Assembly (NCBI GenBank): GCA_009602725.1 | Contig: WELB01000010.1 | Coordinates: 100,071-164,070, forward strand | DNA: 64,000 bases | Source of the DNA: Spirogloea muscicola | Taxonomy: Eukaryota > Streptophyta > Zygnematophyceae > Spirogloeales > Spirogloeaceae | Direction of reading: 5' to 3' | Shown here: positions 1 to 64,000 of the stretch, in pieces | How the letters are laid out: each line of letters starts with the position of its first letter | How positions within the stretch are numbered: position 1 is the stretch's first letter | Translations under genes and position numbers: made by a program | Notes under the pieces: generated by a model | What the model saw: only the letters and a program-made list of their open reading frames with translations | Database searches by the model: none | What the model was told of the DNA's origin: nothing

Positions 1-2692
1 CCCGGCCGCAGGCCCGCCGCGGCTCTTCTGCACCACCGCCGCGGCCGCCGGCCCAACGAGACCCTCCTCCGTCGACGACGTCGCCCGGCACGTCTACGAC
101 GGCTCCGGCGGGCGACGGCCGGCTGACGGCGGCGAGCGGCGACAGCCGCCGCGGAGCGCGGGCAGGGCGACGAGCGTCGACCGCCAGGAGGCGGCCAAGT
201 TCGCGGCGCTGGCGGACTCCTGGTCAGCGTCATGGCCGCTCCCCGCTCCGCTAGCCATTCAGCCGTCAGGCGCCGTCGCGTGCTCAGCTCTCGCCGCCCC
301 GTTGCCTCCTGCATGCGGCCTGACGGTCAGGGCCCGCGTACAGCTAGTGTCACGCAGCACTTGCCATGCTGCAGTCTTGTCTGCTTGCCATTTGCTTGTC
401 CTCGCAGCACGCGTCTGCGTCAGACCATAGCCTGCCTGCCCCAGGCTTCTGGCGCGCTCAGAGGCGAACGAAGCGAGTGTGGAGGTGTGTGTCTCATTGC
501 TGGGCGCCATCGACCGTTTCTGGCAGGTGGGACCACCGAGGGCCGTATGCAGGGCTCCACGCCATGAACCCTGTGCGCATCTCCTTCATCCGCTCCTCCC
601 TCTGCCTGCACTTCGGGTGCGTCACCTCAGCTCGGCGCAGCTGCAGCTGCACAGCTGTGCAGCTTGCCTGCTACAGAAGAGATCCTTCCCCGTCCTCACA
701 CTGGGCTCACACAGCACAGACCATTCTAGAGATCTTGTTATCCTTTTGTTGACGCTATCAGCAATGGAGGTTTCAGCATCCAGCAGATTCACCACCATTC
801 TCTCCTTGCTTAGCAATGTCTTCATATCTGTCAATCGTGCTTTGGGAGTTACAGCTGCGCCTCATGAGTTACTCACCAGCCTTGAAGCTTGCTTCGTATT
901 TGGCATACACAAAAAGCCTACTCACGACTGCTGCTTATCAGTCGCATCTTTGCTGAAAGCCCTTGAGTCCTGTGTTCCTGCTTTTGTCTTGGCAGGTTGG
1001 ACCCTGGTGCTGCTCGACCACTGTCACGCCTCCGCATTCTGGATGTTGGTTGTGGTGGCGGTTTGTTGACCGAGGTATGGTGCAAACACCTAGCAGGCTT
1101 CTGAGGCGTTCTTGAAAGCTCAGAGCTTCTCATCATGCATCATATGAATTGGGTCTCTGCTTGCGCTCCTCAGAGTAAGAGTAGGAGTGGGTGCCCCTTG
1201 TCCTTGTCATGGGTCATATACACAAATCACTCGCAGCGTAATTCATCCCTTCATGATGACCTTGGCTCTTCAATCAGCCGCTGGCAAGAATGGGAGCAGA
1301 GGTCACAGGGTTGGACGCAACAGAAGAGAGTGTCCGCGTTGCTGCTGTGCATGCGGTAAGCGCCCACGTTGTGTAGTGCTCATTTGCCACAATTTAGCTG
1401 ATAAATACAGTCACCGCACGTTTGTGTAGAACAGTCCATTACTACGTGTGTGCAGGCCCTGTCCTATGCTACAGCCCCCTGAGTGCAAGGGTACATTGAA
1501 CGCAGCATCTTCAGCAGGGGCTCAGACTTTTCCCCCTGTCTGGGTTCAGGCCAGAGACCCTTTGACATCCTCCATACGATACATCTGCACAACCGCAGGT
1601 GAGCACATTATTTGACATATTCTAAGGAGCTGTGGCTACATCTAACTTGCTCCAAATGTGCCAGGGACAGCATTCTGTGCAGCTCGATCTGGATGTACTT
1701 CTTGGTCTAGAGTGGAATGTACGTTCAGCATGTCGTGTGGTGCTTGCATGCAGAAGCTCTTGCTAGCGAAGGACAGCACTTTGACGTTGTCACCTCTCTT
1801 GAGGTGGCCGTTGCTCGACATCATCTTCCTGGTTCGCTTTGTAGAGCACCAATTTCGCCATCATGAACAGCATCCGCTTGGACCTTGCAAGGGCATTCTA
1901 GAGTTGTACTGCATCCAGCCGCCTCCGGGCTTGTTCTCGACTCGGATTGAGGAACATGTCGTACATGACAGGTCATTGAGCATGTCGCAAGCCCCGATAG
2001 CTTTTGCCAGTCTTTGAGTGACCTGTGTTGGCCTGGAGGAGCAGTTTTTGTCTCCACAATTAACAGGACAGCCAGGTCCTTTTTACTTGCCATTGGTGCT
2101 GCCGAGTACATTCTGCGACTGGTGAGTGAAGCCGTATGCCTTGTTTCCTGGGAGTCAAGAGCTTTTCTCTTTCTAATAGCTAGGCTGCTTCAGCTTACAT
2201 GGCACTACATGGCAACCACAGACCCTCCCGGTCAGTCTTTAAGGACGTCTTCCTCTGCCTTCACAGAATGATCTTGTCCAAATCTGGTCAAAGCAGCGCT
2301 GCTGCCTGTTGAGGGTGTATGTTTGTGGGTATAGGTTGCCAAGGGTACCCATGACTGGCATAAGTTTGTAACTCCAGTGGAGCTTGCTCTCCTCTTTCAA
2401 CGTGCAGGCCTGAAGGTAAGCCCGTAACATAGCTCTGTTCAAGTCTGACTGAAAACCGCAGAGTGAGCTCTCAGGGCTGTTGTCTACCTTGGAACTCTGT
2501 TAATGTGCACATGGTCTTTCTTGCCAGGGCTTGTTGGCCTTTGAATTTGCCACCAACAGTGACTGTTGCTGTTGCTGTCAGTTGGACGAGATTGCGGGCA
2601 TGACTTACAATCCCTTGGCACGCACGTGGAACTTGGTCGAGGACAGTGCTGTCAACTTCATTGCCTCTGCTGTCAAGAGTGGCAGCAGCTAG
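1..2692 (+). CDS. COQ3: Ubiquinone biosynthesis O-methyltransferase COQ3, 5' partial
   Basis: This is an S-adenosylmethionine-dependent O-methyltransferase that methylates hydroxyl groups on the ubiquinone head group in the inner mitochondrial membrane. Nine exons close in phase: <1-222, 527-616, 996-1074, 1278-1355, 1550-1598, 1754-1803, 1972-2121, 2335-2415, 2582-2692. The joined reading shows the family order. A WWDHRGPYAGLHAMNPVR stretch comes first, then SAM motif I ILDVGCGGGLLTE, then TGLDA. FDVVTSLEVIEHV is split exactly across the exon 6/7 border. WPGGAVFVSTINR, a KGTHDWHKFV loop and the C-terminal GMTYNP segment follow. The reading stays open to position 2 without a Met, so the start lies outside. 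The Arg/Ala-rich N-terminal part would suit a mitochondrial presequence, but it could also include intron. The next gene converges from the other strand. Confidence 0.93.
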
Positions 2693-3079
2693 CACTAGAG
2701 TGAGAAAAGTGTGATTGCGTGCTTACTTGAAGTGTAGGCAGCATCATTAGGGTGTAGTAGTGAGCACGTCTGCAGCAGATTGCTGTCATTAATGTGTGAA
2801 GCACTTGGTTGCTACAAGGCAGGAACAATACACTGTTCAGCAGACATGTCTGCAAGAAGTCAGCATACTCCGCTGAGCAATTTAATAGGCTGTGAATCAC
2901 ATACTTGCTGAGCAATGCTAAGAGTAATAGACAACAGTCCGCTGTCTCTGTCCGAGCAGCGTCGCACCGGAGCAGCACTTCTTGGAAGTGCAGGTCAGCG
3001 CAGAACAATATAAGGCACCGGGAGTGCTGTACAAAGTATGGCCGTGCATGCGCGGGACAAGGGTCGCTGCTTCCTGCGA
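2693..3079. other. Intergenic spacer between convergent genes
   Basis: This short spacer separates the 3' ends of COQ3 and the PAP2 gene. It presumably holds both 3' UTRs and cleavage sites. I see no conserved reading frame or repeat in it. Confidence 0.5.
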
Positions 3080-5251
3080 TTACTTGAACAGGCGAGCTGA
3101 GCACGGATTGATGCCAAGCTTCGCAATGGTCCACACGGAGCCAAACCCGACCCAGAGTCCGGCGGCCAGGAGGATGAGCAGGCGCAGGCCGAGGTCCAGC
3201 GGGTGCTCCTCGCACGCGGGGCGGGAGGGCAGAATGGCCATCAGCGCAGCACAGGGCCCAATGCCCGCGAGGCCAACAAGCGTGGACAGCACACGGCGCT
3301 GCCAGCTGAGGCACATGGCCAGCTCCGAGCCGCCTGCTGTGCCATGGAAGCAGAGCTCCAGGAGCGGGCCGGCGAGCAGGACGCCGCACAGCGCCCCCAC
3401 CTCCACGAGATACGGCTTCAGCCGGCGTGGTCGCAGCTCCCGCATCCGGACAAGCGCCGGCAGCTCGGCCTCCCCACCGGTCAGGCCCTCACCATTGACT
3501 GCATCGGCTCTGCCGATATTGTCGAGGCTTGTGAGCGGCGATGTCGCCAGCAGGGAGGCAGGGCCAGAGATGCGGCCACCTTTGCTGGCCACGGCCTGCA
3601 TGCCCTTCTCAGGCAAGGTCGACACTGACAGCGCCGTCTTAAGCTGAGCGCTGCCTGTTCGCCTCAGCTGCTTCAGAGCCAGGCCTTTGGCGTACGCCTG
3701 GCGGGCCTGAGCCTGCCATGCCTCCCGCTTGACCTCGTCCTCAGCTGGCAGGACCTTCCGGATGCACAGCAGCGCCAGCAGAATCGCTGCTGGGAGTGCG
3801 ACCGATGCCGCCATGCGCTGGGCCGACGACAGAGCGAGGTAAGCTTGCTGGAGGCCGCCACCGAACCACGCCGAGGGCACGCCAAAGCCAAGGAGCCAGC
3901 CGAGGACGATATCATGCAGGAAGTGCACGCCAAGGTACACCCGTGACGCCCCCGTGCTGAGGACCAGGAGGCCCAGCCAGAGGAGATGCCACCCGGCGCC
4001 AGCAGTGCCAAACCTGCTCCAAACGCAGGTTGCAGCCAAGAGTCGAAATATGAGCTTGTATGGCTTTTGCTGGTGTGGCGGTCGCCCTCGCTAACCCAAA
4101 GCAGCAGAACACTATCGCACTGTGTGAGAGCTGGCTACTTGTCAGATCGAGTTCTGGAAGCCAAAAGAAAATTTTGCGGTGCAGTAGCTGTCGGGTATTT
4201 GACAACAGCGAGTACAGCCTCCTTGACACGCTGCGGCAACTTCTTGGTGTCCTGAACTAGTGCATGTATATTGATACTTGCCGACGCAGGGGGTGAATCT
4301 TGTCAGACTGATTGCAGCGAGTCCAGGCGCCTCACCTCCAGAAGACGGTCGAGAAGAGGGCGGCCGAGATCATCGAGTGACCTGAGGGGAAGGAGTAGTC
4401 GCTCTCCCATGCGCCGCCAATGTTGAGGATCCGCGCAGAGAGCCACAGCGGCCTTGGAGCGCGGCAGGCCCACTTGATGGCACCGTTGAGCAACTCGGTC
4501 ATCGTGAGCAGGATGTAGAATGACACTCCTGCACTTGCGTAGCACGCTGGGTCAAGTTGAAGCCCTTCAAAGCCCCGGCACAGTCGTCCTTTACTTACAC
4601 AGCGTCGAGCAGCCCGGGCTCAACGGCGGCCTTGCTGGCAAGTGGAAGGAGGAAGGTGGAAGAGAAGGGCGGCAGAGGACCTAGCCCTCACCCAGCTTGT
4701 AGTCGAGCGCCCACGTGGTGAGCGCGCCAGCTGCGAGGAGGAGCCCGTCACCGAGGAGGTGGTGGAGCGCAATGGCGGCCGCGTCGAGGCGCGGGCTGTG
4801 AGCCAGATGAGGGGGCAGACATCGTGCCACCGCATCAGTGTGGGCTCGAACAAAGCTGAGCTGAGCACGGCTGAGCTCAGCTGACTGAGCTCGAGCTGGG
4901 CGCCCAAGTGGCTCGCATCTTGGCACTGGAGGCGGGTCGCAGCTCGCATAGCTAGCCAGTGCTGCGGCCCACATAGAGTGGGGAGGGGGACCTGAAGCGG
5001 GACTGGAGCCACGCGATGAGGCCAATCTCCCACTGAGCAATGCGCTTCCCGGCAGCCGACAGCGATTTGCAACCCGCGGCCAGCGGCGGCGACGGCGGCG
5101 GCGGCAGCGGCGGCGATGGCGGCGGCGTTGGCGGCGGCGGCGGAGGCTGCGTGGGCTTCTGGAGCCCGCTGGGGCGGGGTGACTGGACAAGCCCCGGGTG
5201 GGGAGGGGGGGTGACAAAGCTGGACTGGAGTAGTGCGTACCGTNCTGGCAT
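3080..5251 (-). CDS. PAP2-superfamily membrane phosphatase (lipid phosphate phosphatase-like)
   Basis: The protein carries the three PAP2 phosphatase motifs. KWACRAPRP is motif 1, YSFPSGHSM is motif 2, and SRVYLGVHFLHD, with the catalytic His and nearby Asp, is motif 3. The family removes phosphate from lipid phosphates in membranes; the substrate here is unknown. Exons on the minus strand are 5251-4992, 4795-4692, about 4635-4599, 4533-4336 and 4013-3080. The first exon has a long proline run and then a WEIGLIAWLQSR helix. The last exon adds about 200 residues after motif 3, with further hydrophobic segments and a polar loop. The junction into the small third exon does not close in phase with GT-AG sites, so that border is unsure. 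The chosen ATG at 5251 is next to an unresolved base at 5244. A LINE fragment begins about 180 bases upstream. Expected length is near 510 residues. Confidence 0.8.
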
Positions 5252-5396
5252 TGGCGGCGACGGCGGCGGCGGCGCGGGGACACGCCCGGGCCAGCACGCG
5301 GCGGCGGCGGCCAGTCTAACGAATACCACTCAGGGACGCTTAACCCACGCAGAAGAATCGCGGAAGCCGGCCGAGCGCCAACAACTCTCAGACGCC

Positions 5397-6285
5397 AGCC
5401 ATTGCTAGGAATGGCGAGAGAGAGAGAGACAGAAGAAAGTGCTCGCCTGTAGAGAAGAGGAGGTGGCAAAGCCAGCCCAAAAAGAATGGACAATGTCCAA
5501 AGCCAAAGAAAGCAGTGCCGAAACAGGACAACACTAACAAACACGACAACGCACGAGGGAGGCTCAGTAGAAGAAAGTGCTCGCCCATTGAGAATAGGGG
5601 CTGGAAAAGCCAGCCCAAAAAGAATCAACAAAGGACGAGAAGGGGGCCAGGGGAAGCGCTAAGAAAAACAAGCACACAAAGAAACAAAGCAGCTACGGAT
5701 CACTCAGTAACCCCTGCTAAGCAGCCTCAGGTCAGAGACGCTCAGTAGCCTCCAGTGAGCAACATCAGGTCGGAGTAGCTCGTGGCAGGGGGGGAGAAGG
5801 CGCGCGGGGCGCATGAATTGAAAGGGAGGCCAATTCAAGCCAATACATTGTTCAGGCAGAGTCGAGTGCAGACTAAACAATGCTACATAACACGGAGACC
5901 TAATCTAAGGTACTTAAGATGACATTAGTACCCACGGGCAGGGAAGAAGAAGAAGGGAAGGAGGCACTCTGCCGAGACCCAGAGGCGGCGGCCAGAGCAC
6001 GTCCTGCTCGCGTGTGGACGGCGTGGGCAAGGGATAGTTGGAACGATACCGCCAGGCGCATGCGCAAGACCGGGGCCAACGAACCGGCGGCGTTGAAGCC
6101 GGGCAGCGCCCCTGGCAGACCCGGCCGCCGGTCAATGGCCTGACAGGCAAGCCGCTGGAGGAGATCCAGCCAGCGGCTGCCGAAAGCCCCGTGAACGTCG
6201 ATCGCCAGGGCCGCGAAGTCGTCACCAACCGGGTGGTCCGCATATTTTCGCTCGCTCGGGGGGTTGGAGGCCGGTGGCGGTTTAA
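5397..6285 (-). mobile_element. LINE 3' ends, nested (tails A, A, B and ORF C-terminus)
   Basis: Read on the minus strand, 6285 to about 5925 is the C-terminal end of the retrotransposon ORF. It has YADHPVGDDFAALAIDVHG, then the recurrent MRLAVSFQLSLAHA helix and a RAGRALAAASG segment. A class B tail follows at about 5925-5797. Next comes a second ORF end that closes with a Gly-Tyr-stop near 5740. Two class A tails with the hairpin follow at about 5735-5568 and 5565-5432. The copies are truncated at their 5' ends and placed end to end. This explains the reading frames around 5.4-5.9 kb that look like hydrophobic proteins: they are translated 3' UTR. Confidence 0.85.
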
Positions 6286-6299
6286 GCCCCGGGCCTCGT

Positions 6300-6640
6300 T
6301 CACAATCAGCATTGTCCATTGTCCATCTGTTTTTGGGCGAGCACTTCTGCTTTGCCAGCCCCTCTTCTCTATGGGCGAGCTCTTCTTTTTTGGCCCCTTC
6401 GGACCTCGTCTATTCCCAGCCACCAGTCAACCTGGCCGCGCTTCTCTCTTGTGGCTGGCTGTGAACAGCCAGCCAAAACCGCGTTCCCTGCCCCTTCGCA
6501 ACTTCGTACATTCTTTTCTCTGGGCTGGCCTCGCTCAGCCACCGCCCTCTCCTGGAAGCGTCTTTCTTCTGTTCACAGCCGTCGACCCCTTTTGTTGTTC
6601 TTCTGGGAGAGCCACTTCCAAAATTTTTTTCACAAAAGGG
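6300..6640 (+). repeat. Class A LINE tails, plus orientation
   Basis: Several partial copies of the class A 3' tail lie in sense orientation. One runs up to a GGGCGAGC word near 6335, a second ends near 6375, and a third near 6520 carries GGGCTGGCC with CAGCC a few bases later and a CTGGAAG word. They are diverged and carry no reading frame of their own. Confidence 0.7.
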
Positions 6641-6721
6641 GCGGCCGCGGCTTGAACGGCGCGGCCGCTCCCCAGCCGTCCGGGTCACGCGGTGCACACG
6701 CGAGCGACGGTCTTGAATCAG

Positions 6722-6850
6722 CTCTTCCGAGAGAGAGAGAGAGAAGGCGTGCAGTGCGCATCACATGCAAGGGTGGACATACAAGCCATACAAGCCAACA
6801 CATTGTTCAGGCCAAAAAAGGCAACAGAAGGCAATGGCTGTTAGAGATGG
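6722..6850 (-). repeat. Class B LINE tail bounded by a (GA)n tract
   Basis: On the minus strand this is the class B tail: an ACAATGTGTTGGCTTG-like core, then GCGCAC and GCCTTCTCTC. It ends in a run of TC dinucleotides, seen as GA at about 6728-6744 on the plus strand. It is one of the clearest views of the tail terminus. Confidence 0.7.
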
Positions 6851-6854
6851 ACTT

Positions 6855-7500
6855 TTCAGTAAAGGGCTGCAGTTGGCCAGCCCAGAATGAAGGATGAACA
6901 AAGTTTGAAGGGGCCAGAAAAGCGCTGAAGCACACAGCGACTTAAGTGGCCACTGGGTGCTCAATATCCCCTTGTGAGCAGCCGCAGGTAGGAGAAATTA
7001 TTCTCGGGGTAGCAGGTCCCCTGCCTATGGCTAAAGGCTGCAGCCAAAGCGCGACCGGCACGCAGATGCAACGCGTGTGCCATATGACTCCTGCAGCGGT
7101 ACTGACAGGCGCATGCGCTACACCTGGGCCAGAGAGCCTGCAGCATTGAAGGCGGCCTGCTCACCCTTCGTGACATTGGGATACCAAGCTGCGCACTAGC
7201 CGGTGCAGGAGCTCGTGTTAGCCCCAGAGGATGAACAAGCACCCGCGAGCCTGGCACAGCGCCCACAACGCGCTTAGCTGCTGCCAGCGTGGGGCTTGCG
7301 TGGCGCTTGCATGGCAATGGCCGCGTGCTTCTGGCCCTCACTACCGCATTCGCGTCGGCGGTGAGGTTAGCCCGTAGAGAAACTGCTCTGCCAACGCAAG
7401 GCAATGGCTGTAGAGGCCAGCACCAAGGAATGTACAAGGTCTGGAAGGGCCGGACGGGGCAAAAGCACATTCCGTGACTTCCACGAGGGGGCACTCAGTA
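6855..7500 (-). mobile_element. Two LINE ORF C-terminal fragments with class A tails
   Basis: Minus strand. A diverged ORF end at about 7380-6961 has ALHLRAGRALAAA and closes with YLRLLTRGY-stop at 6961. A class A tail follows at about 6945-6855. A second ORF end closes with LDLLTRGY-stop at 7495 and is followed by a short class A remnant near 7450-7390. The shared closing Leu-Leu-Thr-Arg-Gly-Tyr is the best marker of this element family in the window. Confidence 0.8.
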
Positions 7501-7529
7501 ACCTCTGGTTAGCAAGTCCAGGTCAAAAT

Positions 7530-7910
7530 TGAAGTGAGAAGGCAGTGCGCACAAAGTGAAAGGGATGCCAAGCAAGTACAAGGCGTGGTTCATTCTCTTT
7601 CGGGCTGGCCTCGCACAGCCCTTGCCCATTCCAGAGCTGCTTCTTCGTGATGGCCACAAGAAGGCGATGAGCATGCGCCTGTATTTGAGGACTGCCATCA
7701 GCTAACAGTACACTTGATAGATAGCCATGATAGCAGGTGCGCATAAAATCAAAGGGGCGAAACCGAGCCATTGCAATATGACCAAGAACGCCAGCTGACT
7801 GAAACGAAGTCAACGGCCATGAGAGGAGTTGCGCATAAAATGCAAGGGAGGCCAGAGTAAGCTATTAGTATATGACCAAGGACGTCAGCTGACTGAAATG
7901 ACTGCATACC
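7530..7910. repeat. Tail remnants and a ~95-base imperfect tandem repeat
   Basis: A short class B tail piece (minus) lies near 7530-7585 and a class A tail (plus) near 7597-7640. From about 7735 a unit beginning TGCGCATAAAAT and containing AATATGACCAAGAACG and CAGCTGACTGAAA is followed at about 7827 by a second diverged copy of the same unit. No gene is visible here. ALG5 starts 260 bases further on. Confidence 0.6.
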
Positions 7911-8169
7911 GTACAGCTAAACCATTCGGGTAACCGACGGGCGGCTGCCCCAGCGGCAACCGCGCCGCCAAGGCCGCCGCCGAAGTCGCCGTCGAGGTCG
8001 CCGCCGTTGGCGTGTCCGGTGACGTCGCGGGAGGGCGCGCGAGGCGCGGGGGCGCAAGAGCGCGCCGCGCGCGCGGCCTTGGCGGCAGCGCGGCGGCGAG
8101 GAGTCGGGCGGCGGCTGGGACGGCCGGCCCTGCCCGGCGACGGCTGCGGCAGCATCGGCTTCCGGAAGC

Positions 8170-11126
8170 ATGGGCTTGGCGCTCAGCAGCCTCTGGCCCA
8201 TGGGACCTTTTGCGGCCGGATGCGCCGTCGCGGTGCGTGGCTGCCGTCACAGCGTTGTTGGGACAGCCTTCCGGCAGGGATAACTGCGGCGTGCCTCTGC
8301 AGGCCAGTCGTCCAAGCCAGGGGGACTCAGCGAAGGGTCCAGCGTCGAGGTCTCGGCAGGGCCTGCTGACTGGAGACGGGGAAAATGCCATCACAGGTGA
8401 CGCTGGCCGTGCTTTGGATTTCCAGCTACATCCTGGACTGGCTCAACCAGCTTGATGCCGGGACAAGGTGACTACCTTCTAGAGCTGCACTGGGTGTGCT
8501 CAACAATGTCACGCGGGCTGTGCACCACTCCTCTTAGTGCTATGACGGGCTTTCTATTGTACTCTTTGTCATTGTCATTGTGTCCTCAAACATTCCTGAT
8601 GCACTCTGTGAAGGACGTTGGGAGCTGAGGCCCACTTTGAGGACCCCACCTCCCTCAACAAGGTATGTTCCTGCGCTTTTACTCCTGTAGGCTTGCTGCA
8701 TTGGAGATCAAGTACGTCCATCAGTACCTTCTCTTCCACTCGCCCGAAGAGCCTGGTTGTGATTTGCATTCTGGTGCGCTGCAGGTGCCACTCCCTTCTA
8801 TCCTGGCGCCTGCTCAGAAGTACCTCTCCCTGGTCACGCCTGCGTTCAACGAGGAGGCCAGGATAGCACCAGCCCTCGATGAGGCCCTGAGGTGTGTCCC
8901 TGATTCTGTGAGTTTGTTGCCAGGCAAGCTTGAAGGGTTTAAGATTTTGAGGGCTTGAGATGCAGGTGCTTGCTCCTTGACCTAGACATGGTCACGCTGT
9001 AGCCGCATGCTCATCCTCATTGGCTGCTAAGAAGTTGGACAGGTTGTGGGTACTAGATAAATTCCACGGCCGGCAGCATGATACATGATACTACCCTGAC
9101 AGATTGGACGGCTCAATGCTCAATGGTCAAGGTACTTGAAGGAGCGGTCGAGGAAGGACAAATTCTTCACATATGAGGTGTGTTGTTCAGCTGACTTGCA
9201 CTTGCCCTGCATCGTCCTACCTTCCGGCCTGGCCAAATATTTGAGTAGTGCAGCTCTTTGGCAAGCCAGGCTTACACGCTTTTCTATCACTTCCTTGTGT
9301 TGTCCTGCATTCTGACAAGCTGCCCATTACCATGGCCACCTTCTTCACCTACTGAAGATCATAGTGGTAGACGATGGGAGCATGGACAATACTGTCAAGG
9401 TGGTGCTGGAGTTTACCAAAAAGTATGGACTTGACACAGTCAGAGTCGTCAAGCAGCATCGGAATCAGGGCAAAGGTGCTGCTGTTCGAAAGGTCAGCAC
9501 CACCCTTTGTTTGTCCTTGCAGAAGTGAGCTCCAATGATGCTACAGTCAAAGTGACCGGTAGTCTCACTAACGTCCTGGCATAGATCCGCCAGCTGAGAA
9601 GATTGTGTCCAGGTAGTGTGTGGCCGTATGACCACCACAGTTGAGTGACATTGCTTAATATTCACCATTACTTGTGGTATTGTGTTATTGTGGTATTGTG
9701 TGGCAGGGAATGCTGTGTGCCCGTGGGGAGTTGATTCTTTTCTTTGACTCAGATGGTGCCACTAAGATTACTGATCTTGAGAAACTTGAGCTAGAAGTAT
9801 GCTCTCAAAGCTCCATACATCTGCACCACTTTGGTTGCCAGATAGTTGACAGGGTATAGCAACAGATGTGGATAGCTAGGATGTTACATTTAATGTTCAC
9901 CAATTACAGCTTACACGAGCACGAAGTAGCCCAGGCTTGTTTGACTTGCATTGCTTAGCGGCCACACTCTCTGCTTCTGGAGCATTAAAAGCACTCTGAA
10001 CCTACAGATTCAAGAAGCTGCCGCTGAAGTCACACTCAAGCACCTGAACTCCAAGACGAGCAAGGAAAAGAATGAAGCTGGTCTTGGGGACATTCCAGCG
10101 GCTGCATTTGGATCACGAGCACATCTTGAAAAGCAGGCTTTAGCAACTGTAAGTACTAATACCGGTTCTGGTTTTATATTGTTCCTCCCCTTATGGGTTG
10201 TCCGTGAGGAGTGCAGCTGTGCACAGCAGGCGTTGTGCAGAGTAGTATACTTGTTGGCACGATGATAATGGCATCTTACTTCGATACCCTTCCATTCCTT
10301 TTCAGAGAAAGTGGTACAGGAATGTGCTCATGCTGGGGTTCCATTGGTGTGTACTGCTTGTTGCGGGATCTGGGGTGCGAGACACACAGGCAAGTATGGT
10401 TAAAGCTTGATTTATTAGATCTACCCTTGAAGAACATGTGAGTGTAGACACACAATTTGAGTGCTCAACATGTAGCTGATAGTAAGTAGCTGGGTTTCAT
10501 TGTGTTGTTCATCATAGGCTGCTAGTATGCAGGCTCTGACGCCTTTAATTAGAGTTTGCTCATGGTAGTACGTTGTTGTTCACATGCTATTTCGAAGTTT
10601 GCCAGTGATGTGCCTGACATCAACTCTGTTTTTACCATGTCTGCAACTTCTTTGTTGTTATCAGTGTGGCTTCAAGATGTTTACACGTTCTGCTGCGAAG
10701 CTGCTGTTCTTCAATCAACGATTAAACAGGCAAGCAATAAAAGCTAATTGAAAGATTCCAGCTGGCAATCGCCCTGAATAGTAACCGAAACTGAAGCACT
10801 GGACATGGAGTATCGGCCTTTTTCGGTTTTCGTTTTGCAGTATGAAGTGCATGTTGCAGTCCTGAGTGGTATTCTTCAGCCTGCGCACTTTTGGTAAGGG
10901 AATTGAAGATAATCTGTAATGCAGGTGGTGCTTTGATGTTGAGCTCGTCTACTTGTGCAAGCGCTTGAAAGTGCCCATCCGGGAGGTCTCTGTAACATGG
11001 ACAGAGATACCCGGATCAAAGATTAGAATCACAAGTATCTTACACATGCTCTTAGAGATGGCATTGATTCGTTTAGGATATGGTTTCCGCTTTTGGAGAA
11101 TACATCGTGGCTTCTTAAAGCTATGA
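8170..11126 (+). CDS. ALG5: Dolichyl-phosphate beta-glucosyltransferase ALG5
   Basis: ALG5 moves glucose from UDP-glucose to dolichyl phosphate at the ER membrane and so supplies the donor for glucosylation of N-glycan precursors. Eleven exons close in phase and give 350 residues, close to the family's usual length: 8170-8232, 8397-8467, 8614-8662, 8785-8891, 9132-9177, 9358-9492, 9707-9796, 10008-10148, 10306-10389, 10665-10729, 10925-11126. An N-terminal membrane helix is split over exons 1 and 2. GT2 motifs follow: SLVTPAFNEE, then VVVDDGSMDNT, then HRNQGKGAA, then FFDSDGAT with its DxD-like site, then AGSGVRDTQCGFK and VELVYLCKRL. The C-terminus is a basic helical tail. Introns 9 and 10 start with GC instead of GT, both in the context AG/GCAAG. 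The start is the first Met in frame. Confidence 0.95.
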
Positions 11127-12285
11127 CATTGGTGGCGCTACTTATGATGTGCTACCTCTTTCAAAGCTGCTCATATTGGAGCAGAGCAACTGCATTACTG
11201 TGACCCTAACAGGTAGACGCAAGTTGCTCGCGAATTTGATTTACACTTCGTCGATCACAGCAATCCAGTTCGTTGCATACGGCTTACATGGGGTTTGAAC
11301 AGCAAGGAGCTCATAATGTATTGGCCTTGCTGTGAGAGAAGACCAACTCTAATCATTGAGTCGATACTCGAAAAGTCATCCAATTTGAAAATTGTACACT
11401 TGAATGGAGAGCTGGGCTTCTACAAGGGCAGTGCTTGTGAGTACCCAGTCAGAAACGAAATGGACATGTGGGGCAGAGGTTGCCAGTCAGCAAGGACGCA
11501 TTCCCGAGAAGGTAGGGCAGCAGCTCGAGAAATTGGTTGTGACTGGCCATGGCTAGGCCACGATGTCTGGGAACCAAGAGAAGAGAAGCTCGCTGTGGAG
11601 TATGATCCTGTAGGTGTGAAAGCCAGCATTTGAAAGGGGTCAGAAGTGGAGACCACTGATTAGATAGATTGCAATGAAGATTCAATGTCCAAGTATCGGA
11701 CATAGAGAATGGATAGACATATCAACCGAGTATACAAGCTCGTGTCACTGCTAGGGAACCGCCATGAATGTCAATCAACCATTTCTTGTATAGCTGGGCA
11801 TTTGCAGGTCAGGGTAACTACCTTAGCAACGAGGGCACTTTTAAAGCTTCCTTTCAGTGTCTTGACGTGTCACAAAATGTAGACTTGTGATGCAAATACT
11901 CGCCTACTTTGTCAAATTATTGATCAGTACCGGCCGGAATGTATATTCCACTGACCCTACTTGCTGCATGACCTTGAACACTTTGCATAGCTAGTATTGC
12001 TGCGCAGGCCTCTTACACAGCACAGCGCTTCTAAAGACAGGCTGCGCAGAGGGGTGACTTGCAGCCAAACCTGGTGGCATGTTGCAAGGAGCTGCACATT
12101 GCCCGAAGCCCCTGGCTAGAGGCCAAAGGTTCCCCAGCAGTCTTCTCTCTGCGTTGCCACAGATTGCATCCACATGCCCTTCTTCCCGCAAAGTGTCTCC
12201 TCATGTTGTCAACGGTGTCATCGGAGATGAGACTTCATCTAACTACTTTGGGCAGATTATCTGATTTTATCAGACTACGTCCAGG
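11127..12285. other. Intergenic region, no gene seen
   Basis: This AT-richer stretch downstream of ALG5 has only short unmatched reading frames. I found no family motif, tail or tandem repeat in it. It probably includes the ALG5 3' UTR. Confidence 0.4.
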
Positions 12286-12289
12286 GCTT

Positions 12290-13375
12290 CTTGAAAATCA
12301 AAAAGCTGGAAGCTACAATGAGTTGCCGTTCAAAGTGCATTGAACGGCACCAGGTCACAACAATCAGCAGCCGGAAAGGAGTTGCCCCAAAAATGCCAAA
12401 GGCAGCTGCCAGGACACGGCCAGCACGAAGATGCAAGGCAAAGGCCAGGGATCGCTGCAGCAAATTGGTCAGCCGCATATAAGACACAAGGGTCAGGAAG
12501 ACTGCGGCCTTGAGGTCCCGCTGCTCCCCCTGCCCTTTCCGGCAGGACACTGCTTGTCACTCAAGCGGCTGCAGGAAGTCAAGCAACCAAGCCTTCAACG
12601 GCCTAAGCGGCTGCAGGAAGTCAAGCAACCAAGCCTTCAACGGCCTCGGAGGTCTACTGCGAGTGGGTTCCTCCTCCATCTTGTGGTCGGCGTACTTTAG
12701 GTCCGACTTTTTTGGCATGCGCAAAGGAGAAGCTCTCCTAAAGGGACAGTGAAAGGGCCCATCCCAAAAGGAGAAGGTATGTGGAGCACAGGGAATGAAG
12801 GGAGGCCAGATCAAGCCAACATTGTATTTCAGGCAAAAGCCAGTGTTAAGAATGGGTCTATGGTAAGCAAAGCCCTACTGGAAAGGCGTTGATGTGTGCC
12901 AAAGGTGGCTGAAGGGAGCCTTTCAACTCACGAGAAAGCACAGATCAGAAGGAAGAGTCTTCCAGTAGAGGGCGAGGGCACCGATCCGACAGGCTAACTA
13001 GGGGTGCTGGAGAACGGCCACAGAATCCAGCGGCTTGAGTTTGTGGTCGCCCAGCACGCCTCCTGGATAGCCAAGCTACAAAGCGCTGCAAAAAAACCTG
13101 ATAAGGTCCGAAGGTGCCCGACAGCGGCAACCACAAGACCACATAAGTGGCCAGTACAAGTGGGTGCGCACCGCTCGCCTTCTCTTCATTCTTGTCCATT
13201 CTTGTCCATTCTTTTCTGGGCTGGCTTTGCTAGCCCCTCTTTTTCTATGGGCGAGCAATTTCTCTCCGCAAGCCGTAGTCAAAAAGTTGTCGCCATCAAC
13301 CTCGGAAGTGGAAGGCTCCATCCAGTAGATGGCGACGGCTGTGATTGGCTCGGCCGCCAGCTGGCTGGGCCGCCA
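12290..13375. repeat. LINE debris with a 42-base tandem duplication
   Basis: A diverged LINE ORF C-terminus lies on the minus strand at about 12550-12340 (RSLAFALHLRAGRVLAAAFG). At about 12562-12645 a 42-base unit starting AAGCGGCTGCAGG is present twice, almost identically. A class B tail (minus) lies at about 12870-12715. Class A pieces follow: minus near 12950-13010, plus near 13190-13260 with a GGGCTGGC...GCTAGCCC hairpin, and minus near 13310-13360. Confidence 0.65.
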
Positions 13376-13379
13376 GCGC

Positions 13380-13901
13380 GGCTGCGAGGAAGGGGAAATA
13401 GACGCTCCTGTGGCCTTGTCGCTTCTCGTGGGCGCTTTTTGAACCGCCGGCTCAACGGGCCGGCGATGCGCCGCCCGTTGGCGCACCAAGCTCTCAGCAC
13501 CACGCGGCCAGCCGCAAGCACGTCGTGGCGACGGTCGTCCGTCCACCGCTTTGCTGCGTCCGACTGTTGGGCGCAGTGGTCGGCTTGAGACGTGCGGGGC
13601 ACCACAAGCTCGTGGCGACGGCATCGGCGGTCGCGTCCTTCCGTATCCGGGCGAAATTGGCCAGCTGGGCGGCCGTCGCTGGAGCCCGTCTGGGGCTCTT
13701 ACAGGTGGGAGTCACACAGCTTTTTTGTTTTTGTTTTCAAAGCCTCGATCGCCACGGCGGGAAAACGCTGCGCCTGGGAGTGCGGCGAGGCCCCGCCCCT
13801 GCCCCCGCCGCCGCCGCCGCCGCGGGTGGCGGGCGCGGCAAGCGTCGGTCCCGCACCGGGCCCGTGCCTGCGCGGCGAGGCCGCTGCGGCGCTGCCGCAG
13901 G
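13380..13901. other. GC-rich upstream region of the GT47 gene
   Basis: This region should hold the promoter and 5' UTR of the GT47 gene. It is GC-rich with a CCG-repeat run near 13805-13825 and open frames on several strands that show no family features. Confidence 0.4.
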
Positions 13902-16900
13902 ATGGAGAGCATCGCAGGGCGCCGCCATGGCGATGCCGCCGGGCAGCGGTTGGGGCCGGAGGACCCCGACTCCCAGCGCAAGGGCCGCGCGGGGGGCTTC
14001 TTCGCGGCGCGCACGCCGCAGGAGGCCAAGCGCCAGCTCTGGCTCCGCGTCGGCCTCGGCGGCGCCGCTGTCCTGCTGCTCTGCTACCTGGTCGCGGAGT
14101 CGGGCCTGGTCGGATCCTCGCCGGCCACCATCAAAAGCGACCCTATGGAGGGCCAGTCCGCCATGCTGCTGGCTCGCCAGAGGCACGCGGCTCGAAAGCA
14201 CGGCGGCACCAGGCGGCTGGCCAAGCCGCTCGCGGACGACGGCCATGATCTCGCGCTCTCACAAGACCCTGAAGAGCCGGCTGGTACAGCAACCTCTGAC
14301 GTTATCGTTGTCACACATTTATTCCTGTGCTAAGTGCTCTGAATTCATGTCCTGCTGCTGGATTTCTGCGGCGCGTCAACCGCACATCAGAACAGATCGT
14401 GATTATTACCGGGGTGACACTGTAGCCCTTGTCAACTGTGACTAAGTGCAAGAGAATCGCCATCTGCAGTCGGCATCCCAATTGTGGCATTGTTTCAGTG
14501 TTGCTTGTGCTCCACCGCGGCAACTTCGTCAGGGGCTCGAGGGGTATCAAGTATAGGTGTCTACTTGCAGTGCACCTTCAGAAGCATGGTAGTCCTCGTA
14601 CTTCAGGGCCCAATTCGAGAATCTCAACTACATGTCTGCCTGCAGCGTCCATAGATGGAACCTCAATTCCCGATGAGCGTCCCAAACGCCGTGGTCGAAA
14701 GCGAGCAGAGCGCCTTTCAGAGCTGGTGACAGAGGCAAAGCGATCTAGCATCTCAGGCAGCGGACGGCCTGAAGAAGGACCTCCTGAGCAGGTCTTGGTC
14801 TCAGAGAGTCGTGCTCTTGACAAACAGCTGGAGAAAGAGAAGCCTATACCAGATGGTGAGCTTTCTGCTATGAAGCTTTCTACTCTGCTGCCAGCATGTG
14901 CCTTGCCACAAGAAGCAGGGCTGTTCATCAACCTCTAGTGCAAAGTAATGGACGAATGTTGATGTTGGTTGCAGAAACAGAAGAAGACAGTACTCCTGAC
15001 GCGCCATCAACAGAAACCGCAGAAGTGGAGCAAGTGAAGAAAGAAGAGGAGCCGCCGAAGACCTTGGAGTCCCCAGAGATTGCAGGAGCTTTTGTTGAGA
15101 AGCAGGTTGAAGGCAAGGTGGAGGTGAACAGTCATAAAAGCGACGAGGAAGACCTGGGCGCCAGCTTGGGCTTTGCCGAGAATCATGCTAAGAAGCGAAT
15201 AGTAGAAGAGCGGGCAAAGCGTCTTGCTGAAGCCAAGAAACCAGATGGTGCAGAGGAGAGCGGCACTGACGATGCTGCAGCAGAAGGCCATGACGCGTCG
15301 AAGTCCGCTGATGAGAAAGCACAGGATGAAGCAGAAGTAGCTGATGCAGAAGCCGAGCCTGAGGAGGACAAGATTGATGGGCAACAGAAGGACAGCAAGG
15401 CTACCGAAGATGTAGCTGACAGTCAGCCTGAAGGGGAGGCTGTGAAGGATGACATTGAGACAGCAGATTCAGCTAAGAGTCAGCCTCCAGAAGGTGATGA
15501 CAGCTCTGTCGAGGGCGGGGCAGAAGCAGAAGGCAATGAAGAAGGTGCAGATGCAGATAGCAAAGACGATGGCGTGGATGCAGACAGCAAAGAAGGCGTG
15601 GATGCAGACAGCAAAGAAGGTGATGCAGATGACGATAGCAAAGGTGAGGGAGATGCGGAGAGCAAAGAGGTCGCAGCTTTTGACGAGGCGGATAAGATGG
15701 ATGTGTCAGACAAGGAGGAGGTGGTCGAGGATGCTGCTCCCGATGAGAAGGCAGCCGACGTCGCAGCTGACGAGCAGGTGGATGAAGCAACAGCCAAGGC
15801 AGACGGAGATCACCCTGCGGACAGTGAAGACGACGTCATCAAGACAGAGGAGCCACCCGCAGACGGTGAGCGGCCGCCGCAGCAGGAAGACAGTGGAGCC
15901 TCCGTGTCGGACAATGTTTCGGTCGACACGGATCAGGCAGACAGCAATGGATCTGAGGTTGGATCTCCAGTGCAAAAGCGAAGTTCTCGAAGGTCCAGAA
16001 GGGGTGAGGATTCAGATGCAAGTGTAGCATTGTCTGATGGCAGCCCTCCAGTGGATCGCAGGAAAGGGAAGAGGGGCCGAAAGTCAAGGGTCACCGACAG
16101 CGAGCCAGCCGGCGCACCCATGTCCTTGGACACTGAGGCAAAATCGAGTGCTGTGGAGGGCGGTAGCGCTGTCGTGTCAGAAGAGGACGAAGCCCGCTGT
16201 TCTGGGAAGTACATACACATCTACAGCCTGCCGCCACAGTTCAACAGCGCACTCTTGGATGAGTGCGCTACCATGCTACCCTGGTCCGACATGTGCCCAC
16301 ACTTGGAGGCTGACGGCCTGGGCCAGAAGGTGACGAGCACAGAGACAGTATTGGTGCCCGCAGGGAGGTGGTTTGCAACGCACCAGATCAGTCTGGAGCT
16401 CATGCTGCTCGCCCGGCTGAAGAAGAGTTACCCGTGCTTGACATCAGATCCGAGTCAAGGGAACCTGTTCTATATTCCATACTACAGCGCCCTGGATGTC
16501 CAGCGGTGGCACTTCAAGACCGGCGCCACGAGTGAGGACCACGACCACCTTCCTCTGCAGCTCGCTGCCTGGCTGAAGGAGCAGGAAGCATTCAAGGTCT
16601 ATTTCCAACCCTCATGGGCTTTATCTGCAAGTGCTACTCTGCAATGCAGTGTCAACTTATTGACTTCCAAGCCATACTTCGGTCAATGAGGAGATTGCCC
16701 CTGACTCAAGAAAGTCATTCCTGTCTTGCAGAAGACTCGTGGTCGCGATCATGTTCTGGTCCTGAGCAAGTCGACCTGGGACTTCCGACGGAAGGAGGGC
16801 AGCGCCTGGGGCAATGTACTCCTGGAGCTGCCGGAGTTGAAGCATGTTACCAAGCTTCTCCTTGAAGGGGACCCTTGGGAGCAACATGACATTGCTGTGC

Positions 16901-17963
16901 CGCATGCCACGTACTTCCACCCCAAGACCGACAATGAGCTCAACAAGTGGCAGGTTCACGTTGATGGCTACAAGAAGAATTCTCTTATAAGCTTTGCAGG
17001 GGTATCTGACTTGAGAGATTCCGTGAAGCAGGCCTTAAGCCTGCAGTGCAAGGAGTCCAACAGCGAGTGTCGGTGAGCCGCTAGCTACTGTCCACTTACC
17101 CTTCTTTTGCTCCATGTATCTTTCAGTCACGTTCCACCATTCCTCGTCCGTTTATGCTGCCACTACATCTAGTAGTCTTCCTTCGCTTCTAGTTGGGCTG
17201 CAACACAGCTTCTCCTCCATTTACTTCCAAGCCAGTGCCATCTGACTGGTTGGTTTGATTTGCAGCTACATGGAGTGCAGCGACGGGATCTGTAGTCAGC
17301 CAGAGGCCATCATGGGCCTGCACCTGGGATCCACATTCTGCTTGCAGGCACCTGGTCATGTTGCAGCTCGCAGGGTCCTATTTGACGCTCTTGTTGCTGG
17401 CTGTATCCCTGTAGTATTTGACACGTACTTCTTCTCTCAGGTTGGCATGAACCCAAATGCTTGAGCTGCTTGAAGCGCGTTTGCCTAGATACAACAAGCC
17501 CCTTGCGATACCTGCCTTTTCTCACTCTGCTGCAAATAGCTCACTGCACTTTTGTCTGCAGTATTTGCAGTTGTAATGCTGTGCAGGGTGCTGGTCAGTG
17601 CAAACGAATTCGTGAAGGGCGATTGTATGTGGTAAACACCTATTGCTTGTTACCTTGTTGCAGTTCCGATGGCACCTACCTGAGGACAACAGCACCTACT
17701 CCGTTTACATTCCCGAGGCGAGCATCCTGGACAGCAGCAACCCCGTGAAGGTGATTGACGTTCTTAAGGAAATCTCGCCTGACAGGGTCAGGGACATGCA
17801 ACAGCACATCGTGTGGAATGTGCTGCCCAGAATCATATACAATCACCCGCGCAGCAAAATCACCAAGACGAAGGACGCGTTTGATATCTCCATAGAAAGA
17901 TTATTGGAGGACGTTGCGCAGCTTCGAGCCAACACATTCAACGAGGGCAGCAGTTCCAACTAG
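13902..17963 (+). CDS. GT47 exostosin-family glycosyltransferase with long acidic stem
   Basis: Six exons close in phase to 1009 residues: 13902-14283, 14646-14855, 14975-16596, 16732-17072, 17266-17440, 17664-17963. A type II membrane anchor lies at about residues 47-65 (LWLRVGLGGAAVLLLCYLV), which places the enzyme in the Golgi. Residues of roughly 200-600 form a Glu/Asp/Ser/Lys-rich stem with repeats of DADSKEG type. The GT47 domain starts near 605 with CSGKYIHIYSLP. It continues through ATHQISLELMLL, SQGNLFYIPYYSALDVQ and GYKKNSLISFAG. APGHVAARRVLFDALVAGCI is the usual nucleotide-sugar-binding signature. Plant relatives build cell-wall polysaccharides such as xyloglucan side chains, pectin and xylan; the substrate here cannot be read off. 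The catalytic part is of normal size, and the stem is far longer than the short stems usual in this family. Confidence 0.9.
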
Positions 17964-18480
17964 CAGTAGCTTAGTAGCTCCAAGGATGTACAAGTCTACA
18001 CCATCTTGCCATGTGAGAGATGGTAAGCACAGATGTGCAAGAGCCACCAACAGACTTCACCCACTTTTCGTTGACGCACAAATTCATGCCGAAATGTAGG
18101 ATTGCCCATGTAGGTCGAGGAGGTGCATTTGCTTGCTTGATTATCTGCAGGATGTATGCATAGCTTTACATGTGACTCACTTATACCCGAGTCATAATGA
18201 GCATTTTCTTGCCGAAGCAGCTTAATATGCATGTCCACATGACACTATATAGCTCATAGCTTGGCATAGTAGTCTGCAGCCCTCCAATGAGTAAGAGTAC
18301 GTTGACCAAGATGTATAGTAGGAATACATTGGCTGGGGCAGTTGGTCTCCCCGAAGTGGTAGCGCACCTTGAGAGTTGCTCGCATGTCAAGTTTGTTCAG
18401 AATCTGTCCGCACGGCCGTACTGCTCCTTACACGTAAGTGAGCAGCAAAGAGGTGGCAGTGACTAAGACTTTTCTGCTTC
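17964..18480. other. Intergenic region downstream of GT47
   Basis: This probably holds the 3' UTR and spacer. It has only short frames and no repeat or motif that I recognise. Confidence 0.35.
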
Positions 18481-19275
18481 CCCGCCCGCCCAAGGGTAGG
18501 GCCCTGGGGCCCGCTTTTGTGCGAAGACCACTATATCGCCGAGGTTGGGCAGCTTGGAGAAAGTAGTTGTTCCAGAACGGGCCTCTCCGCGGCTGTGAAG
18601 GATAGCCAGAAAGTCAACAGGAGGCTGGGCCGCTTCAGTGATTGCCGGCGGGGGTATCAAAGTATGGCCCTCCTGCTACCTCCTGCTGCAATGCACCGCC
18701 GCAGCTCGCGCCATCTTGTCACAAGGAGTCCGTGGCTTCTCCCCCTTGGGGACAGCCGTTGACCTGGTGCTCAGGAAGGTGGAGTCACCACCTGCTGGCG
18801 GCGCCACACGGCAAGCCTTCTGCTGCCGTCGTTGTGCGCGTGCTTCACCAAGTGGGGTTGCTTCTGACACCCCCTATTGCCGAAGCTAACGAGGACGTCT
18901 TGACACAGACTATGTTTGTGGACGCAATTCGTCACAGTCACAGAACCCAGAATGTGATCTAGCTCACTGGGTCCAGCAGGACTATCAGCATACAGCAAGC
19001 ATGCTGGTTTGGTGGTGAGCTTGGTATCTCGTTTCAGCATCCGTCCTGACTTAGCAAAGGCCATGGGACTCACTTATGATTGGCTGCCAAACAGTGGCGT
19101 ATCCTGCCATTGTCGGCCAGGAAGGTATTCTTGCCTTCTGATTTGCCTTGCCTGCTACTGTGAGCCTCGTCAAGGCTTTCGCCAAGGCTGCTTCAAGCAT
19201 GGTCGCAGCTGGCCTTGAGCTCATTGAGGCACAAAAGAATGCTGCTGCTGCGCCACTGCCGCGGGGGTAGCAGAT
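18480..19275. other. Possible unassigned coding region, strand uncertain
   Basis: Both strands hold open, protein-like stretches that I cannot assign. On the plus strand there is a hydrophobic run (ASVIAGGGIKVWPSCYLLLQ) ending before a GT donor near 18778, then a separate frame with VGLLLTPPIAEANEDVL, and near 19270 a frame ending KNAAAAPLPRG-stop. On the minus strand 18660-18463 reads TFSKLPNLGDIVVFAQKR to a stop. No consistent exon chain closes on either strand. It may be a small gene of a family I do not recognise, or chance. Confidence 0.25.
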
Positions 19276-19427
19276 GTAATGAGTGGAGCAACGTCAAGGA
19301 GCTAGTGGCGACCCTGCAATCTCTAAGCAGGATAGCAGCAAAGATGACATCTAAGACATCCAGAGACAACACAAGACGCAACACAAGATCAGGCTGTGGG
19401 GCTAGCCTTGGGGGTGCGGCTGCACAG

Positions 19428-21446
19428 CTAGGCCCTCTTCAAGCGGTGCCGCTGGTTCCAATCTTGGAGGAAGGACTTCGACGCCTCATAAGTGGACCAG
19501 CAAATGGCTGCCGCCGGCGCGTGAAACATCACTCGTGGTCGCAGGCCCCGCCACAGTGCCCGTGGACCCTCCTCTTTCACAATTCGCTGCATTGCCTGCC
19601 GCACGGACGTGCTCCGAAATCGCGACGCGCCGCACACGCCCTGACTCACACCAATTGTGCATTACGAGCGGCATTGCTAAAATGCCACATGACTGTTGCT
19701 CGCCGTGGGATGTACATGCGCCACAAATGAGCGTGAGTGAAGACCTGATGCACTGATCAGCTGGGAGAAGCCCGCACCTGGCACTGCAGCCGCGTCTTGA
19801 CGACATCCAGGGGTGTAGTTATTGCACCGGCCAGGGCGCCCGACAGCCCACCCGCCGTCACGTGAATGAGGAGCTGCTCCTCATCCACGGCCTTGGGCGA
19901 GATTCCCATCTATTGAGCAGCGGAGCAACATGTTTACTTGGCCACACGAATTGGTGCCGGGAACCACATCCTAAATCCTGGACTAGCCCTGCATCAGCCT
20001 ATTGTGCACATGGCAACAACTCCAGGAGGGAGGAAGTATAGCAGCTGATGTACTTGGATCAATCAGCCAGCACTCGGTGCGCAAGATTTGTGACCTGCAG
20101 CAGTTTGCCTCAGGAGACAAGTCGCTGCAGCTAGCACGGCCTTCGGCATTGAACAGAGTGCAAGAGCAATGGGGGCTCACCAGCAGCTTCTTAGCGGCTT
20201 CGTACGTTGCAAAGTGCACAGCAGTGAAGGGCACATTCATAATGACCGTTGTCTTGTACGAGGCATAGAGGGCTCGCACGCCCTCCTCACGCAGGATCCG
20301 CGAGAAGCAGTCGAGGACGCCGCGGTAGGGGCTGCGCCGCAACTGCAGGCGCTGCTTGACGACGTCCATGGGAGTGAACACGGCGTCACTGGCCACGGTG
20401 GCAAGTGCACCCGAGGCGGCGTGCGCAAGGGGGTGGTACCCCTCCTCGTTGCCGCCGAGCGCCTCCTTGGCCTTCTCGTACACTGCAAAGTAGACGGCGT
20501 GCGCAGGGCCCGCACCAAGGCCCATGGCGCCGATGCCGCGCCACATGCCCAGCGCCCCCTCTCGCTGCATGATCGAAACTAATGCCCTGCCAACGCTTTG
20601 GTCCTTGGGTGCGCCCGCTTCCGCCAGTACCTGGGAGTCCAAAGGGGCCCCGCTTGCTCAGACAACGTGGAGACAGCTCGAAGCTGCACCCACTGGGAGC
20701 GTCTACTACAGCGCCGTCGCCAGTCGCCGCAGCCCGCCCGTTGCATAGCAGTCTTCGAATGCAACTCGCAGTACCAGCCGAGGGGCGTGCCCCCTAGGTA
20801 AGCAGCTCAGTGAGCACACGCTCCAAGAGTTAGGGCTGGCGGGCGCGACCTGCATGCGCGTCTTCACCAGGTCGACCGGGAACATGGCCATGTGCTCCAC
20901 CATGCCTGCGCAGCGGCACCCGGTTGTCAACGGGCATGCGACTTGCTGCGATCCAGGCCGGCAGCCCTGGCCGGGGCTGCCCACGGCGCTGCCGGCAAGG
21001 ACAAGCCCCACTCGCCCGTTGCAAGCGAAGCACTCAAGTGACTGACTTCTCGTTCTCCATCTGACCACGGGCGATCATAGAAGCAGCGCACAGTTGCGGC
21101 AGAAGGCGGATCGTCTGGCAGCGCAAGCGAGGCGCGTTCGAGGGGGCGCACCGGCCAGCGAGCCGGCGAGCATGTACTGCGGGAAGGTGAGGCCGTCGTG
21201 GTCGTGGCCGTGAGCGTGGCCCTGGCCCTGGCCTTGCTCGTGGTCGTGCGCAGCGCGGCGGGTCGCGCTGCCGCTGTAGCTCTTCGACGCTTCCTCGCCA
21301 GCCGCCGCCGCCCCCGCGGCCGCCGCCGCGCTGCCCGCCGTCCCGAGCGGNATGGAACCCGAAGCTCCACGAAGGCTCCTCTGAGGCGGCGGCGGCGGCG
21401 GCGGCGGCGCGCTCGCGGCGGCAACGGCGGGCGCGGCGCAGAGCAC
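19428..21446 (-). CDS. Mitoferrin-like mitochondrial carrier
   Basis: This is a mitochondrial carrier (SLC25) of the mitoferrin/Mrs3 type, which imports iron through the inner membrane. Exons on the minus strand are 21446-21152, 20905-20850, 20630-20181, 19909-19778 and 19640-19428; they close in phase to 381 residues. The three carrier repeats each show a PxD signature: FPVDLVKTRMQ, FTPMDVVKQRLQ and TTPLDVVKTRLQ. The mitoferrin-type elements WRGIGAMGLGAGPAHAVYF and RPRVMFHAPAAAICWSTYE are present. The first exon has a proline run, an Ala-rich part and a His-rich stretch (HDHEQ...GHAHGHDHDG) just before the first helix. One base in this exon is unresolved (21351). A retroelement tail lies about 50 bases upstream of the start codon, in the promoter. 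Confidence 0.9.
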
Positions 21447-21484
21447 GGGGGAGCTCCCGAGTGGCGGGCAGCTTGCCGCTAAGC

Positions 21485-21635
21485 CCCGCTCTGCTTGGAG
21501 GGGGCTTTATGTTTTGACCCGTGGTCATTGAGCGGGTCAATCTGCTGTAGGTTATGTAGATATTTAGATGTGCTTGCCTTTGTACCTGGCCATTTGGCCT
21601 ACATTTCTTTCTAATACACGATCTTTTTTTTGCTT
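21485..21635 (+). repeat. Class C LINE tail next to the mitoferrin start
   Basis: The ORF end LYVLTRGH-stop (stop at 21528) is followed by the class C tail: GCGGGTCAATCTGCTGTAGG, then TTAGATGTGCTTGCC and GGCCATTTGGCC, ending with TTTCTAATACACG. Only about 45 bases of coding end remain, so this copy is very strongly truncated at its 5' end. Confidence 0.75.
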
Positions 21636-21639
21636 GGAG

Positions 21640-22030
21640 GGGCGACGAGGCCAGGGATGGGTGACCGCCCGCGGCTCGCCTCTCGGAAGAGGGAACGGCC
21701 TGCATTTTCCCGCCTGGCGGCAGTTCTCCCCGCGTGAGCTTCCCATCCTCCCTACCATTTTTATCCGTGTGCCATGGATTTCTACGGATGGTCCTCCCTG
21801 ATCCAGCATCTGGCCCGGCTGGTTGATGCGCGTCGTCGAAGTCGGGGGGGCAGCTTGGGCCACTCCAGCATTCCGCAGGCCTCAGTTGCATACTATAGAA
21901 TGTGGCTCTCACTTAGTTTGCAGCGCTCGCAAGCATTGGCTCTTCATCAACGTGCAGGGCGCGCTTTAACTCAGGCGAGCACTTTCTTTAAGTCAGGCCT
22001 CCGGCTTTTTGAAGAAATTCGTGTATAAGA
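21640..22030 (+). mobile_element. LINE ORF C-terminal fragment
   Basis: The plus strand carries a DFYGWSSLIQHLARLVDARR stretch and then a second module reading LSLSLQRSQALALHQRAGRALT. Both recur in the copies at 24.0-24.6 kb and 53.9-54.3 kb. The fragment is truncated at both ends. Confidence 0.75.
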
Positions 22031-22965
22031 AACAAATATAGGCCAAATGGCCAAGTACAAAGGCAAGCACATCTAAAGATCTACATAACCTACAGCAGAT
22101 TGACCCTCTCAATAACCACGGGTCAAAACATAAAGGTCACTAATCGATGCATGAATACTAGATGCCAAAAACGGAGCCCTTCTGCCACCAACTAGAGCTC
22201 GCCCAGCTTTCTGGTGCAAGGCACTAGCCTGAGCACGCTGCAAACAGGCCGAAAAATCGTCGTCGCAAGAGCGACACATATGCAGCTGGCAAGCCCATCT
22301 CAGCCGGAAACACATCTGCACGTCGAGTGTAGCCTAGATTGGCAATGTTTTGAAGCAGAGTGTGGAAACGAGGACCCAGACTGCCATAGATGTCGATTGC
22401 CGCTGGCAGGAGCTGATCGCATTGGAGGTACTCAAAGTAGTGCCGCAGTTTTCTTTGTTCTGCACCGCCCACTGCACGGAAGCCGCACTCGCACTGGCGC
22501 ACCCCAATCAGGCAATTAGGTGGGAGGCCGAGGAAGAGTTGAAGCGATGTCCGAAAGGCCTCGGAGCTGATGCTGAAGGCGTTGGCGACGGGGGGAGAGG
22601 TGATCCAGTTAGTGGCACCAGGTGTGGCCAGAGAAGTAAGTCTTGCCAAGCTCCTTGGATTGTTCTGAATCTCTGGCAGCCTCCTCAACCTTCTGCGGCG
22701 TTCGTCTTCCACTGCCGTAACGGGTCTGGATTGTGCCCCTCTATCAGAAGCTTGGGCGAGGGTGGAGAATGGCGTGAGTAGAAGTTGGAGAGAGGGGAAA
22801 GAGCTGCAGGCTGAGTCGCGGATGCTCCTCACATCCGCTTGGAAGGGGAAGGAGCCTTCCTCCACATTGCGTACAGGGTCGTGGAGGCAAGGGAAGCGCA
22901 TGGATTTCGAGGCGGCGCTCCATCTCCCCAAGTTAGCTTGTCGGATTTCTTTGTGCTCAACCCGT
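22030..22965 (-). mobile_element. LINE fragment with class C tail
   Basis: The minus strand reads a coding fragment from about 22960 to 22200. It has an Arg/Leu-rich helical part (ARLTSLATPGATNWI), a QCECGF zinc-motif start, then GAEQRKLRHYFEYLQCDQLL, AAIDIYGSLGPRFHTLLQN and a RRADVFPAEMGLPAAY end. DLYVLTRGY-stop and a class C tail follow at about 22150-22030. The segment between the zinc motif and GAEQRKL, which includes the nuclease core seen in other copies, is missing. Confidence 0.8.
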
Positions 22966-22974
22966 GGGTACTGA

Positions 22975-23725
22975 TGTAACCTTAGGCGCGCTGCACCTGC
23001 GTGCCGGCAGAAATTGCTCGCCCATTGAGAATAGGGGCTGGAAATGCCAGCCCAAGAATCAACAAAGGACCAGAAGGGGGCCAGGGGAAGCGCTAAGAAG
23101 AACAAGCACACAAAGAAACAAAGCAGCTACGGATCACTCAGTAACCCCTGCTAAGCAGCCTGAGGTCAGGAACGCTAGGCTCCTGGAAGTGGGTCCCCTG
23201 GCCAGAGCCAGAGGTTTAGCAGAGAAAGAGCTCGCCCATTGAGGATAGGGGCTGGAAAAGCCAGCCCAAAAAAGAATGAACAAAGTACGAGAAGGGGGCC
23301 AGGGGAAGCGCTAAGAAAAAACAAGCACACAAAGAAACAAAGCAGCTACAAATCACTCAGTAACCCCTGCAAAGCAACCGCAGGTCGGAGATGCTAGGCT
23401 CCTGGAAGTGGGTCCCCTGGCCAGAGCAAGAGGCAGTAGCGAGGGCTCTGCCGGCACGAAGGTGCAGCGCCCGGGCCAAAGACCTCTGCAGCGAGACGGC
23501 CAGGCGCATACGGCACACTTGCGCCAGCGACCCGGCTGCAGGAAAGTCTACCGGCTCCCCACGGAAGCGACGGGCGATGGGACCTGCGGGCCGGCAGAAG
23601 AAAGTGCTCGCCCATTGAGAATAGGGGCTGGAAAAGCCAGCCCAAAAAAGAATGAACAGAGTACGAGAAGGGGGCCAGGGCAAGCGCTAAGAAAAACAAG
23701 CACACAGAGAACACAGCAGCCCTCG
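22975..23725 (-). mobile_element. Three class A LINE 3' ends in a row
   Basis: Three minus-strand units each contain the class A tail with the hairpin, at 23035-23054, 23248-23267 and 23624-23643. The first two tails are preceded on the minus strand by an ORF end closing in a Gly-Tyr-stop. The middle unit has the longest coding part (about 23600-23390, VCRMRLAVSLQRSLARALHL). Two of the tails end exactly against the same coding word of another copy (see findings). Confidence 0.8.
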
Positions 23726-24715
23726 CTGATGCCTCTGGCTCTGGCCAGGGGACCCACTTCCAGGAGCCTGGCGTCTCTGAGGTGCGCTGGCCGTCTCGCT
23801 TCAGCGGTCAATGTCCCGCGCGCTGCACCTGCGGGCCGGCAGAGCCATCGCTGCTGCCTCTGGCTCTGGCCAGGGGACCCACTTCCAGGAGCCTAGCGTC
23901 TTTGACCTGAGGCTGCTTAGCAGGGGTTACTGAGTGATCTGTAGCTCTGGCTCATCGCAGACGTCGTCACCACTGACAGCTTTGCGTCCAGCAGAGCAAA
24001 AAGCTCGTCGGAGGAGGCGGGCTACGCAGTCGGCCAAGCGGCGGGCGAGAAGGAACGGAAGTACTCGGACCACCCGGTGGGCGACGAGTTCGTTCCACTG
24101 GCAGTGGACGTGCACGGAGCCTTCGGCTCCAAATGGCTTGACTTGCTCCACCGCCTGGCGCGGCGTGCAGCGGCCCGCCGCCTCGGGCAGCAGGGCGAGC
24201 AGCCCGGCTTCAACGTAGCCGGGTCCCTTGCTCAGGTTTTCCGTATGCGTTTGGCCGTCTCGATGCAGCGGTCCCTCGCCTTCGCAATTCATTTGCGCGC
24301 AGGCCGAGCTTTGGCGGCGGCCTCCGGCTTCCGTCAGGGCGACGTCTTTCCGCCAGCTAGCTTCTCGGACCTGCATCTCCTGTCTGTGGGCCACTCCAGC
24401 ATTCCGCAGGCCTTAGTTGCATATTATAGAATGCGGCTCTCGCTTAGTTTGCAGCGCTCGCAAGCATTGGCTCTTCATCAACGTGCAGGGCGTGCTCTAA
24501 GTCAGGCCTCTGGCAAGTTAGCTTGTCAGATTTGTTTGTGCTCACCCGTGGGTACTAATGTCATCTTAGGTACCTTAGATTAGGTCTCCGTGTTATGTAG
24601 CATTGTTTAGTCTGCACTCGACTCTGCCTGAACAATGTATTGGCTTGAATTGGCCTCCCTTTCAATTCATGCGCCCCGCGCGCCTTCTCTCTGTCTAGAG
24701 GTTACTGAGCGTTCC
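23726..24715 (+). mobile_element. LINE ORF C-termini with class B tail
   Basis: Plus strand. A short ORF end at 23726-23932 closes LRLLSRGY-stop. A longer fragment runs to the stop near 24582, with YSDHPVGDEFVPLAVDVHG, RLARRAAARRLGQQGEQPGF, MRLAVSMQRSLAFAIHLRAG and a duplicated end module (MRLSLSLQRSQALALHQRAG). The class B tail follows at about 24583-24705, with the CCTGAACAATGTATTGGCTT core and the CGCGCGCCTTCTCTC end. Confidence 0.85.
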
Positions 24716-25080
24716 CTGGCTGATGTCTTAGTCCTAGTCGTTCGCACTCAGGCTCCCTCAGACTTTGTCCATTCTTTTGGGCTGGCCTTTCCCAGCCACC
24801 AGTCAATCTGGCCGCGCTTCCTTTTGTTTCTTTGTGTGCTTGTTTTTCTTAGCGCTTCCCCTGGCCCTCTTCTCGTCCTTTGTTGATTCTTTTTTGGGCT
24901 GGCTTTTCCAGCCCCTATTCTCAATGGGCGAGCACTTTCTTCTTAGGCACCTTGGTTTCGCTTTCCGTAGTATGTAGCCCCTATTTAGTTGGCCCTAGAC
25001 TCTGCCTGAACAATGTATCGGCTTGAATTGGCCTCCATTTCATTTCATGCGCCCCGCGCGCCTTCCTAGTCTCCTCCTCC
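24716..25080 (+). repeat. Class A and B tails, plus orientation
   Basis: Class A tails with hairpins lie near 24778-24797 and 24895-24913, the second ending GGGCGAGCACTTTCTT. A class B tail follows at about 24950-25072. No coding part is left. Confidence 0.75.
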
Positions 25081-25432
25081 ATTTCGCTACTTGATTGGGG
25101 GGGGCCAAAACCCTCCGCCAAACCCTCCGCCAAACCCCGCAACTCCCCTTCCGCCCTCCGTCCTCCAGTCTCTACGCCTGCCGCGCGAGGTGGCCTCGCA
25201 GCTGCGCGGACGGCCAGCCACGCGGGTGCCAGCCCCTCCTGCGGCGGCGGCGGCCGGCGTGGCTGCTACGGGCTAGCTCTCGCCAATTCCGCCACTAGCG
25301 AACCCAGACGGCGGCGCTGCTTCCGTCTCAGACACAGGCTCCTCCAGTCCTGCTCTCAGGCCGGAGTCCTTCCGTGGAGCGCCGGCGCTGCCGTCGCCCA
25401 CCTTGGATGGCGTAGGCGTCCAGAGGAAGGCC

Positions 25433-26834
25433 ATGGCAGCAGCTCCGCCACCCTGTGCAGGCTGCCGGACCGTCCACGCAGCTGGCCGTTGCAGCCCCAC
25501 CGTAATCGCCACGAGGCAGCCTCCCCACCTTCGGCGCTCGACGGTGGGCCTCTGCGGTGCTGCCATACCTGCGCTCGGCCAGAAAGTCACCAGATGGCAC
25601 GGCGACGTCGCACAGAGGTCGAGGGCGCGCGGCCCGACTGAACCTGCTGCATCGGCAGCTCTTGAGGCGCTGCCTTTTCCGGACGGCCCCGTGGGCGTGG
25701 TCGTTGTGGACCACGGCTCGCGGCGCGAAGAGTCCAACCGCCTCCTATGTGCGCAGCTGAGCCCCCTCCAGCGCGCTCCAGACTTGGTAGCGCTGCCGTC
25801 CCACCTTGAGCGTCACAGGACGCAGCATCGGATTCGTTGACAATTAGCGACTCGTGTCTTTGTGCTCTCGTGCCGAGGCCAGTGACTACGTCCAAGAAAA
25901 CGCGCAACATGAGGCCTCTGACCTGATGGCTCTGTGGCGGCGGCAATGACAGATGCTTTCGTGGAGCTCTACAAGGAGCAGAGCGGCCGTCACCTCGTTG
26001 AGCCTGCGCATATGGTAATGCTGCAGCACCAACCGAGCCCGGCTTCTTTCATTGCAGTCTGGCTGCTAGTCCAGAGTAGCAGGTTGCTCCTAAATTTAGG
26101 GCTTGGGATGGCTGCTCAGCTTGGTCACTCAGCGTCGAAGGACGGCAGAGCTTCCTCAAACTGATGCAATTGATGTCCGTGCAGGCCAAATGTTCTCACG
26201 AAAGCGATGCTTGAACATCTGGCTGCAGGAGCTGGCGGAGCCATCCATTGCGCAGGCCTTTGACCGATGTGTAGAGCAGGGCGCACGCTGCGTGGTCGTG
26301 AGCCCCTACTTCCTCTCGCCAGGCCGACACTGGAGCCAGGTGTTGCAGACTACGAAGTGCATAGGCTGTCGCAACAATGACATTAAGCTTTGCTCGTTGC
26401 GTTACTCGTAAATGTAAACTCCTTTCTAATTAGTATCACTTATGCCCAGTGGCCCTTGACCTTATATCTAGTTTCTGCCCTTGACCTTACATCTAGTTTC
26501 TGCTTTATATGCAGGACATTCCCGCACTGACTGCGGAGGCTGCAAGCAAGCACCCGGGCATTGGGTTCCTTGTGACAGCTCCCATTGGGGTGCACAAACT
26601 TGTGGCGGTAAGCTACAGCTGGCTCTCCCTAATTTTGTAAGCCTTCGCACGAGCAACTTTGTGCAGGTGGCAGTTGGCTGAAAAGAACTGCTGCAATTTG
26701 TATGCCATCCTATTTGCCAGCAAGTCGTGGAGGAGCGGATTGAGCACTGCATGAGTCAAGTGAGGGATACAACAAATAAGTGCGACATCTGCCGTGGCAC
26801 CGACAAGTGCGCCTACCATATCGCAAAGCTTTGA
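25433..26834 (+). CDS. SIRB: Sirohydrochlorin ferrochelatase SirB (plastid)
   Basis: SirB inserts Fe2+ into sirohydrochlorin to make siroheme, the cofactor of plastid nitrite and sulfite reductases. Five exons close in phase to 231 residues: 25433-25748, 25953-26014, 26229-26339, 26515-26607, 26721-26834. About 85 residues of Ala/Arg-rich sequence precede the domain, which fits a plastid transit peptide. The domain shows VVVVDHGSRREESN, VEPAHMELAEPSI (joined exactly across exons 2 and 3), VVVSPYFLSPGRHWSQ with the metal-site His, and LVTAPIGVHKLV. The C-terminus has NKCDICRGTDKC, like the Cys motif by which plant SirB binds an iron-sulfur cluster. Upstream, near 25109-25140, a short CCCTCCGCCAAA repeat occurs. 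Confidence 0.94.
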
Positions 26835-27069
26835 GTGCGCTTATGAGATGGAGCTGCTTAGACTGCAAGCATGATGGCACAGGGGCAAGAGCGAAGGGCT
26901 TGCTGCCCTGCTCGAGGATGCTGCCAAGTGCATAGTGGGCCAGCCTATCACCAGCTTGAGCTCCTATGTGCCAGCCTCTCACCAGCTTGAGCTACTTTGT
27001 GGTGGTGTAAAGTAACCTGCACTTGCATAAAAATCATTCCATTGCCATTGCCTCTACTCCAGCTATCCT
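26835..27069. other. Intergenic spacer
   Basis: No coding or repeat signal was recognised here. It lies downstream of SirB and presumably contains its 3' UTR. Confidence 0.35.
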
Positions 27070-27439
27070 TCACTCCTTCCACTTGCTCGTGCTGGCACCT
27101 GGCCTTCTGGCCTGTTCTATCTTGCAAGATCCCCTTGACATCAACTCATTAACACTGGGAGCCCCTATTATTGCTTCTTGGTCATGGCGGCTACCACCTG
27201 CATGTGGAAGACGGGTGAATATCAGCTGCGATACCCTACATCTGAGGGTGGCTCCCAAGCAAGCCGCCAGCTGGAGACGACTGCAAGGAGAAGGCAAAGG
27301 TCGCCCTCCCTCGCTGCTAGCCGCACCACGACAGCTGCGGCTTGCCGAGGCTGGCGCTAGCAGCCGCGTGGTCAAGCTCGGCGGCTGCTGGCGCCAGTGC
27401 CGCCCGTTGCTGCCGTGGCAGAACAAAAAGGCTGAGACT

Positions 27440-27730
27440 AGTTGACGAGGCCAAACCTCCGACGCCTTGGGCGGCGCAACAGACTTGGGCGGATACAGCG
27501 CGTCTCGCACAGGGGGAACCACGATCACGGCCGCAATGCCTGCCACGGCAGCCGCGCCGCCGCAGCGGGCGAGACCCAGCTCAGGCTGCAGCCCTGGGCC
27601 GGCTGCGCGGCACTGGTGCGCACGCTGGGGCGTCGCCGAGGCACTCACCAAGGGCGGAGATGAAGCAACACCACATGACGACGGGCTCCTGGATCATGGC
27701 CATGCGTAGCTTGGCCGCCACGCCCGCCAT
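27440..27730 (-). CDS. Small single-helix membrane protein, possible complex I B9 (NDUFA3)-like subunit
   Basis: Exon 1 (27730-27649) reads MAGVAAKLRMAMIQEPV, a Trp/Cys-containing hydrophobic part and FISAL. It splices in phase to an exon starting at 27539 that reads GIAAVIVVPPVRDALYPPK. The arrangement is a short basic start, the word EPV before one membrane helix, then a PPVR turn. This resembles the B9/NDUFA3 accessory subunit of mitochondrial complex I, which has a similarly placed KEPV and helix. The match is by shape and a few residues only. The C-terminus is unresolved: the frame stays open well past the expected end, and a donor after the KASE residues near 27455 is likely. Confidence 0.4.
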
Positions 27731-27789
27731 GGCCGCCCACCGCGCCCCTTGGGGCGGCGGCGGCGGCTGCGGCGAGGGGGGTTGTACGA

Positions 27790-28030
27790 TGGGCTGGCAG
27801 GGGAGAGAAGGCGCGCGGGGCGCATGAAATGAAATGGAGGCCAATTCAAGCCGGTACATTGTTCAGGCAGAGTTTAGGGCAAACTAAACAGGGCTACATG
27901 ATACGGATAGAAGAGAGAAGGCGCGCGGTGCGCATGAAATTGAAGCGAGGCCAACTCAAGCCAATGCATTGTTTAGGCAGAAAATGCAGAAAGTGCAAAG
28001 AATGCAGAGCAAAGAATGTGGCTACATGAA
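27790..28030 (-). repeat. Two class B LINE tails
   Basis: Two minus-strand class B tails lie in series (about 27880-27795 and 28020-27905). Each has the GGCCTC...TTGGCTTGA-type core and the GCGCGCCTTCTCTC terminus. Confidence 0.75.
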
Positions 28031-28039
28031 ATGACGCCC

Positions 28040-28610
28040 TATACTAGGAGGGCCGGAGGTGCCACAGAGCGGGGGGAGCCGTGCCGACGGGGACCATGTC
28101 GACTCGACCTGTACCGCTTGTGGAGCTGCTAGAGGAAGAGAAGGCGAGCAGTGCGCAGAGGAGGGTGCAATGGCCATAAAAGCGGCTGCTGATATTAAAA
28201 AATCGGCCTGTAAACTGCCAGCCAGATGCATACAGGTGTTCATGACGGAGCCAAAGGCTAGGCAGACAGAAGGGAGGGCGGGGGGTGGAGAAAAAGAATG
28301 CGGCTGCTGATATAAAAGAATCTGCTGTAAACTGCCAGCCAAATGTGACGGAGCCAAAGAAAGAAAATGCGGCTGCTGATATTTAAAGAATCGGATGTTA
28401 ATTGCCAGCCAGATGCATACAGGTGTTCATGACGGAGCCAAAGGCTAGGCAGACAGGGCGCCCTCAATACCCCCGTTGTCAGCAGTAGGAAGTCAGATGA
28501 ACCGAGGGGAGGAAGAAAGTGCTCGCCCATTGAGAATAGGGGCTGGAAAAGCCAGCCCAAAAAAGAATTAACAATGGACGAGAAGGGGGCCAGGGGAAGA
28601 GCCCTTCGGC
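28040..28610 (-). repeat. Class D tails in series and a class A tail
   Basis: On the minus strand the class D tail is present as a full copy at about 28490-28370. It has GGGGTATTGAGGGCGCCCTG, ACACCTGTATGCATCTGGC, TTTACAGC and ATATCAGCAGCCGC. Two shorter copies lie at about 28370-28300 and 28270-28180. A class A tail follows upstream at 28610-28505 (hairpin 28539-28558). The piece at 28047-28135 also occurs at about 30770-30860. Confidence 0.75.
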
Positions 28611-28819
28611 TGAAAGTGAGAGTCATTTACGAGAATTGTCACCCATTCAAAGTAGCAATTAGCGAAGCTGTGTTACGACAGCGCTTTCCGGCCGGTTCGG
28701 ATCTTGTCCAGGCTCATTGGGCTCGCTTTCCAGCCCTCGCCCCATGAAGATGAGCTTGCTTCTCTTCTACTAGTGGGCCAGTGCGCGATGCTCCCAGCGC
28801 GCGGTGCCAGAGAGAACGC

Positions 28820-28864
28820 TAAAAACCCTAAACCCTAAAAACCGTAAACCCTAAACCCCAAACA
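28820..28864. repeat. Interstitial telomeric tract (TTTAGGG type)
   Basis: The plus strand has AACCCTAAACCCTAAAAACC-type repeats with few changes over about 45 bases, i.e. TTTAGGG repeats on the minus strand. TTTAGGG is the plant/green-algal telomere unit. The G-rich strand points towards lower coordinates, the direction a chromosome end would have if sequence above 28865 were the internal side. Confidence 0.85.
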
Positions 28865-29310
28865 TCGCCCACTCCGCATCGCCGGCAGTCCGAACAGGCC
28901 GCAAGAGCACCATCTTCTGTATCATTCGCCAGAGGTATGAACTCTCCAGGCTGGCATCCACCGTAGCAGTCCTCCCAGCGCCCCGTACGACCGGCCCAAT
29001 CTGTCGGAAATCCCCGAGAAGCACCATCCGCGCTCCACCAAACGGTCGCGTTCCATCTCTACGCACCACACGCAGCATCGCATCCACGGCCTCCACAACC
29101 GCACGGTTCTGCATGGCGGCCTCGTCCCAGAGGAATACCGCAGCCGCTTCGAGGAGGGCAACTCGCTCGGAACCGAGGCTCACCTTGGCCTCCACCTGCA
29201 CATTGCCCTCCGTCACGTCCACCTTGAAGAGTGAGTGCGCCGTACGACCACCGAGGTGGAGGCTCGCCGCCAGAGCCGTCGTCCAGAGGGCGAGGCGACG
29301 GATGCAATCG
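28852..29310 (-). pseudogene. PIF1-type helicase fragment (Helitron or telomere-linked type)
   Basis: The minus-strand frame shows PIF1/Helitron helicase features. There is an LGGRTAHSLFKV segment, Walker B as FLWDEAAMQNR, and a PFGGARMVLLGDFRQIGPVV motif III region. A SYLW...LLRPVRT segment follows. It stops within the telomeric tract, about where motif IV would begin. Its 5' side runs into a run of unresolved bases, so Walker A is not visible. It could be the helicase part of a Helitron, a telomere-linked helicase gene, or a broken host PIF1. Confidence 0.7.
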
Positions 29311-29772
29311 NNNNNNNNNNNNNNNNNNNNNNNNNNNNNNNNNNNNNNNNNNNNNNNNNNNNNNNNNNNNNNNNNNNNNNNNNNNNNNNNNNNNNNNNNN
29401 NNNNNNNNNNNNNNNNNNNNNNNNNNNNNNNNNNNNNNNNNNNNNNNNNNNNNNNNNNNNNNNNNNNNNNNNNNNNNNNNNNNNNNNNNNNNNNNNNNNN
29501 NNNNNNNNNNNNNNNNNNNNNNNNNNNNNNNNNNNNNNNNNNNNNNNNNNNNNNNNNNNNNNNNNNNNNNNNNNNNNNNNNNNNNNNNNNNNNNNNNNNN
29601 NNNNNNNNNNNNNNNNNNNNNNNNNNNNNNNNNNNNNNNNNNNNNNNNNNNNNNNNNNNNNNNNNNNNNNNNNNNNNNNNNNNNNNNNNNNNNNNNNNNN
29701 NNNNNNNNNNNNNNNNNNNNNNNNNNNNNNNNNNNNNNNNNNNNNNNNNNNNNNNNNNNNNNNNNNNNNNNN
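29311..29772. other. Assembly gap
   Basis: These are 462 unresolved bases. Frames that appear to run through them are not evidence of continuity. The 400 bases above the gap are very GC-rich with Ala/Pro-coding frames on both strands. Confidence 0.99.
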
Positions 29773-30183
29773 GCTGCCCGTGAAGACAGGAGGCGCTTGG
29801 TAGGGGAGGACGAGCTCGGCTCCCGCCGGGGTAGAGGAGGCCGGGGCGCCCGAGGCCGCCGCCGCGGGGCTTGAAGCGTCGGGAGGAGCAGCTGTCGCTG
29901 GCGCAGGCACGGGGAACTGCTGCCCAGCCGAGGGTGACCGGGGGAACTCGGCAGCGGCGAGGCAACCAGAGGGGCGGGGGCAGGGTCTGGCGCGGCCTTG
30001 AGCGTGGCGCCCGAAGAAGCCCCGGGGCCTGGCGCGGCCATGAGCTCGTCGGCGCCAGCTCGCCAGCCGGCGGCAGCGGGGGGCGAAAGGACCGCCGCCG
30101 CCGCCGCGGCGGCGGCGGCGGCGGCGCGGGGGGCAAGCGCGGGCGCGCCAACGGTCGGGTTGGGGGTGGGCCAAGAGAATGAA

Positions 30184-30283
30184 CAGGAGAGAGAAGGCGC
30201 GCGGGGCGCATGAATTGAAAGGGAGGCCAATTCAAGCCAATACATTGTTCAAAATGTATTGGCTTGAATTGGCCTCCCTTTCA
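30184..30283. repeat. Head-to-head class B tails forming a perfect 31-base inverted repeat
   Basis: The arms are 30216-30246 and 30253-30283, identical as inverted copies, with the 6-base spacer GTTCAA. The left copy continues to the GCGCGCCTTCTCTC end on the minus strand (30190-30215). The right copy stops after the shared arm and joins a LINE coding fragment. Confidence 0.9.
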
Positions 30284-30900
30284 GGAATGAACAGGGGGTA
30301 AAAGGTATCACCCGCTGGGTGGTCCTTGTACTTGTGCAGCTTCTTCTGTTCGGCCACCTTCACGGCATAGCCGGTCTCAGAAGTAATGGGGCCCTTCGTC
30401 CGGAAGCTGTCGGTTAGGGCGACGTCCATGAGGAGCCGCTTGCCACCTGCCCGGGGGCCGCCAACCAGATCGACACGCCTCGTCCGAGGGACCCCGTTGC
30501 GGAGTTGGACGCGCATCACCCCGGTGCTCCCCAACGCCACTTGATATCCCGCCTCCTTGACGATGCCATACATGGCGTCACGTAGGAGGTTGTGGGAGCC
30601 CGTGCGCTCACTGCCTCTGGCACACCTGAGCATGTGGTCACCCATGAGCAATGCATCATGCTCAATAAGCCCACATTCACATTGGGTCACCCCTGCCAAG
30701 CACAGGGATGGTAAGCCAAGGCGGCGGCGCATAGCATCGCAGAACAATAGAAAGGAGGAAGGGGGGAAAGGAGGGCCGGAGGTGCCACAGAGCGGGGGGA
30801 GCCGTGCTGACGGGGGCCATGTCGACTCGACCTGTACCGCTTGTGGAGCTGCTAGAGGAGGGTGAGGAAGCAGCATTGGCAGGAGGGAGGGCGGGAGGGG
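30284..30900 (-). mobile_element. LINE ORF: CCHC motif and restriction-like endonuclease fragment (class D type)
   Basis: The minus-strand frame from about 30750 to 30290 reads GVTQCECGLIEHDALLMGDH and MLRCARGSERTGSHNLLRD (a CCHC zinc motif). It then reads RNGVPRTRRVDLVG...KRLLMDVALTDSF (the PD-(D/E)xK-like endonuclease core) and AEQKKLHKYKDHPAGDTFYP. It matches the copy at 59.2-59.7 kb closely, but here the core Asp region is fuller (RRVDLVGGPRAGG). Above 30750 it changes abruptly into a block also found at 28047-28135. Confidence 0.85.
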
Positions 30901-30904
30901 GAAA

Positions 30905-32110
30905 GGAGGGCCGAGAGAAGGCGCGCAGTGCGCCTGTGATGGGGTAGAAGCCAAAGCAAGCCAGTCCACTTACTGTATGTGGGCTGGACTCGACGCGCGA
31001 CTTGCGGCGGCGACTTATTTTGCAGCTAAATCTCAAGCCGAGTGAAGGCGCGCGGTTCGCATGACATTGAGAGGGAGGCCACTTCTAGCCTTACAGATGT
31101 CCTGGTAACGGGGTAATGAGTTGGCTAAAGGGGGCACTATTATCCTCGAGTAAGCACATACATATCTGACAAGCTAAGCTGAGGAGCCAGACCACCACGG
31201 AGGCCATTAACCTGGCCTAATGCACGCCCAGCACGCTGGTGTATCGCGAGTGCCTGGGAGCGCTGCAGACTCAATGATAGCCGCATTTGATAGCCGAGAG
31301 GTCTTTCCTCGGTGGAAGCAGCCGTCCGCCGCATAGCCCGAGGGCGCTGACGCCATTGTGGGAGGTATCAGTGGTCGACGACCCATGTGGTAATTTGGTC
31401 CCGTTGGTCCTATGATGGAAGAAATTTTCGTGCAGTTGAAACAGACGAAAGCCAAAATGGCCAAGTACAGAGGCAAGCGCAGCTGATGACGTAGATCCCC
31501 CCCTGCAAATCGACCCGCTCAATAACCACAGGTCAACACGTTAAGGTTGCTACTCGATGACTACCAGATGGCAGATTCGAAGCCCTTCTGCCACCAACTA
31601 GAGCTCGCCCAGCTTTCTGGTGCAAAGCATGAGCCTGAGCACGCTGCACACAGGCTGACACTCGTCGTCAAAGAACGCAGCTGGCAAGCCCATCTCAGCC
31701 AGAAGCACATCTGCACGTTGTGCATAGCCTAGATTGGCAACATTCTGAAGGAGAGGGTGGAAACGAGGACCTAAACAGCCAAAGATATCGACTGCAGCTG
31801 GTAGGAGCTGATCGCATGGGGGGTATTTGAAGTAATGTTGCAGCTTTCTGTGTTCTGCACTCCCCACTGCGTAGCCAGCGATGTGCGTCAATGCTGGACC
31901 TGTATAAGCCATCCGTAATAATGTCAACCAAGGCCCATGGTCCTCCACCAGGTTGCACGCCCCACAATATCAAGGGTGCAACGATGATGACGTCCCTGGG
32001 CATCCGTGGTCATAGGCATGATACTGTTCACTTCGATGACCGCATGGTAACCAGTGTCATGCATCAAACCCGTCAAACCTGCCCGGTGGAAGGAGTAGGG
32101 AGTGGTGCTT
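30905..32110 (-). mobile_element. Class B tails and two LINE fragments with class C-type ends
   Basis: On the minus strand, class B tails lie at about 30985-30905 and 31095-31040. An ORF end (MRLSLSLQRSQALAIHQRAG, then LSDMYVLTRG near 31140) lies at 31360-31140. A class C tail lies at 31535-31440. Its coding part continues to about 32110, with AVGSAEHRKLQHYFKYPPCD and AAVDIFGCLGPRFHPLLQNV. All are 5' truncated and diverged. Confidence 0.75.
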
Positions 32111-32519
32111 TTGGCATCCCTTTGAAGTCGAACTGTGGCTCCAAATGCACGTTCTCACTGCTGGGCACCTTGGCGGCCTTTCAGTCTCTCGTCTTCCAAC
32201 ACGTATAGCCCCTTCTGACTACGGCAACTAGTCCATTAAAGCCGCTTGTTCCTAGTAACGTCTCAGGTTGAGAAGGAGACAAAGAAGGTCCAAGGTCAAT
32301 CGACTGTGGGTCTAATGTTAGGAAATCACTCTGGAGCCAGAGGATGCATGGGGTGCCGGAGCGCCACCCACTGCTCTTGCTTTGCGCTCACAAACCTGGC
32401 TGCTTCTTTGCTGCTCCCTGGCCTTGAGCTGGATATCGGAACTTCAGATTAGCATTAAGTGTACAAACAACACCTGGCAGCAGTGCATGCTGCTGCAGCT
32501 TCGGCATACGGCTTGAGTA

Positions 32520-33086
32520 GTGGAGGTGCTGCAGGCGCCTGCACGGGTTCAATGACCAGAATTGCTACCTCCCGGCCCTGGCCCATCAGTGTGCCATTCA
32601 CGCCACCGCTGCCACCCACCATGGCGTCCTGCTCCCGGCCTTCATTGACGACTCTTCACAGGCAGGCAAACCAGGCGAGTCCTTGCCAACTGTCAGAAAC
32701 TGCAGCAGGAGTTGGCGCCCTCCAGCTTCTCCATCCCAGACGTATAGTGCTCAGTATGCTCATTGCAGGCCCTGTGCACCTCCCTTTCCTTGCCGCAGGC
32801 ATGCCAGGCATCCCTTCCCAATCCATGACTGTCTGCTCCATTGTATCCGAGAGCCTGCAGGTGCGTGGGTGTAGGTTGCACAACTTGCAAGCCTCCTGCC
32901 CCACTGAGCAGCATGCTCAACTGTGCCAAGTCAGGTTACTACGAGGACAACATGCTGCACCTAGGCGCCCCAGGCAACATCTCAACGCACCCCTGCCTGT
33001 ACGTTGTGACCTGGGCCAGCTCTGCTCACGCCACCTTCTCCTCTACAGCTATGGTGGTGGATACCACCATGCCATCGGGGTCATGA
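32520..33086 (+). CDS. Unassigned plus-strand exons, partial
   Basis: Three adjacent stretches look coding and have usable splice signals. The first, about 32528-32659, reads RRLHGFNDQNCYLPALAHQC and on to LLPAFIDDSSQ; after it the only nearby donor is GC type. The second, about 32800-32860, reads MPGIPSQSMTVCSIVSESLQ before GTGCGT. The third, from about 32912, reads MLNCAKSGYYEDNMLHLGAP and then a Cys- and Ser-rich part, and stays open to a stop at 33086. I do not recognise a family. The last 60 bases overlap the 3' end of the DUF3598 gene on the other strand. The beginning was not found. Confidence 0.35.
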
Positions 33087-34500
33087 GTGCGCAGGATGCG
33101 CCGCCGCCGGCCCGTTGCATCCATCCAAGCGCTCTCAAAGTAGAATGCCTGGCCGCGCGCAACCAGTCGTGGGCATGAGACGGCCAGCCCGCCGGGCAGC
33201 AGGTACGTCTGGAGGCCGCCGCCAAAGACCAGGAGCATGCCTCCCTCCTGGACGCTGGCTCGGGAAGTCAGCGTGGTAGTGCAGGCGCTGCCTGCCAGCC
33301 CCAAGCGCATTGTCTGCAAGGCCGTGCACATACTTTTTTTAATGTGAGCCAAATGCGCACGGCACACCCCGTCTCGTGCATCAGTTTATGCATCTCATCT
33401 ACTCCATGGGATGTAGACATGGAGAATGCCAGCTGGGATTGGAAATTTCTGCTTGCCCACAAATAAGGTGCCACTCACACATGCTGCTACACATGCCACT
33501 TGCTTTTAGAGAGCCGCGCAGGAGGTTGAGCATACCTGCACCAGCTCACCACCCTTGTCTCGTCTGTACTCAAAGGCTATGTCCTGCTTGGATGTAGTAC
33601 TGTCGTACAGGGAGCTACGCTGCGTCATTGCTTGGCCCCGCCACTCACCCAGCAGAGCCTCCAGCCTGTCCTCGCCGCTCACCTCATCCTGAGACATTCC
33701 AGCGCCAGGTCTGCTTCAGCTGCACAGTGAAGTCGACCCTATACGCTGTTCATGCTTCAGCTCCTCCTGATAAGCTGACTAATCTCGTCATGAAAGAGAA
33801 TAGGGCTTTCTAGCATTTAGCCCCTGTAGTGGCTGCTTCATGCATCTACGACAACCACTGGGAGAGCATACTGCTCTGGGCATGCCAGCCGCTCTTGCCA
33901 TGTCAGTTTGGCACGGTGGTGGAGCCGGCTGGCGCCGCTTGCAGCAAAGGTGGGCCACTCACCTGCCCAATGTCGTCCAGTGCGCCCACATTGCCACCTC
34001 CTCGGCGTTCGCGGAAAATGCCAATGGTGTCAAGAAAGCCGCGAGGGTCCAACACGTGATACGTCCGGATCCGAGCATCACCGGCTGCCGAGTACAGGCA
34101 GCTCTCGCTCACCAGCGCGGGGCGCCTGGACGGCAGCCTCAGGCTCCTGAGCGCCGCACTCACCGCCAGCCAACGCTCGTCAAGATCCCCGAATTGACGT
34201 GAAAGCCAGCAGAAGCGATTGTCATTGACACTGTGCGGCTATCAAATGGACACCAGGCAAGTGGTTTGAAGTGAAAAAGCCTATGAATGAAAGGATCAAG
34301 GTTAGGGTTTGCGTCAAAGTGACAGGTCTTGAAGGTTCAGGATTCAAGGCACAAGAGGAGCTGGACTCACGATGGTATCTTGTCCTCGCGGGCCTCAACT
34401 GCACCGAGGACTCCGACCTGGATGGCCTGGTCCAGGAGCTCGGCAGTGAGGTGTGAAGCAGCAAACGCTTGCTGCTCTGGGAAGACAGCCACCTGCAGGA
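33026..34500 (-). CDS. DUF3598-family protein (plastid/cyanobacterial type)
   Basis: DUF3598 proteins occur in cyanobacteria and plastid-bearing eukaryotes; their function is not established. Minus-strand exons 34238-33963, 33688-33536 and 33313-33026 all close in phase 0. The C-terminal lobe shows the family's ending: a YLLPGGLAVSCP loop, FYFESAWMDATGRRRRILR, and DPDGMVVSTTIAVEEKVA-stop. The second exon begins the second lobe with LEALLGEWRGQAMTQRSSLY. The first listed exon has NDNRFCWLSRQFGDLDERWL and IRTYHVLDPRGFLDTIG. At least one more exon lies upstream, about 34550-34370 (LQVAVFPEQQAFAASHLTAE), but its junction and the start codon are not resolved. Confidence 0.75.
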
Positions 34501-34559
34501 CGAGCGAACCACATCTGAGCGGCTGTACAGGCCTGCCGTCATCAACAGGCTGGCAGGAG

Positions 34560-35600
34560 CCGGCAAGGTGCCTTGCCGCCGGCGCAACTGTGACTCCGGC
34601 AACTGCCGGCTCTGCCAGCTCGCCTGCTTCCGGTCCATCGACTGAAGCGTCAGCTCCTCGGTCTCAAGGCTGGCCCAGCCGGCCCCGGAGCCCACGTCGC
34701 CGTTGGGCGCCCTCCTGACCTGCAGGCTGGCGGCGAGGCTGTAGCTTCAGTGGCAGCGCGAGCGGCGGGCCAGCTTCGCCGCAGCGAGGCTGTGCAGCTC
34801 CGCAGGCCGGCAAGTGGCGGGAGGTAGGTCCTCGGAGCGCACGTCTGGGCGAGGCTGGCGGCGGCACCCTCGCCAGCCCGCGCGACGTCCACTCTCGTGG
34901 CAATGGCGGCCTGCAGGGCCTTCCCAGTGGAATCGTAGTGCTGCGGAAAGCGCGGGAAGGCGGCAGTTTGGATCAGGGCCCGGCGCCGCCGCCGCCGCCG
35001 CCGCCGCCAAGAGCTACATGGTTGTGGGTTTCCCGTTCCGTATCTCCGGCAACCAGAAGATGATTGTGCCAGCGCCACAGCGTTTCTTGAGCAGCTCGCG
35101 GGGGGTTCCCGACCGTCAGCGTGCCGCGCCAGGAGCCGGCGCACAGGCCGCCCAGCGCCTCCAGCGCCGCGGTCTGCGCAGCCGCCGGGCCGCCCTCCTC
35201 CGTGCCCAGCCCGCAGGCGCCCGGTTTAGGGTTCGGGCGAGGGTCTTAGGGTTTGCGTCTAGGCGGGCGCTAACGGCGGGGGGCCGTTCCGCGGAGGCTA
35301 AGCGTAACTCGCTCGTTGAATGATTTCAATCTGCGTAAAGTGGTGTGAGTTCCCGAACTGACACAGTGGCCTTTGATCAAGGCTCCAAATCATCAACCGG
35401 ATGACACTACGGGGAACATGCATCCGCTCCTCCAAGTACAAAGCGTACGGGCGCTCGGCCTCGCCGCACGTGTGCAGGCCGAGAGCGCGAAGCAGCTCGG
35501 CAGCCCCGCGGAAGCTTCGCCTGACGGCTGCTCGCGTCACGCCCCACAGCCGCCGCCACGTGGCCAAACCACCGAGCCCGGCTGGGCGCAAGCGGCAGCC

Positions 35601-35635
<35 letters not shown>

Positions 35636-35722
35636 ATTGTCGGCGGCACTTGCGGCGGAAGTGGCGTCGGCCCTTGCGGCAGCGGCATCTGCGACGGCGT
35701 TTGCTGCGGTGGCGCGGCCGGC
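34560..35722. other. GC-rich region between divergent genes, with telomere-like words
   Basis: This region should contain the start and promoter of the DUF3598 gene and of the DUF1295 gene. Long GC-rich frames occur on both strands (CCG runs near 34980-35010 and GGC runs near 35600-35635), but none has a recognisable domain. A TTTAGGGTTCGGGCGAGGG-like stretch lies at 35223-35260. The word TTAGGGTTTGCGTC there also occurs near 34304. Confidence 0.35.
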
Positions 35723-37892
35723 ATGGCCCGCGCTTTGGATGACAACTACCTCGCCATCACCGCCATCGTGACGGTGGGCGGCCACCGCGCGAGGCCCCGG
35801 CAATGCGGCCCGCCGCCATCGCCGCCCTACTTGGCGACGCTGCCGTCGCCGGGTTCTGACCGCCGATTGCTGCGCCGGGCGCTGGTGGGCTCCAGGCGGC
35901 GTACCAGCTCCTCTTCTTTGCGGTCGCCGCGACCTTCAAGTTCGACAAGGTCACGGACTTCGCGGGTGCGGGCCGGCCGTCGCCGCCGCCGCCATAGCCG
36001 CCGCATTTTTCGCCGCCGAAGCCGCCGGCGACGGCGCTGCTCTCGCGTGCACTTCTCGGCCGATCACCGCAGCTTCTGAACGGGGGACGGCCCCATGCTC
36101 TGCCGCAGGCGGCTCCAACTTCGTCGTCCTCGCGCTTCTCACCGCCGTGCTCAAGGGCCAGTGGGCCGCCCGCCAGGTTGTTGACCCACAGCCAAGCGGC
36201 GGCGGCGGCGGCGGGAGCGGCGAAGAGGCCGTAGCGGCGATGGAGGACCAGAGCCGGCGCCGCAGCAGCTCCTGAGAGCCACTCCCTGATACACTCGCTC
36301 GCGGTGCAGGGTGTGCTGACGGCGCTCGTCGTCGTCTGGGGCCTGCGGCTCGCCATCTTCCTCCTCCTCAGGTCTGCCGCCACTGCGCACCGGCCGCCGA
36401 GCACCCGCCTGCGCGCCCCGGCCTTGCGAACCGATGCTCCGCCTTGTCGCTGATGCTCACATCCATCTCTGCATTGCTCCAGGTACCATAAGACTTTTCG
36501 TCGACACAGTCCTCAAGTCCTCACGAAATAGACTATACTTCACATGGATTATTCATTCTCCAGGTCGCCAAGTCTGTCTAGTTTAGGTTACATCGCAGAG
36601 AGGCTGCTGCAGGTTGTGGTGAGGCCAACAGCGGCCCCTCCTTTGGCGGTGTCTGAAGCAGGATCCTGGCGTGGGGCAAGGACACCCGCTTCGACGACAA
36701 GCGCGACAACCTCGTGGCCTTTGCAGGCTTCTGGCTCTTCCAGGCGGTGTGGGTGTGGACCGTCAGCCTGCCAGTCACGGTGGTGAACGCGACCACGCGC
36801 AACCCCTCTCTCGGCGCGGCGGACGCCGTCGGCTGGGCCATGTTCGCCATCGGCCTGGTCATGGAGGCCACCGCTGACCAGCAGAAGCTGGCGTTCAAGC
36901 GGGACCCTACCAAGAAGGGCCTGTGGTGTGATGCTGGCATCTGGCACTTCTCCCGCCACCCCAACTACTTTGGCGAGGTGACGGCACAACGAGCGCTGCT
37001 ATTACAGCCCAGAGCTTCTCCATGTCTATTCCGCCCAAGATGCATGCATACATGCAGCTCGAGCTCCATGCAGTGAGGCTGCCTTGCACGATGCAATAGT
37101 GACGATCCGCTGCCAGTGCCGCAGATCCTGCTCTGGTGGGGAGTCTTTGTGGCGAGCACGCCGGTCCTGCGGGGCGGCCAGTGGGCCGTCATCTGTGGCC
37201 CCCTCTTCACCACATCCATCCTTCTCTTCCTCAGCGGCATACCGATGCTTGAGGTGAAGTGCACTTGGCACCATGGGCACAATGTACAAGCAGGATGCTC
37301 AGGTCTTGGTTGAAATCAGGCCTGCAAAAATGGCAGCCGATGTGCAGGCACCGTTCTCGCCAATCTTCATGTCACACCCAGCCTACAGGGGAGCAGGGGA
37401 CACTGAACAACGTGTGTGGGGACCTCTGATTGTTGGCCGCAGGCATCAGCTGACAAGCGCCACGGTGCAAATCCTGCCTACCGCCAGTACAAAGCATCAA
37501 CCAGGTGATGTCTGAGCACCATGCTGACATGCAACTAAGACATAGCAATCATCAACAATGTCAGACCATGAAGAATGCAATCTATTGAGCTCCGCCTTTC
37601 ACTGGAAAACGCGAGGCCATAGTGATGGTGTCATACATAGTTAAATGTCGGCCCTGCAGATGCACGGCAAAGGCAGTGAATATGACTCCTTGCACTCAGT
37701 CTCAACTGCTCACTGATCGTGTGGTCCCAATCGTGGTTCCTGTACAGCCCCCTCCTACCATTGCCCCCTTCCTTCTATAAACGACTTCCTGACAAGTTAA
37801 AAGCAGCACTCTTTCTGGAACTCCCCTTCTACAATTCGCACCTCGCTGAGGGCCAAAAGCAGCTCTGCCCGGCCACAGAGACAGAAACATGA
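35723..37892 (+). CDS. DUF1295 / steroid 5-alpha-reductase-like membrane protein
   Basis: Eight exons close in phase to 299 residues: 35723-35773, 35896-35965, 36109-36176, 36310-36368, 36662-36977, 37125-37253, 37443-37504, 37748-37892. The protein has several membrane helices: AAYQLLFFAVAATFKFDKV, FVVLALLTAVL, VLTALVVVWGLRLAIFLLL. The family core follows: ILAWGKDTRFDDKRDN, then FKRDPTKKGLWCDAGIWHFS and RHPNYFGE, which joins ILLWWGVF across an intron. The RHPNYFGE box is the conserved NADPH/sterol-reductase-like motif of DUF1295. The tail contains NPAYRQYKAST and SPLLPLPPSFYKR. DUF1295 proteins are thought to be reductases of sterols or fatty acyl chains in internal membranes; the substrate is not known. 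The start codon gives a compact N-terminus and clean phases, but the GC-rich upstream region could hide another. Confidence 0.9.
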
Positions 37893-38737
37893 AGGCAAAG
37901 GAGGGCGAGTGGGGTGATGGTGCATAGACATCACAGCTTAAACTTGGACCTAGACGTGTTGAGGGGCTTGTGGGGAGGTCTGAGCGTTAACTTACTCAAG
38001 ACATGAAGTTTTAGGAAAGGAAGGGCTATGTAATTTATTGCTCAGCCTTTTTTTACATTGATGTAACATGGACATCAAAATGCTTTGGCTCTACATTGAC
38101 ATGTATTCAGCAAGCATGACATGTATTTAGCAAGCATGTACAGTCAAGGCGATGTGAGTCTACAAGTTCAAACAACTCCTTGACAGCATTCAAAGTACAA
38201 AATTTTAATGGTGCCTTGTTTATCGCAGAAGTGATCACCTACTTAAGCAGTGGTCATGTAAACTATATTGAAGTAAGCATCACATATCGAGCATGTTTGA
38301 GCAGCATAGATCATTCTTCGAATCTCTCCTTAAAAAAGTGGCTGCTGCTACTCTTCATTACTGACTGCTATGACTTTTACCAAAGACATGCTACTGGTGA
38401 TGAATTAGAGGTCTCAACATGTAGGCGGGCAAAGACAACTTATGCCTGCTTGCACAGCACCGACACCTTGCAAACGAAGTGTATCTTACAGCTTCCAAAT
38501 CTGCAACCCAATCCGTTGCTTTTGCAAGACAGGGTGTTGCATGCAACTGTATGGTTCAATACATCAGCAGATGGCTGGGCTGCCACAATGTTGCTCATCT
38601 CAAGAGTGGCAGCTTGACAAGCCACAATGCCAATCATAGTTACATACAAGAGAGGCTGAGAGCCTCATCCTGGGCTAACAGCAACAATCATGCCTGCACA
38701 GGACAACAGCGCAGTGCACTGAAAATTTCGCAGAACC
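37893..38737. other. Intergenic spacer between convergent genes
   Basis: This AT-richer spacer between DUF1295 and GRAS has only short frames and no repeat tail. It holds both 3' UTRs. Confidence 0.4.
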
Positions 38738-41708
38738 CTAGTAAGAGGGTTGCCAGGTAGTTGTATGCATTACAGGAAAGTTGTTCAGGTGGAGCATGAG
38801 AGCCCCATTGCGCTCCTCTACAGCGCATTTTCCATATGCCTCTGTCACAACCTTGACTTCCTTGATGTCTTTTGCCTTAAAAAGTCTGCAATAACACCAT
38901 GATATGCTCCAAGAATCAGCGCAATTATGCAGATTGCTTGTACATTAAGACAGCCAACTGCGGTGAAACTAAGGGAAGTCTATACACGTTGACATCCTTG
39001 TGTACATCCTGCACAACATCAATTGAACGCAAAGACGGCTACCACAACTTCCACCATTTGTGTGAAGTGACGAATCAGTGATGGTGTTGCGGAACACGAC
39101 TCACCTGCTTGAAAATCCGGCTTCCCGGAAGCGCAACTGCCACTTGGGCAGGTACTCAGTCCTCCTTGTGCGTTGCAAGCCCTCACAGGCAACGATGTTC
39201 ATAATGTCACTGCCAAGGTAGTCCCTCTCAAAAATCAGCCGATCTTCGCTGTTCCGAGGTATGTATGTATCTACAGCAGTCATGGCTGTATGGTATGTGT
39301 CCAGAGTCTGCATTGCAGAAAGTGACATCGTTTTGAGCCCCTGTACTGCGAACTTTGATGCAGTGACAAGACACTTCGTTGCCCACTCTGTCCAGAATGT
39401 AGACATTAGCTCAATCAAGGCCATTTGGGAGGGAGACAATCACACTATGCAACACTCTTGACAGACGTCGTTGTATTCCGTAGAAGACCTTCTAATTACT
39501 GGACTCAAGGCTCTACAACGATGCAGAGCAACACATGATGAGCTGCAAAGCGCTACCCAGTCATGTAACTGAAGGGCTAGATCGAGTAGAGGAGGTACCA
39601 TGCAATACTTGAGCTAGCAGGCACTACAAGTATGTACAACACAAGCCTCTACAAATGAGAAAGAGACAAGACTGCACACCTGCTTAAACCGCTGCAAGAA
39701 GAACGGGTTGTTGCCATTGGCATGCTTCTCAACCAACACCACGACTGCAGGGTTCAGTCGTCGGATCATCCTCAGGACTCTATCCCTCGGATTGGACCGC
39801 AACACGAATTCATCTACCAAGGTGTGCAAGCGCATCACAGCGCTCACAGCAAGTGCTTCCCCCTCGTCAAGAAGCAAATCTGCTGCAGTCATCTGCTCCA
39901 GATCGCAATCCACGAAGTTATAACTGAAGCGCATCCCCAGTGAGTCTGCCAACTGGCAATATTGCTTATCAGGCTCCACAACTGGAAGAGGTCGAGGGCA
40001 TCCCTTATATGACTCCTTGCCAAAGGAGAGGCAGGTGATCCGCAACTCTGGCGGCCCTTGCGGCCGAGCTGCCAGCGCTCTGATAAGCGCCTCCCACTGG
40101 CCTCCCTGCATAGGCCAAGGAAAGAAGAGTCGCGCGAGTCAGCAGCTGTTAGTCGCACCAGACAAGAAGAACAGAAGGCACACCATTCAGTGGACCACAA
40201 GCTTGCTTGTCTGTCAATGGCACAGATCAGAATCACAGGCGGGGTAGACTCTGCATGGTACAACAACGAATACTAGAGCACGTACTTGCCAAGAACCCAT
40301 GTCAAGAATGTGTATTCTGTCTCTGTTCATGACGGCATCCAGGATGGCCACGGTCGCAGACATGTGACTAAACTTGAAGAATGGCATTTGATCACAGACG
40401 TTGATGGACATGGTGGGCGTCAACTGAGCAGGTCACACAGGAGGTCAACAAATAACACGTCAGCCCAGCTGTGCAAGTCCTGATGTGACTGCGCTGCACC
40501 TTAAAGCTATGATGCAAGCAGCAGGGAGCGAGCTGGCATAGCAGCTGTCTGCATCTGCAGAAAATGAGGGCAAGTACGCAAGATGTACCCCAGCCACACA
40601 CATTAACAAAGAACCTCTCTAGGTGTACAGCAAAGTGAGACAGAGTATGACCCCAATGTGCACTGTAAGCCACTGCTCCTTGCAGCTGCTCAATGCCAAG
40701 GTATGGAAGAGACTGGGCAAGCATGAGGGTTCCTCTGGCTACCTTAGCCTTTACTATTTGCTGGCTGCTGTGTGCAGGGCTTTCTCCTTGCATGCGCGCC
40801 TGGAGCGCTTCCATAAACAAGTACGCTGTCCGCTGCATGACATCCCCTAGCGGCTTTGCATTCTTCTTCAGCAGGCCAAGTAGGAAACGCGAGCGCTGGA
40901 GGTCATCCGTGGCGATGGCTTCAGCGAAGGCCACCAGATGGTTCCTGAGCAGCGCACTTGAGGCCTTGGTCTGCTTGTCCACGGCCAGGCCATCAACGGA
41001 CGCCAGGGACAGAGGCCTGTCAATGTAGAACGGGTCCTGCGACAGTGTGGGCTTCCAGGGGCTTAAGCCGGTCCAGGCGGGGGGACTGATGCCATAGGAC
41101 GCCAGTGGCACGATGGCGTCCATCGAGAGACCCCCCTTCGCAGCACCTTGAGGTTGGGGGAAGAAGCTGTCTGACTCGTCATTCTCGAATGACATGCCTG
41201 CATCGGCGGCACTTGGGAACTTGCGTTTGGCGGGGCCGGTCTTGGCTGGCAGATTGCAAGACAGCTGCGCCGCCGCAAGCGGCACGTTGTCCGAGCTGGA
41301 GTCGGAGGACGTGGACGAGCATGGCTTGCTCTTGTCCTCCACCTGATCGAGCTCCTCGAGCATGGGCGCGAGGTCAAGCTGCCACCAGAGCGGGTCCCGC
41401 TTCTCCTCCACCACGTCCATGACTGCTGCCGGCTCCGTGGATATGACGGAGTCGATCCAGGCCGTCGTCTGCAGCTCGTCAAACAGCGGGTCCGGCGCTC
41501 CGGCTGACAAGAGACCATCGCCAAAGCTCCTCGAGTCGTCGAGGAGAGACCGCTTGAGGGGCGGCGCAACGTCCTCGAGCACGGCGCTGCCGGCGGCGCC
41601 GCAGCGCTTTCTCAGGGCCACGCCCTCGAAGCTCGGGAGGGCCGCCTCCGGCGCGGACGTCTCCCACGCCGAGACATTGCTGCAGGGCCGGCTGTCAATC
41701 ATCGCCAT
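38738..41708 (-). CDS. GRAS-domain transcriptional regulator
   Basis: GRAS proteins are plant regulators, including DELLA, SCR/SHR and NSP proteins, with a methyltransferase-like fold. Exons on the minus strand are 41708 to about 40600, 40423-40286, 40105-39680, 39409-39105 and 38885-38738; those with exact borders close in phase. The N-terminal ~220 residues are acidic and Ser-rich (DELQTTAWIDSVIS, a Ser run) with a basic KRKFPSAAD patch. The domain follows in order. LHR I is LLRNHLVAFAEAIATDDLQR. The VHIID-type motif is FSHMSATVAILDAVMNRDR then IHILDMG. QWEALIRALAARPQGPPELR and LHR II (LADSLGMRFSYNF) come next, then EGEALAVSAVMRLH. The PFYRE region includes YIPRNSEDRLIFERDYLG, followed by IVACEG. 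The SAW motif is split over the last intron and ends TTTWQPSY-stop. The true end of exon 1 is uncertain (two in-phase donors). Confidence 0.92.
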
Positions 41709-42795
41709 GGCAGATGGAGTCTTATGGCGCCACAGCAGCTGCTGCCGCTGCAGCAGCCGCCGCGAGCCGCGGCGAGGGAGGCGGGCGGTCGGACGCCGCG
41801 GGGGCAGGCAGCGACTGCCGTTGGTGCTGGCGGCGGCGGCGGCGTCGGCGACAGCTGGCAGGCATTCGCGGGGGGCGGGGGGAGGTCGAGGGGCGGGCTA
41901 TGGCGGACGTGAGCGTGGTGGAATGGGGAATAGGGAAGGGGGAATGGCGGGTCGCGGCGTTTCACTAGACAAGGTGGAAAGGGGGGGGGGGGGAGTGGCC
42001 GCCCCTCCCTCCCCACGTACAACACCGGCTCATCTGCTGCGCCCCTCGCCCCGAGGAGAGGGGGGCGAAGGTGGGCGGCGGCTGCCGCTGCGAGCCCCTC
42101 CGGGAGAGTACCATCTTCCGCCGGGGCGGACGGCGAGAGCTGCGCCCTCGCTGCTGAAACGTGACCGCGACGAATCCCCACCTCCCCAATTTCCGTCGTC
42201 AAATGCCTCCCTCATACCCCCCCCCCCCCCCGCCTGCTTCACTGCTTCTACCACTCACTACCTGCTGCCAGGGAGGCCGAGCTCGTTGAATTGGCGGCCG
42301 TGGCGCGCACGCCACTGAGAGGAAACGCAAGCGCATCTAATGATGGCATGTGTGAAGCCCCCAACAATTGCAGCACCGTTGGGCGCCACTTTGTCGCGCA
42401 TCCTGGAACCCTAGCGCCTGCGCGGAAGCAGCACAGGGACGCGCCCGCCCCCGGGTGCAACCTCCCCCTGACGTGAGAGTGCCCCATAAGCCCCACCCGC
42501 AGGCCGCTCCGGGGGGGCCACCACCTTTGGTCCCGCCGTTGGACCGCCACGCCGTCCAGACGAGAGCCACCAATGAAGGCCGCCCGTCATCCGGGCTGCA
42601 ACGGCGCCCACGGAGCCGGACAGGTGGCCGGCGGAGTGGGCGCAAGAGCAGTCGGCGCTGGCGGGCTGTCACGCCACCTCGTGGCCGCCACGCCCGACCC
42701 GCGACAACGTTCCCCGAGCGTGTCGCCCCAAATCTGGCCTCCCATCCAGTCCCCCGTCGCCGTCAATCTGCCCACCCTGTGGCTCCGACGACGTA
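41709..42795. other. GRAS upstream region with homopolymer runs
   Basis: The upstream region is GC-rich with a G run near 41987-42000 and a C run near 42220-42233, and frames on both strands that look like low-complexity Pro/Arg/Gly. No supported gene is visible. Confidence 0.4.
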
Positions 42796-42885
42796 GTCAT
42801 AAAAGCCATCTGCATGCACCTAAGCTGGCTTGTACAGCCCCAATTTTGGTATCAGCAGCCGCATTCATCTCACCCATGCCCCCCC
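42796..42885 (+). repeat. Class D LINE tail remnant
   Basis: The order CATCTGCATGCACCT, GCTGGCTTGTACAGCC and TATCAGCAGCCGCATTC follows the class D tail in sense orientation, diverged. It ends at a C run. No coding part is attached. Confidence 0.55.
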
Positions 42886-43240
42886 CCCCCCCCGCCCCAC
42901 GCGCGGCCTAGTCCAAGAAAAACATGTGGAGTCCAAGGTGGGGGCCCAGGGCCGCTGGCCCCCACCACCTTCCGGCGCCGGCCGGGCCCCCAAGCTCGCC
43001 CCAGCTCCCGGAAGCACCTCGCCCAGCTCCACCCCCATTCCCTTCTGCTTCCTGCGGACTCGGTCGGGCTGGCCAGCGACAGCGTCGGACTCCTGGACTT
43101 CGGGGTCCCTTCCTGTCGAGCGCCTGGTTGCAGCTGTGCGGGGGTGCCCAGCAGGAAATGTGCCTCTCGCAACGATCGGCCAGCCCGGAATTGAGCTCAT
43201 CCAACGGGGGCGAGGGTGGTTAAATGGCAGCCCGAACAGA

Positions 43241-43642
43241 ATGGACAACATGTCAGGCGCCGGAAAGCGAATGAAGCTCGAACGAAAGAGGCAATTGCCA
43301 TTAAGAGTCAACGTTAGAAACTTTAAGGTCGAGAAGAAGCCCAAAGGGATAGCGCCCCATGAATCAGCGAAAGAACTGACTACCGTGGATGGCACTCAGC
43401 AACCCGTAGTCACAAGACGCAACGAGGTAATAGCTGAGAAGATTCACCCTGCAGAGAAGAATGTAATTACTCTCTATAAATCTGGGGCCGAGGCAATGAC
43501 CCTCGTCTACTTGGAGATGCAACCTGTGCCATCCGGGCTGGCCTGCGCGTCCACATTGCAGGCCTTGCCATGCTTGTCAACGGACATGGTTCACGTGTTG
43601 CCAGTGAGGACCATCATCCAAGAAAAGCATGCTCTCATTTAA
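43241..43642 (+). CDS. Hypothetical basic protein, doubtful
   Basis: The frame starts with ATG at 43241 and gives 133 residues with a charged, basic first half (RMKLERKRQLPLRVNVRNFK). I do not recognise a family. The start lies in what looks like a diverged class A tail (minus), which weakens the case. A minus-strand frame at 43986-43639 (CKGCKMECRIWQQEC) overlaps its end and is equally unassigned. Confidence 0.2.
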   Translation: MDNMSGAGKRMKLERKRQLPLRVNVRNFKVEKKPKGIAPHESAKELTTVDGTQQPVVTRRNEVIAEKIHPAEKNVITLYKSGAEAMTLVYLEMQPVPSGLACASTLQALPCLSTDMVHVLPVRTIIQEKHALI

Positions 43643-44129
43643 GCGTAATGGCCTCCATAGTCAGCTTGACGGCCCCCTCTGTTGAAACTCAATGACTTGG
43701 ACAGCTTAAGCAAATCTGTCAGCAGATCTCTCATGCTCCTCATTTCTATCCAGCTTTGGCAAAGCACATCACGCATCACAGCCGTACACTCTTGCTGCCA
43801 TATTCGACACTCCATCTTGCATCCCTTGCACCAGATGCCTGCGCTGCTCAGTGCAGGCATTGCAAGCCACGCAGCAAGTCTTGGGAATCTCCCACTGATT
43901 GTTTGTGTCAAAGATTGTTGCCGCATATTGAAGTCGCCCTGCGGGATGTAAAAGACGTACACGGATCTATGCAGATTATACAGCAAACATGTACCATCTA
44001 TGCCTCTCTAAGACAGGATTTGTGCTATCCACTATGGTCAGTTTGACACAGGTAACTGTCAAGAATCTATACATAAACACCTGACACGATTGCCTAAATA
44101 CCAGCAACCTCAGAAGTGGCGACAAGCAC

Positions 44130-44200
44130 GTCTACAGCGAAGGCCTCTTCCAGTAGAGGGCGATGGCTGTGATAGGCCAGGCCACAGCGATTAAATAAAT
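44130..44200 (-). repeat. Solitary class A LINE tail
   Basis: On the minus strand this reads the class A core, GGCCTATCACAGCCATCGCC followed by CTCTACTGGAAGAGGCC. It sits just downstream of the peptidyl-tRNA hydrolase stop, without any coding part. Confidence 0.65.
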
Positions 44201-44218
44201 GGCAATTCATCCTGTACA

Positions 44219-46692
44219 TTACAGTTTCGAGTCAAGGGTAGCTCTTGATTTACTAGGATTTGAGCTGCTGACTGCCTTTTCTAGCCCTTCTTCCATAATC
44301 ATTCTCAATACACTAACGCCGCGCTCCACAGATAAGTTGACCTGGAAGTCAAGGACAAGTGGATACTCAGCACAACAGGACTTCACAGAGTAGTCTGTCA
44401 AGTAGCCACTGGCTTGCCTTCTGATCAGATCAGAAAGGCAGCAAGCAGCTTGTCAAATGACAGGGCTGCTGCTTTAATTACTTCTGGTGCCACAAGCAGG
44501 CCTTTGCATTGGCAGGAAACACTCCATGGCTGGTGCACTAACCAATTCTCTACTGGTCTTATCAAACTTCTGTAGCACGTATGCAGCCGCCTCCATGCTT
44601 CCTGGAGGCCTCCCGATCCCTGTAAATGAATGCAGCATACAATTTCATTTTTCACATTGGCAAATTCTGGCTGCCAGAGACTTTAAGTAAGCTTGTTGAG
44701 CATCGGCGCGCAAGATGCTCACCTATTCGTATTCTTGGAAAGTCCTTGCTGGACTTCAGGTGCTGAATTATACTCCTCATCCTGCACACCAGATCAGGAG
44801 CAGCTAGGTGGAAATTAGAGACATGGGCTTCAGATTGCCTGCGGAACCTGCGTGCAGATGGTTATCATGCTAGAGCATGGTAGGCAGACTCTGTAATACA
44901 CCACTTTCTGTCAAGCAGATCACGAACATCCCTGCCCAGATCCAGCCATGAGTTGGACCCTACATAGCCCCCATTGCCAAGCACCTCGTTGCAGATTCCA
45001 GCTGAGTTTAATGATCTTCCACCCAAGCTTATCACAGACACTCATTCTCAGGCCTTCAAATTGCTCCGAGCTTCAACTGCTCGACTTCTGAACTTGGAGT
45101 AATCTCATCCACTACAGTATTCTTCCATAGTTGTGGTGCATGGCCTCCACTGGGATGTATGAAAATTCTCACCCATTGTGGCCACCATGGCCGCCCTTTG
45201 GCAGGAGCTTCAGTGTGCCCGTCGCTAGGTCCAGATCGTCATACATCTGTACAAGTCAAAGAAGACAGGTAATTGCATTGGGCTAACACCTGAGGACAAA
45301 TACAATCCTCTTGTGAAGCAATTATGAAGCATACACCTGATGTCAGGAAGCTTGACTTGCTCAACTCACCACCAAGACTCGCTGTGTCGGAATCTTGAAG
45401 TAAGAGGCAAGAGGTGCCACCTGGCAGCAAAATGGCGTGCCAAGCTTCAGACTAGCACTCAGCTCTCTGAGACTAGCCTGTTTAAGTTCGTCATGTCCAG
45501 CTGTCCGCGTAAGTCCTATCAACCAGCAAACAAGGGACTTCTCTCTGACACTAGCAGCATGTCACAGCATGGAGGATGCAGGGGATGCTGCTGACAAAAA
45601 AAAAAGTTCGTTTTGTTAACATTTCTTGAGAGATATCTGCATGTATGCTCCCAATGCAGCACCTTCTCCTCAAAATGATAGCTAAAGAATCATTTCTACA
45701 GACCGCGGCAAACAATGCCAGGAGCCAAGTCGGGGCACTCGTACCGACTCTCCACTAAGATTCATGTACGTCTGGGGCTTGGCCAGCAGCACCGGCGTCC
45801 CACAGATGCGGCCTGCACCGGCCAGCTACACAGCCCAGCTACACAGGTGAAGAGAACACATGCAGAGCCCTGAGCCCATTAAATCCCAGGATCGTGAAAA
45901 AGGATCTGACAGGATACACATTGTCAGTACGGCAGGTGCACAAAGAGTGCACAGAAGGTCACAGTGGCACCAAAGTCTGCACAAGTGCTCAACACCGGCT
46001 CCACTGCAGGTTGCAGGGGTTCGGTGCTGGGGGCTCACGCACCCTTCCCAATCAGCGCTCGGCTCTGAACTGCACTCAAGCTGATGCCCTCGGCACGCGC
46101 AATCGCGTCCACCATCTCGTAACCGACCTGCCGATGCATCAGCCGCAAGCAAGGGCAGTTTTAAGTGCCGGCACGGCGACACTGCCAGCAGCATGGAGCA
46201 CAGTCCCTCAGCACTTGGGATCCCGCTCGCGAAGCTCAATCGCAGTCATAACGAGGTCTTGTTGATTGCGTCGCAGTCAGTAAGACCAAGAGTGGCCTGG
46301 AGCGAGGAGCATGCCAGGCTAAGCCTTGATGGAGGGTTGCCAGGCCCTGACTGCCGCCGGCGCGGGGGCGGGCATGCCTTCCTAGGCCCTGGACATGGAG
46401 CCCTGTGACGACTAGGCTCGTCTGCGGGTGCGGCGCGGGAGGCGGCAGGGGCCCACGTTGTGGCGCGTGCCGTCGAACTTGGCGCCGGGGTTGCCGAGGC
46501 CCACCAGCAGCCACGGCCCGGAGGCAGCGGCGCCGCCCGGCGGCGGCGCTAGTGGCGAGCCGCCGCCTCCGCCGCCNCGGCGGCGGCGCCGGCGGCGCCC
46601 GGCGGCGGCGAAAAAAAAAAGCGGCAACGGGCGCCGCGGCCGCCGCCGCCGCGCAGCAGCAGCGCCGGGGCGGCGGTCGCGGCCGCCGCCAT
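44219..46692 (-). CDS. PTH: Peptidyl-tRNA hydrolase (Pth family)
   Basis: Pth cleaves peptidyl-tRNAs that drop off ribosomes. The N-terminal Ala/Arg-rich extension suggests an organellar form. Minus-strand exons are 46692-46457, 46127-46043, 45812-45745, 45420-45370, 45246-45173, 44781-44723, 44619-44543 and 44341-44219. Family motifs appear in order. LLVGLGNPGAKFDGTRHNVG contains the catalytic His region. LLAKPQTYMNLSGESV holds the conserved Asn, VMYDDLDLATGTLKL follows, and KGGHGGHNGMRSI holds the catalytic-site His and Asn. RIGRPPGSMEAAAYVLQKF and a helical end (VLRMIMEEGLEKAVSSSN) close the protein. Exons 2-8 close in phase. Exon 1 as given is one base out of phase between the ATG and the GLGNP motif. 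It contains a ten-base homopolymer (46611-46620) and an unresolved base (46577), so a sequence error is likely. Expected length is about 257 residues. Confidence 0.93.
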
Positions 46693-46794
46693 CGCGGCGA
46701 GGGGGGGCAAGTTGGTGTGCTTAAACCCTGAGCCCTAGGTGGTCGCCGATCCGCCGTCAGAGCCCGCGATGCCGTTGCCAGCCACCCCGTCATT

Positions 46795-47165
46795 TCGTTA
46801 GAGTGTGTAGTGTGAGTGTACCCTCTCTATTGGGCTGGCCTCTAACAGCCATTGATTGTCTTACGTTGAGAGAGCTGTAACCTTGTGGGCTAAGCCTTGT
46901 TCGTTCCTTCTGGGCTGGCTTGCCGAAAGAAAGTGCTCGCCCATGAGGGACTGGCAAAGCCAGCCCAAGAAGAATGGACAATGTCCAACGCCAAAGGAAG
47001 AGGTGCCGAAAAGGGACTACACTACAAACCACGGCAAAAAACACACGACGATGCAAAGGGAAGCTCAGTACCCGCGAGTGAGCAACATCAGGTCGAAATC
47101 GCTGGCTGCAGGGAACGAGGCACTCCACCGAGCCTGTCACGGCCACTACCCTGCATTGGTTGAGC
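46795..47165. repeat. Class A LINE tails in both orientations
   Basis: A sense class A tail lies near 46820-46870 (GGGCTGGCCTCTAACAGCC). A second sense start near 46908 runs straight into an antisense copy at 46925-46985 (GGGACTGGCAAAGCCAGCCC). An ORF end on the minus strand follows near 47065-47100. No usable frame remains. Confidence 0.7.
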
Positions 47166-47752
47166 TGTTTCACAGCCCTCGCCGCTTCGGAAAAGCTGCT
47201 GACTCTGATGCCAGACGTTGTGTCGGGGTGGAAGTTGTCATAAGGATACTGTTGTTCTCAAAGCCTCAGACATGCATGCCCACTACACACCATCCACGAC
47301 AACAGGCCGCGGCGAGCGCAGCCCACGTGACAGCCGGCGTCAAACATGAGCGCAGCCAGAGCCAGGACACATTGCTGTCGACAGCGGCAGGGGTGGCTGT
47401 GACTGGACCCTTGCCCACATTGGTTTTGCGCCAAGTGCTGCGCATCTGGGAGGGCCATGAGCCTAAGCGGATGTGTGGGTTGCTGAACTCCACGTTTGTG
47501 TTCAAGAGCTCGCCATCGTCATCAGGCGCATGGACGGCGCTGACTTCAAGCAGGGTCGCAGCGCAGGCCCAACAGCCCCCTGCTGGATGCGAATGGGTTG
47601 CTGCTGCTAGACTTGCACGAGGGCCAGCAGCTCTCGCACCGAAAGCTCGACGCACCTGCGGCTGGCCAGTGCAGCTAAAGCGGCATCAGTTTGGCTTCCA
47701 CGACACCGTCGCCCCGAGCCCAGGGTCTGCCCAGTACGCCGCCAGCGTCCCA

Positions 47753-49214
47753 ATGGTGCCGCGCACGTCCTCTGAAGATGATGCCGTTGGTGGTGCCGGG
47801 AATGGGGCGCCTGAGGAGCAGCCCGCCACCGGCAGGGGCCCCAATGAGGCGCAGACGCTGCTGCTGGAGGTGCATGGCTTCCTTTGCGACGGGACGCAGC
47901 AGCCACGGGCACTGCTGCAGCCATGCCGTCTAGCGGAACTCCACCGCTTAGCTGCACCCTGACCCATTTCACCTTCAGGGCGCGCGGTATGGCGACGAGC
48001 CCGACGTGGCGGCGGCGCTGGCGGCAGGCGCACACGCTGATGCCGCCGACAGCCTCGGCAGGACAGGTGGCGAGTTGGGCAACCCTCTGCCTCTAAGCAG
48101 CTGCTAGTCGGCAGCAGCTGCGATGAGTACCCTGACAGCGCCACTTCTGGTGCTGCCCTGACGCGCCTGCAGCGCTGCACATGGCCGCCGCCAATGGCAA
48201 TACCACCATCGTGCGGCTTCTCTTGGGTAGCGGCCAAGCGGTAGGTGAAAGCCACATCTGCATTCCGCTTTGGTCGGCTGAGCTTCGCTTCAGTGCTCAG
48301 CAGGCCAGGCGGGAGCACGCTCGTCAACATCCACAACTGTCCTAACGTCTGTCGCTAATCAAGATCTGTTCTTTGATGCCCGACTCTGCCACCGCAGGAC
48401 GTCGGTGCATGCAATCTAGAAGGCTCCACAGCCCTTCATTGGGCCGCCCTCAACGGCCACCAGCAGGTGCATCTGCAGTCTACACCTGTCGCTGGCCTGC
48501 ACAGGACATGCATGTTCACCTTATGCTGCAACTGAAGGGCCACAGCAGCTAGTGCTGTGTCTGCTGACTTGGAACTTGGTCGTCAACTTGGCAACACACC
48601 ACAAAGCCACCTAAGTGAGTCTCCGGGAATGTCGGTGCAATCTAACAGACTGAGCCACTGCAGGTGGTGGAGCTGCTGATTGAGCAAGGTGCGGACCCGG
48701 CCGCTCTCAATCGGTAAGCGCCTTGGTCCACTTTTCCCAGGTCAGAGAAGGGGGTTGGTGACTGGTCAAAACATGCATGCAGCATCCTCGCAGCCCCAGG
48801 TTGCCCAGGTCTCTTGCTTGAAGTAGATTTTCAAGTAGATGGGCTTTGTTGTGCCGCTTGCATGCTGTCTCGGTGACTTGCCACCTCAAGAGGGTCAGTC
48901 AAGTGATGAAAAGGAGCAGGACAATCAAGAATTCGGCACTGCCGCTGCTAGCTTGATAGCTCCTGTCAGCGAGGGGCTGTCTCTACTTGTCATTAAGAGC
49001 CTGGAAGGCCATGGTCCCCAATGTGCCAAAAATAGAGTTTGTCATCTGCCTGATGTGCTGCAAGTGGATTCTATGCCACAGGCACGAGAGGACACCCGTG
49101 GATGAGGCCCTCAGCCAGGGCCACGCCGCGCTTGTGCAGGCCATCGACCTTGCTCTTGCGGCCCGCAGCACCAGCAGCCTACAAGTTGAGAGCCATGCTG
49201 ACCTAATGCCTTGA
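47753..49214 (+). CDS. Small ankyrin-repeat protein (Yar1-like in layout)
   Basis: Six exons close in phase to 174 residues: 47753-47869, 47979-48066, 48173-48240, 48398-48466, 48664-48713, 49082-49214. After an acidic N-terminus comes EAQTLLLEGARYGDEPDVAA, then ankyrin repeats: GRTALHMAAANGNTTIVRLL, GSTALHWAALNGHQQVVELL and IEQGADPAALNRHERTPVDE. A last helix pair (ALVQAIDLALAARS) follows. Ankyrin repeats bind proteins. The small size with an acidic start resembles Yar1, the chaperone of ribosomal protein Rps3, but there is not enough to name it. No catalytic domain is present. Confidence 0.85.
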
Positions 49215-50412
49215 TCTTCACAGCCTGAATACAGAGCACTTCCTACAGACCTAGAAGCACGTGCAGGTCAAGCAAGTAGGCCGTAATCTTAGTCCAGTTC
49301 AACTTGGTGGAGACATTCTATACTGCAAGTTTCCAGGGCCGCACTGTAAACTGCGAGCCCTGCGTGTGGATGCGGTTGCAGCATTAGATGCAACATACAG
49401 GCAGACTTAGACTCTTCTCGCATCTTCTATGTCAAAGGCTGCACATTGCGCATAATGAATGCAAACTCTTACTGTGTATGTCCTCAGACAAAGCCAGCTG
49501 TAACTGCACTTCAAGCACCCATGCGTGATTTGTCACTTCTACAGCGATTGTACTTGCTTGTGACAGCAACAATATGTGCATAATGGTGTGACAATCACAT
49601 CTAACGAGTGCACAGTAGCTCTCGTGGAAGCTGTGAACAAGTTTAAGCATTCTCTGATCGTAGTTGCCGGTCGAGCACAGGGCTGTATTACAAGCACTGC
49701 TGCAAGGGCACCTTTAGCCAAGATAGGCTCTCACAAAGTACAGTTCCGAAATGCACACATTGCAGCACTACAATGCCTGTGCTTGAGTCGCTGCAATTTA
49801 GCAGTGCCTCAGCCTTGCTGTAGTCTGTCCTCGGCATGCAAACAAGAGGTGAGCAGTGGAGTGGATTTCGCCTGCCAGGCCAGATTTATGCAGATGATAT
49901 GTCACACTACAGCCAACCCAAATGCCATGATCGTCAATCATGGTTTTTCTGCAGCTTTCTTGACTCTGACAATGACAAGATGCGAGCATGTTCAAGGCGC
50001 AAAACCTCCTTACAAAGTTCATGAGCGAGACCCTACGGCTGAAAGATTCTACATGTTCCCCTGAAAAGCTTAATTTGTAGCAAGGCTGCAGCAGCTCCAC
50101 CACTTCAGCTTCTACATTTTGACAGTGAAGTCTACGACAAGCGCTCAACTTGTATAGACAACGCTGTCATTCTTCTTGCATGAGAAAGTTTGAATTGAGA
50201 TCCGGTTTCGTGTATGGGTTTTCCCCAGCATGCGCAGCATGGCCTCAGCCGCTGCCATGCCTTTATGTAACTGCAATGCTCATTGAAGTGTGTTGCATGC
50301 CACTGAAAAGTTTGCGCTTTGAGGATTTGTATGCTTTCTTCTTGCTCATATTGACTGTACCTCCATTCCGCGGTGTGATTCTTGGAGTGACCCAATAGTA
50401 GTGAGAATCAGA
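49215..50412. other. Long AT-richer spacer between convergent genes
   Basis: This 1.2 kb stretch has only short frames on both strands and no LINE tail. It should contain the 3' UTRs of the ankyrin and CCCH genes. Confidence 0.4.
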
Positions 50413-50582
50413 TCAATCGACCTTGCCATCATGCAGGTACTCACACCTTGAACCATTGCGGCACCCGCTGGGCGTGCAATAGAAGGCGCACGGCCTTTTC
50501 GAACCCCGCCCCCGCCCGCCTCTTCCACCAGGCTCGGGCTGCCAGCCCCGCCGCTGCTGCTGCTGAGGTTGCTGCTGCCGCC

Positions 50583-50620
<38 letters not shown>

Positions 50621-51365
50621 AGTTGCTGCTGCTGCTGCTGCTGCTGCTGCTCTATGTGCTCGACCAGGGAGCGAGGAGGAGCGCCATTCTCACCTACTCC
50701 AACCGGAAGGGAAGCATGCTGCTCGTGGAAGTGCGGATGCATAGGAGGGTAGGGGAGAAGAGGAGGGGGTGGCGCCCCTGCACCAGGGCCCATGCCCAGC
50801 GAAGCAAAGGCATCCAGTCGGGGTGCGGCGCTGAGAGGCTGCCCAGATCGCCCGACACCGCCGGGCAGGCTCAGCTCCCACGGGCGGAGCTGCTCAAGCT
50901 CTGCCACTGGCCCTCGCTGCACATACATGGCCTCTTGCTGCTGCTGCTGGTGCCGCTGCCGCAGGGGATGTTGCACCAAGAGCAAGTCTAAATGCTGCAG
51001 GCCAGGCCCGGGTGGGGGCCTGGCCTGGGGCCTGCCGGCATCGTGGAACCTGACGCCCATTGGAGCTGGCGGGTGGCCGACGTAGATGTCGCCGCTGGTG
51101 GAGGGTGGCGGGTGGCCGATGTATGCGTCACCGTTATGGAGGTGCCGAGCAGGAGGAGGGCCCGGCGGCAATGGCGGCTGGAAGCCGGGCCGCAGAGAGT
51201 GACCTTGCGGCGCTGCTGCTGAGAGCAACTGGTGGGTGCTAGGAGCGAGCAGCCGCGCAGGATCACGTGCTGCCAACGTCGGAGTCATGTGATCAAGCAC
51301 ATCCGGCAAACGGGGCTGCAGCAAAGGCCGCCTGGCCTCAAGAGCAACAGGCAGCACATGCAATG

Positions 51366-51400
<35 letters not shown>

Positions 51401-51506
51401 GGCGGTGCTCGCATGGGGGGCGGTCCCGGCGGAAGTGGCGGAGGAGCAGATACCCACCCTTGCCCATGCGAACTGCTCGCCTGAGTGACGGCAGCGGCGG
51501 CAGCAG

Positions 51507-51537
<31 letters not shown>

Positions 51538-52899
51538 AGGGACGGCAGGAGCAGTGGCGGCAGCAGCAGCGGCGGCGGCTGCAGCAGTGACTGCAGTAGG
51601 TGGCAGCCTAGCGGGGCCTGTGGAAGGGCGCTGGAGCATGGCAAGCAGCTCGGCAGGGCTGCCAGGCCCGGCCGCATGTGGCTGGCTCGCCAGCGCGCTG
51701 ACGAACGCCGGGTCGCTGAGGAGCTTCACCAGCAACTCATGGTCATACTCTTGGCCGCCTGACAGCGGAGCCGCTGCAGCTGGCGCCACTGTAGCAGCCA
51801 CCGAGGCAGCAGGACTGGCTGCAACCACAGCGGCACTGGTTACAGCAGCAGTATCATCCCCGTCAGGCTCAGGTCCTTCGTCGTCATCAATCGGCACGGG
51901 GCTGATAATCGGCGTCGCAGTGTCGTCCTGTGGCGCCTGGGCCTCCTCCGGCTCGGCGGGGCTGCAGGCACAGGCAGCGCCAGCATGCACGCGTGACGGC
52001 TGAGCCTGAATCTCCACCTCCCATCGATCATTCCTCTCTAGCATTACTGGCAGCCGTGTGGTGCAGGCAACCGGCGCGCTACGGGATGACGCACCTACCT
52101 GGCGGGAATGGAGGACTCGCGTGGGTAGACCGCCTCGAAGATCCGCTGCTCTCGCTCCCGCTGCAGCCGTGCCTCGTCGCTCTGGTCCCCGGCGGCTACC
52201 ATCCACTCCGCTTCCAGCGCGACCTGATTCACGAGCGCGAGACCGCGGCGCCAAGCTAAAGTGGCGCTAGCGCGCCGCAGCACAGCAAGCGTAAGGGCGG
52301 CCTGTCGCCATGACGGACTCACGAAACTGCAGGCACCACTATGTGCAGCCGCTCCGCAGAAAGCAGGCAGGTGAGTCACTGACCATGTTAGGGACTCGCC
52401 ATGCAACAGCGGCGGTAGTCTGTGCCACGGTATTAGCAACGCCGCTGCCCAGCGAGGGCTTGCCAAAGCCCGGCGGCAGACTCTCCACGAGCAGCTTCTG
52501 CTTCTGCTGCAGCAGGTGCTGCGTGACGCCAGCCAGCACCGGCGCGTCCTCCGCGAGGAAAAGCCGCACCTGCCAATGTCGCACGGGCGTGAAGCCTCGT
52601 CTCGTCAACATCTCAGCGTCAGAGTCGCCATGGACATCCGAGAAGCACGTATCGCTCGCTTGCTGCCTCTGTGGCTGCGGCGTCGGCAGCACGGACACCA
52701 TGCACAGCGGAAGGTCAGGGCAGCGCAGGCGCGGCAGCGGGCTCGCCGCCACCTGGGTGAGGGCCGACGACCAGGAGACCCGGCGGACGCGGGCGCGCTT
52801 CGCTGGCTGCGGCTGGGGCAACGGGGGCCCCGCCACGGGAAGCCCTGGCGGAGCGTGCCCCAGGAGGCCCGCCCCAGCCGCACTGGCGCTGGGCTGCAT
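50413..52899 (-). CDS. Plant-type CCCH zinc-finger protein (AtC3H6-like), polyQ/polyA rich
   Basis: Three blocks match the plant CCCH-6/30 type: RVSWSSALTQVRLFLAEDAP (N-terminal, joined over intron 1), ALEAEWMVAAGDQSDEARLQ with EAVYPRESSIPAR, and a C-terminal CCCH finger (CAFYCTPSGCRNGSRCEYLH). Exons on the minus strand are 52899-52753, 52569 to about 52390, 52255-52099 and 52033-50413. The end of exon 2 is not resolved. A YDHELLVKLLSDPAFVSALA segment resembles one found in these proteins and in LUMINIDEPENDENS. The large last exon has Ala runs, several Gln runs and Pro-rich PPLPPGPPP words, so most of the protein should be disordered. The family is nuclear and thought to act in RNA metabolism or gene control. 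The start is next to a GGC run and an unresolved base (52929). Confidence 0.85.
50575..50655. repeat. CTG/CAG trinucleotide tract
   Basis: CTG repeats on the plus strand encode two Gln runs in the last exon of the CCCH gene. A second tract of about ten units lies at 51367-51400. Such tracts often vary in length between individuals. Confidence 0.9.
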
Positions 52900-52974
52900 G
52901 CCAAGCACGCCGCCGCCGCCGCCGCCGANCTCCGTCCGTTACTTTGTGCGTGCCATGTCTCAACCACCTTCTGC

Positions 52975-53125
52975 TCAATTGTGGCTGCTGATCTCAAAAG
53001 AGCGGCTGTAGAAGGCCAGCCAGATGCATATAGGTGTTCTGCCTGGCTGTCTCAGTCTCTCATGTGACAGAAGACGAGATAGGTATGCAAGTAGCCTCAA
53101 TACCCATCGTGAGCGAGTCTTCTGC
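52975..53125 (-). repeat. Class D LINE tail, diverged
   Basis: The minus strand reads GGGTATTGAGG, ACACCTATATGCATCTGGCT, TCTACAGCCGCTCTTTTGAG and ATCAGCAGCC, in the class D order. It lies directly upstream of the CCCH gene start and so could overlap its promoter. Confidence 0.65.
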
Positions 53126-53660
53126 ACCCTCTACTAGACAAGGCCTACCAGTCCTCAGAGCTATGCAGGTTATATCAAGAGTAGCACAACAGACTCTCAC
53201 AAGGCGCTAGAGTTTAGGGGTAGAAGGTTTGACATGAGAAGATCCTTCCTCACATGCTCTCAAGAGTCTCTAGTGATATGCAACAAAGAATTACCTCAGA
53301 GACCTTCCTGGTACATGAAGGCAGCATCCTCGTACATACATATACTCGAATTCAATAGTGCTAGGCTATACAAGGACAGTGTAATAGCTTGCTATCATCC
53401 TGAGATACTGTGCAGTATTGAGCAGCCTAAAGCAGTGGAAGCGTTTCTCTCAGGGCTCAGGTTTATACTGTACATGGCGTTGGTGGACTCCTTACTACTC
53501 CATGATACAAGGAAAAGGAATGGGAGAAGAGTCGTCCCCTTTCCCCTTAGTGAACAGAGAGCGCCCTATGCCTTGGCACTCGTAGCTATTGAGTGGTTCA
53601 TCATCTGGCCGCGCTTCCTGTTCATCCACCCCGGTTCTGAGTTAGCGAATCTGACCCCTT
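53126..53660. other. AT-richer stretch with an unmatched frame
   Basis: A plus-strand frame at 53234-53665 (143 codons) has no ATG context or domain I recognise. Base composition is lower in GC than the surroundings. I make no gene call. Confidence 0.3.
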
Positions 53661-54515
53661 CGTAATTTGGCCCCTTCGGACCCTGTTTTTGGGCTGGCCT
53701 CTCACAGCCCTAGCTCTCAGTGGGAGGGGCCACTTACTTTCTTTTGTTAACTTTGGATTCCGTTTGGTCTAGCCCCATTCATCGCATTAGCTTCTGCACA
53801 AGGGTAGTTCCATGCTTTTGCGCCTTTCAGCCCTTTCAGACCTTGTACATTCCTCTGGGCTGCCCTTTCACAGCCGCTAGGCGAGCACTTCTCCCTTTCA
53901 AGCCATACGTGCGGCGTCTGGGCGTGGTCACCACCCCCCAGGGCGGTGGGCCTCGTCTGCTCTTGGACGTGGTACTGATTGACGCACACAAGGCTGGCGC
54001 ACCAACGTCAACCGTGTCTGGCTGGGCCACGTCCAGCGCGGAGCGCAAGAAGGAGCGACACTACCAGGACCATCCTCGAGGGGACCATCCTTACCCGTGT
54101 GCCATGGATATCTACGGAGGCTACGGCGTGAAATGGTCCTCCCTGATCCAACATCTGGCCCGGCTGGTTGATGTGCGCCGTCGAAGTGGGGGGGGGCAGC
54201 TTGGGCCACTCCAGCATTCCGCAGGCCTTAGTTGCATACTATAGAATGCGGCTCTCGCTTAGTTTGCAGCGCTCGCAAGCATTGGCTCTTCATCAGCTCT
54301 TTCTTGGCGGCGCTCCAGCTCCAAGTTAGCTTGTCAGATTAATTTGTGCTCGCCCGTGGGTACTAATCTCACCTTAGGCACCTTACTTAAGGTCTCCGTA
54401 GTATGTAGCCTTTGTTAAACTGCCCTATAGACTCTGCCTGAACAATGTATTGGCTTGAATTGGCCTCCCATTCATTTCATGCGCCCCGCGCGCCTTCTCT
54501 CTTTCACAGCTGTTG
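53660..54515 (+). mobile_element. LINE fragment: class A tails, endonuclease end, class B tail
   Basis: Class A tails lie near 53690-53740 and 53855-53900. The ORF fragment that follows reads VRRLGVVTTPQGGGPRLLLD and VVLIDAHKAG (endonuclease core). It continues with AERKKERHYQDHPRGDHPYP, AMDIYGGYGVKWSSLIQHLA and an end module, partly cut. A class B tail runs from about 54350 to 54505. Confidence 0.85.
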
Positions 54516-54559
54516 CCGTAAATTGGAAGAGCTGTTCCTTTCGTGAGGAGCAATGCACT

Positions 54560-55170
54560 GTCTCGACTTCGATCCTTGTCAGTCTTTCGCGGGCTGGCTT
54601 CTCACAGCCCTTGCCCCCATTTGGGAGAGCCACTTCCCTTCGCACTCAATCGGTCCCACTCGTCGATCACGCGCACCGCGCGCCTTTCCCCCCGCCAGCC
54701 CGCCAGCCCCGCCAGTCCGCCGACGCCGCCACCGCCGCCACAGCTGCCGCGCTCGACGCCGCCACAGCCGTTCCATAGAAGCCAGCCGGCGATGCCGCCG
54801 CCGTCGCCGCCGCCGCGGCCGCCGCCGCCGCCGGGGCTCGGGGTGAGGGCCAGGGGGGGAGGGGGGGCTGCCTCTGCGCGCCCTCGATTTGGTTGAGCAT
54901 TCGAGGGGGCGACGTGACGCCTGATCAACGAGTGACCAATTGATCCTCGTGCTGACTCCCGGATGCTCCTCAGTTGTACTTGGAATGCCAAAGAGCCTTC
55001 CTCCACCTCGGCTGCAGGGCCGGCCAGGCAAGGGAAGCGCAAGGGAAGAAAAGAAGAAAGCGGCTGCTGATATGAAAGAATCGGCTGTGAAATGCCAGCC
55101 AGATGCATACAGGTGTTCATGACGGAGCCAAAGGCTAGGCAGACAGGGCGCCCTCAATACCCCCGTGTCA
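54560..55170. repeat. Class A tail (+), GC-rich block, class D tail (-)
   Basis: A sense class A tail lies near 54590-54640 (GGGCTGGCTTCTCACAGCCC). A GCC-rich block at 54690-54850 with no supported gene follows. A short LINE piece (minus) lies at 54955-55030. A class D tail on the minus strand lies at 55165-55045. Confidence 0.65.
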
Positions 55171-55199
55171 GCAGTAGGAAGTCAGAAGTCAGGGAAGAA

Positions 55200-56120
55200 A
55201 GGAGGCAACCGAGAAAGGCTGCCTGCGCCGTCTGTTTAAGTGACCGGCAGCCCAGGCCGCCCATAAGTGTGGGAAGGGATGCCTGCAGGGAGGATGAAGG
55301 TGAGGGGAAGGATGGGTGTTGAATCAGGGAAGCCAGGGTTTGCAGGAGGGAGGTGTCGAACTCCTTGTACAGCTCGCCCACCATGTCCGCAGGGCACGCG
55401 GTCGGCCTGGCGGCCCCGGGCAAAGAGCGAAAATATGCCGACCACCCGGTTGGTGACGAAATTGCGGCCCTGGTGATCAACGTCCACTGGGCTTTCGGCA
55501 GCCGCTGGCTGGATCTCCTCCAGCGGCTTGCCCGTCAGGCCATGGACTGGCGGCCGGGTCTGCCAGGGGCGCTGCCCGGCTTCAACGCCGCCGGTTCGCT
55601 CGCCCAAGTCTTCCGCATGCGTCCGGCACTGCTGGTGGCTGAGTGCTGCTTGAGCGCTGGCTGGAGCCTCCAGCTTTTAGTGTTTGAGACCCGCCCAGAT
55701 TGTGGGCACGCCTGTCATGATATTGTGTGTAGGCTAGGTCAACAAACAGCCATCTACTCTAGTCCTGTAAGCCTATTTTCTTAGCCCCTCTTAGCCCAGA
55801 GCTTCCTTTATGAAGCCCTATCCTGCACTATTATTTGCTTGAATAGTGTACTGGCTGGCTTTTCTTCCCTTTCGATCAAATATACGATATTTTTCTTTCG
55901 ATCTACACCACCGCGCGCCCTCGCTCTTTGGGAGGAGCAGTCTCTCTTTTTCATGTGCGGAGGCCCTACTTCTGCCCTGCTTCCATAGCGCCTCCTAGCC
56001 TTGGGCTTCGCCCTGTCAAGCCCCACTGTTTGCACTTCCCTCCCATTTGCATGATACAGTACAATCGCTAGCTTGGCCTCCCTTTCACATCATACACGCC
56101 CTCTCTATGCCAACTCTAGT
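55200..56120. mobile_element. LINE fragments in opposite orientation
   Basis: Minus strand 55430-55200 is a reverse-transcriptase-region remnant of class D type (near-copies at 57150-57420). Plus strand 55380-55625 is an ORF C-terminus (YADHPVGDEIAALVINVHWA, LARQAMDWRPGLPGALPGF). A diverged class B-like tail (GCTTGAATAGTGTACTGGCT, then CACCGCGCGCCCTCGCTC) lies at about 55820-55930. Confidence 0.65.
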
Positions 56121-56224
56121 CAAGGTTGGCCCTCGCCCCTCGGCCTGTTTGCAGCGTGCTCAGGCTAGTTAGTGTTCTGGTACCAGAAAGCTGGGCGAGC
56201 TCTAGTTGGTGGCAGAAGGGGAAA

Positions 56225-57000
56225 GACGTGTGTATTAAGAGATGGGGAGGCCATGTGTGGCCAAGTACAAAGGCAAGCACATTGACAAATGTACGTCACC
56301 TGCTGCTAAGCTGACCGCTCAGTAACCATGAGTCAGCACATAGAGGTCGCCAACTGATGCTCGAATACCGGACGGCAACCGACAAGCTCTTGTACTACCA
56401 GCCAAGGCTCGACCAGCTTTCTGATGCAACGCATGAGCCTGAGCTCGCTGCAGACAAGCTGACATTCGCCGTCGCAAAAATGACAGATTGGCTGCCGGCA
56501 CACCCATCTGGGCTGAAAGCATATCCTCGCGTAGTGCATATACCAGACTCGCTATGTTCTCAAGTAGGGTATGGAAGCGAGGACCCAAGCAGCCGAAAAT
56601 GTCGATTGCGGCCGGGAGAAGGTGGTCGCTGCGGGGGTAGTCAGAGTAGTGTCGGAGCTTTCTCTGCTCAGCACCTCCCACTCCGTGGCCAGCAATGTGT
56701 GTAAGCGGAACTTTTATATGCCTCGGTCACCACCACATCCGCCAAGGCTCGTGGGCCTCCGCCAGGTTGTACACCCATAATGTCCAGGGTGCGACGGTGA
56801 TGGGGACCCTGGGAATCCGTGGTGATGGGCATTACATTGCTTACTTCCACGGTGGCGCGGTAGCCGGCGTCGCGCATCCAGCCCGCCAGGGCGTCTCGTA
56901 GGCGATTGTGGACGCCCACCACCTCAGGGCCTGTGAGACACCGCAGCATGTGGGTGGCTAGGTCTCCGCCCTCTGAAGGGCTCCGGTTCTGGCATCTAGT
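56225..57000 (-). mobile_element. LINE fragment, class C
   Basis: The minus strand from about 56990 reads a zinc-motif remnant (DLATHMLRCLTGPEVVGVHN), then RRTLDIMGVQPGGGPRALAD with DVVVTEAYKSSA (endonuclease core). A second frame reads GAEQRKLRHYSDYPRSDHLL, AAIDIFGCLGPRFHTLLENI and the closing LYVLTHGY-stop. The class C tail follows at about 56320-56230. Confidence 0.8.
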
Positions 57001-57004
57001 ATTC

Positions 57005-57545
57005 ATGCATCGATTAGTGACCTTTATGTTTTGACCCGTGGTTATTGAGCGGGTCAATCTGCTGTAGGTTATGTAGATCATTAGATGTGCTTGCCTTGTA
57101 CTTGGCCATTTGGCTTACATTTGTTTCTAATACACGGAATTCTCCTTCCCTTCCTCTCCTTGGAGATCCGCAGCTGGCGCTGGCCATCCTTACTCGCTGC
57201 ATTGGTCAACGAGCTGGCTACATGCAGCGAACAGTCGCCCCAACGGACATGGTGGGCGAGCTGTACAAGGAGTTCGACACCTTCCTCCTGCAAACCCTGG
57301 CTTCCCTGATTCAACATTCATCCTTCCCCTCACCTTCGACCTCCCAGCAGGCATCCCTTCCCTTTTGCAGCAGCCTCTGGTTTGCGCAGCGGGGTTGCTC
57401 TTCCTCCCCTCAGCTCATCTGACTTCCTACTGCTGACACGGGGGTATTGAGGGCGCCCTGTCTGCATAGCCTGTCTCCGTCATGAACACCTGTATGCATC
57501 TGGCTGGCAATTTACAGCCGATTCTTTAAATATCAGCAGCCTGTC
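57005..57545 (+). mobile_element. Class C tail, reverse-transcriptase end fragment and class D tail
   Basis: A sense class C tail (57005-57135) follows a very short ORF end (LYVLTRGY-stop near 57045). Next comes a fragment with LGDPQLALAILTRCIGQRAG and ELYKEFDTFLLQTLASLIQH (C-terminal part of the RT region). The class D tail lies at 57420-57540. Confidence 0.75.
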
Positions 57546-60050
57546 CAAAACCCACCTTCGCCTGCTCAACCGGTGGACCTGGACCCGGCTGTCTTCCGTC
57601 GGGCGATTGTGAGTAGCCGCAAGGCAGTCGCCGGGGGTCCATTGGGCATGCTCTTTCAGCACTTGCGGGAGCTGTATGGGGAGGACGACTCGGAGGATTT
57701 CGATCTGCTGCTTAGGGTCGCGCAACATGTTGCGCGTGGACACCTCACCCATCGTGTAGGCGCAGTCCTCTGCACAAGCAATTTCATTGCTTTGCAGAAG
57801 GACAGCGGGGGAGTGCGTCCTATCTCGATGGGGGAGGTTCTGTCGCGCCTCGTGGGGCGCATCCTATAATTATGCAGATCCAGGAGGATGCCCAGGCGCA
57901 CTTCCATCCCCACCAGTTTGGGGCTGGGATGCGTGCTGGCGCTGAGACCCTGGTGCACGGGGTATGAGCGGCACTGGATGTCAATCCCCATTGGCTGGCC
58001 TTGAGCGTGGACGTACAGAACGCCTTCAACTCCGTGGATCGGCAGGTTTTGCCGAGGAGCTAAGGCAGTACTTTCCCACACTCCTCCCTCACTTCCGCTG
58101 CATGTATGGCTCGCCATCTGCATTGTTGTGGGGGGCAGGGACTTCTTTGGCTGTTCTGCAGTCAAAGACGGGGACACGCCAAGGTGATCCAATGGATGGT
58201 TTCCTCTTCGCTCTGGCCCATCACCGTGCTTTGCGCAACACGGCGAGCGCTCACCCTGGCGTTCTCCTCCCGAGCTATGCGGATGATACCACGCTCCTCG
58301 GCCCCCCAGAGGAGGTGCTGCGAGCTTTCGGCACGCTTCAGCACCAGCTCCAGCTTATCGGGCTTGGGGTCAATCCGGCTAAGTGCTCTGCCTGGTCCCC
58401 CATTGGCATCCCCCTTTCCCTCTTCCCCTCGTTGCCGACATCTTGTCAGACTCCAGAGGGCGGCTTGAGGATCTTGGGAGTGCCACTAGGCGACCCGTCT
58501 TTCTCGGAGGGTGCTGTCCTTGCTCGTCGCCAAGGATACATGCAGGTCCTGCCAGAGCTCCCCAGCCTTGGGGACTCTCAGTTGGCAGTGGCCATTATGA
58601 CCAGGGGTGTAGCACAGCGGCCGTGCTACCTCCTGCGTACGGTCTCACCATCGGTCAGCTTGGATGCTATCTATGCATCCATTGATGTCAAGCTTCAGCA
58701 ATGCCTTGCTGATCTGATTGCTCACCCACTCCCAGAGCAGTCTCCAGCAGCACTGGTGCAATGTACGCTGCTCATACGCCACGGTGGGCTTGGTTGTCGC
58801 CCCTTGGTCCGCTTATGCAGACCAGCGTACCTTGGCTGCTGGGCTCAAGTGGCTTCGTCCATATCTGGACGATTCCTCCTTGAGCAACAATGTGTACTGG
58901 CGCCTCACATCAGTAACGTGGTTCAGGGGAGTCTGCCTTTCCAAGTGACTCTCAAAGAATGCCAACAGGACCTCTTCGCCGCATACCCGCCTCTGGTGAA
59001 TGAGCCTGTTAGTTTTGCTGCCTGGGCTGACGTTTCTGATGTTAAGGCTCAATCGCGGTTTTTCCATGCTGCAGATGAGCAACCACTGGAACATCTCCGG
59101 AGTCTCCTCCAAGGGGATGCTCGAGGCCAGGCTCGGCTCCTATCTGTTTCGTCTCTGGGAGCGTCTGAGTGGCTCCGCGCTTTGCCTTCGCATGCGGGCT
59201 TGCGGATGGAAAATGCTCTTTTTTGCGATGCTATGCGCCGCCGCCTTGGCTTACCATCCCTGTGCTTGGCAGGGGTGACCCAATGTGAATGTGGGCTTAT
59301 TGAGCATGATGCATTGCTCATGGGTGACCACATGCTCAGGTGTGCCAGAGGCAGTGAGTGCACGGGCTCCCACAACCTCCTACGTGACGCCATGTATGGC
59401 ATCGTCAAGGAGGTGGCATATCAAGTGGCGTTGGAGAGCACCGGGGTGATGCCCGTCCAACTCCGCAACGGGGTCCCTCGGACGAACGTTCTCCTGGGAG
59501 GTGGTAAGCGGCTCCTCATGGACGTCGTCCTAACCGACAGCTTCCGGATGAAGGGCCCCATTACTTTTGAGACCGGCTATGCCGTGAAGGTGGCCGAACA
59601 GAAGAAATTGCACAAGTACAAGGACCACCAGGCGGGTGATACCTTTTACACCCTGGCCATGGATATCCATGGGTGTTACAGGGGTCGGTGGTCCTCGTTA
59701 CATTTGCTGCTGGCCTCTCAAGCTGACCAGCGGCGCCGGGAACAGGGTGCAGCCCTTCCCGGTGGCTCGGCCCCTTTGGATCTTGTTTCCTGCTACCCAA
59801 TGCGTCTATCTGTGTGCCTACAGCGGTCCCAGGCAATTGCTTTGCATCGCCGGGCTGGTCGCGCCCTTGCAGCAGCCTCTGGTTTGTGCAGCGGGGTTGC
59901 TCTTCCTCCCCTCAGCTTCATCTGACTTCCTACTGCTGACACGGGGGTATTGAGGGCGCCCTGTCTGCCTAGCCTTTGGCTCCGTCATGAACACCTGTAT
60001 GCATCTGGCTGGCAGTTTACAGCCGATTCTTGAATATCAGCAGCCGCTTT
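57545..60050 (+). mobile_element. Longest LINE copy: reverse transcriptase, CCHC motif, restriction-like endonuclease, class D tail
   Basis: A first frame (to about 57869) reads FRRAIVSSRKAVAGGPLGML and SGGVRPISMGEVLSRLVG, the entry to the RT domain. After breaks near 57869 and 57965, RT motifs continue as LALSVDVQNAFNSVDRQ, then TRQGDPMDGFLFALAHHRAL, SYADDTTLLGPPEEV and LGVNPAKCSAW. The frame open from about 58050 to the stop at 59925 continues through GGLRILGVPLGD and a helical thumb-like part. It then has the CCHC motif (QCECGLIEHDALLMGDH with CARGSE) and KRLLMDVVLTDSFR. AEQKKLHKYKDHQAGDTFYT, MDIHGCYRGRWSSLHLL and the MRLSVCLQRSQAIALHRRAG end close the ORF. The class D tail ends near 60045. 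There is no N-terminal APE-type endonuclease in view, so this is an RLE-type non-LTR retrotransposon. It is 5' truncated with at least two frame breaks. Confidence 0.9.
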
Positions 60051-61335
60051 GGCTTTCCCACACGAATGGGTAGCCTGGGCTGCCGATCACTTGAAGAGAC
60101 GGCGCAGGCAGCCTTTCTCGGTTGCTGGCACCAGGTTGCCTCCCTCCTCCCCTTGCGCTTCCCGTGTCTGGTGGGCCCAGCAGCCGAGGTGGAGCAAGGC
60201 TCCTTCGCCTTCCAAGTGCAATTGAGGAGCATCCAGGAGTCAGCAATCTGCTCCTTCCCCTGCAACCCCTTCTCACCCCCTTCTTAGCGCTGGCCCAAGC
60301 ACCGGACAAAGCGGCACAGGCCAGACTCGTTGCTGCAGTTGAGGATGAGCGTTGCAAGTCGCTGAGGACGATGCCAGATATCAGTACCAATCCAAGGAGT
60401 CTGGCACGTCTCACATCGCTCGCAACAACTGCGGCATTGGACTGGCTTACAACGCACGCCATCCACAACGCTTTCAGATTCAGCCCCGAGGCATTCTGGA
60501 CGCTTCTCCAGCTGTTCCTCGGCCTACCCCCGACCTGTCTGATTAGAGTAACTCATTATGAGTGCTGCTTCCGTGCGGAGGGCGGAGACCTTGCCACCCA
60601 CATGCTGCGGTTTCCCACAGGCCCGGAGGTGGTGGGCGTCCATAACCTCCTACAGGACACCCTGGCTGGCCTGATGCGCGACGCCGGCTACTGCGCCATT
60701 GTGGAAGTAAGCAACGCAATGCCCATCACCACGAAGTCCCAGGGACGCCATCATCGTCGCACCCTGGACATTGTGGGTGTACAACCTGGCGGTGGCCCAC
60801 GCGCCTTGGTGGACGTGGTGGTGACGGAGGCATACAAGAGCTCCGCTTCCACACACATGGCTGGCCACGCAGTGAGAGGTGCTGAGCAGAGAAAGCTCCG
60901 ACACTACTCTGACTAACCCTGCAGCGCTAACCTCCTACCGGCAGCAATCGACACCTTTGGCTGCATGGGCCCTCGCTTCCACACCTTACTGCAGAATATT
61001 TCAAGCTTGGGGTACGCCCGACGTGAGGATAGGCTTCCAGCTCAGATGAGCATGCCGGCAGCCTATTTGTCATTCTTGCATCGTCGTGGGTCAACTTGTC
61101 TGCAGCGAGCTCAGGCTCATGCGTTGCATCAGAAAGCTGGTCAAGCCTTAGCTTTAGCTCAAGAGCTTGTCGATTGACGTCCAGTACTCGAGCATCAGTT
61201 AGCGACCTCTATGTGCTGACTCGTGGTTACTGAGCGGGTCAGCTGAGCAGCAGGTGACGTACATATAACAATGTGCTTGCTTTTGTTCTTGGCCACACAT
61301 GGCCCTCCATCTCTTTATACACACGCATTCTCTTC
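60050..61335 (+). mobile_element. LINE copy with class C tail
   Basis: The plus strand from about 60270 reads LARLTSLATTAALDWLTTHA, ECCFRAEGGDLATHMLRFPT (the zinc motif with its second Cys altered) and RRTLDIVGVQPGGGPRALVD with DVVVTEAYKSSA. It continues with GAEQRKLRHYSD to a stop at 60916. The remaining end (FGCMGPRFHTLLQNISSLGY, HALHQKAGQALA) continues in another frame. LYVLTRGY-stop lies near 61230, then the class C tail to about 61335. Confidence 0.85.
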
Positions 61336-61544
61336 TGGGACGCCACCTACTTATACAAAGTAGTAAGCAGCCGAAGAGAGCGCTCTCTTTTGGCTCAACG
61401 AGATATTGCTCTTGAACAGAGCTCTTGATAGCTACTCTGTCAGATTTGAGGCTCCTCACTCGTTGCTATTGAGTGATTCATCCTACCCTGTTTTCAGAAT
61501 TGCGCTTTTGGCCCCTTCCTACTTTGGCCCCTTCGAACCTTGGC

Positions 61545-61950
61545 AAATCTTTCGGCTGGCTTCTCACAGCCCTTGCCCCATTGAGAGAGCCACTTCTCTT
61601 GAACGAAGGGGAGGGCAGGCTCAGACGGATGGTCGGGACTAACAGGGTGGAGCACATACAAATTCGACGGGCTATTTTGGGAAGTTGGAGCAACGCCACG
61701 GAAGCCAGTGGCCTGTTTAAGAGAGAAGGCGCGCGGAGCGCATGAAATGATAGGGTGGCTTATCAAAGCCAATACATTTCAGGCAAAAGCTAATGCACAA
61801 AGTCGTGCTACATAAATTGAAGCTCAAGACTTCAGGTGGCTAAGATAACAGTGTGACGTTAGTACCCGCAAGTGAGCACATCAAAGAGAGGAAGAGGCTT
61901 CCAGGAGTGGGCGGTGGCTGGGAGAGGCCAGCCCAAAGAAATGATGAACA
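61545..61950. repeat. Class A (+), class B (-) and class A (-) tails
   Basis: A sense class A tail lies at 61553-61610 (GGCTGGCTTCTCACAGCCC, then ATTGAGAGAGCCACTTCTC). A minus class B tail lies at about 61860-61725. A minus class A remnant lies at 61945-61885 (GGGCTGGCCTCTCCCAGCC when reversed). Confidence 0.7.
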
Positions 61951-62284
61951 TAAAAACCCGACAGGTTAACTCGGGGAGCCGGTGCGCCGCCACGGAAGCC
62001 GAAGTTCTAGGAGCGCACCCAGCACTTTGATGAAAAGTGTGGCACAGACTGGCGGAGCTGACGAGAGCGCCAGCCGGGAGGAGAAAATGGAGAGCAACGG
62101 AGTCTTGAGGGGCCTGAGTAGAGGCCACGTCCAAAGGCGAAGGCGAGGATGAGTAGGTGATAAGGGCAGGCGCGCACGAACTGGGGGTCGCGGCGTCATG
62201 CGCAAGCGGCAGATACGGAGATCTCGGGGCTGGACGTCGCGGCGGGCGGCGGGGTGGGGCGCCCGTACCAGCCGCCGCGCGGCG

Positions 62285-62770
62285 CGGTGCGGAGGTGGAA
62301 ATGCGTGTATATTAAGAGATGGGGAGGCCATGTGTGGCCAAGTACAAAGGCAAGCACATTGGACAAATGTACGTCACCTGCTGCTAAGCTGACCCGCTCA
62401 GTAACCACGAGTCAGCACATAGAGGTCGCTAGCTGACGCTCGAATACCGGACGGCAATTGACTAGCTCTTGTGCCAGCAGCTAAGGCTCGACCAGCTTTC
62501 TGATGCAGAGCATACGCCTGAGCTCGTTGCAGACAGGTTGACACTCGACGTCGCAGAAATGACAGATTGGCTGCCGGCATACATACGGAGGTGGAGGTGC
62601 GCGCAGCGGCACTGTTGTTGGTCTTCGACTTAGGAAAAAGCTCGCCCATAGAAGAGGGGCTGGCAGAAGCCAGCCAAAAAAGAATGGACCATTGCCAAAG
62701 AGCTACAGGAGAATCACTTAGTAACCTTTGCTAAGCAGCCGCAGGTCGGAGATGCTAGGCTTCGACTAAG
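62285..62770 (-). mobile_element. Class C LINE end and class A tail
   Basis: The minus strand holds an ORF end (MPAANLSFLRRRVSTCLQRA, YALHQKAGRALA, LYVLTRGY-stop near 62398) and a class C tail to about 62290. It is nearly the same sequence as 56230-56500. A class A tail with the ORF end of another copy lies at 62765-62640. Confidence 0.8.
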
Positions 62771-64000
62771 CGCTTTTCTGGCCCCTTTAAATGTTATGCA
62801 CTCCTTTCTTCTGGGCTGGCCAATAACAGCCATCGCCCTCAACTGGAAGTTAAAAGAAGAGTATCTCTCTTTTCTGGCTCCTTTGATCTTCGCCTCCTCT
62901 CCTGGAAGCGTCTTTCTTTCTTCGATCTTGGATCATTCCGTTTTCTTTCTTCTTTCACCTTGACCACCTTAGGATAGCGCTCATTTCAGGTAGCCCCACG
63001 TTTTGCACTAGCTTTCGCCTGAACAGTGTATTGCTAAAGCTGGCCACTCTTTCGTTCATGTGCTCCGCGGGCCTTATTCTGCGCTGATCACAGCCATCGC
63101 CCTCTTTGGAAGAGTCTCACTCTCTTTCATTCTCTCTTCCTAAATTCTTGCGGCGGCGGTAACAACAAGCGAGCTCGTCCAAGGGGGGCGGGGTCTGTAA
63201 ATGGCCAGCCCATATAGAAAGAACACGGTCAGAAGGGCCGAATGTCGCCAGAACACACAGCTATGCAAGAGACTACAGCGCATCTGACAATACCTGTCTC
63301 AGCGAGCGGGTACCTGTCTCAGCGTCAGTACCTGTCTCAGCGGTCCCCGGAGAGTCCGCTGCGCCGCGCGGCGATCGCCGAGAGATGCGGCGAGATCCAC
63401 GGAGCTCGCGCCGCCGCAGCCGCTTCTGCGCTTGGGCGCCGCGGCGCGCCGCGCGGCCGGCGAGGCGCGAGGTCGCGGCGGGCCGCGGCGGGGGGTTTAA
63501 ATCCTCACGATAATTCTCACTGGGCGAGCTACTTTCTTCCGATAATCACTCTCTAGGCTGGCCAATCACAGCCATCCCCCAAGTTTGAAAGAAGTCTCTT
63601 TTCCTTTCCAAGCCCCTCGGAGTCTTTGGTGGGGCGTGCGGGATCAGACGAAGGCTCACGCGGTGTGCGTGCATCGGGAGACCTTTTTACACCTGGTACA
63701 TTCCTTCGGGCTGGTCTCACAGCCATTGCCTTACATTGGAAGAGCTGTTTCCTAGAGGGAGGCCTATTTACGCCGATACACCTTTCAGACAGGAAGCCAG
63801 TGCAAAAATTGGGGCTACCCAATGCGGAGCTTTGCGCTGAGGGGGGGCTGAGGTGACAGAGCAAAAGCGGGAACAATGGGGGCTTTGAGTTCCGCGATCA
63901 CGAATGAGCACACATCGTATTCGACAGGCTAAGTTGGGCAGCCGGAAAGGGTTTGAAAGGAGGCGCGCGGTGCACATAAGATGAGAGGGAGGCCAAAGCA
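62771..64000. repeat. Series of class A tails, one class B tail at the window edge
   Basis: Sense class A tails recur near 62812-62860, 63540-63600 and 63705-63750, with further partial pieces near 62890, 63090 and 63180 (minus). A GC-rich block at 63350-63500 shows TACCTGTCTCAGCG repeated three times just before it (63290-63345). A class B tail (minus) begins at about 63955 and runs off the window. Confidence 0.65.

Follow-up and report, generated by a model that had tools for sequence, protein, structure and literature searches.

A near-invariant stem-loop in the 3' tails of sister LINE families from Spirogloea muscicola as a probable recognition hairpin

Introduction

Selection of their own RNA by LINE proteins is known for few elements. 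The proteins of UnaL2 and ZfL2 carry an EN domain of the apurinic-like type ahead of the reverse transcriptase (RT), and Dualen/RandI combine an APE with an RLE in a single protein. For the stem-loop of ZfL2, general recognition of the stem and specific recognition of the loop have been described (PMC4176376). In R2, a LINE with a C-terminal endonuclease, recognition by the protein reportedly requires the 3'UTR RNA (PMC12203849), and an account of plant L1 elements and SINEs describes a conserved 3'-end hairpin in green plants (PMC3747384). LINEs with an RLE are represented by Dualen/RandI (PMC4640811), whose occurrence in green algae has been noted (PMC8226300). Here, we describe a tail hairpin in LINE families A, B, C, and D within 64,000 nucleotides of Spirogloea muscicola DNA (contig WELB01000010.1, positions 100,071 to 164,070; referred to as the window), originally predicted as a class A hairpin whose arms vary together.

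Results

Occurrence and copy number

Twenty-two class A tails with a paired hairpin core (five core positions, element sense strand) were found in the window, 13 on the plus strand and 9 on the minus strand, with a G.U pair in two (Table 1). About 20 had been predicted, and each coordinate quoted then was matched within 2 bases. The downstream word GGGCGAGCACTTTCT, also predicted to be conserved, was confirmed by 16 matches in the window (at most 3 mismatches) versus a shuffle mean of 2.6, with at least 16 in none of 100 shuffles; the signal of a second word, TTGGAAGAGC, was weaker: 11 matches (at most 1 mismatch) versus 6.0 expected, a number reached by 3 of 100 shuffles. When the genome (153 Mb) was searched for hairpin patterns, GGCTGGN6CAGCC gave 18,652 matches versus 28 for the reversed control (each palindromic copy contributing a match per strand), and 6,217 copies versus 0 were obtained with the oriented GGCTGGCYTYTCACAGCC; the matches were spread across many contigs. 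Rfam returned no match at the gathering score for the whole window, and five matches at E up to 10 for positions 52900-64000, all far below the gathering score and none over any tail hairpin. Mimicry of a histone-type stem-loop found no support in a literature search or Rfam.

Table 1. Tail hairpins and LINE frames in the window.
Position	Strand	Family	Feature	Details
5598..5616	-	class A (A0)	hairpin	GGGCTGG-CTTTT-CCAGCCC (element sense); tail end ...GGGCGAGCACTTTCTT
6523..6540	+	class A	hairpin	A2-type segment downstream
6864..6883	-	class A	hairpin	GGGCTG-GCCAACTG-CAGCCC
7602..7621	+	class A	hairpin	
13218..13236	+	class A (A7)	hairpin	one G.U pair (TAGCC)
23035..23053	-	class A (A0)	hairpin	loop CATTT
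23249..23267	-	class A (A0)	hairpin	~90 nt past LINE frame stop codon
23357..23590 (upper limit approximate, by eye)	-	A0	LINE frame C-terminal end	..SISDLRLLCRGY*, then A0 3'UTR
23625..23643	-	class A (A0)	hairpin	
24642..24655	+	C	hairpin	GGCT-TGAATT-GGCC; fourth pair U.G; absent from computed fold
24780..24797	+	class A (A1)	hairpin	GGCTGG-CCTTTC-CCAGCC
24896..24914	+	class A (A0)	hairpin	
28540..28558	-	class A (A0)	hairpin	
46833..46850	+	class A	hairpin	
46948..46966	-	class A (A7)	hairpin	one G.U pair (CAGTC)
53004..53021	-	B	hairpin	
53691..53710	+	class A	hairpin	GGGCTG-GCCTCTCA-CAGCCC
53858..53875	+	class A	hairpin	
54452..54465	+	C	hairpin	GGCTTGAATTGGCC
54591..54610	+	class A (A4)	hairpin	
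55083..55100	-	B	hairpin	
57502..57519	+	B	hairpin	GGCTG-GCAATTTA-CAGCC
57946..59925	+	B	LINE frame, incomplete copy	partial reverse transcriptase, Cys/His knuckle-like CX1CX12HX3C, endonuclease-like C-terminus
60007..60024	+	B	hairpin	GGCTG-GCAGTTTA-CAGCC; ends LINE 57946..59925; absent from computed fold
61291..61304	+	D	hairpin	GGCC-ACACAT-GGCC; fourth pair C-G; absent from computed fold
61554..61571	+	class A (A4)	hairpin	after frame ending SDLRLLTRCY*
61916..61933	-	class A	hairpin	A2-type segment downstream
62658..62675	-	class A (A7)	hairpin	
62814..62831	+	class A (A6)	hairpin	GGCTG-GCCAATAA-CAGCC
63556..63573	+	class A	hairpin	
63709..63724	+	class A (A3)	hairpin	loop shortened

LINE frames and encoded proteins

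The class A tail was the 3'UTR of LINEs whose frames encode a reverse transcriptase. Among 72 frames in 359 kb that ended in an SDLxxLxRGY-like sequence, 64 had a hairpin within 150 nt and 8 had none; by the loose definition applied, the 64 comprised 46 of A/B, 5 of C, and 13 of D, including a few chance matches. Pfam RVT_1 was detected in three of four proteins scanned (E=6.1e-10, 2e-12, and 2.2e-7), the fourth being a C-terminal piece, and in the window copy (E=6.9e-7). A profile search of the PDB gave R2 proteins as the best matches (E=0.0013 and 0.0017), followed by another RNA-directed DNA polymerase (0.044) and L1 (0.077). In an alignment read by eye, the proteins of A0, B, and C each showed the knuckle-like CX1CX12HX3C; the spacing published for the CCHC knuckle ahead of the endonuclease in RLE LINEs, CX2-3CX7-8HX4C (PMC5678591), was not kept in these proteins. 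Conserved LDVV...LLLDVVLIDAY-like segments were seen by eye at the C-terminus, where RLE LINEs have a restriction-like endonuclease of the PD-(D/E)XK fold; profile searches gave no endonuclease match. A structure prediction of the B protein, made from window sequences only, had a mean pLDDT of 35.8 and was not used.

Tail architecture and folding

Similarity among A0 copies ended 28-29 nt past the stem, and poly(A) was absent after this point. All eight tails chosen to represent A, B, C, and D (four independent groups) had a GGCY..RGCC hairpin in the last 75 nt, versus 1.3-7.5% of shuffles, the motif having been picked after inspection and the tail ends set by us. The distance from the 3' side of the hairpin to the tail end was 26-30 nt (37 in C). 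Minimum-energy folds contained the named hairpin in 7 of 12 cases; B, C, D, and the tails at 6495 and 62790 paired otherwise, while the D' fold contained it. Whole-tail folds were mostly no stabler than shuffles (12 z-scores, +1.34 to -2.55). The arms were 97% identical and the other columns 68% on average, a contrast inflated by the selection of intact arms. When 20 tails were fetched by the upstream word alone, the stem was intact in 10, and 14 in all kept 9 or more of its 10 letters; three scored 7-8 of 10, and three had no hairpin. Such damaged or missing stems are expected for dead copies, and also for a dispensable element.

Comparison among families

The B tail had the same stem as A and no other tail similarity above shuffles: the alignment between A0 and B tails covered the hairpin only, with a score at the shuffle level. 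The identities to the B protein were 54, 43, and 33% for the C, A, and D families, respectively. Possible hairpins with other letters were found at a similar place in C (GGCT/GGCC) and D (GGCC/GGCC), so that the fourth pair would change from U-A in A/B to U.G in C and to C-G in D. Among the tails compared, an alignment ran through both hairpins only for A with A and for D with D'; the A0-D and C-D' alignments were above shuffles, but outside the hairpin.

The changing fourth pair may represent structural covariation between families rather than between copies. This is possible but unproven, and we regard it as doubtful: the similar position, the YUGGCY 5' arm in common, and the proteins of one group are in its favor, whereas the tail alignments did not show the hairpins of A/B, C, and D to be homologous, the computed C and D folds (in contrast to that of D') lacked the hairpin, and a single pair in a handful of families is involved. 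It is similarly improbable that an ancient 3' hairpin has been kept across a whole group of RLE LINEs, with the first three pairs as a fixed handle, the fourth passing from U-A through U.G to C-G, and the loop as a family-specific key; if so, sister LINEs in one genome would distinguish their own RNAs through the loop.

Variation in arms and loops

The claim that the arms differ between copies yet stay complementary was not borne out. GGGCTGG-AAAAG-CCAGCCC is what GGGCTGG-CTTTT-CCAGCCC gives when read on the antisense strand; the other forms cited, GGGCTG-GCCTCTCA-CAGCCC and GGCTG-GCCAATAA-CAGCC, have the same arm letters and differ in stem length and loop, and the case at 13219 (TAGCC) is a one-sided G.U change. 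Free variation of the loop, claimed likewise, held in most small subfamilies, where loops were mixed, but not in the two well-sampled ones, where the loop tracked the subfamily (CTTTTC in 35 of 47 A0 tails and CCTTTCC in 14 of 25 A1 tails).

Caution is needed with palindromic repeats, which can mimic covariation when both strands are read; the rate of compensated doubles is the deciding number, and it was at chance. For the 109-row alignment, the 123 of 191 anchor hits that had 9 or more of the 10 arm letters were retained, and 14 near-duplicates were then removed. Because this filter prevents a two-sided core change from appearing, the core test was based on genome-wide counts and all 191 hits. 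The genome-wide change counts cover pairs 2 and 3 of the five core pairs: six compensated doubles were observed versus 4.1 expected (for one pattern, among the 100 of 143 matches listed), and pair-keeping changes numbered approximately 229 versus 268 pair-breaking ones. Among the 191 unfiltered, anchor-selected sites, one row had changed once in each arm (2.7 expected), and its changes were at different pairs. Thus, paired stem changes did not exceed chance at the two core pairs genome-wide or at these sites, which is the outcome named beforehand as refuting the original prediction. The core stem is near-invariant, and its two arms do not co-vary at the tested pairs.

These counts resemble independent decay, which would suit a neutral relic, i.e., an ancestral palindrome of close families that has had no time to change and has no function; the absence of the hairpin from some computed folds points the same way. 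However, even though the contrast in identity between the arms and other columns is inflated, it speaks against a relic, as do the intact or nearly intact stems of tails fetched by the upstream word and the fact that the hairpin alone is common to A and B tails, although the proteins are 43% identical. We consider this explanation quite improbable.

From 36 rows, the majority of which had been chosen because their hairpin was intact, RNAalifold derived a stem of 4 pairs and a covariation term of +0.09; the sole cell with both sides changed came from L043:1655-1725:+, a mis-cut row containing no tail. On the 109 rows, a structure appeared only with the penalty for non-pairing rows switched off. 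An outer helix between the upstream word TTGTYCATTC and AATGGGCGAGC around the hairpin, suggested by single-sequence folds and the penalty-free consensus, was unsupported: no column pair beat a tree-based null (60 alignments; best E=1.0 among 3,081 pairs), and the pairing of true partners did not exceed that of swapped partners (three samplings; P=0.2, 0.32, and 0.22).

In the sampled sequences, 14 C>T and 4 G>A stem changes were found (P=0.03), most of the C>T rows coming from two A7 variants. Selection for G.U pairs, a possible explanation of this excess, failed in the genome-wide counts of pair-keeping and pair-breaking changes. Pair-breaking stem changes also recurred (CAGCA in four rows and GAGCC in two), some of them where the tail of the copy breaks off. 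The two stem changes that recurred within a subfamily, GGTTG and TAGCC (A7), each leave a G.U pair in the RNA strand. Genome-wide, GGTTGGCTTTGCCAGCC (U.G) had 698 copies, probably one inherited subfamily, and the compensated U-A form only 3. The 698 copies indicate that a change that keeps pairing in RNA, but not in the DNA palindrome, is tolerated.

The letters themselves, rather than the structure, may be conserved, GGCTGG and CAGCC being words bound by a protein or a signal for transcript 3'-end formation, with complementarity secondary. The near-invariance of the letters fits this explanation, and no compensated pair was seen fixed in any class A subfamily; the preponderance of the U.G form, GGTTGGCTTTGCCAGCC, over its compensated U-A form likewise suggests that pairing brought no new letters. 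On the other hand, both recurrent A7 changes retain pairing in RNA, and the possible hairpins of C and D occupy a similar place with other letters. We regard a purely sequence-based role as unlikely.

Discussion

The conserved stem-loop in the 3' tails of these sister LINE families is probably a recognition hairpin of the stringent type. That the reverse transcriptase of the element uses a structured end of its own RNA, as originally predicted, remains the best reading, because the tail is a LINE 3'UTR that lacks poly(A) and conserves its hairpin core but not its remaining sequence; co-varying arms, offered as its evidence, are absent. From the sequence data, we infer that the hairpin forms in RNA, binds protein, and is used in transposition, and that the loop may have a role. 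As in stringent-type LINEs and R2, the element's own protein probably selects its RNA via the tail hairpin, which would position the RNA for target-primed reverse transcription. The stem would be read as an almost fixed sequence plus shape; more variation is seen in the loop and in the 20-30 bases that follow. With thousands of sister-family copies carrying one stem and several loops, a stem-general, loop-specific model is directly testable in this genome.

Comparison with known LINE tails

Among the systems described, R2 has a C-terminal endonuclease, to which the endonuclease-like segment seen here may correspond, and the nearest RT sequences of solved structure are those of R2. Members of the R2 clade proper insert in 28S rDNA; the copies here are dispersed over many contigs. 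R2 3'UTRs are described as having low sequence conservation and being recognized mainly by structure (PMC12203849), whereas the stem sequence is fixed here. The hairpin of plant L1 elements and SINEs, as reported, shows compensatory stem changes with a conserved loop and flanks, and RandI has 3' repeats such as (ATT)n (PMC3747384); in the present tails, by contrast, conservation lies in the stem and variation in the loop, and no such repeats follow the A0 tail. Tails of stringent-type LINEs (UnaL2, ZfL2-1, and ZfL2-2) likewise have a short stem-loop near the 3' end and do not need poly(A). At the sequence level, the tails described here combine a conserved 3'-proximal stem-loop with the absence of poly(A), in agreement with 7 of 12 folds. 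The UnaL2 and ZfL2 tails differ in ending in short repeats; the stem-general and loop-specific recognition described for ZfL2 resembles the fixed stem with changing loops of these families.

Hairpin-containing tails of class A elements and their abundance

In the sense of the element, the class A retroelement tail consisted of a T-rich stretch, often with TTGTYCATTC, followed by a GGCTGG-loop-CAGCC hairpin and then by 25-30 subfamily-specific bases, e.g., CTATTCTCAATGGGCGAGCACTTTCTT (subfamily A0), CCAGTCAATCTGGCCGCGCTTTC (A1), and TTGCCCCCATTGGGAGAGCCACTTC (A4). Twenty-two class A hairpins with a paired core were found in the window, two of them via a G.U pair, and tails of the sister LINE family B contributed four more with the same core (see the table). 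The loop followed the subfamily in A0 and A1, and was mostly mixed in the smaller groups (4-10 tails each). Its introns and LINEs mark the genome as eukaryotic, and the sequence suggests a green alga as the host. Many of the LINE copies in the window were truncated and nested; at 54200-54640 and 23000-25070 nested and head-to-tail copies were found, and class A tails were often located near the 3' termini of further LINE copies, which may reflect a target preference for such termini.

The hairpin was far more abundant in the genome (153 Mb searched) than in the controls: GGCTGGN6CAGCC gave 18,652 matches vs 28 for the reversed control, while GGCTGGCYTYTCACAGCC gave 6,217 copies vs 0, and 26,924 vs 12 when up to two mismatches were allowed. 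The upstream word ACCTTGTCCATTC by itself was present in 3,247 copies (control: 6). Among 20 stretches picked by this word only, the stem was intact in 10, carried one, two, and three changes in 4, 2, and 1, respectively, and no hairpin was recognisable in the other 3.

LINE proteins encoded ahead of the tails

A scan of 359 kb detected 72 frames with an SDLxxLxRGY-like end motif, and a hairpin of the A/B, C, or D type was located within 150 nt past the stop in 46, 5, and 13 of them, respectively, using loose patterns for which a few matches are due to chance. The remaining 8 had no hairpin within this distance, and several of these were interrupted by another insertion. The protein of the B-family frame was 54% identical to that of the C family, 43% to the C-terminus of the A0 family, and 33% to a piece from the D family. 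When the PDB was searched with a profile of five such LINE proteins, R2 proteins ranked first (E=0.0013), followed by another RNA-directed DNA polymerase and L1. In a protein search of the genome, in which 150 of 15,137 candidates were scored, many of the best-scoring matches, distributed over many contigs, showed 86-90% identity to the copy in the window, and some of the scored B-family copies retained open frames of 1,300-1,488 aa (two higher values were excluded because they probably reflect frames running across N). These sequences suggest that the B family is a recently active element. The linkage of frame and hairpin, the protein identities, the profile matches, and the 86-90% identical copies with open frames identify the tail as the 3'UTR of a sister LINE group, at least one member of which was recently amplified.

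Features of the window (positions are those of the window)
Feature	Position	Strand	Remark
B-tail hairpin	57502	+	same core as class A
B-tail hairpin	60007	+	same core as class A
B-tail hairpin	55083-55100	-	same core as class A
B-tail hairpin	53004-53021	-	same core as class A
B-family LINE frame	57946-59925	+	partial RT, knuckle-like CX1CX12HX3C
COQ3-like methyltransferase, host gene	1000-2690	+	by eye only
ALG5-like glycosyltransferase, host gene	8390-10100	+	by eye only
Mitochondrial carrier, host gene	19750-21300	-	by eye only
Sirohydrochlorin chelatase-like protein, host gene	25680-26900	+	by eye only
Frame piece resembling Pif1-type helicase	28851-29310	-	by eye; adjoins N stretch 29311-29772
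Short interstitial CCCTAAA-kind (plant-type telomere) repeats	28825-28860

Variation in the hairpin arms

The original prediction was that the arms differ between copies and stay complementary. The arms of the two main forms contrasted there were identical: reading GGGCTGG-CTTTT-CCAGCCC on the antisense strand gives GGGCTGG-AAAAG-CCAGCCC. In the genome-wide oriented pattern, the third pair of the core (C-G) was unchanged in 6,217 copies, one-sided U.G in 90, one-sided C.A in 142, and compensated U-A in 3, compared with 2.1 compensated copies expected under independent change of the arms. The second pair (G-C) was changed on its 3' side in 143 copies and was A.C in 126, and 3 compensated A-U were present among 100 listed of the 143 (2.0 expected among those 100). 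When both pairs were pooled, 6 compensated copies were observed vs 4.1 expected (P=0.23), and one-sided changes keeping the pair (about 229) were no commoner than those breaking it (268; P=0.09 in the opposite direction). The A7-type sequence with a U.G third pair amounted to 698 copies, and its compensated U-A form to 3. Among 191 anchor hits unfiltered for the stem, one change per arm occurred in 1 row vs 2.7 expected, and the positions did not belong to the same pair; the sole same-pair two-sided change was in a low-scoring hit (L002) that did not resemble a tail. In the genome-wide counts of the second and third pairs, changes in the stem were thus no more paired than expected from random drift, and the proposed covariation of the arms was not borne out for these two pairs. 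A tree-based test of 109 rows, uninformative on the core stem because the rows had been selected for intact arms, found no covarying pairs elsewhere in the tail.

Conservation across families and a possible function

The hairpin core was identical in A and B tails, and no further similarity above shuffles was found between them outside it: the best A0-B alignment was the hairpin alone, with a score equal to the 95% point of shuffles. A hairpin was located at a similar place in C (GGCT/GGCC) and D (GGCC/GGCC). GGCY..RGCC, a motif picked after viewing the tails, was found within the last 75 nt in 8 representative tails (including four A and two D) vs 1.3-7.5% of shuffles, and ended 26-30 nt before the 3' end (37 in C), as set by the point where copies diverge. 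The likeness of A0 copies was lost 28-29 nt past the stem, with neither poly(A) nor any other repeat beyond this point. If the A/B, C, and D hairpins were homologous, their fourth pair (U-A, U.G, and C-G) would represent the route that compensated changes commonly take; since the folds of C and D speak against homology, this is only the boldest reading.

Most likely, the LINE protein binds the tail hairpin and thereby selects its own RNA, and this binding would determine where reverse transcription begins at the nicked target. Against this mechanism, most computed folds of whole tails did not exceed shuffles in stability. The named hairpin was included in only 7 of the 12 minimum-energy folds, namely those of one A0 and one A7 tail, A1, D', the tails at 53650 and 54560, and L042 from among the other sequences examined, and it was absent from those of the B, C, and D tails and the tails at 6495 and 62790. 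At 6495-6570 and 62790-62885 (+), the folds used a shifted hairpin, UGGC/GCCA within GGGC/GCCC, instead of GGCUG/CAGCC. The B tail (57502-57540 and 60007-60047, +) contained a second possible 3' arm, CAGCAGCC, approximately 17 nt past the hairpin, which would offer the 5' arm a choice of two pairing partners. In the C tail (24642-24692 and 54452-54500, +), a second GC-rich palindrome, ATGCGC-NNC-GCGCGC, was located directly ahead of the 3' end.

Among the paper titles listed in literature searches, none named such a tail, which may still be published. In known systems, stem recognition is general and loop recognition specific in zebrafish LINEs (PMC4176376), and recognition by R2 needs the 3'UTR RNA (PMC12203849). 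In the plant L1 3' hairpin, variation is found in the stem, where it is compensated, and not in the loop (PMC3747384); the present hairpin shows the opposite pattern, with a fixed stem and a changing loop.
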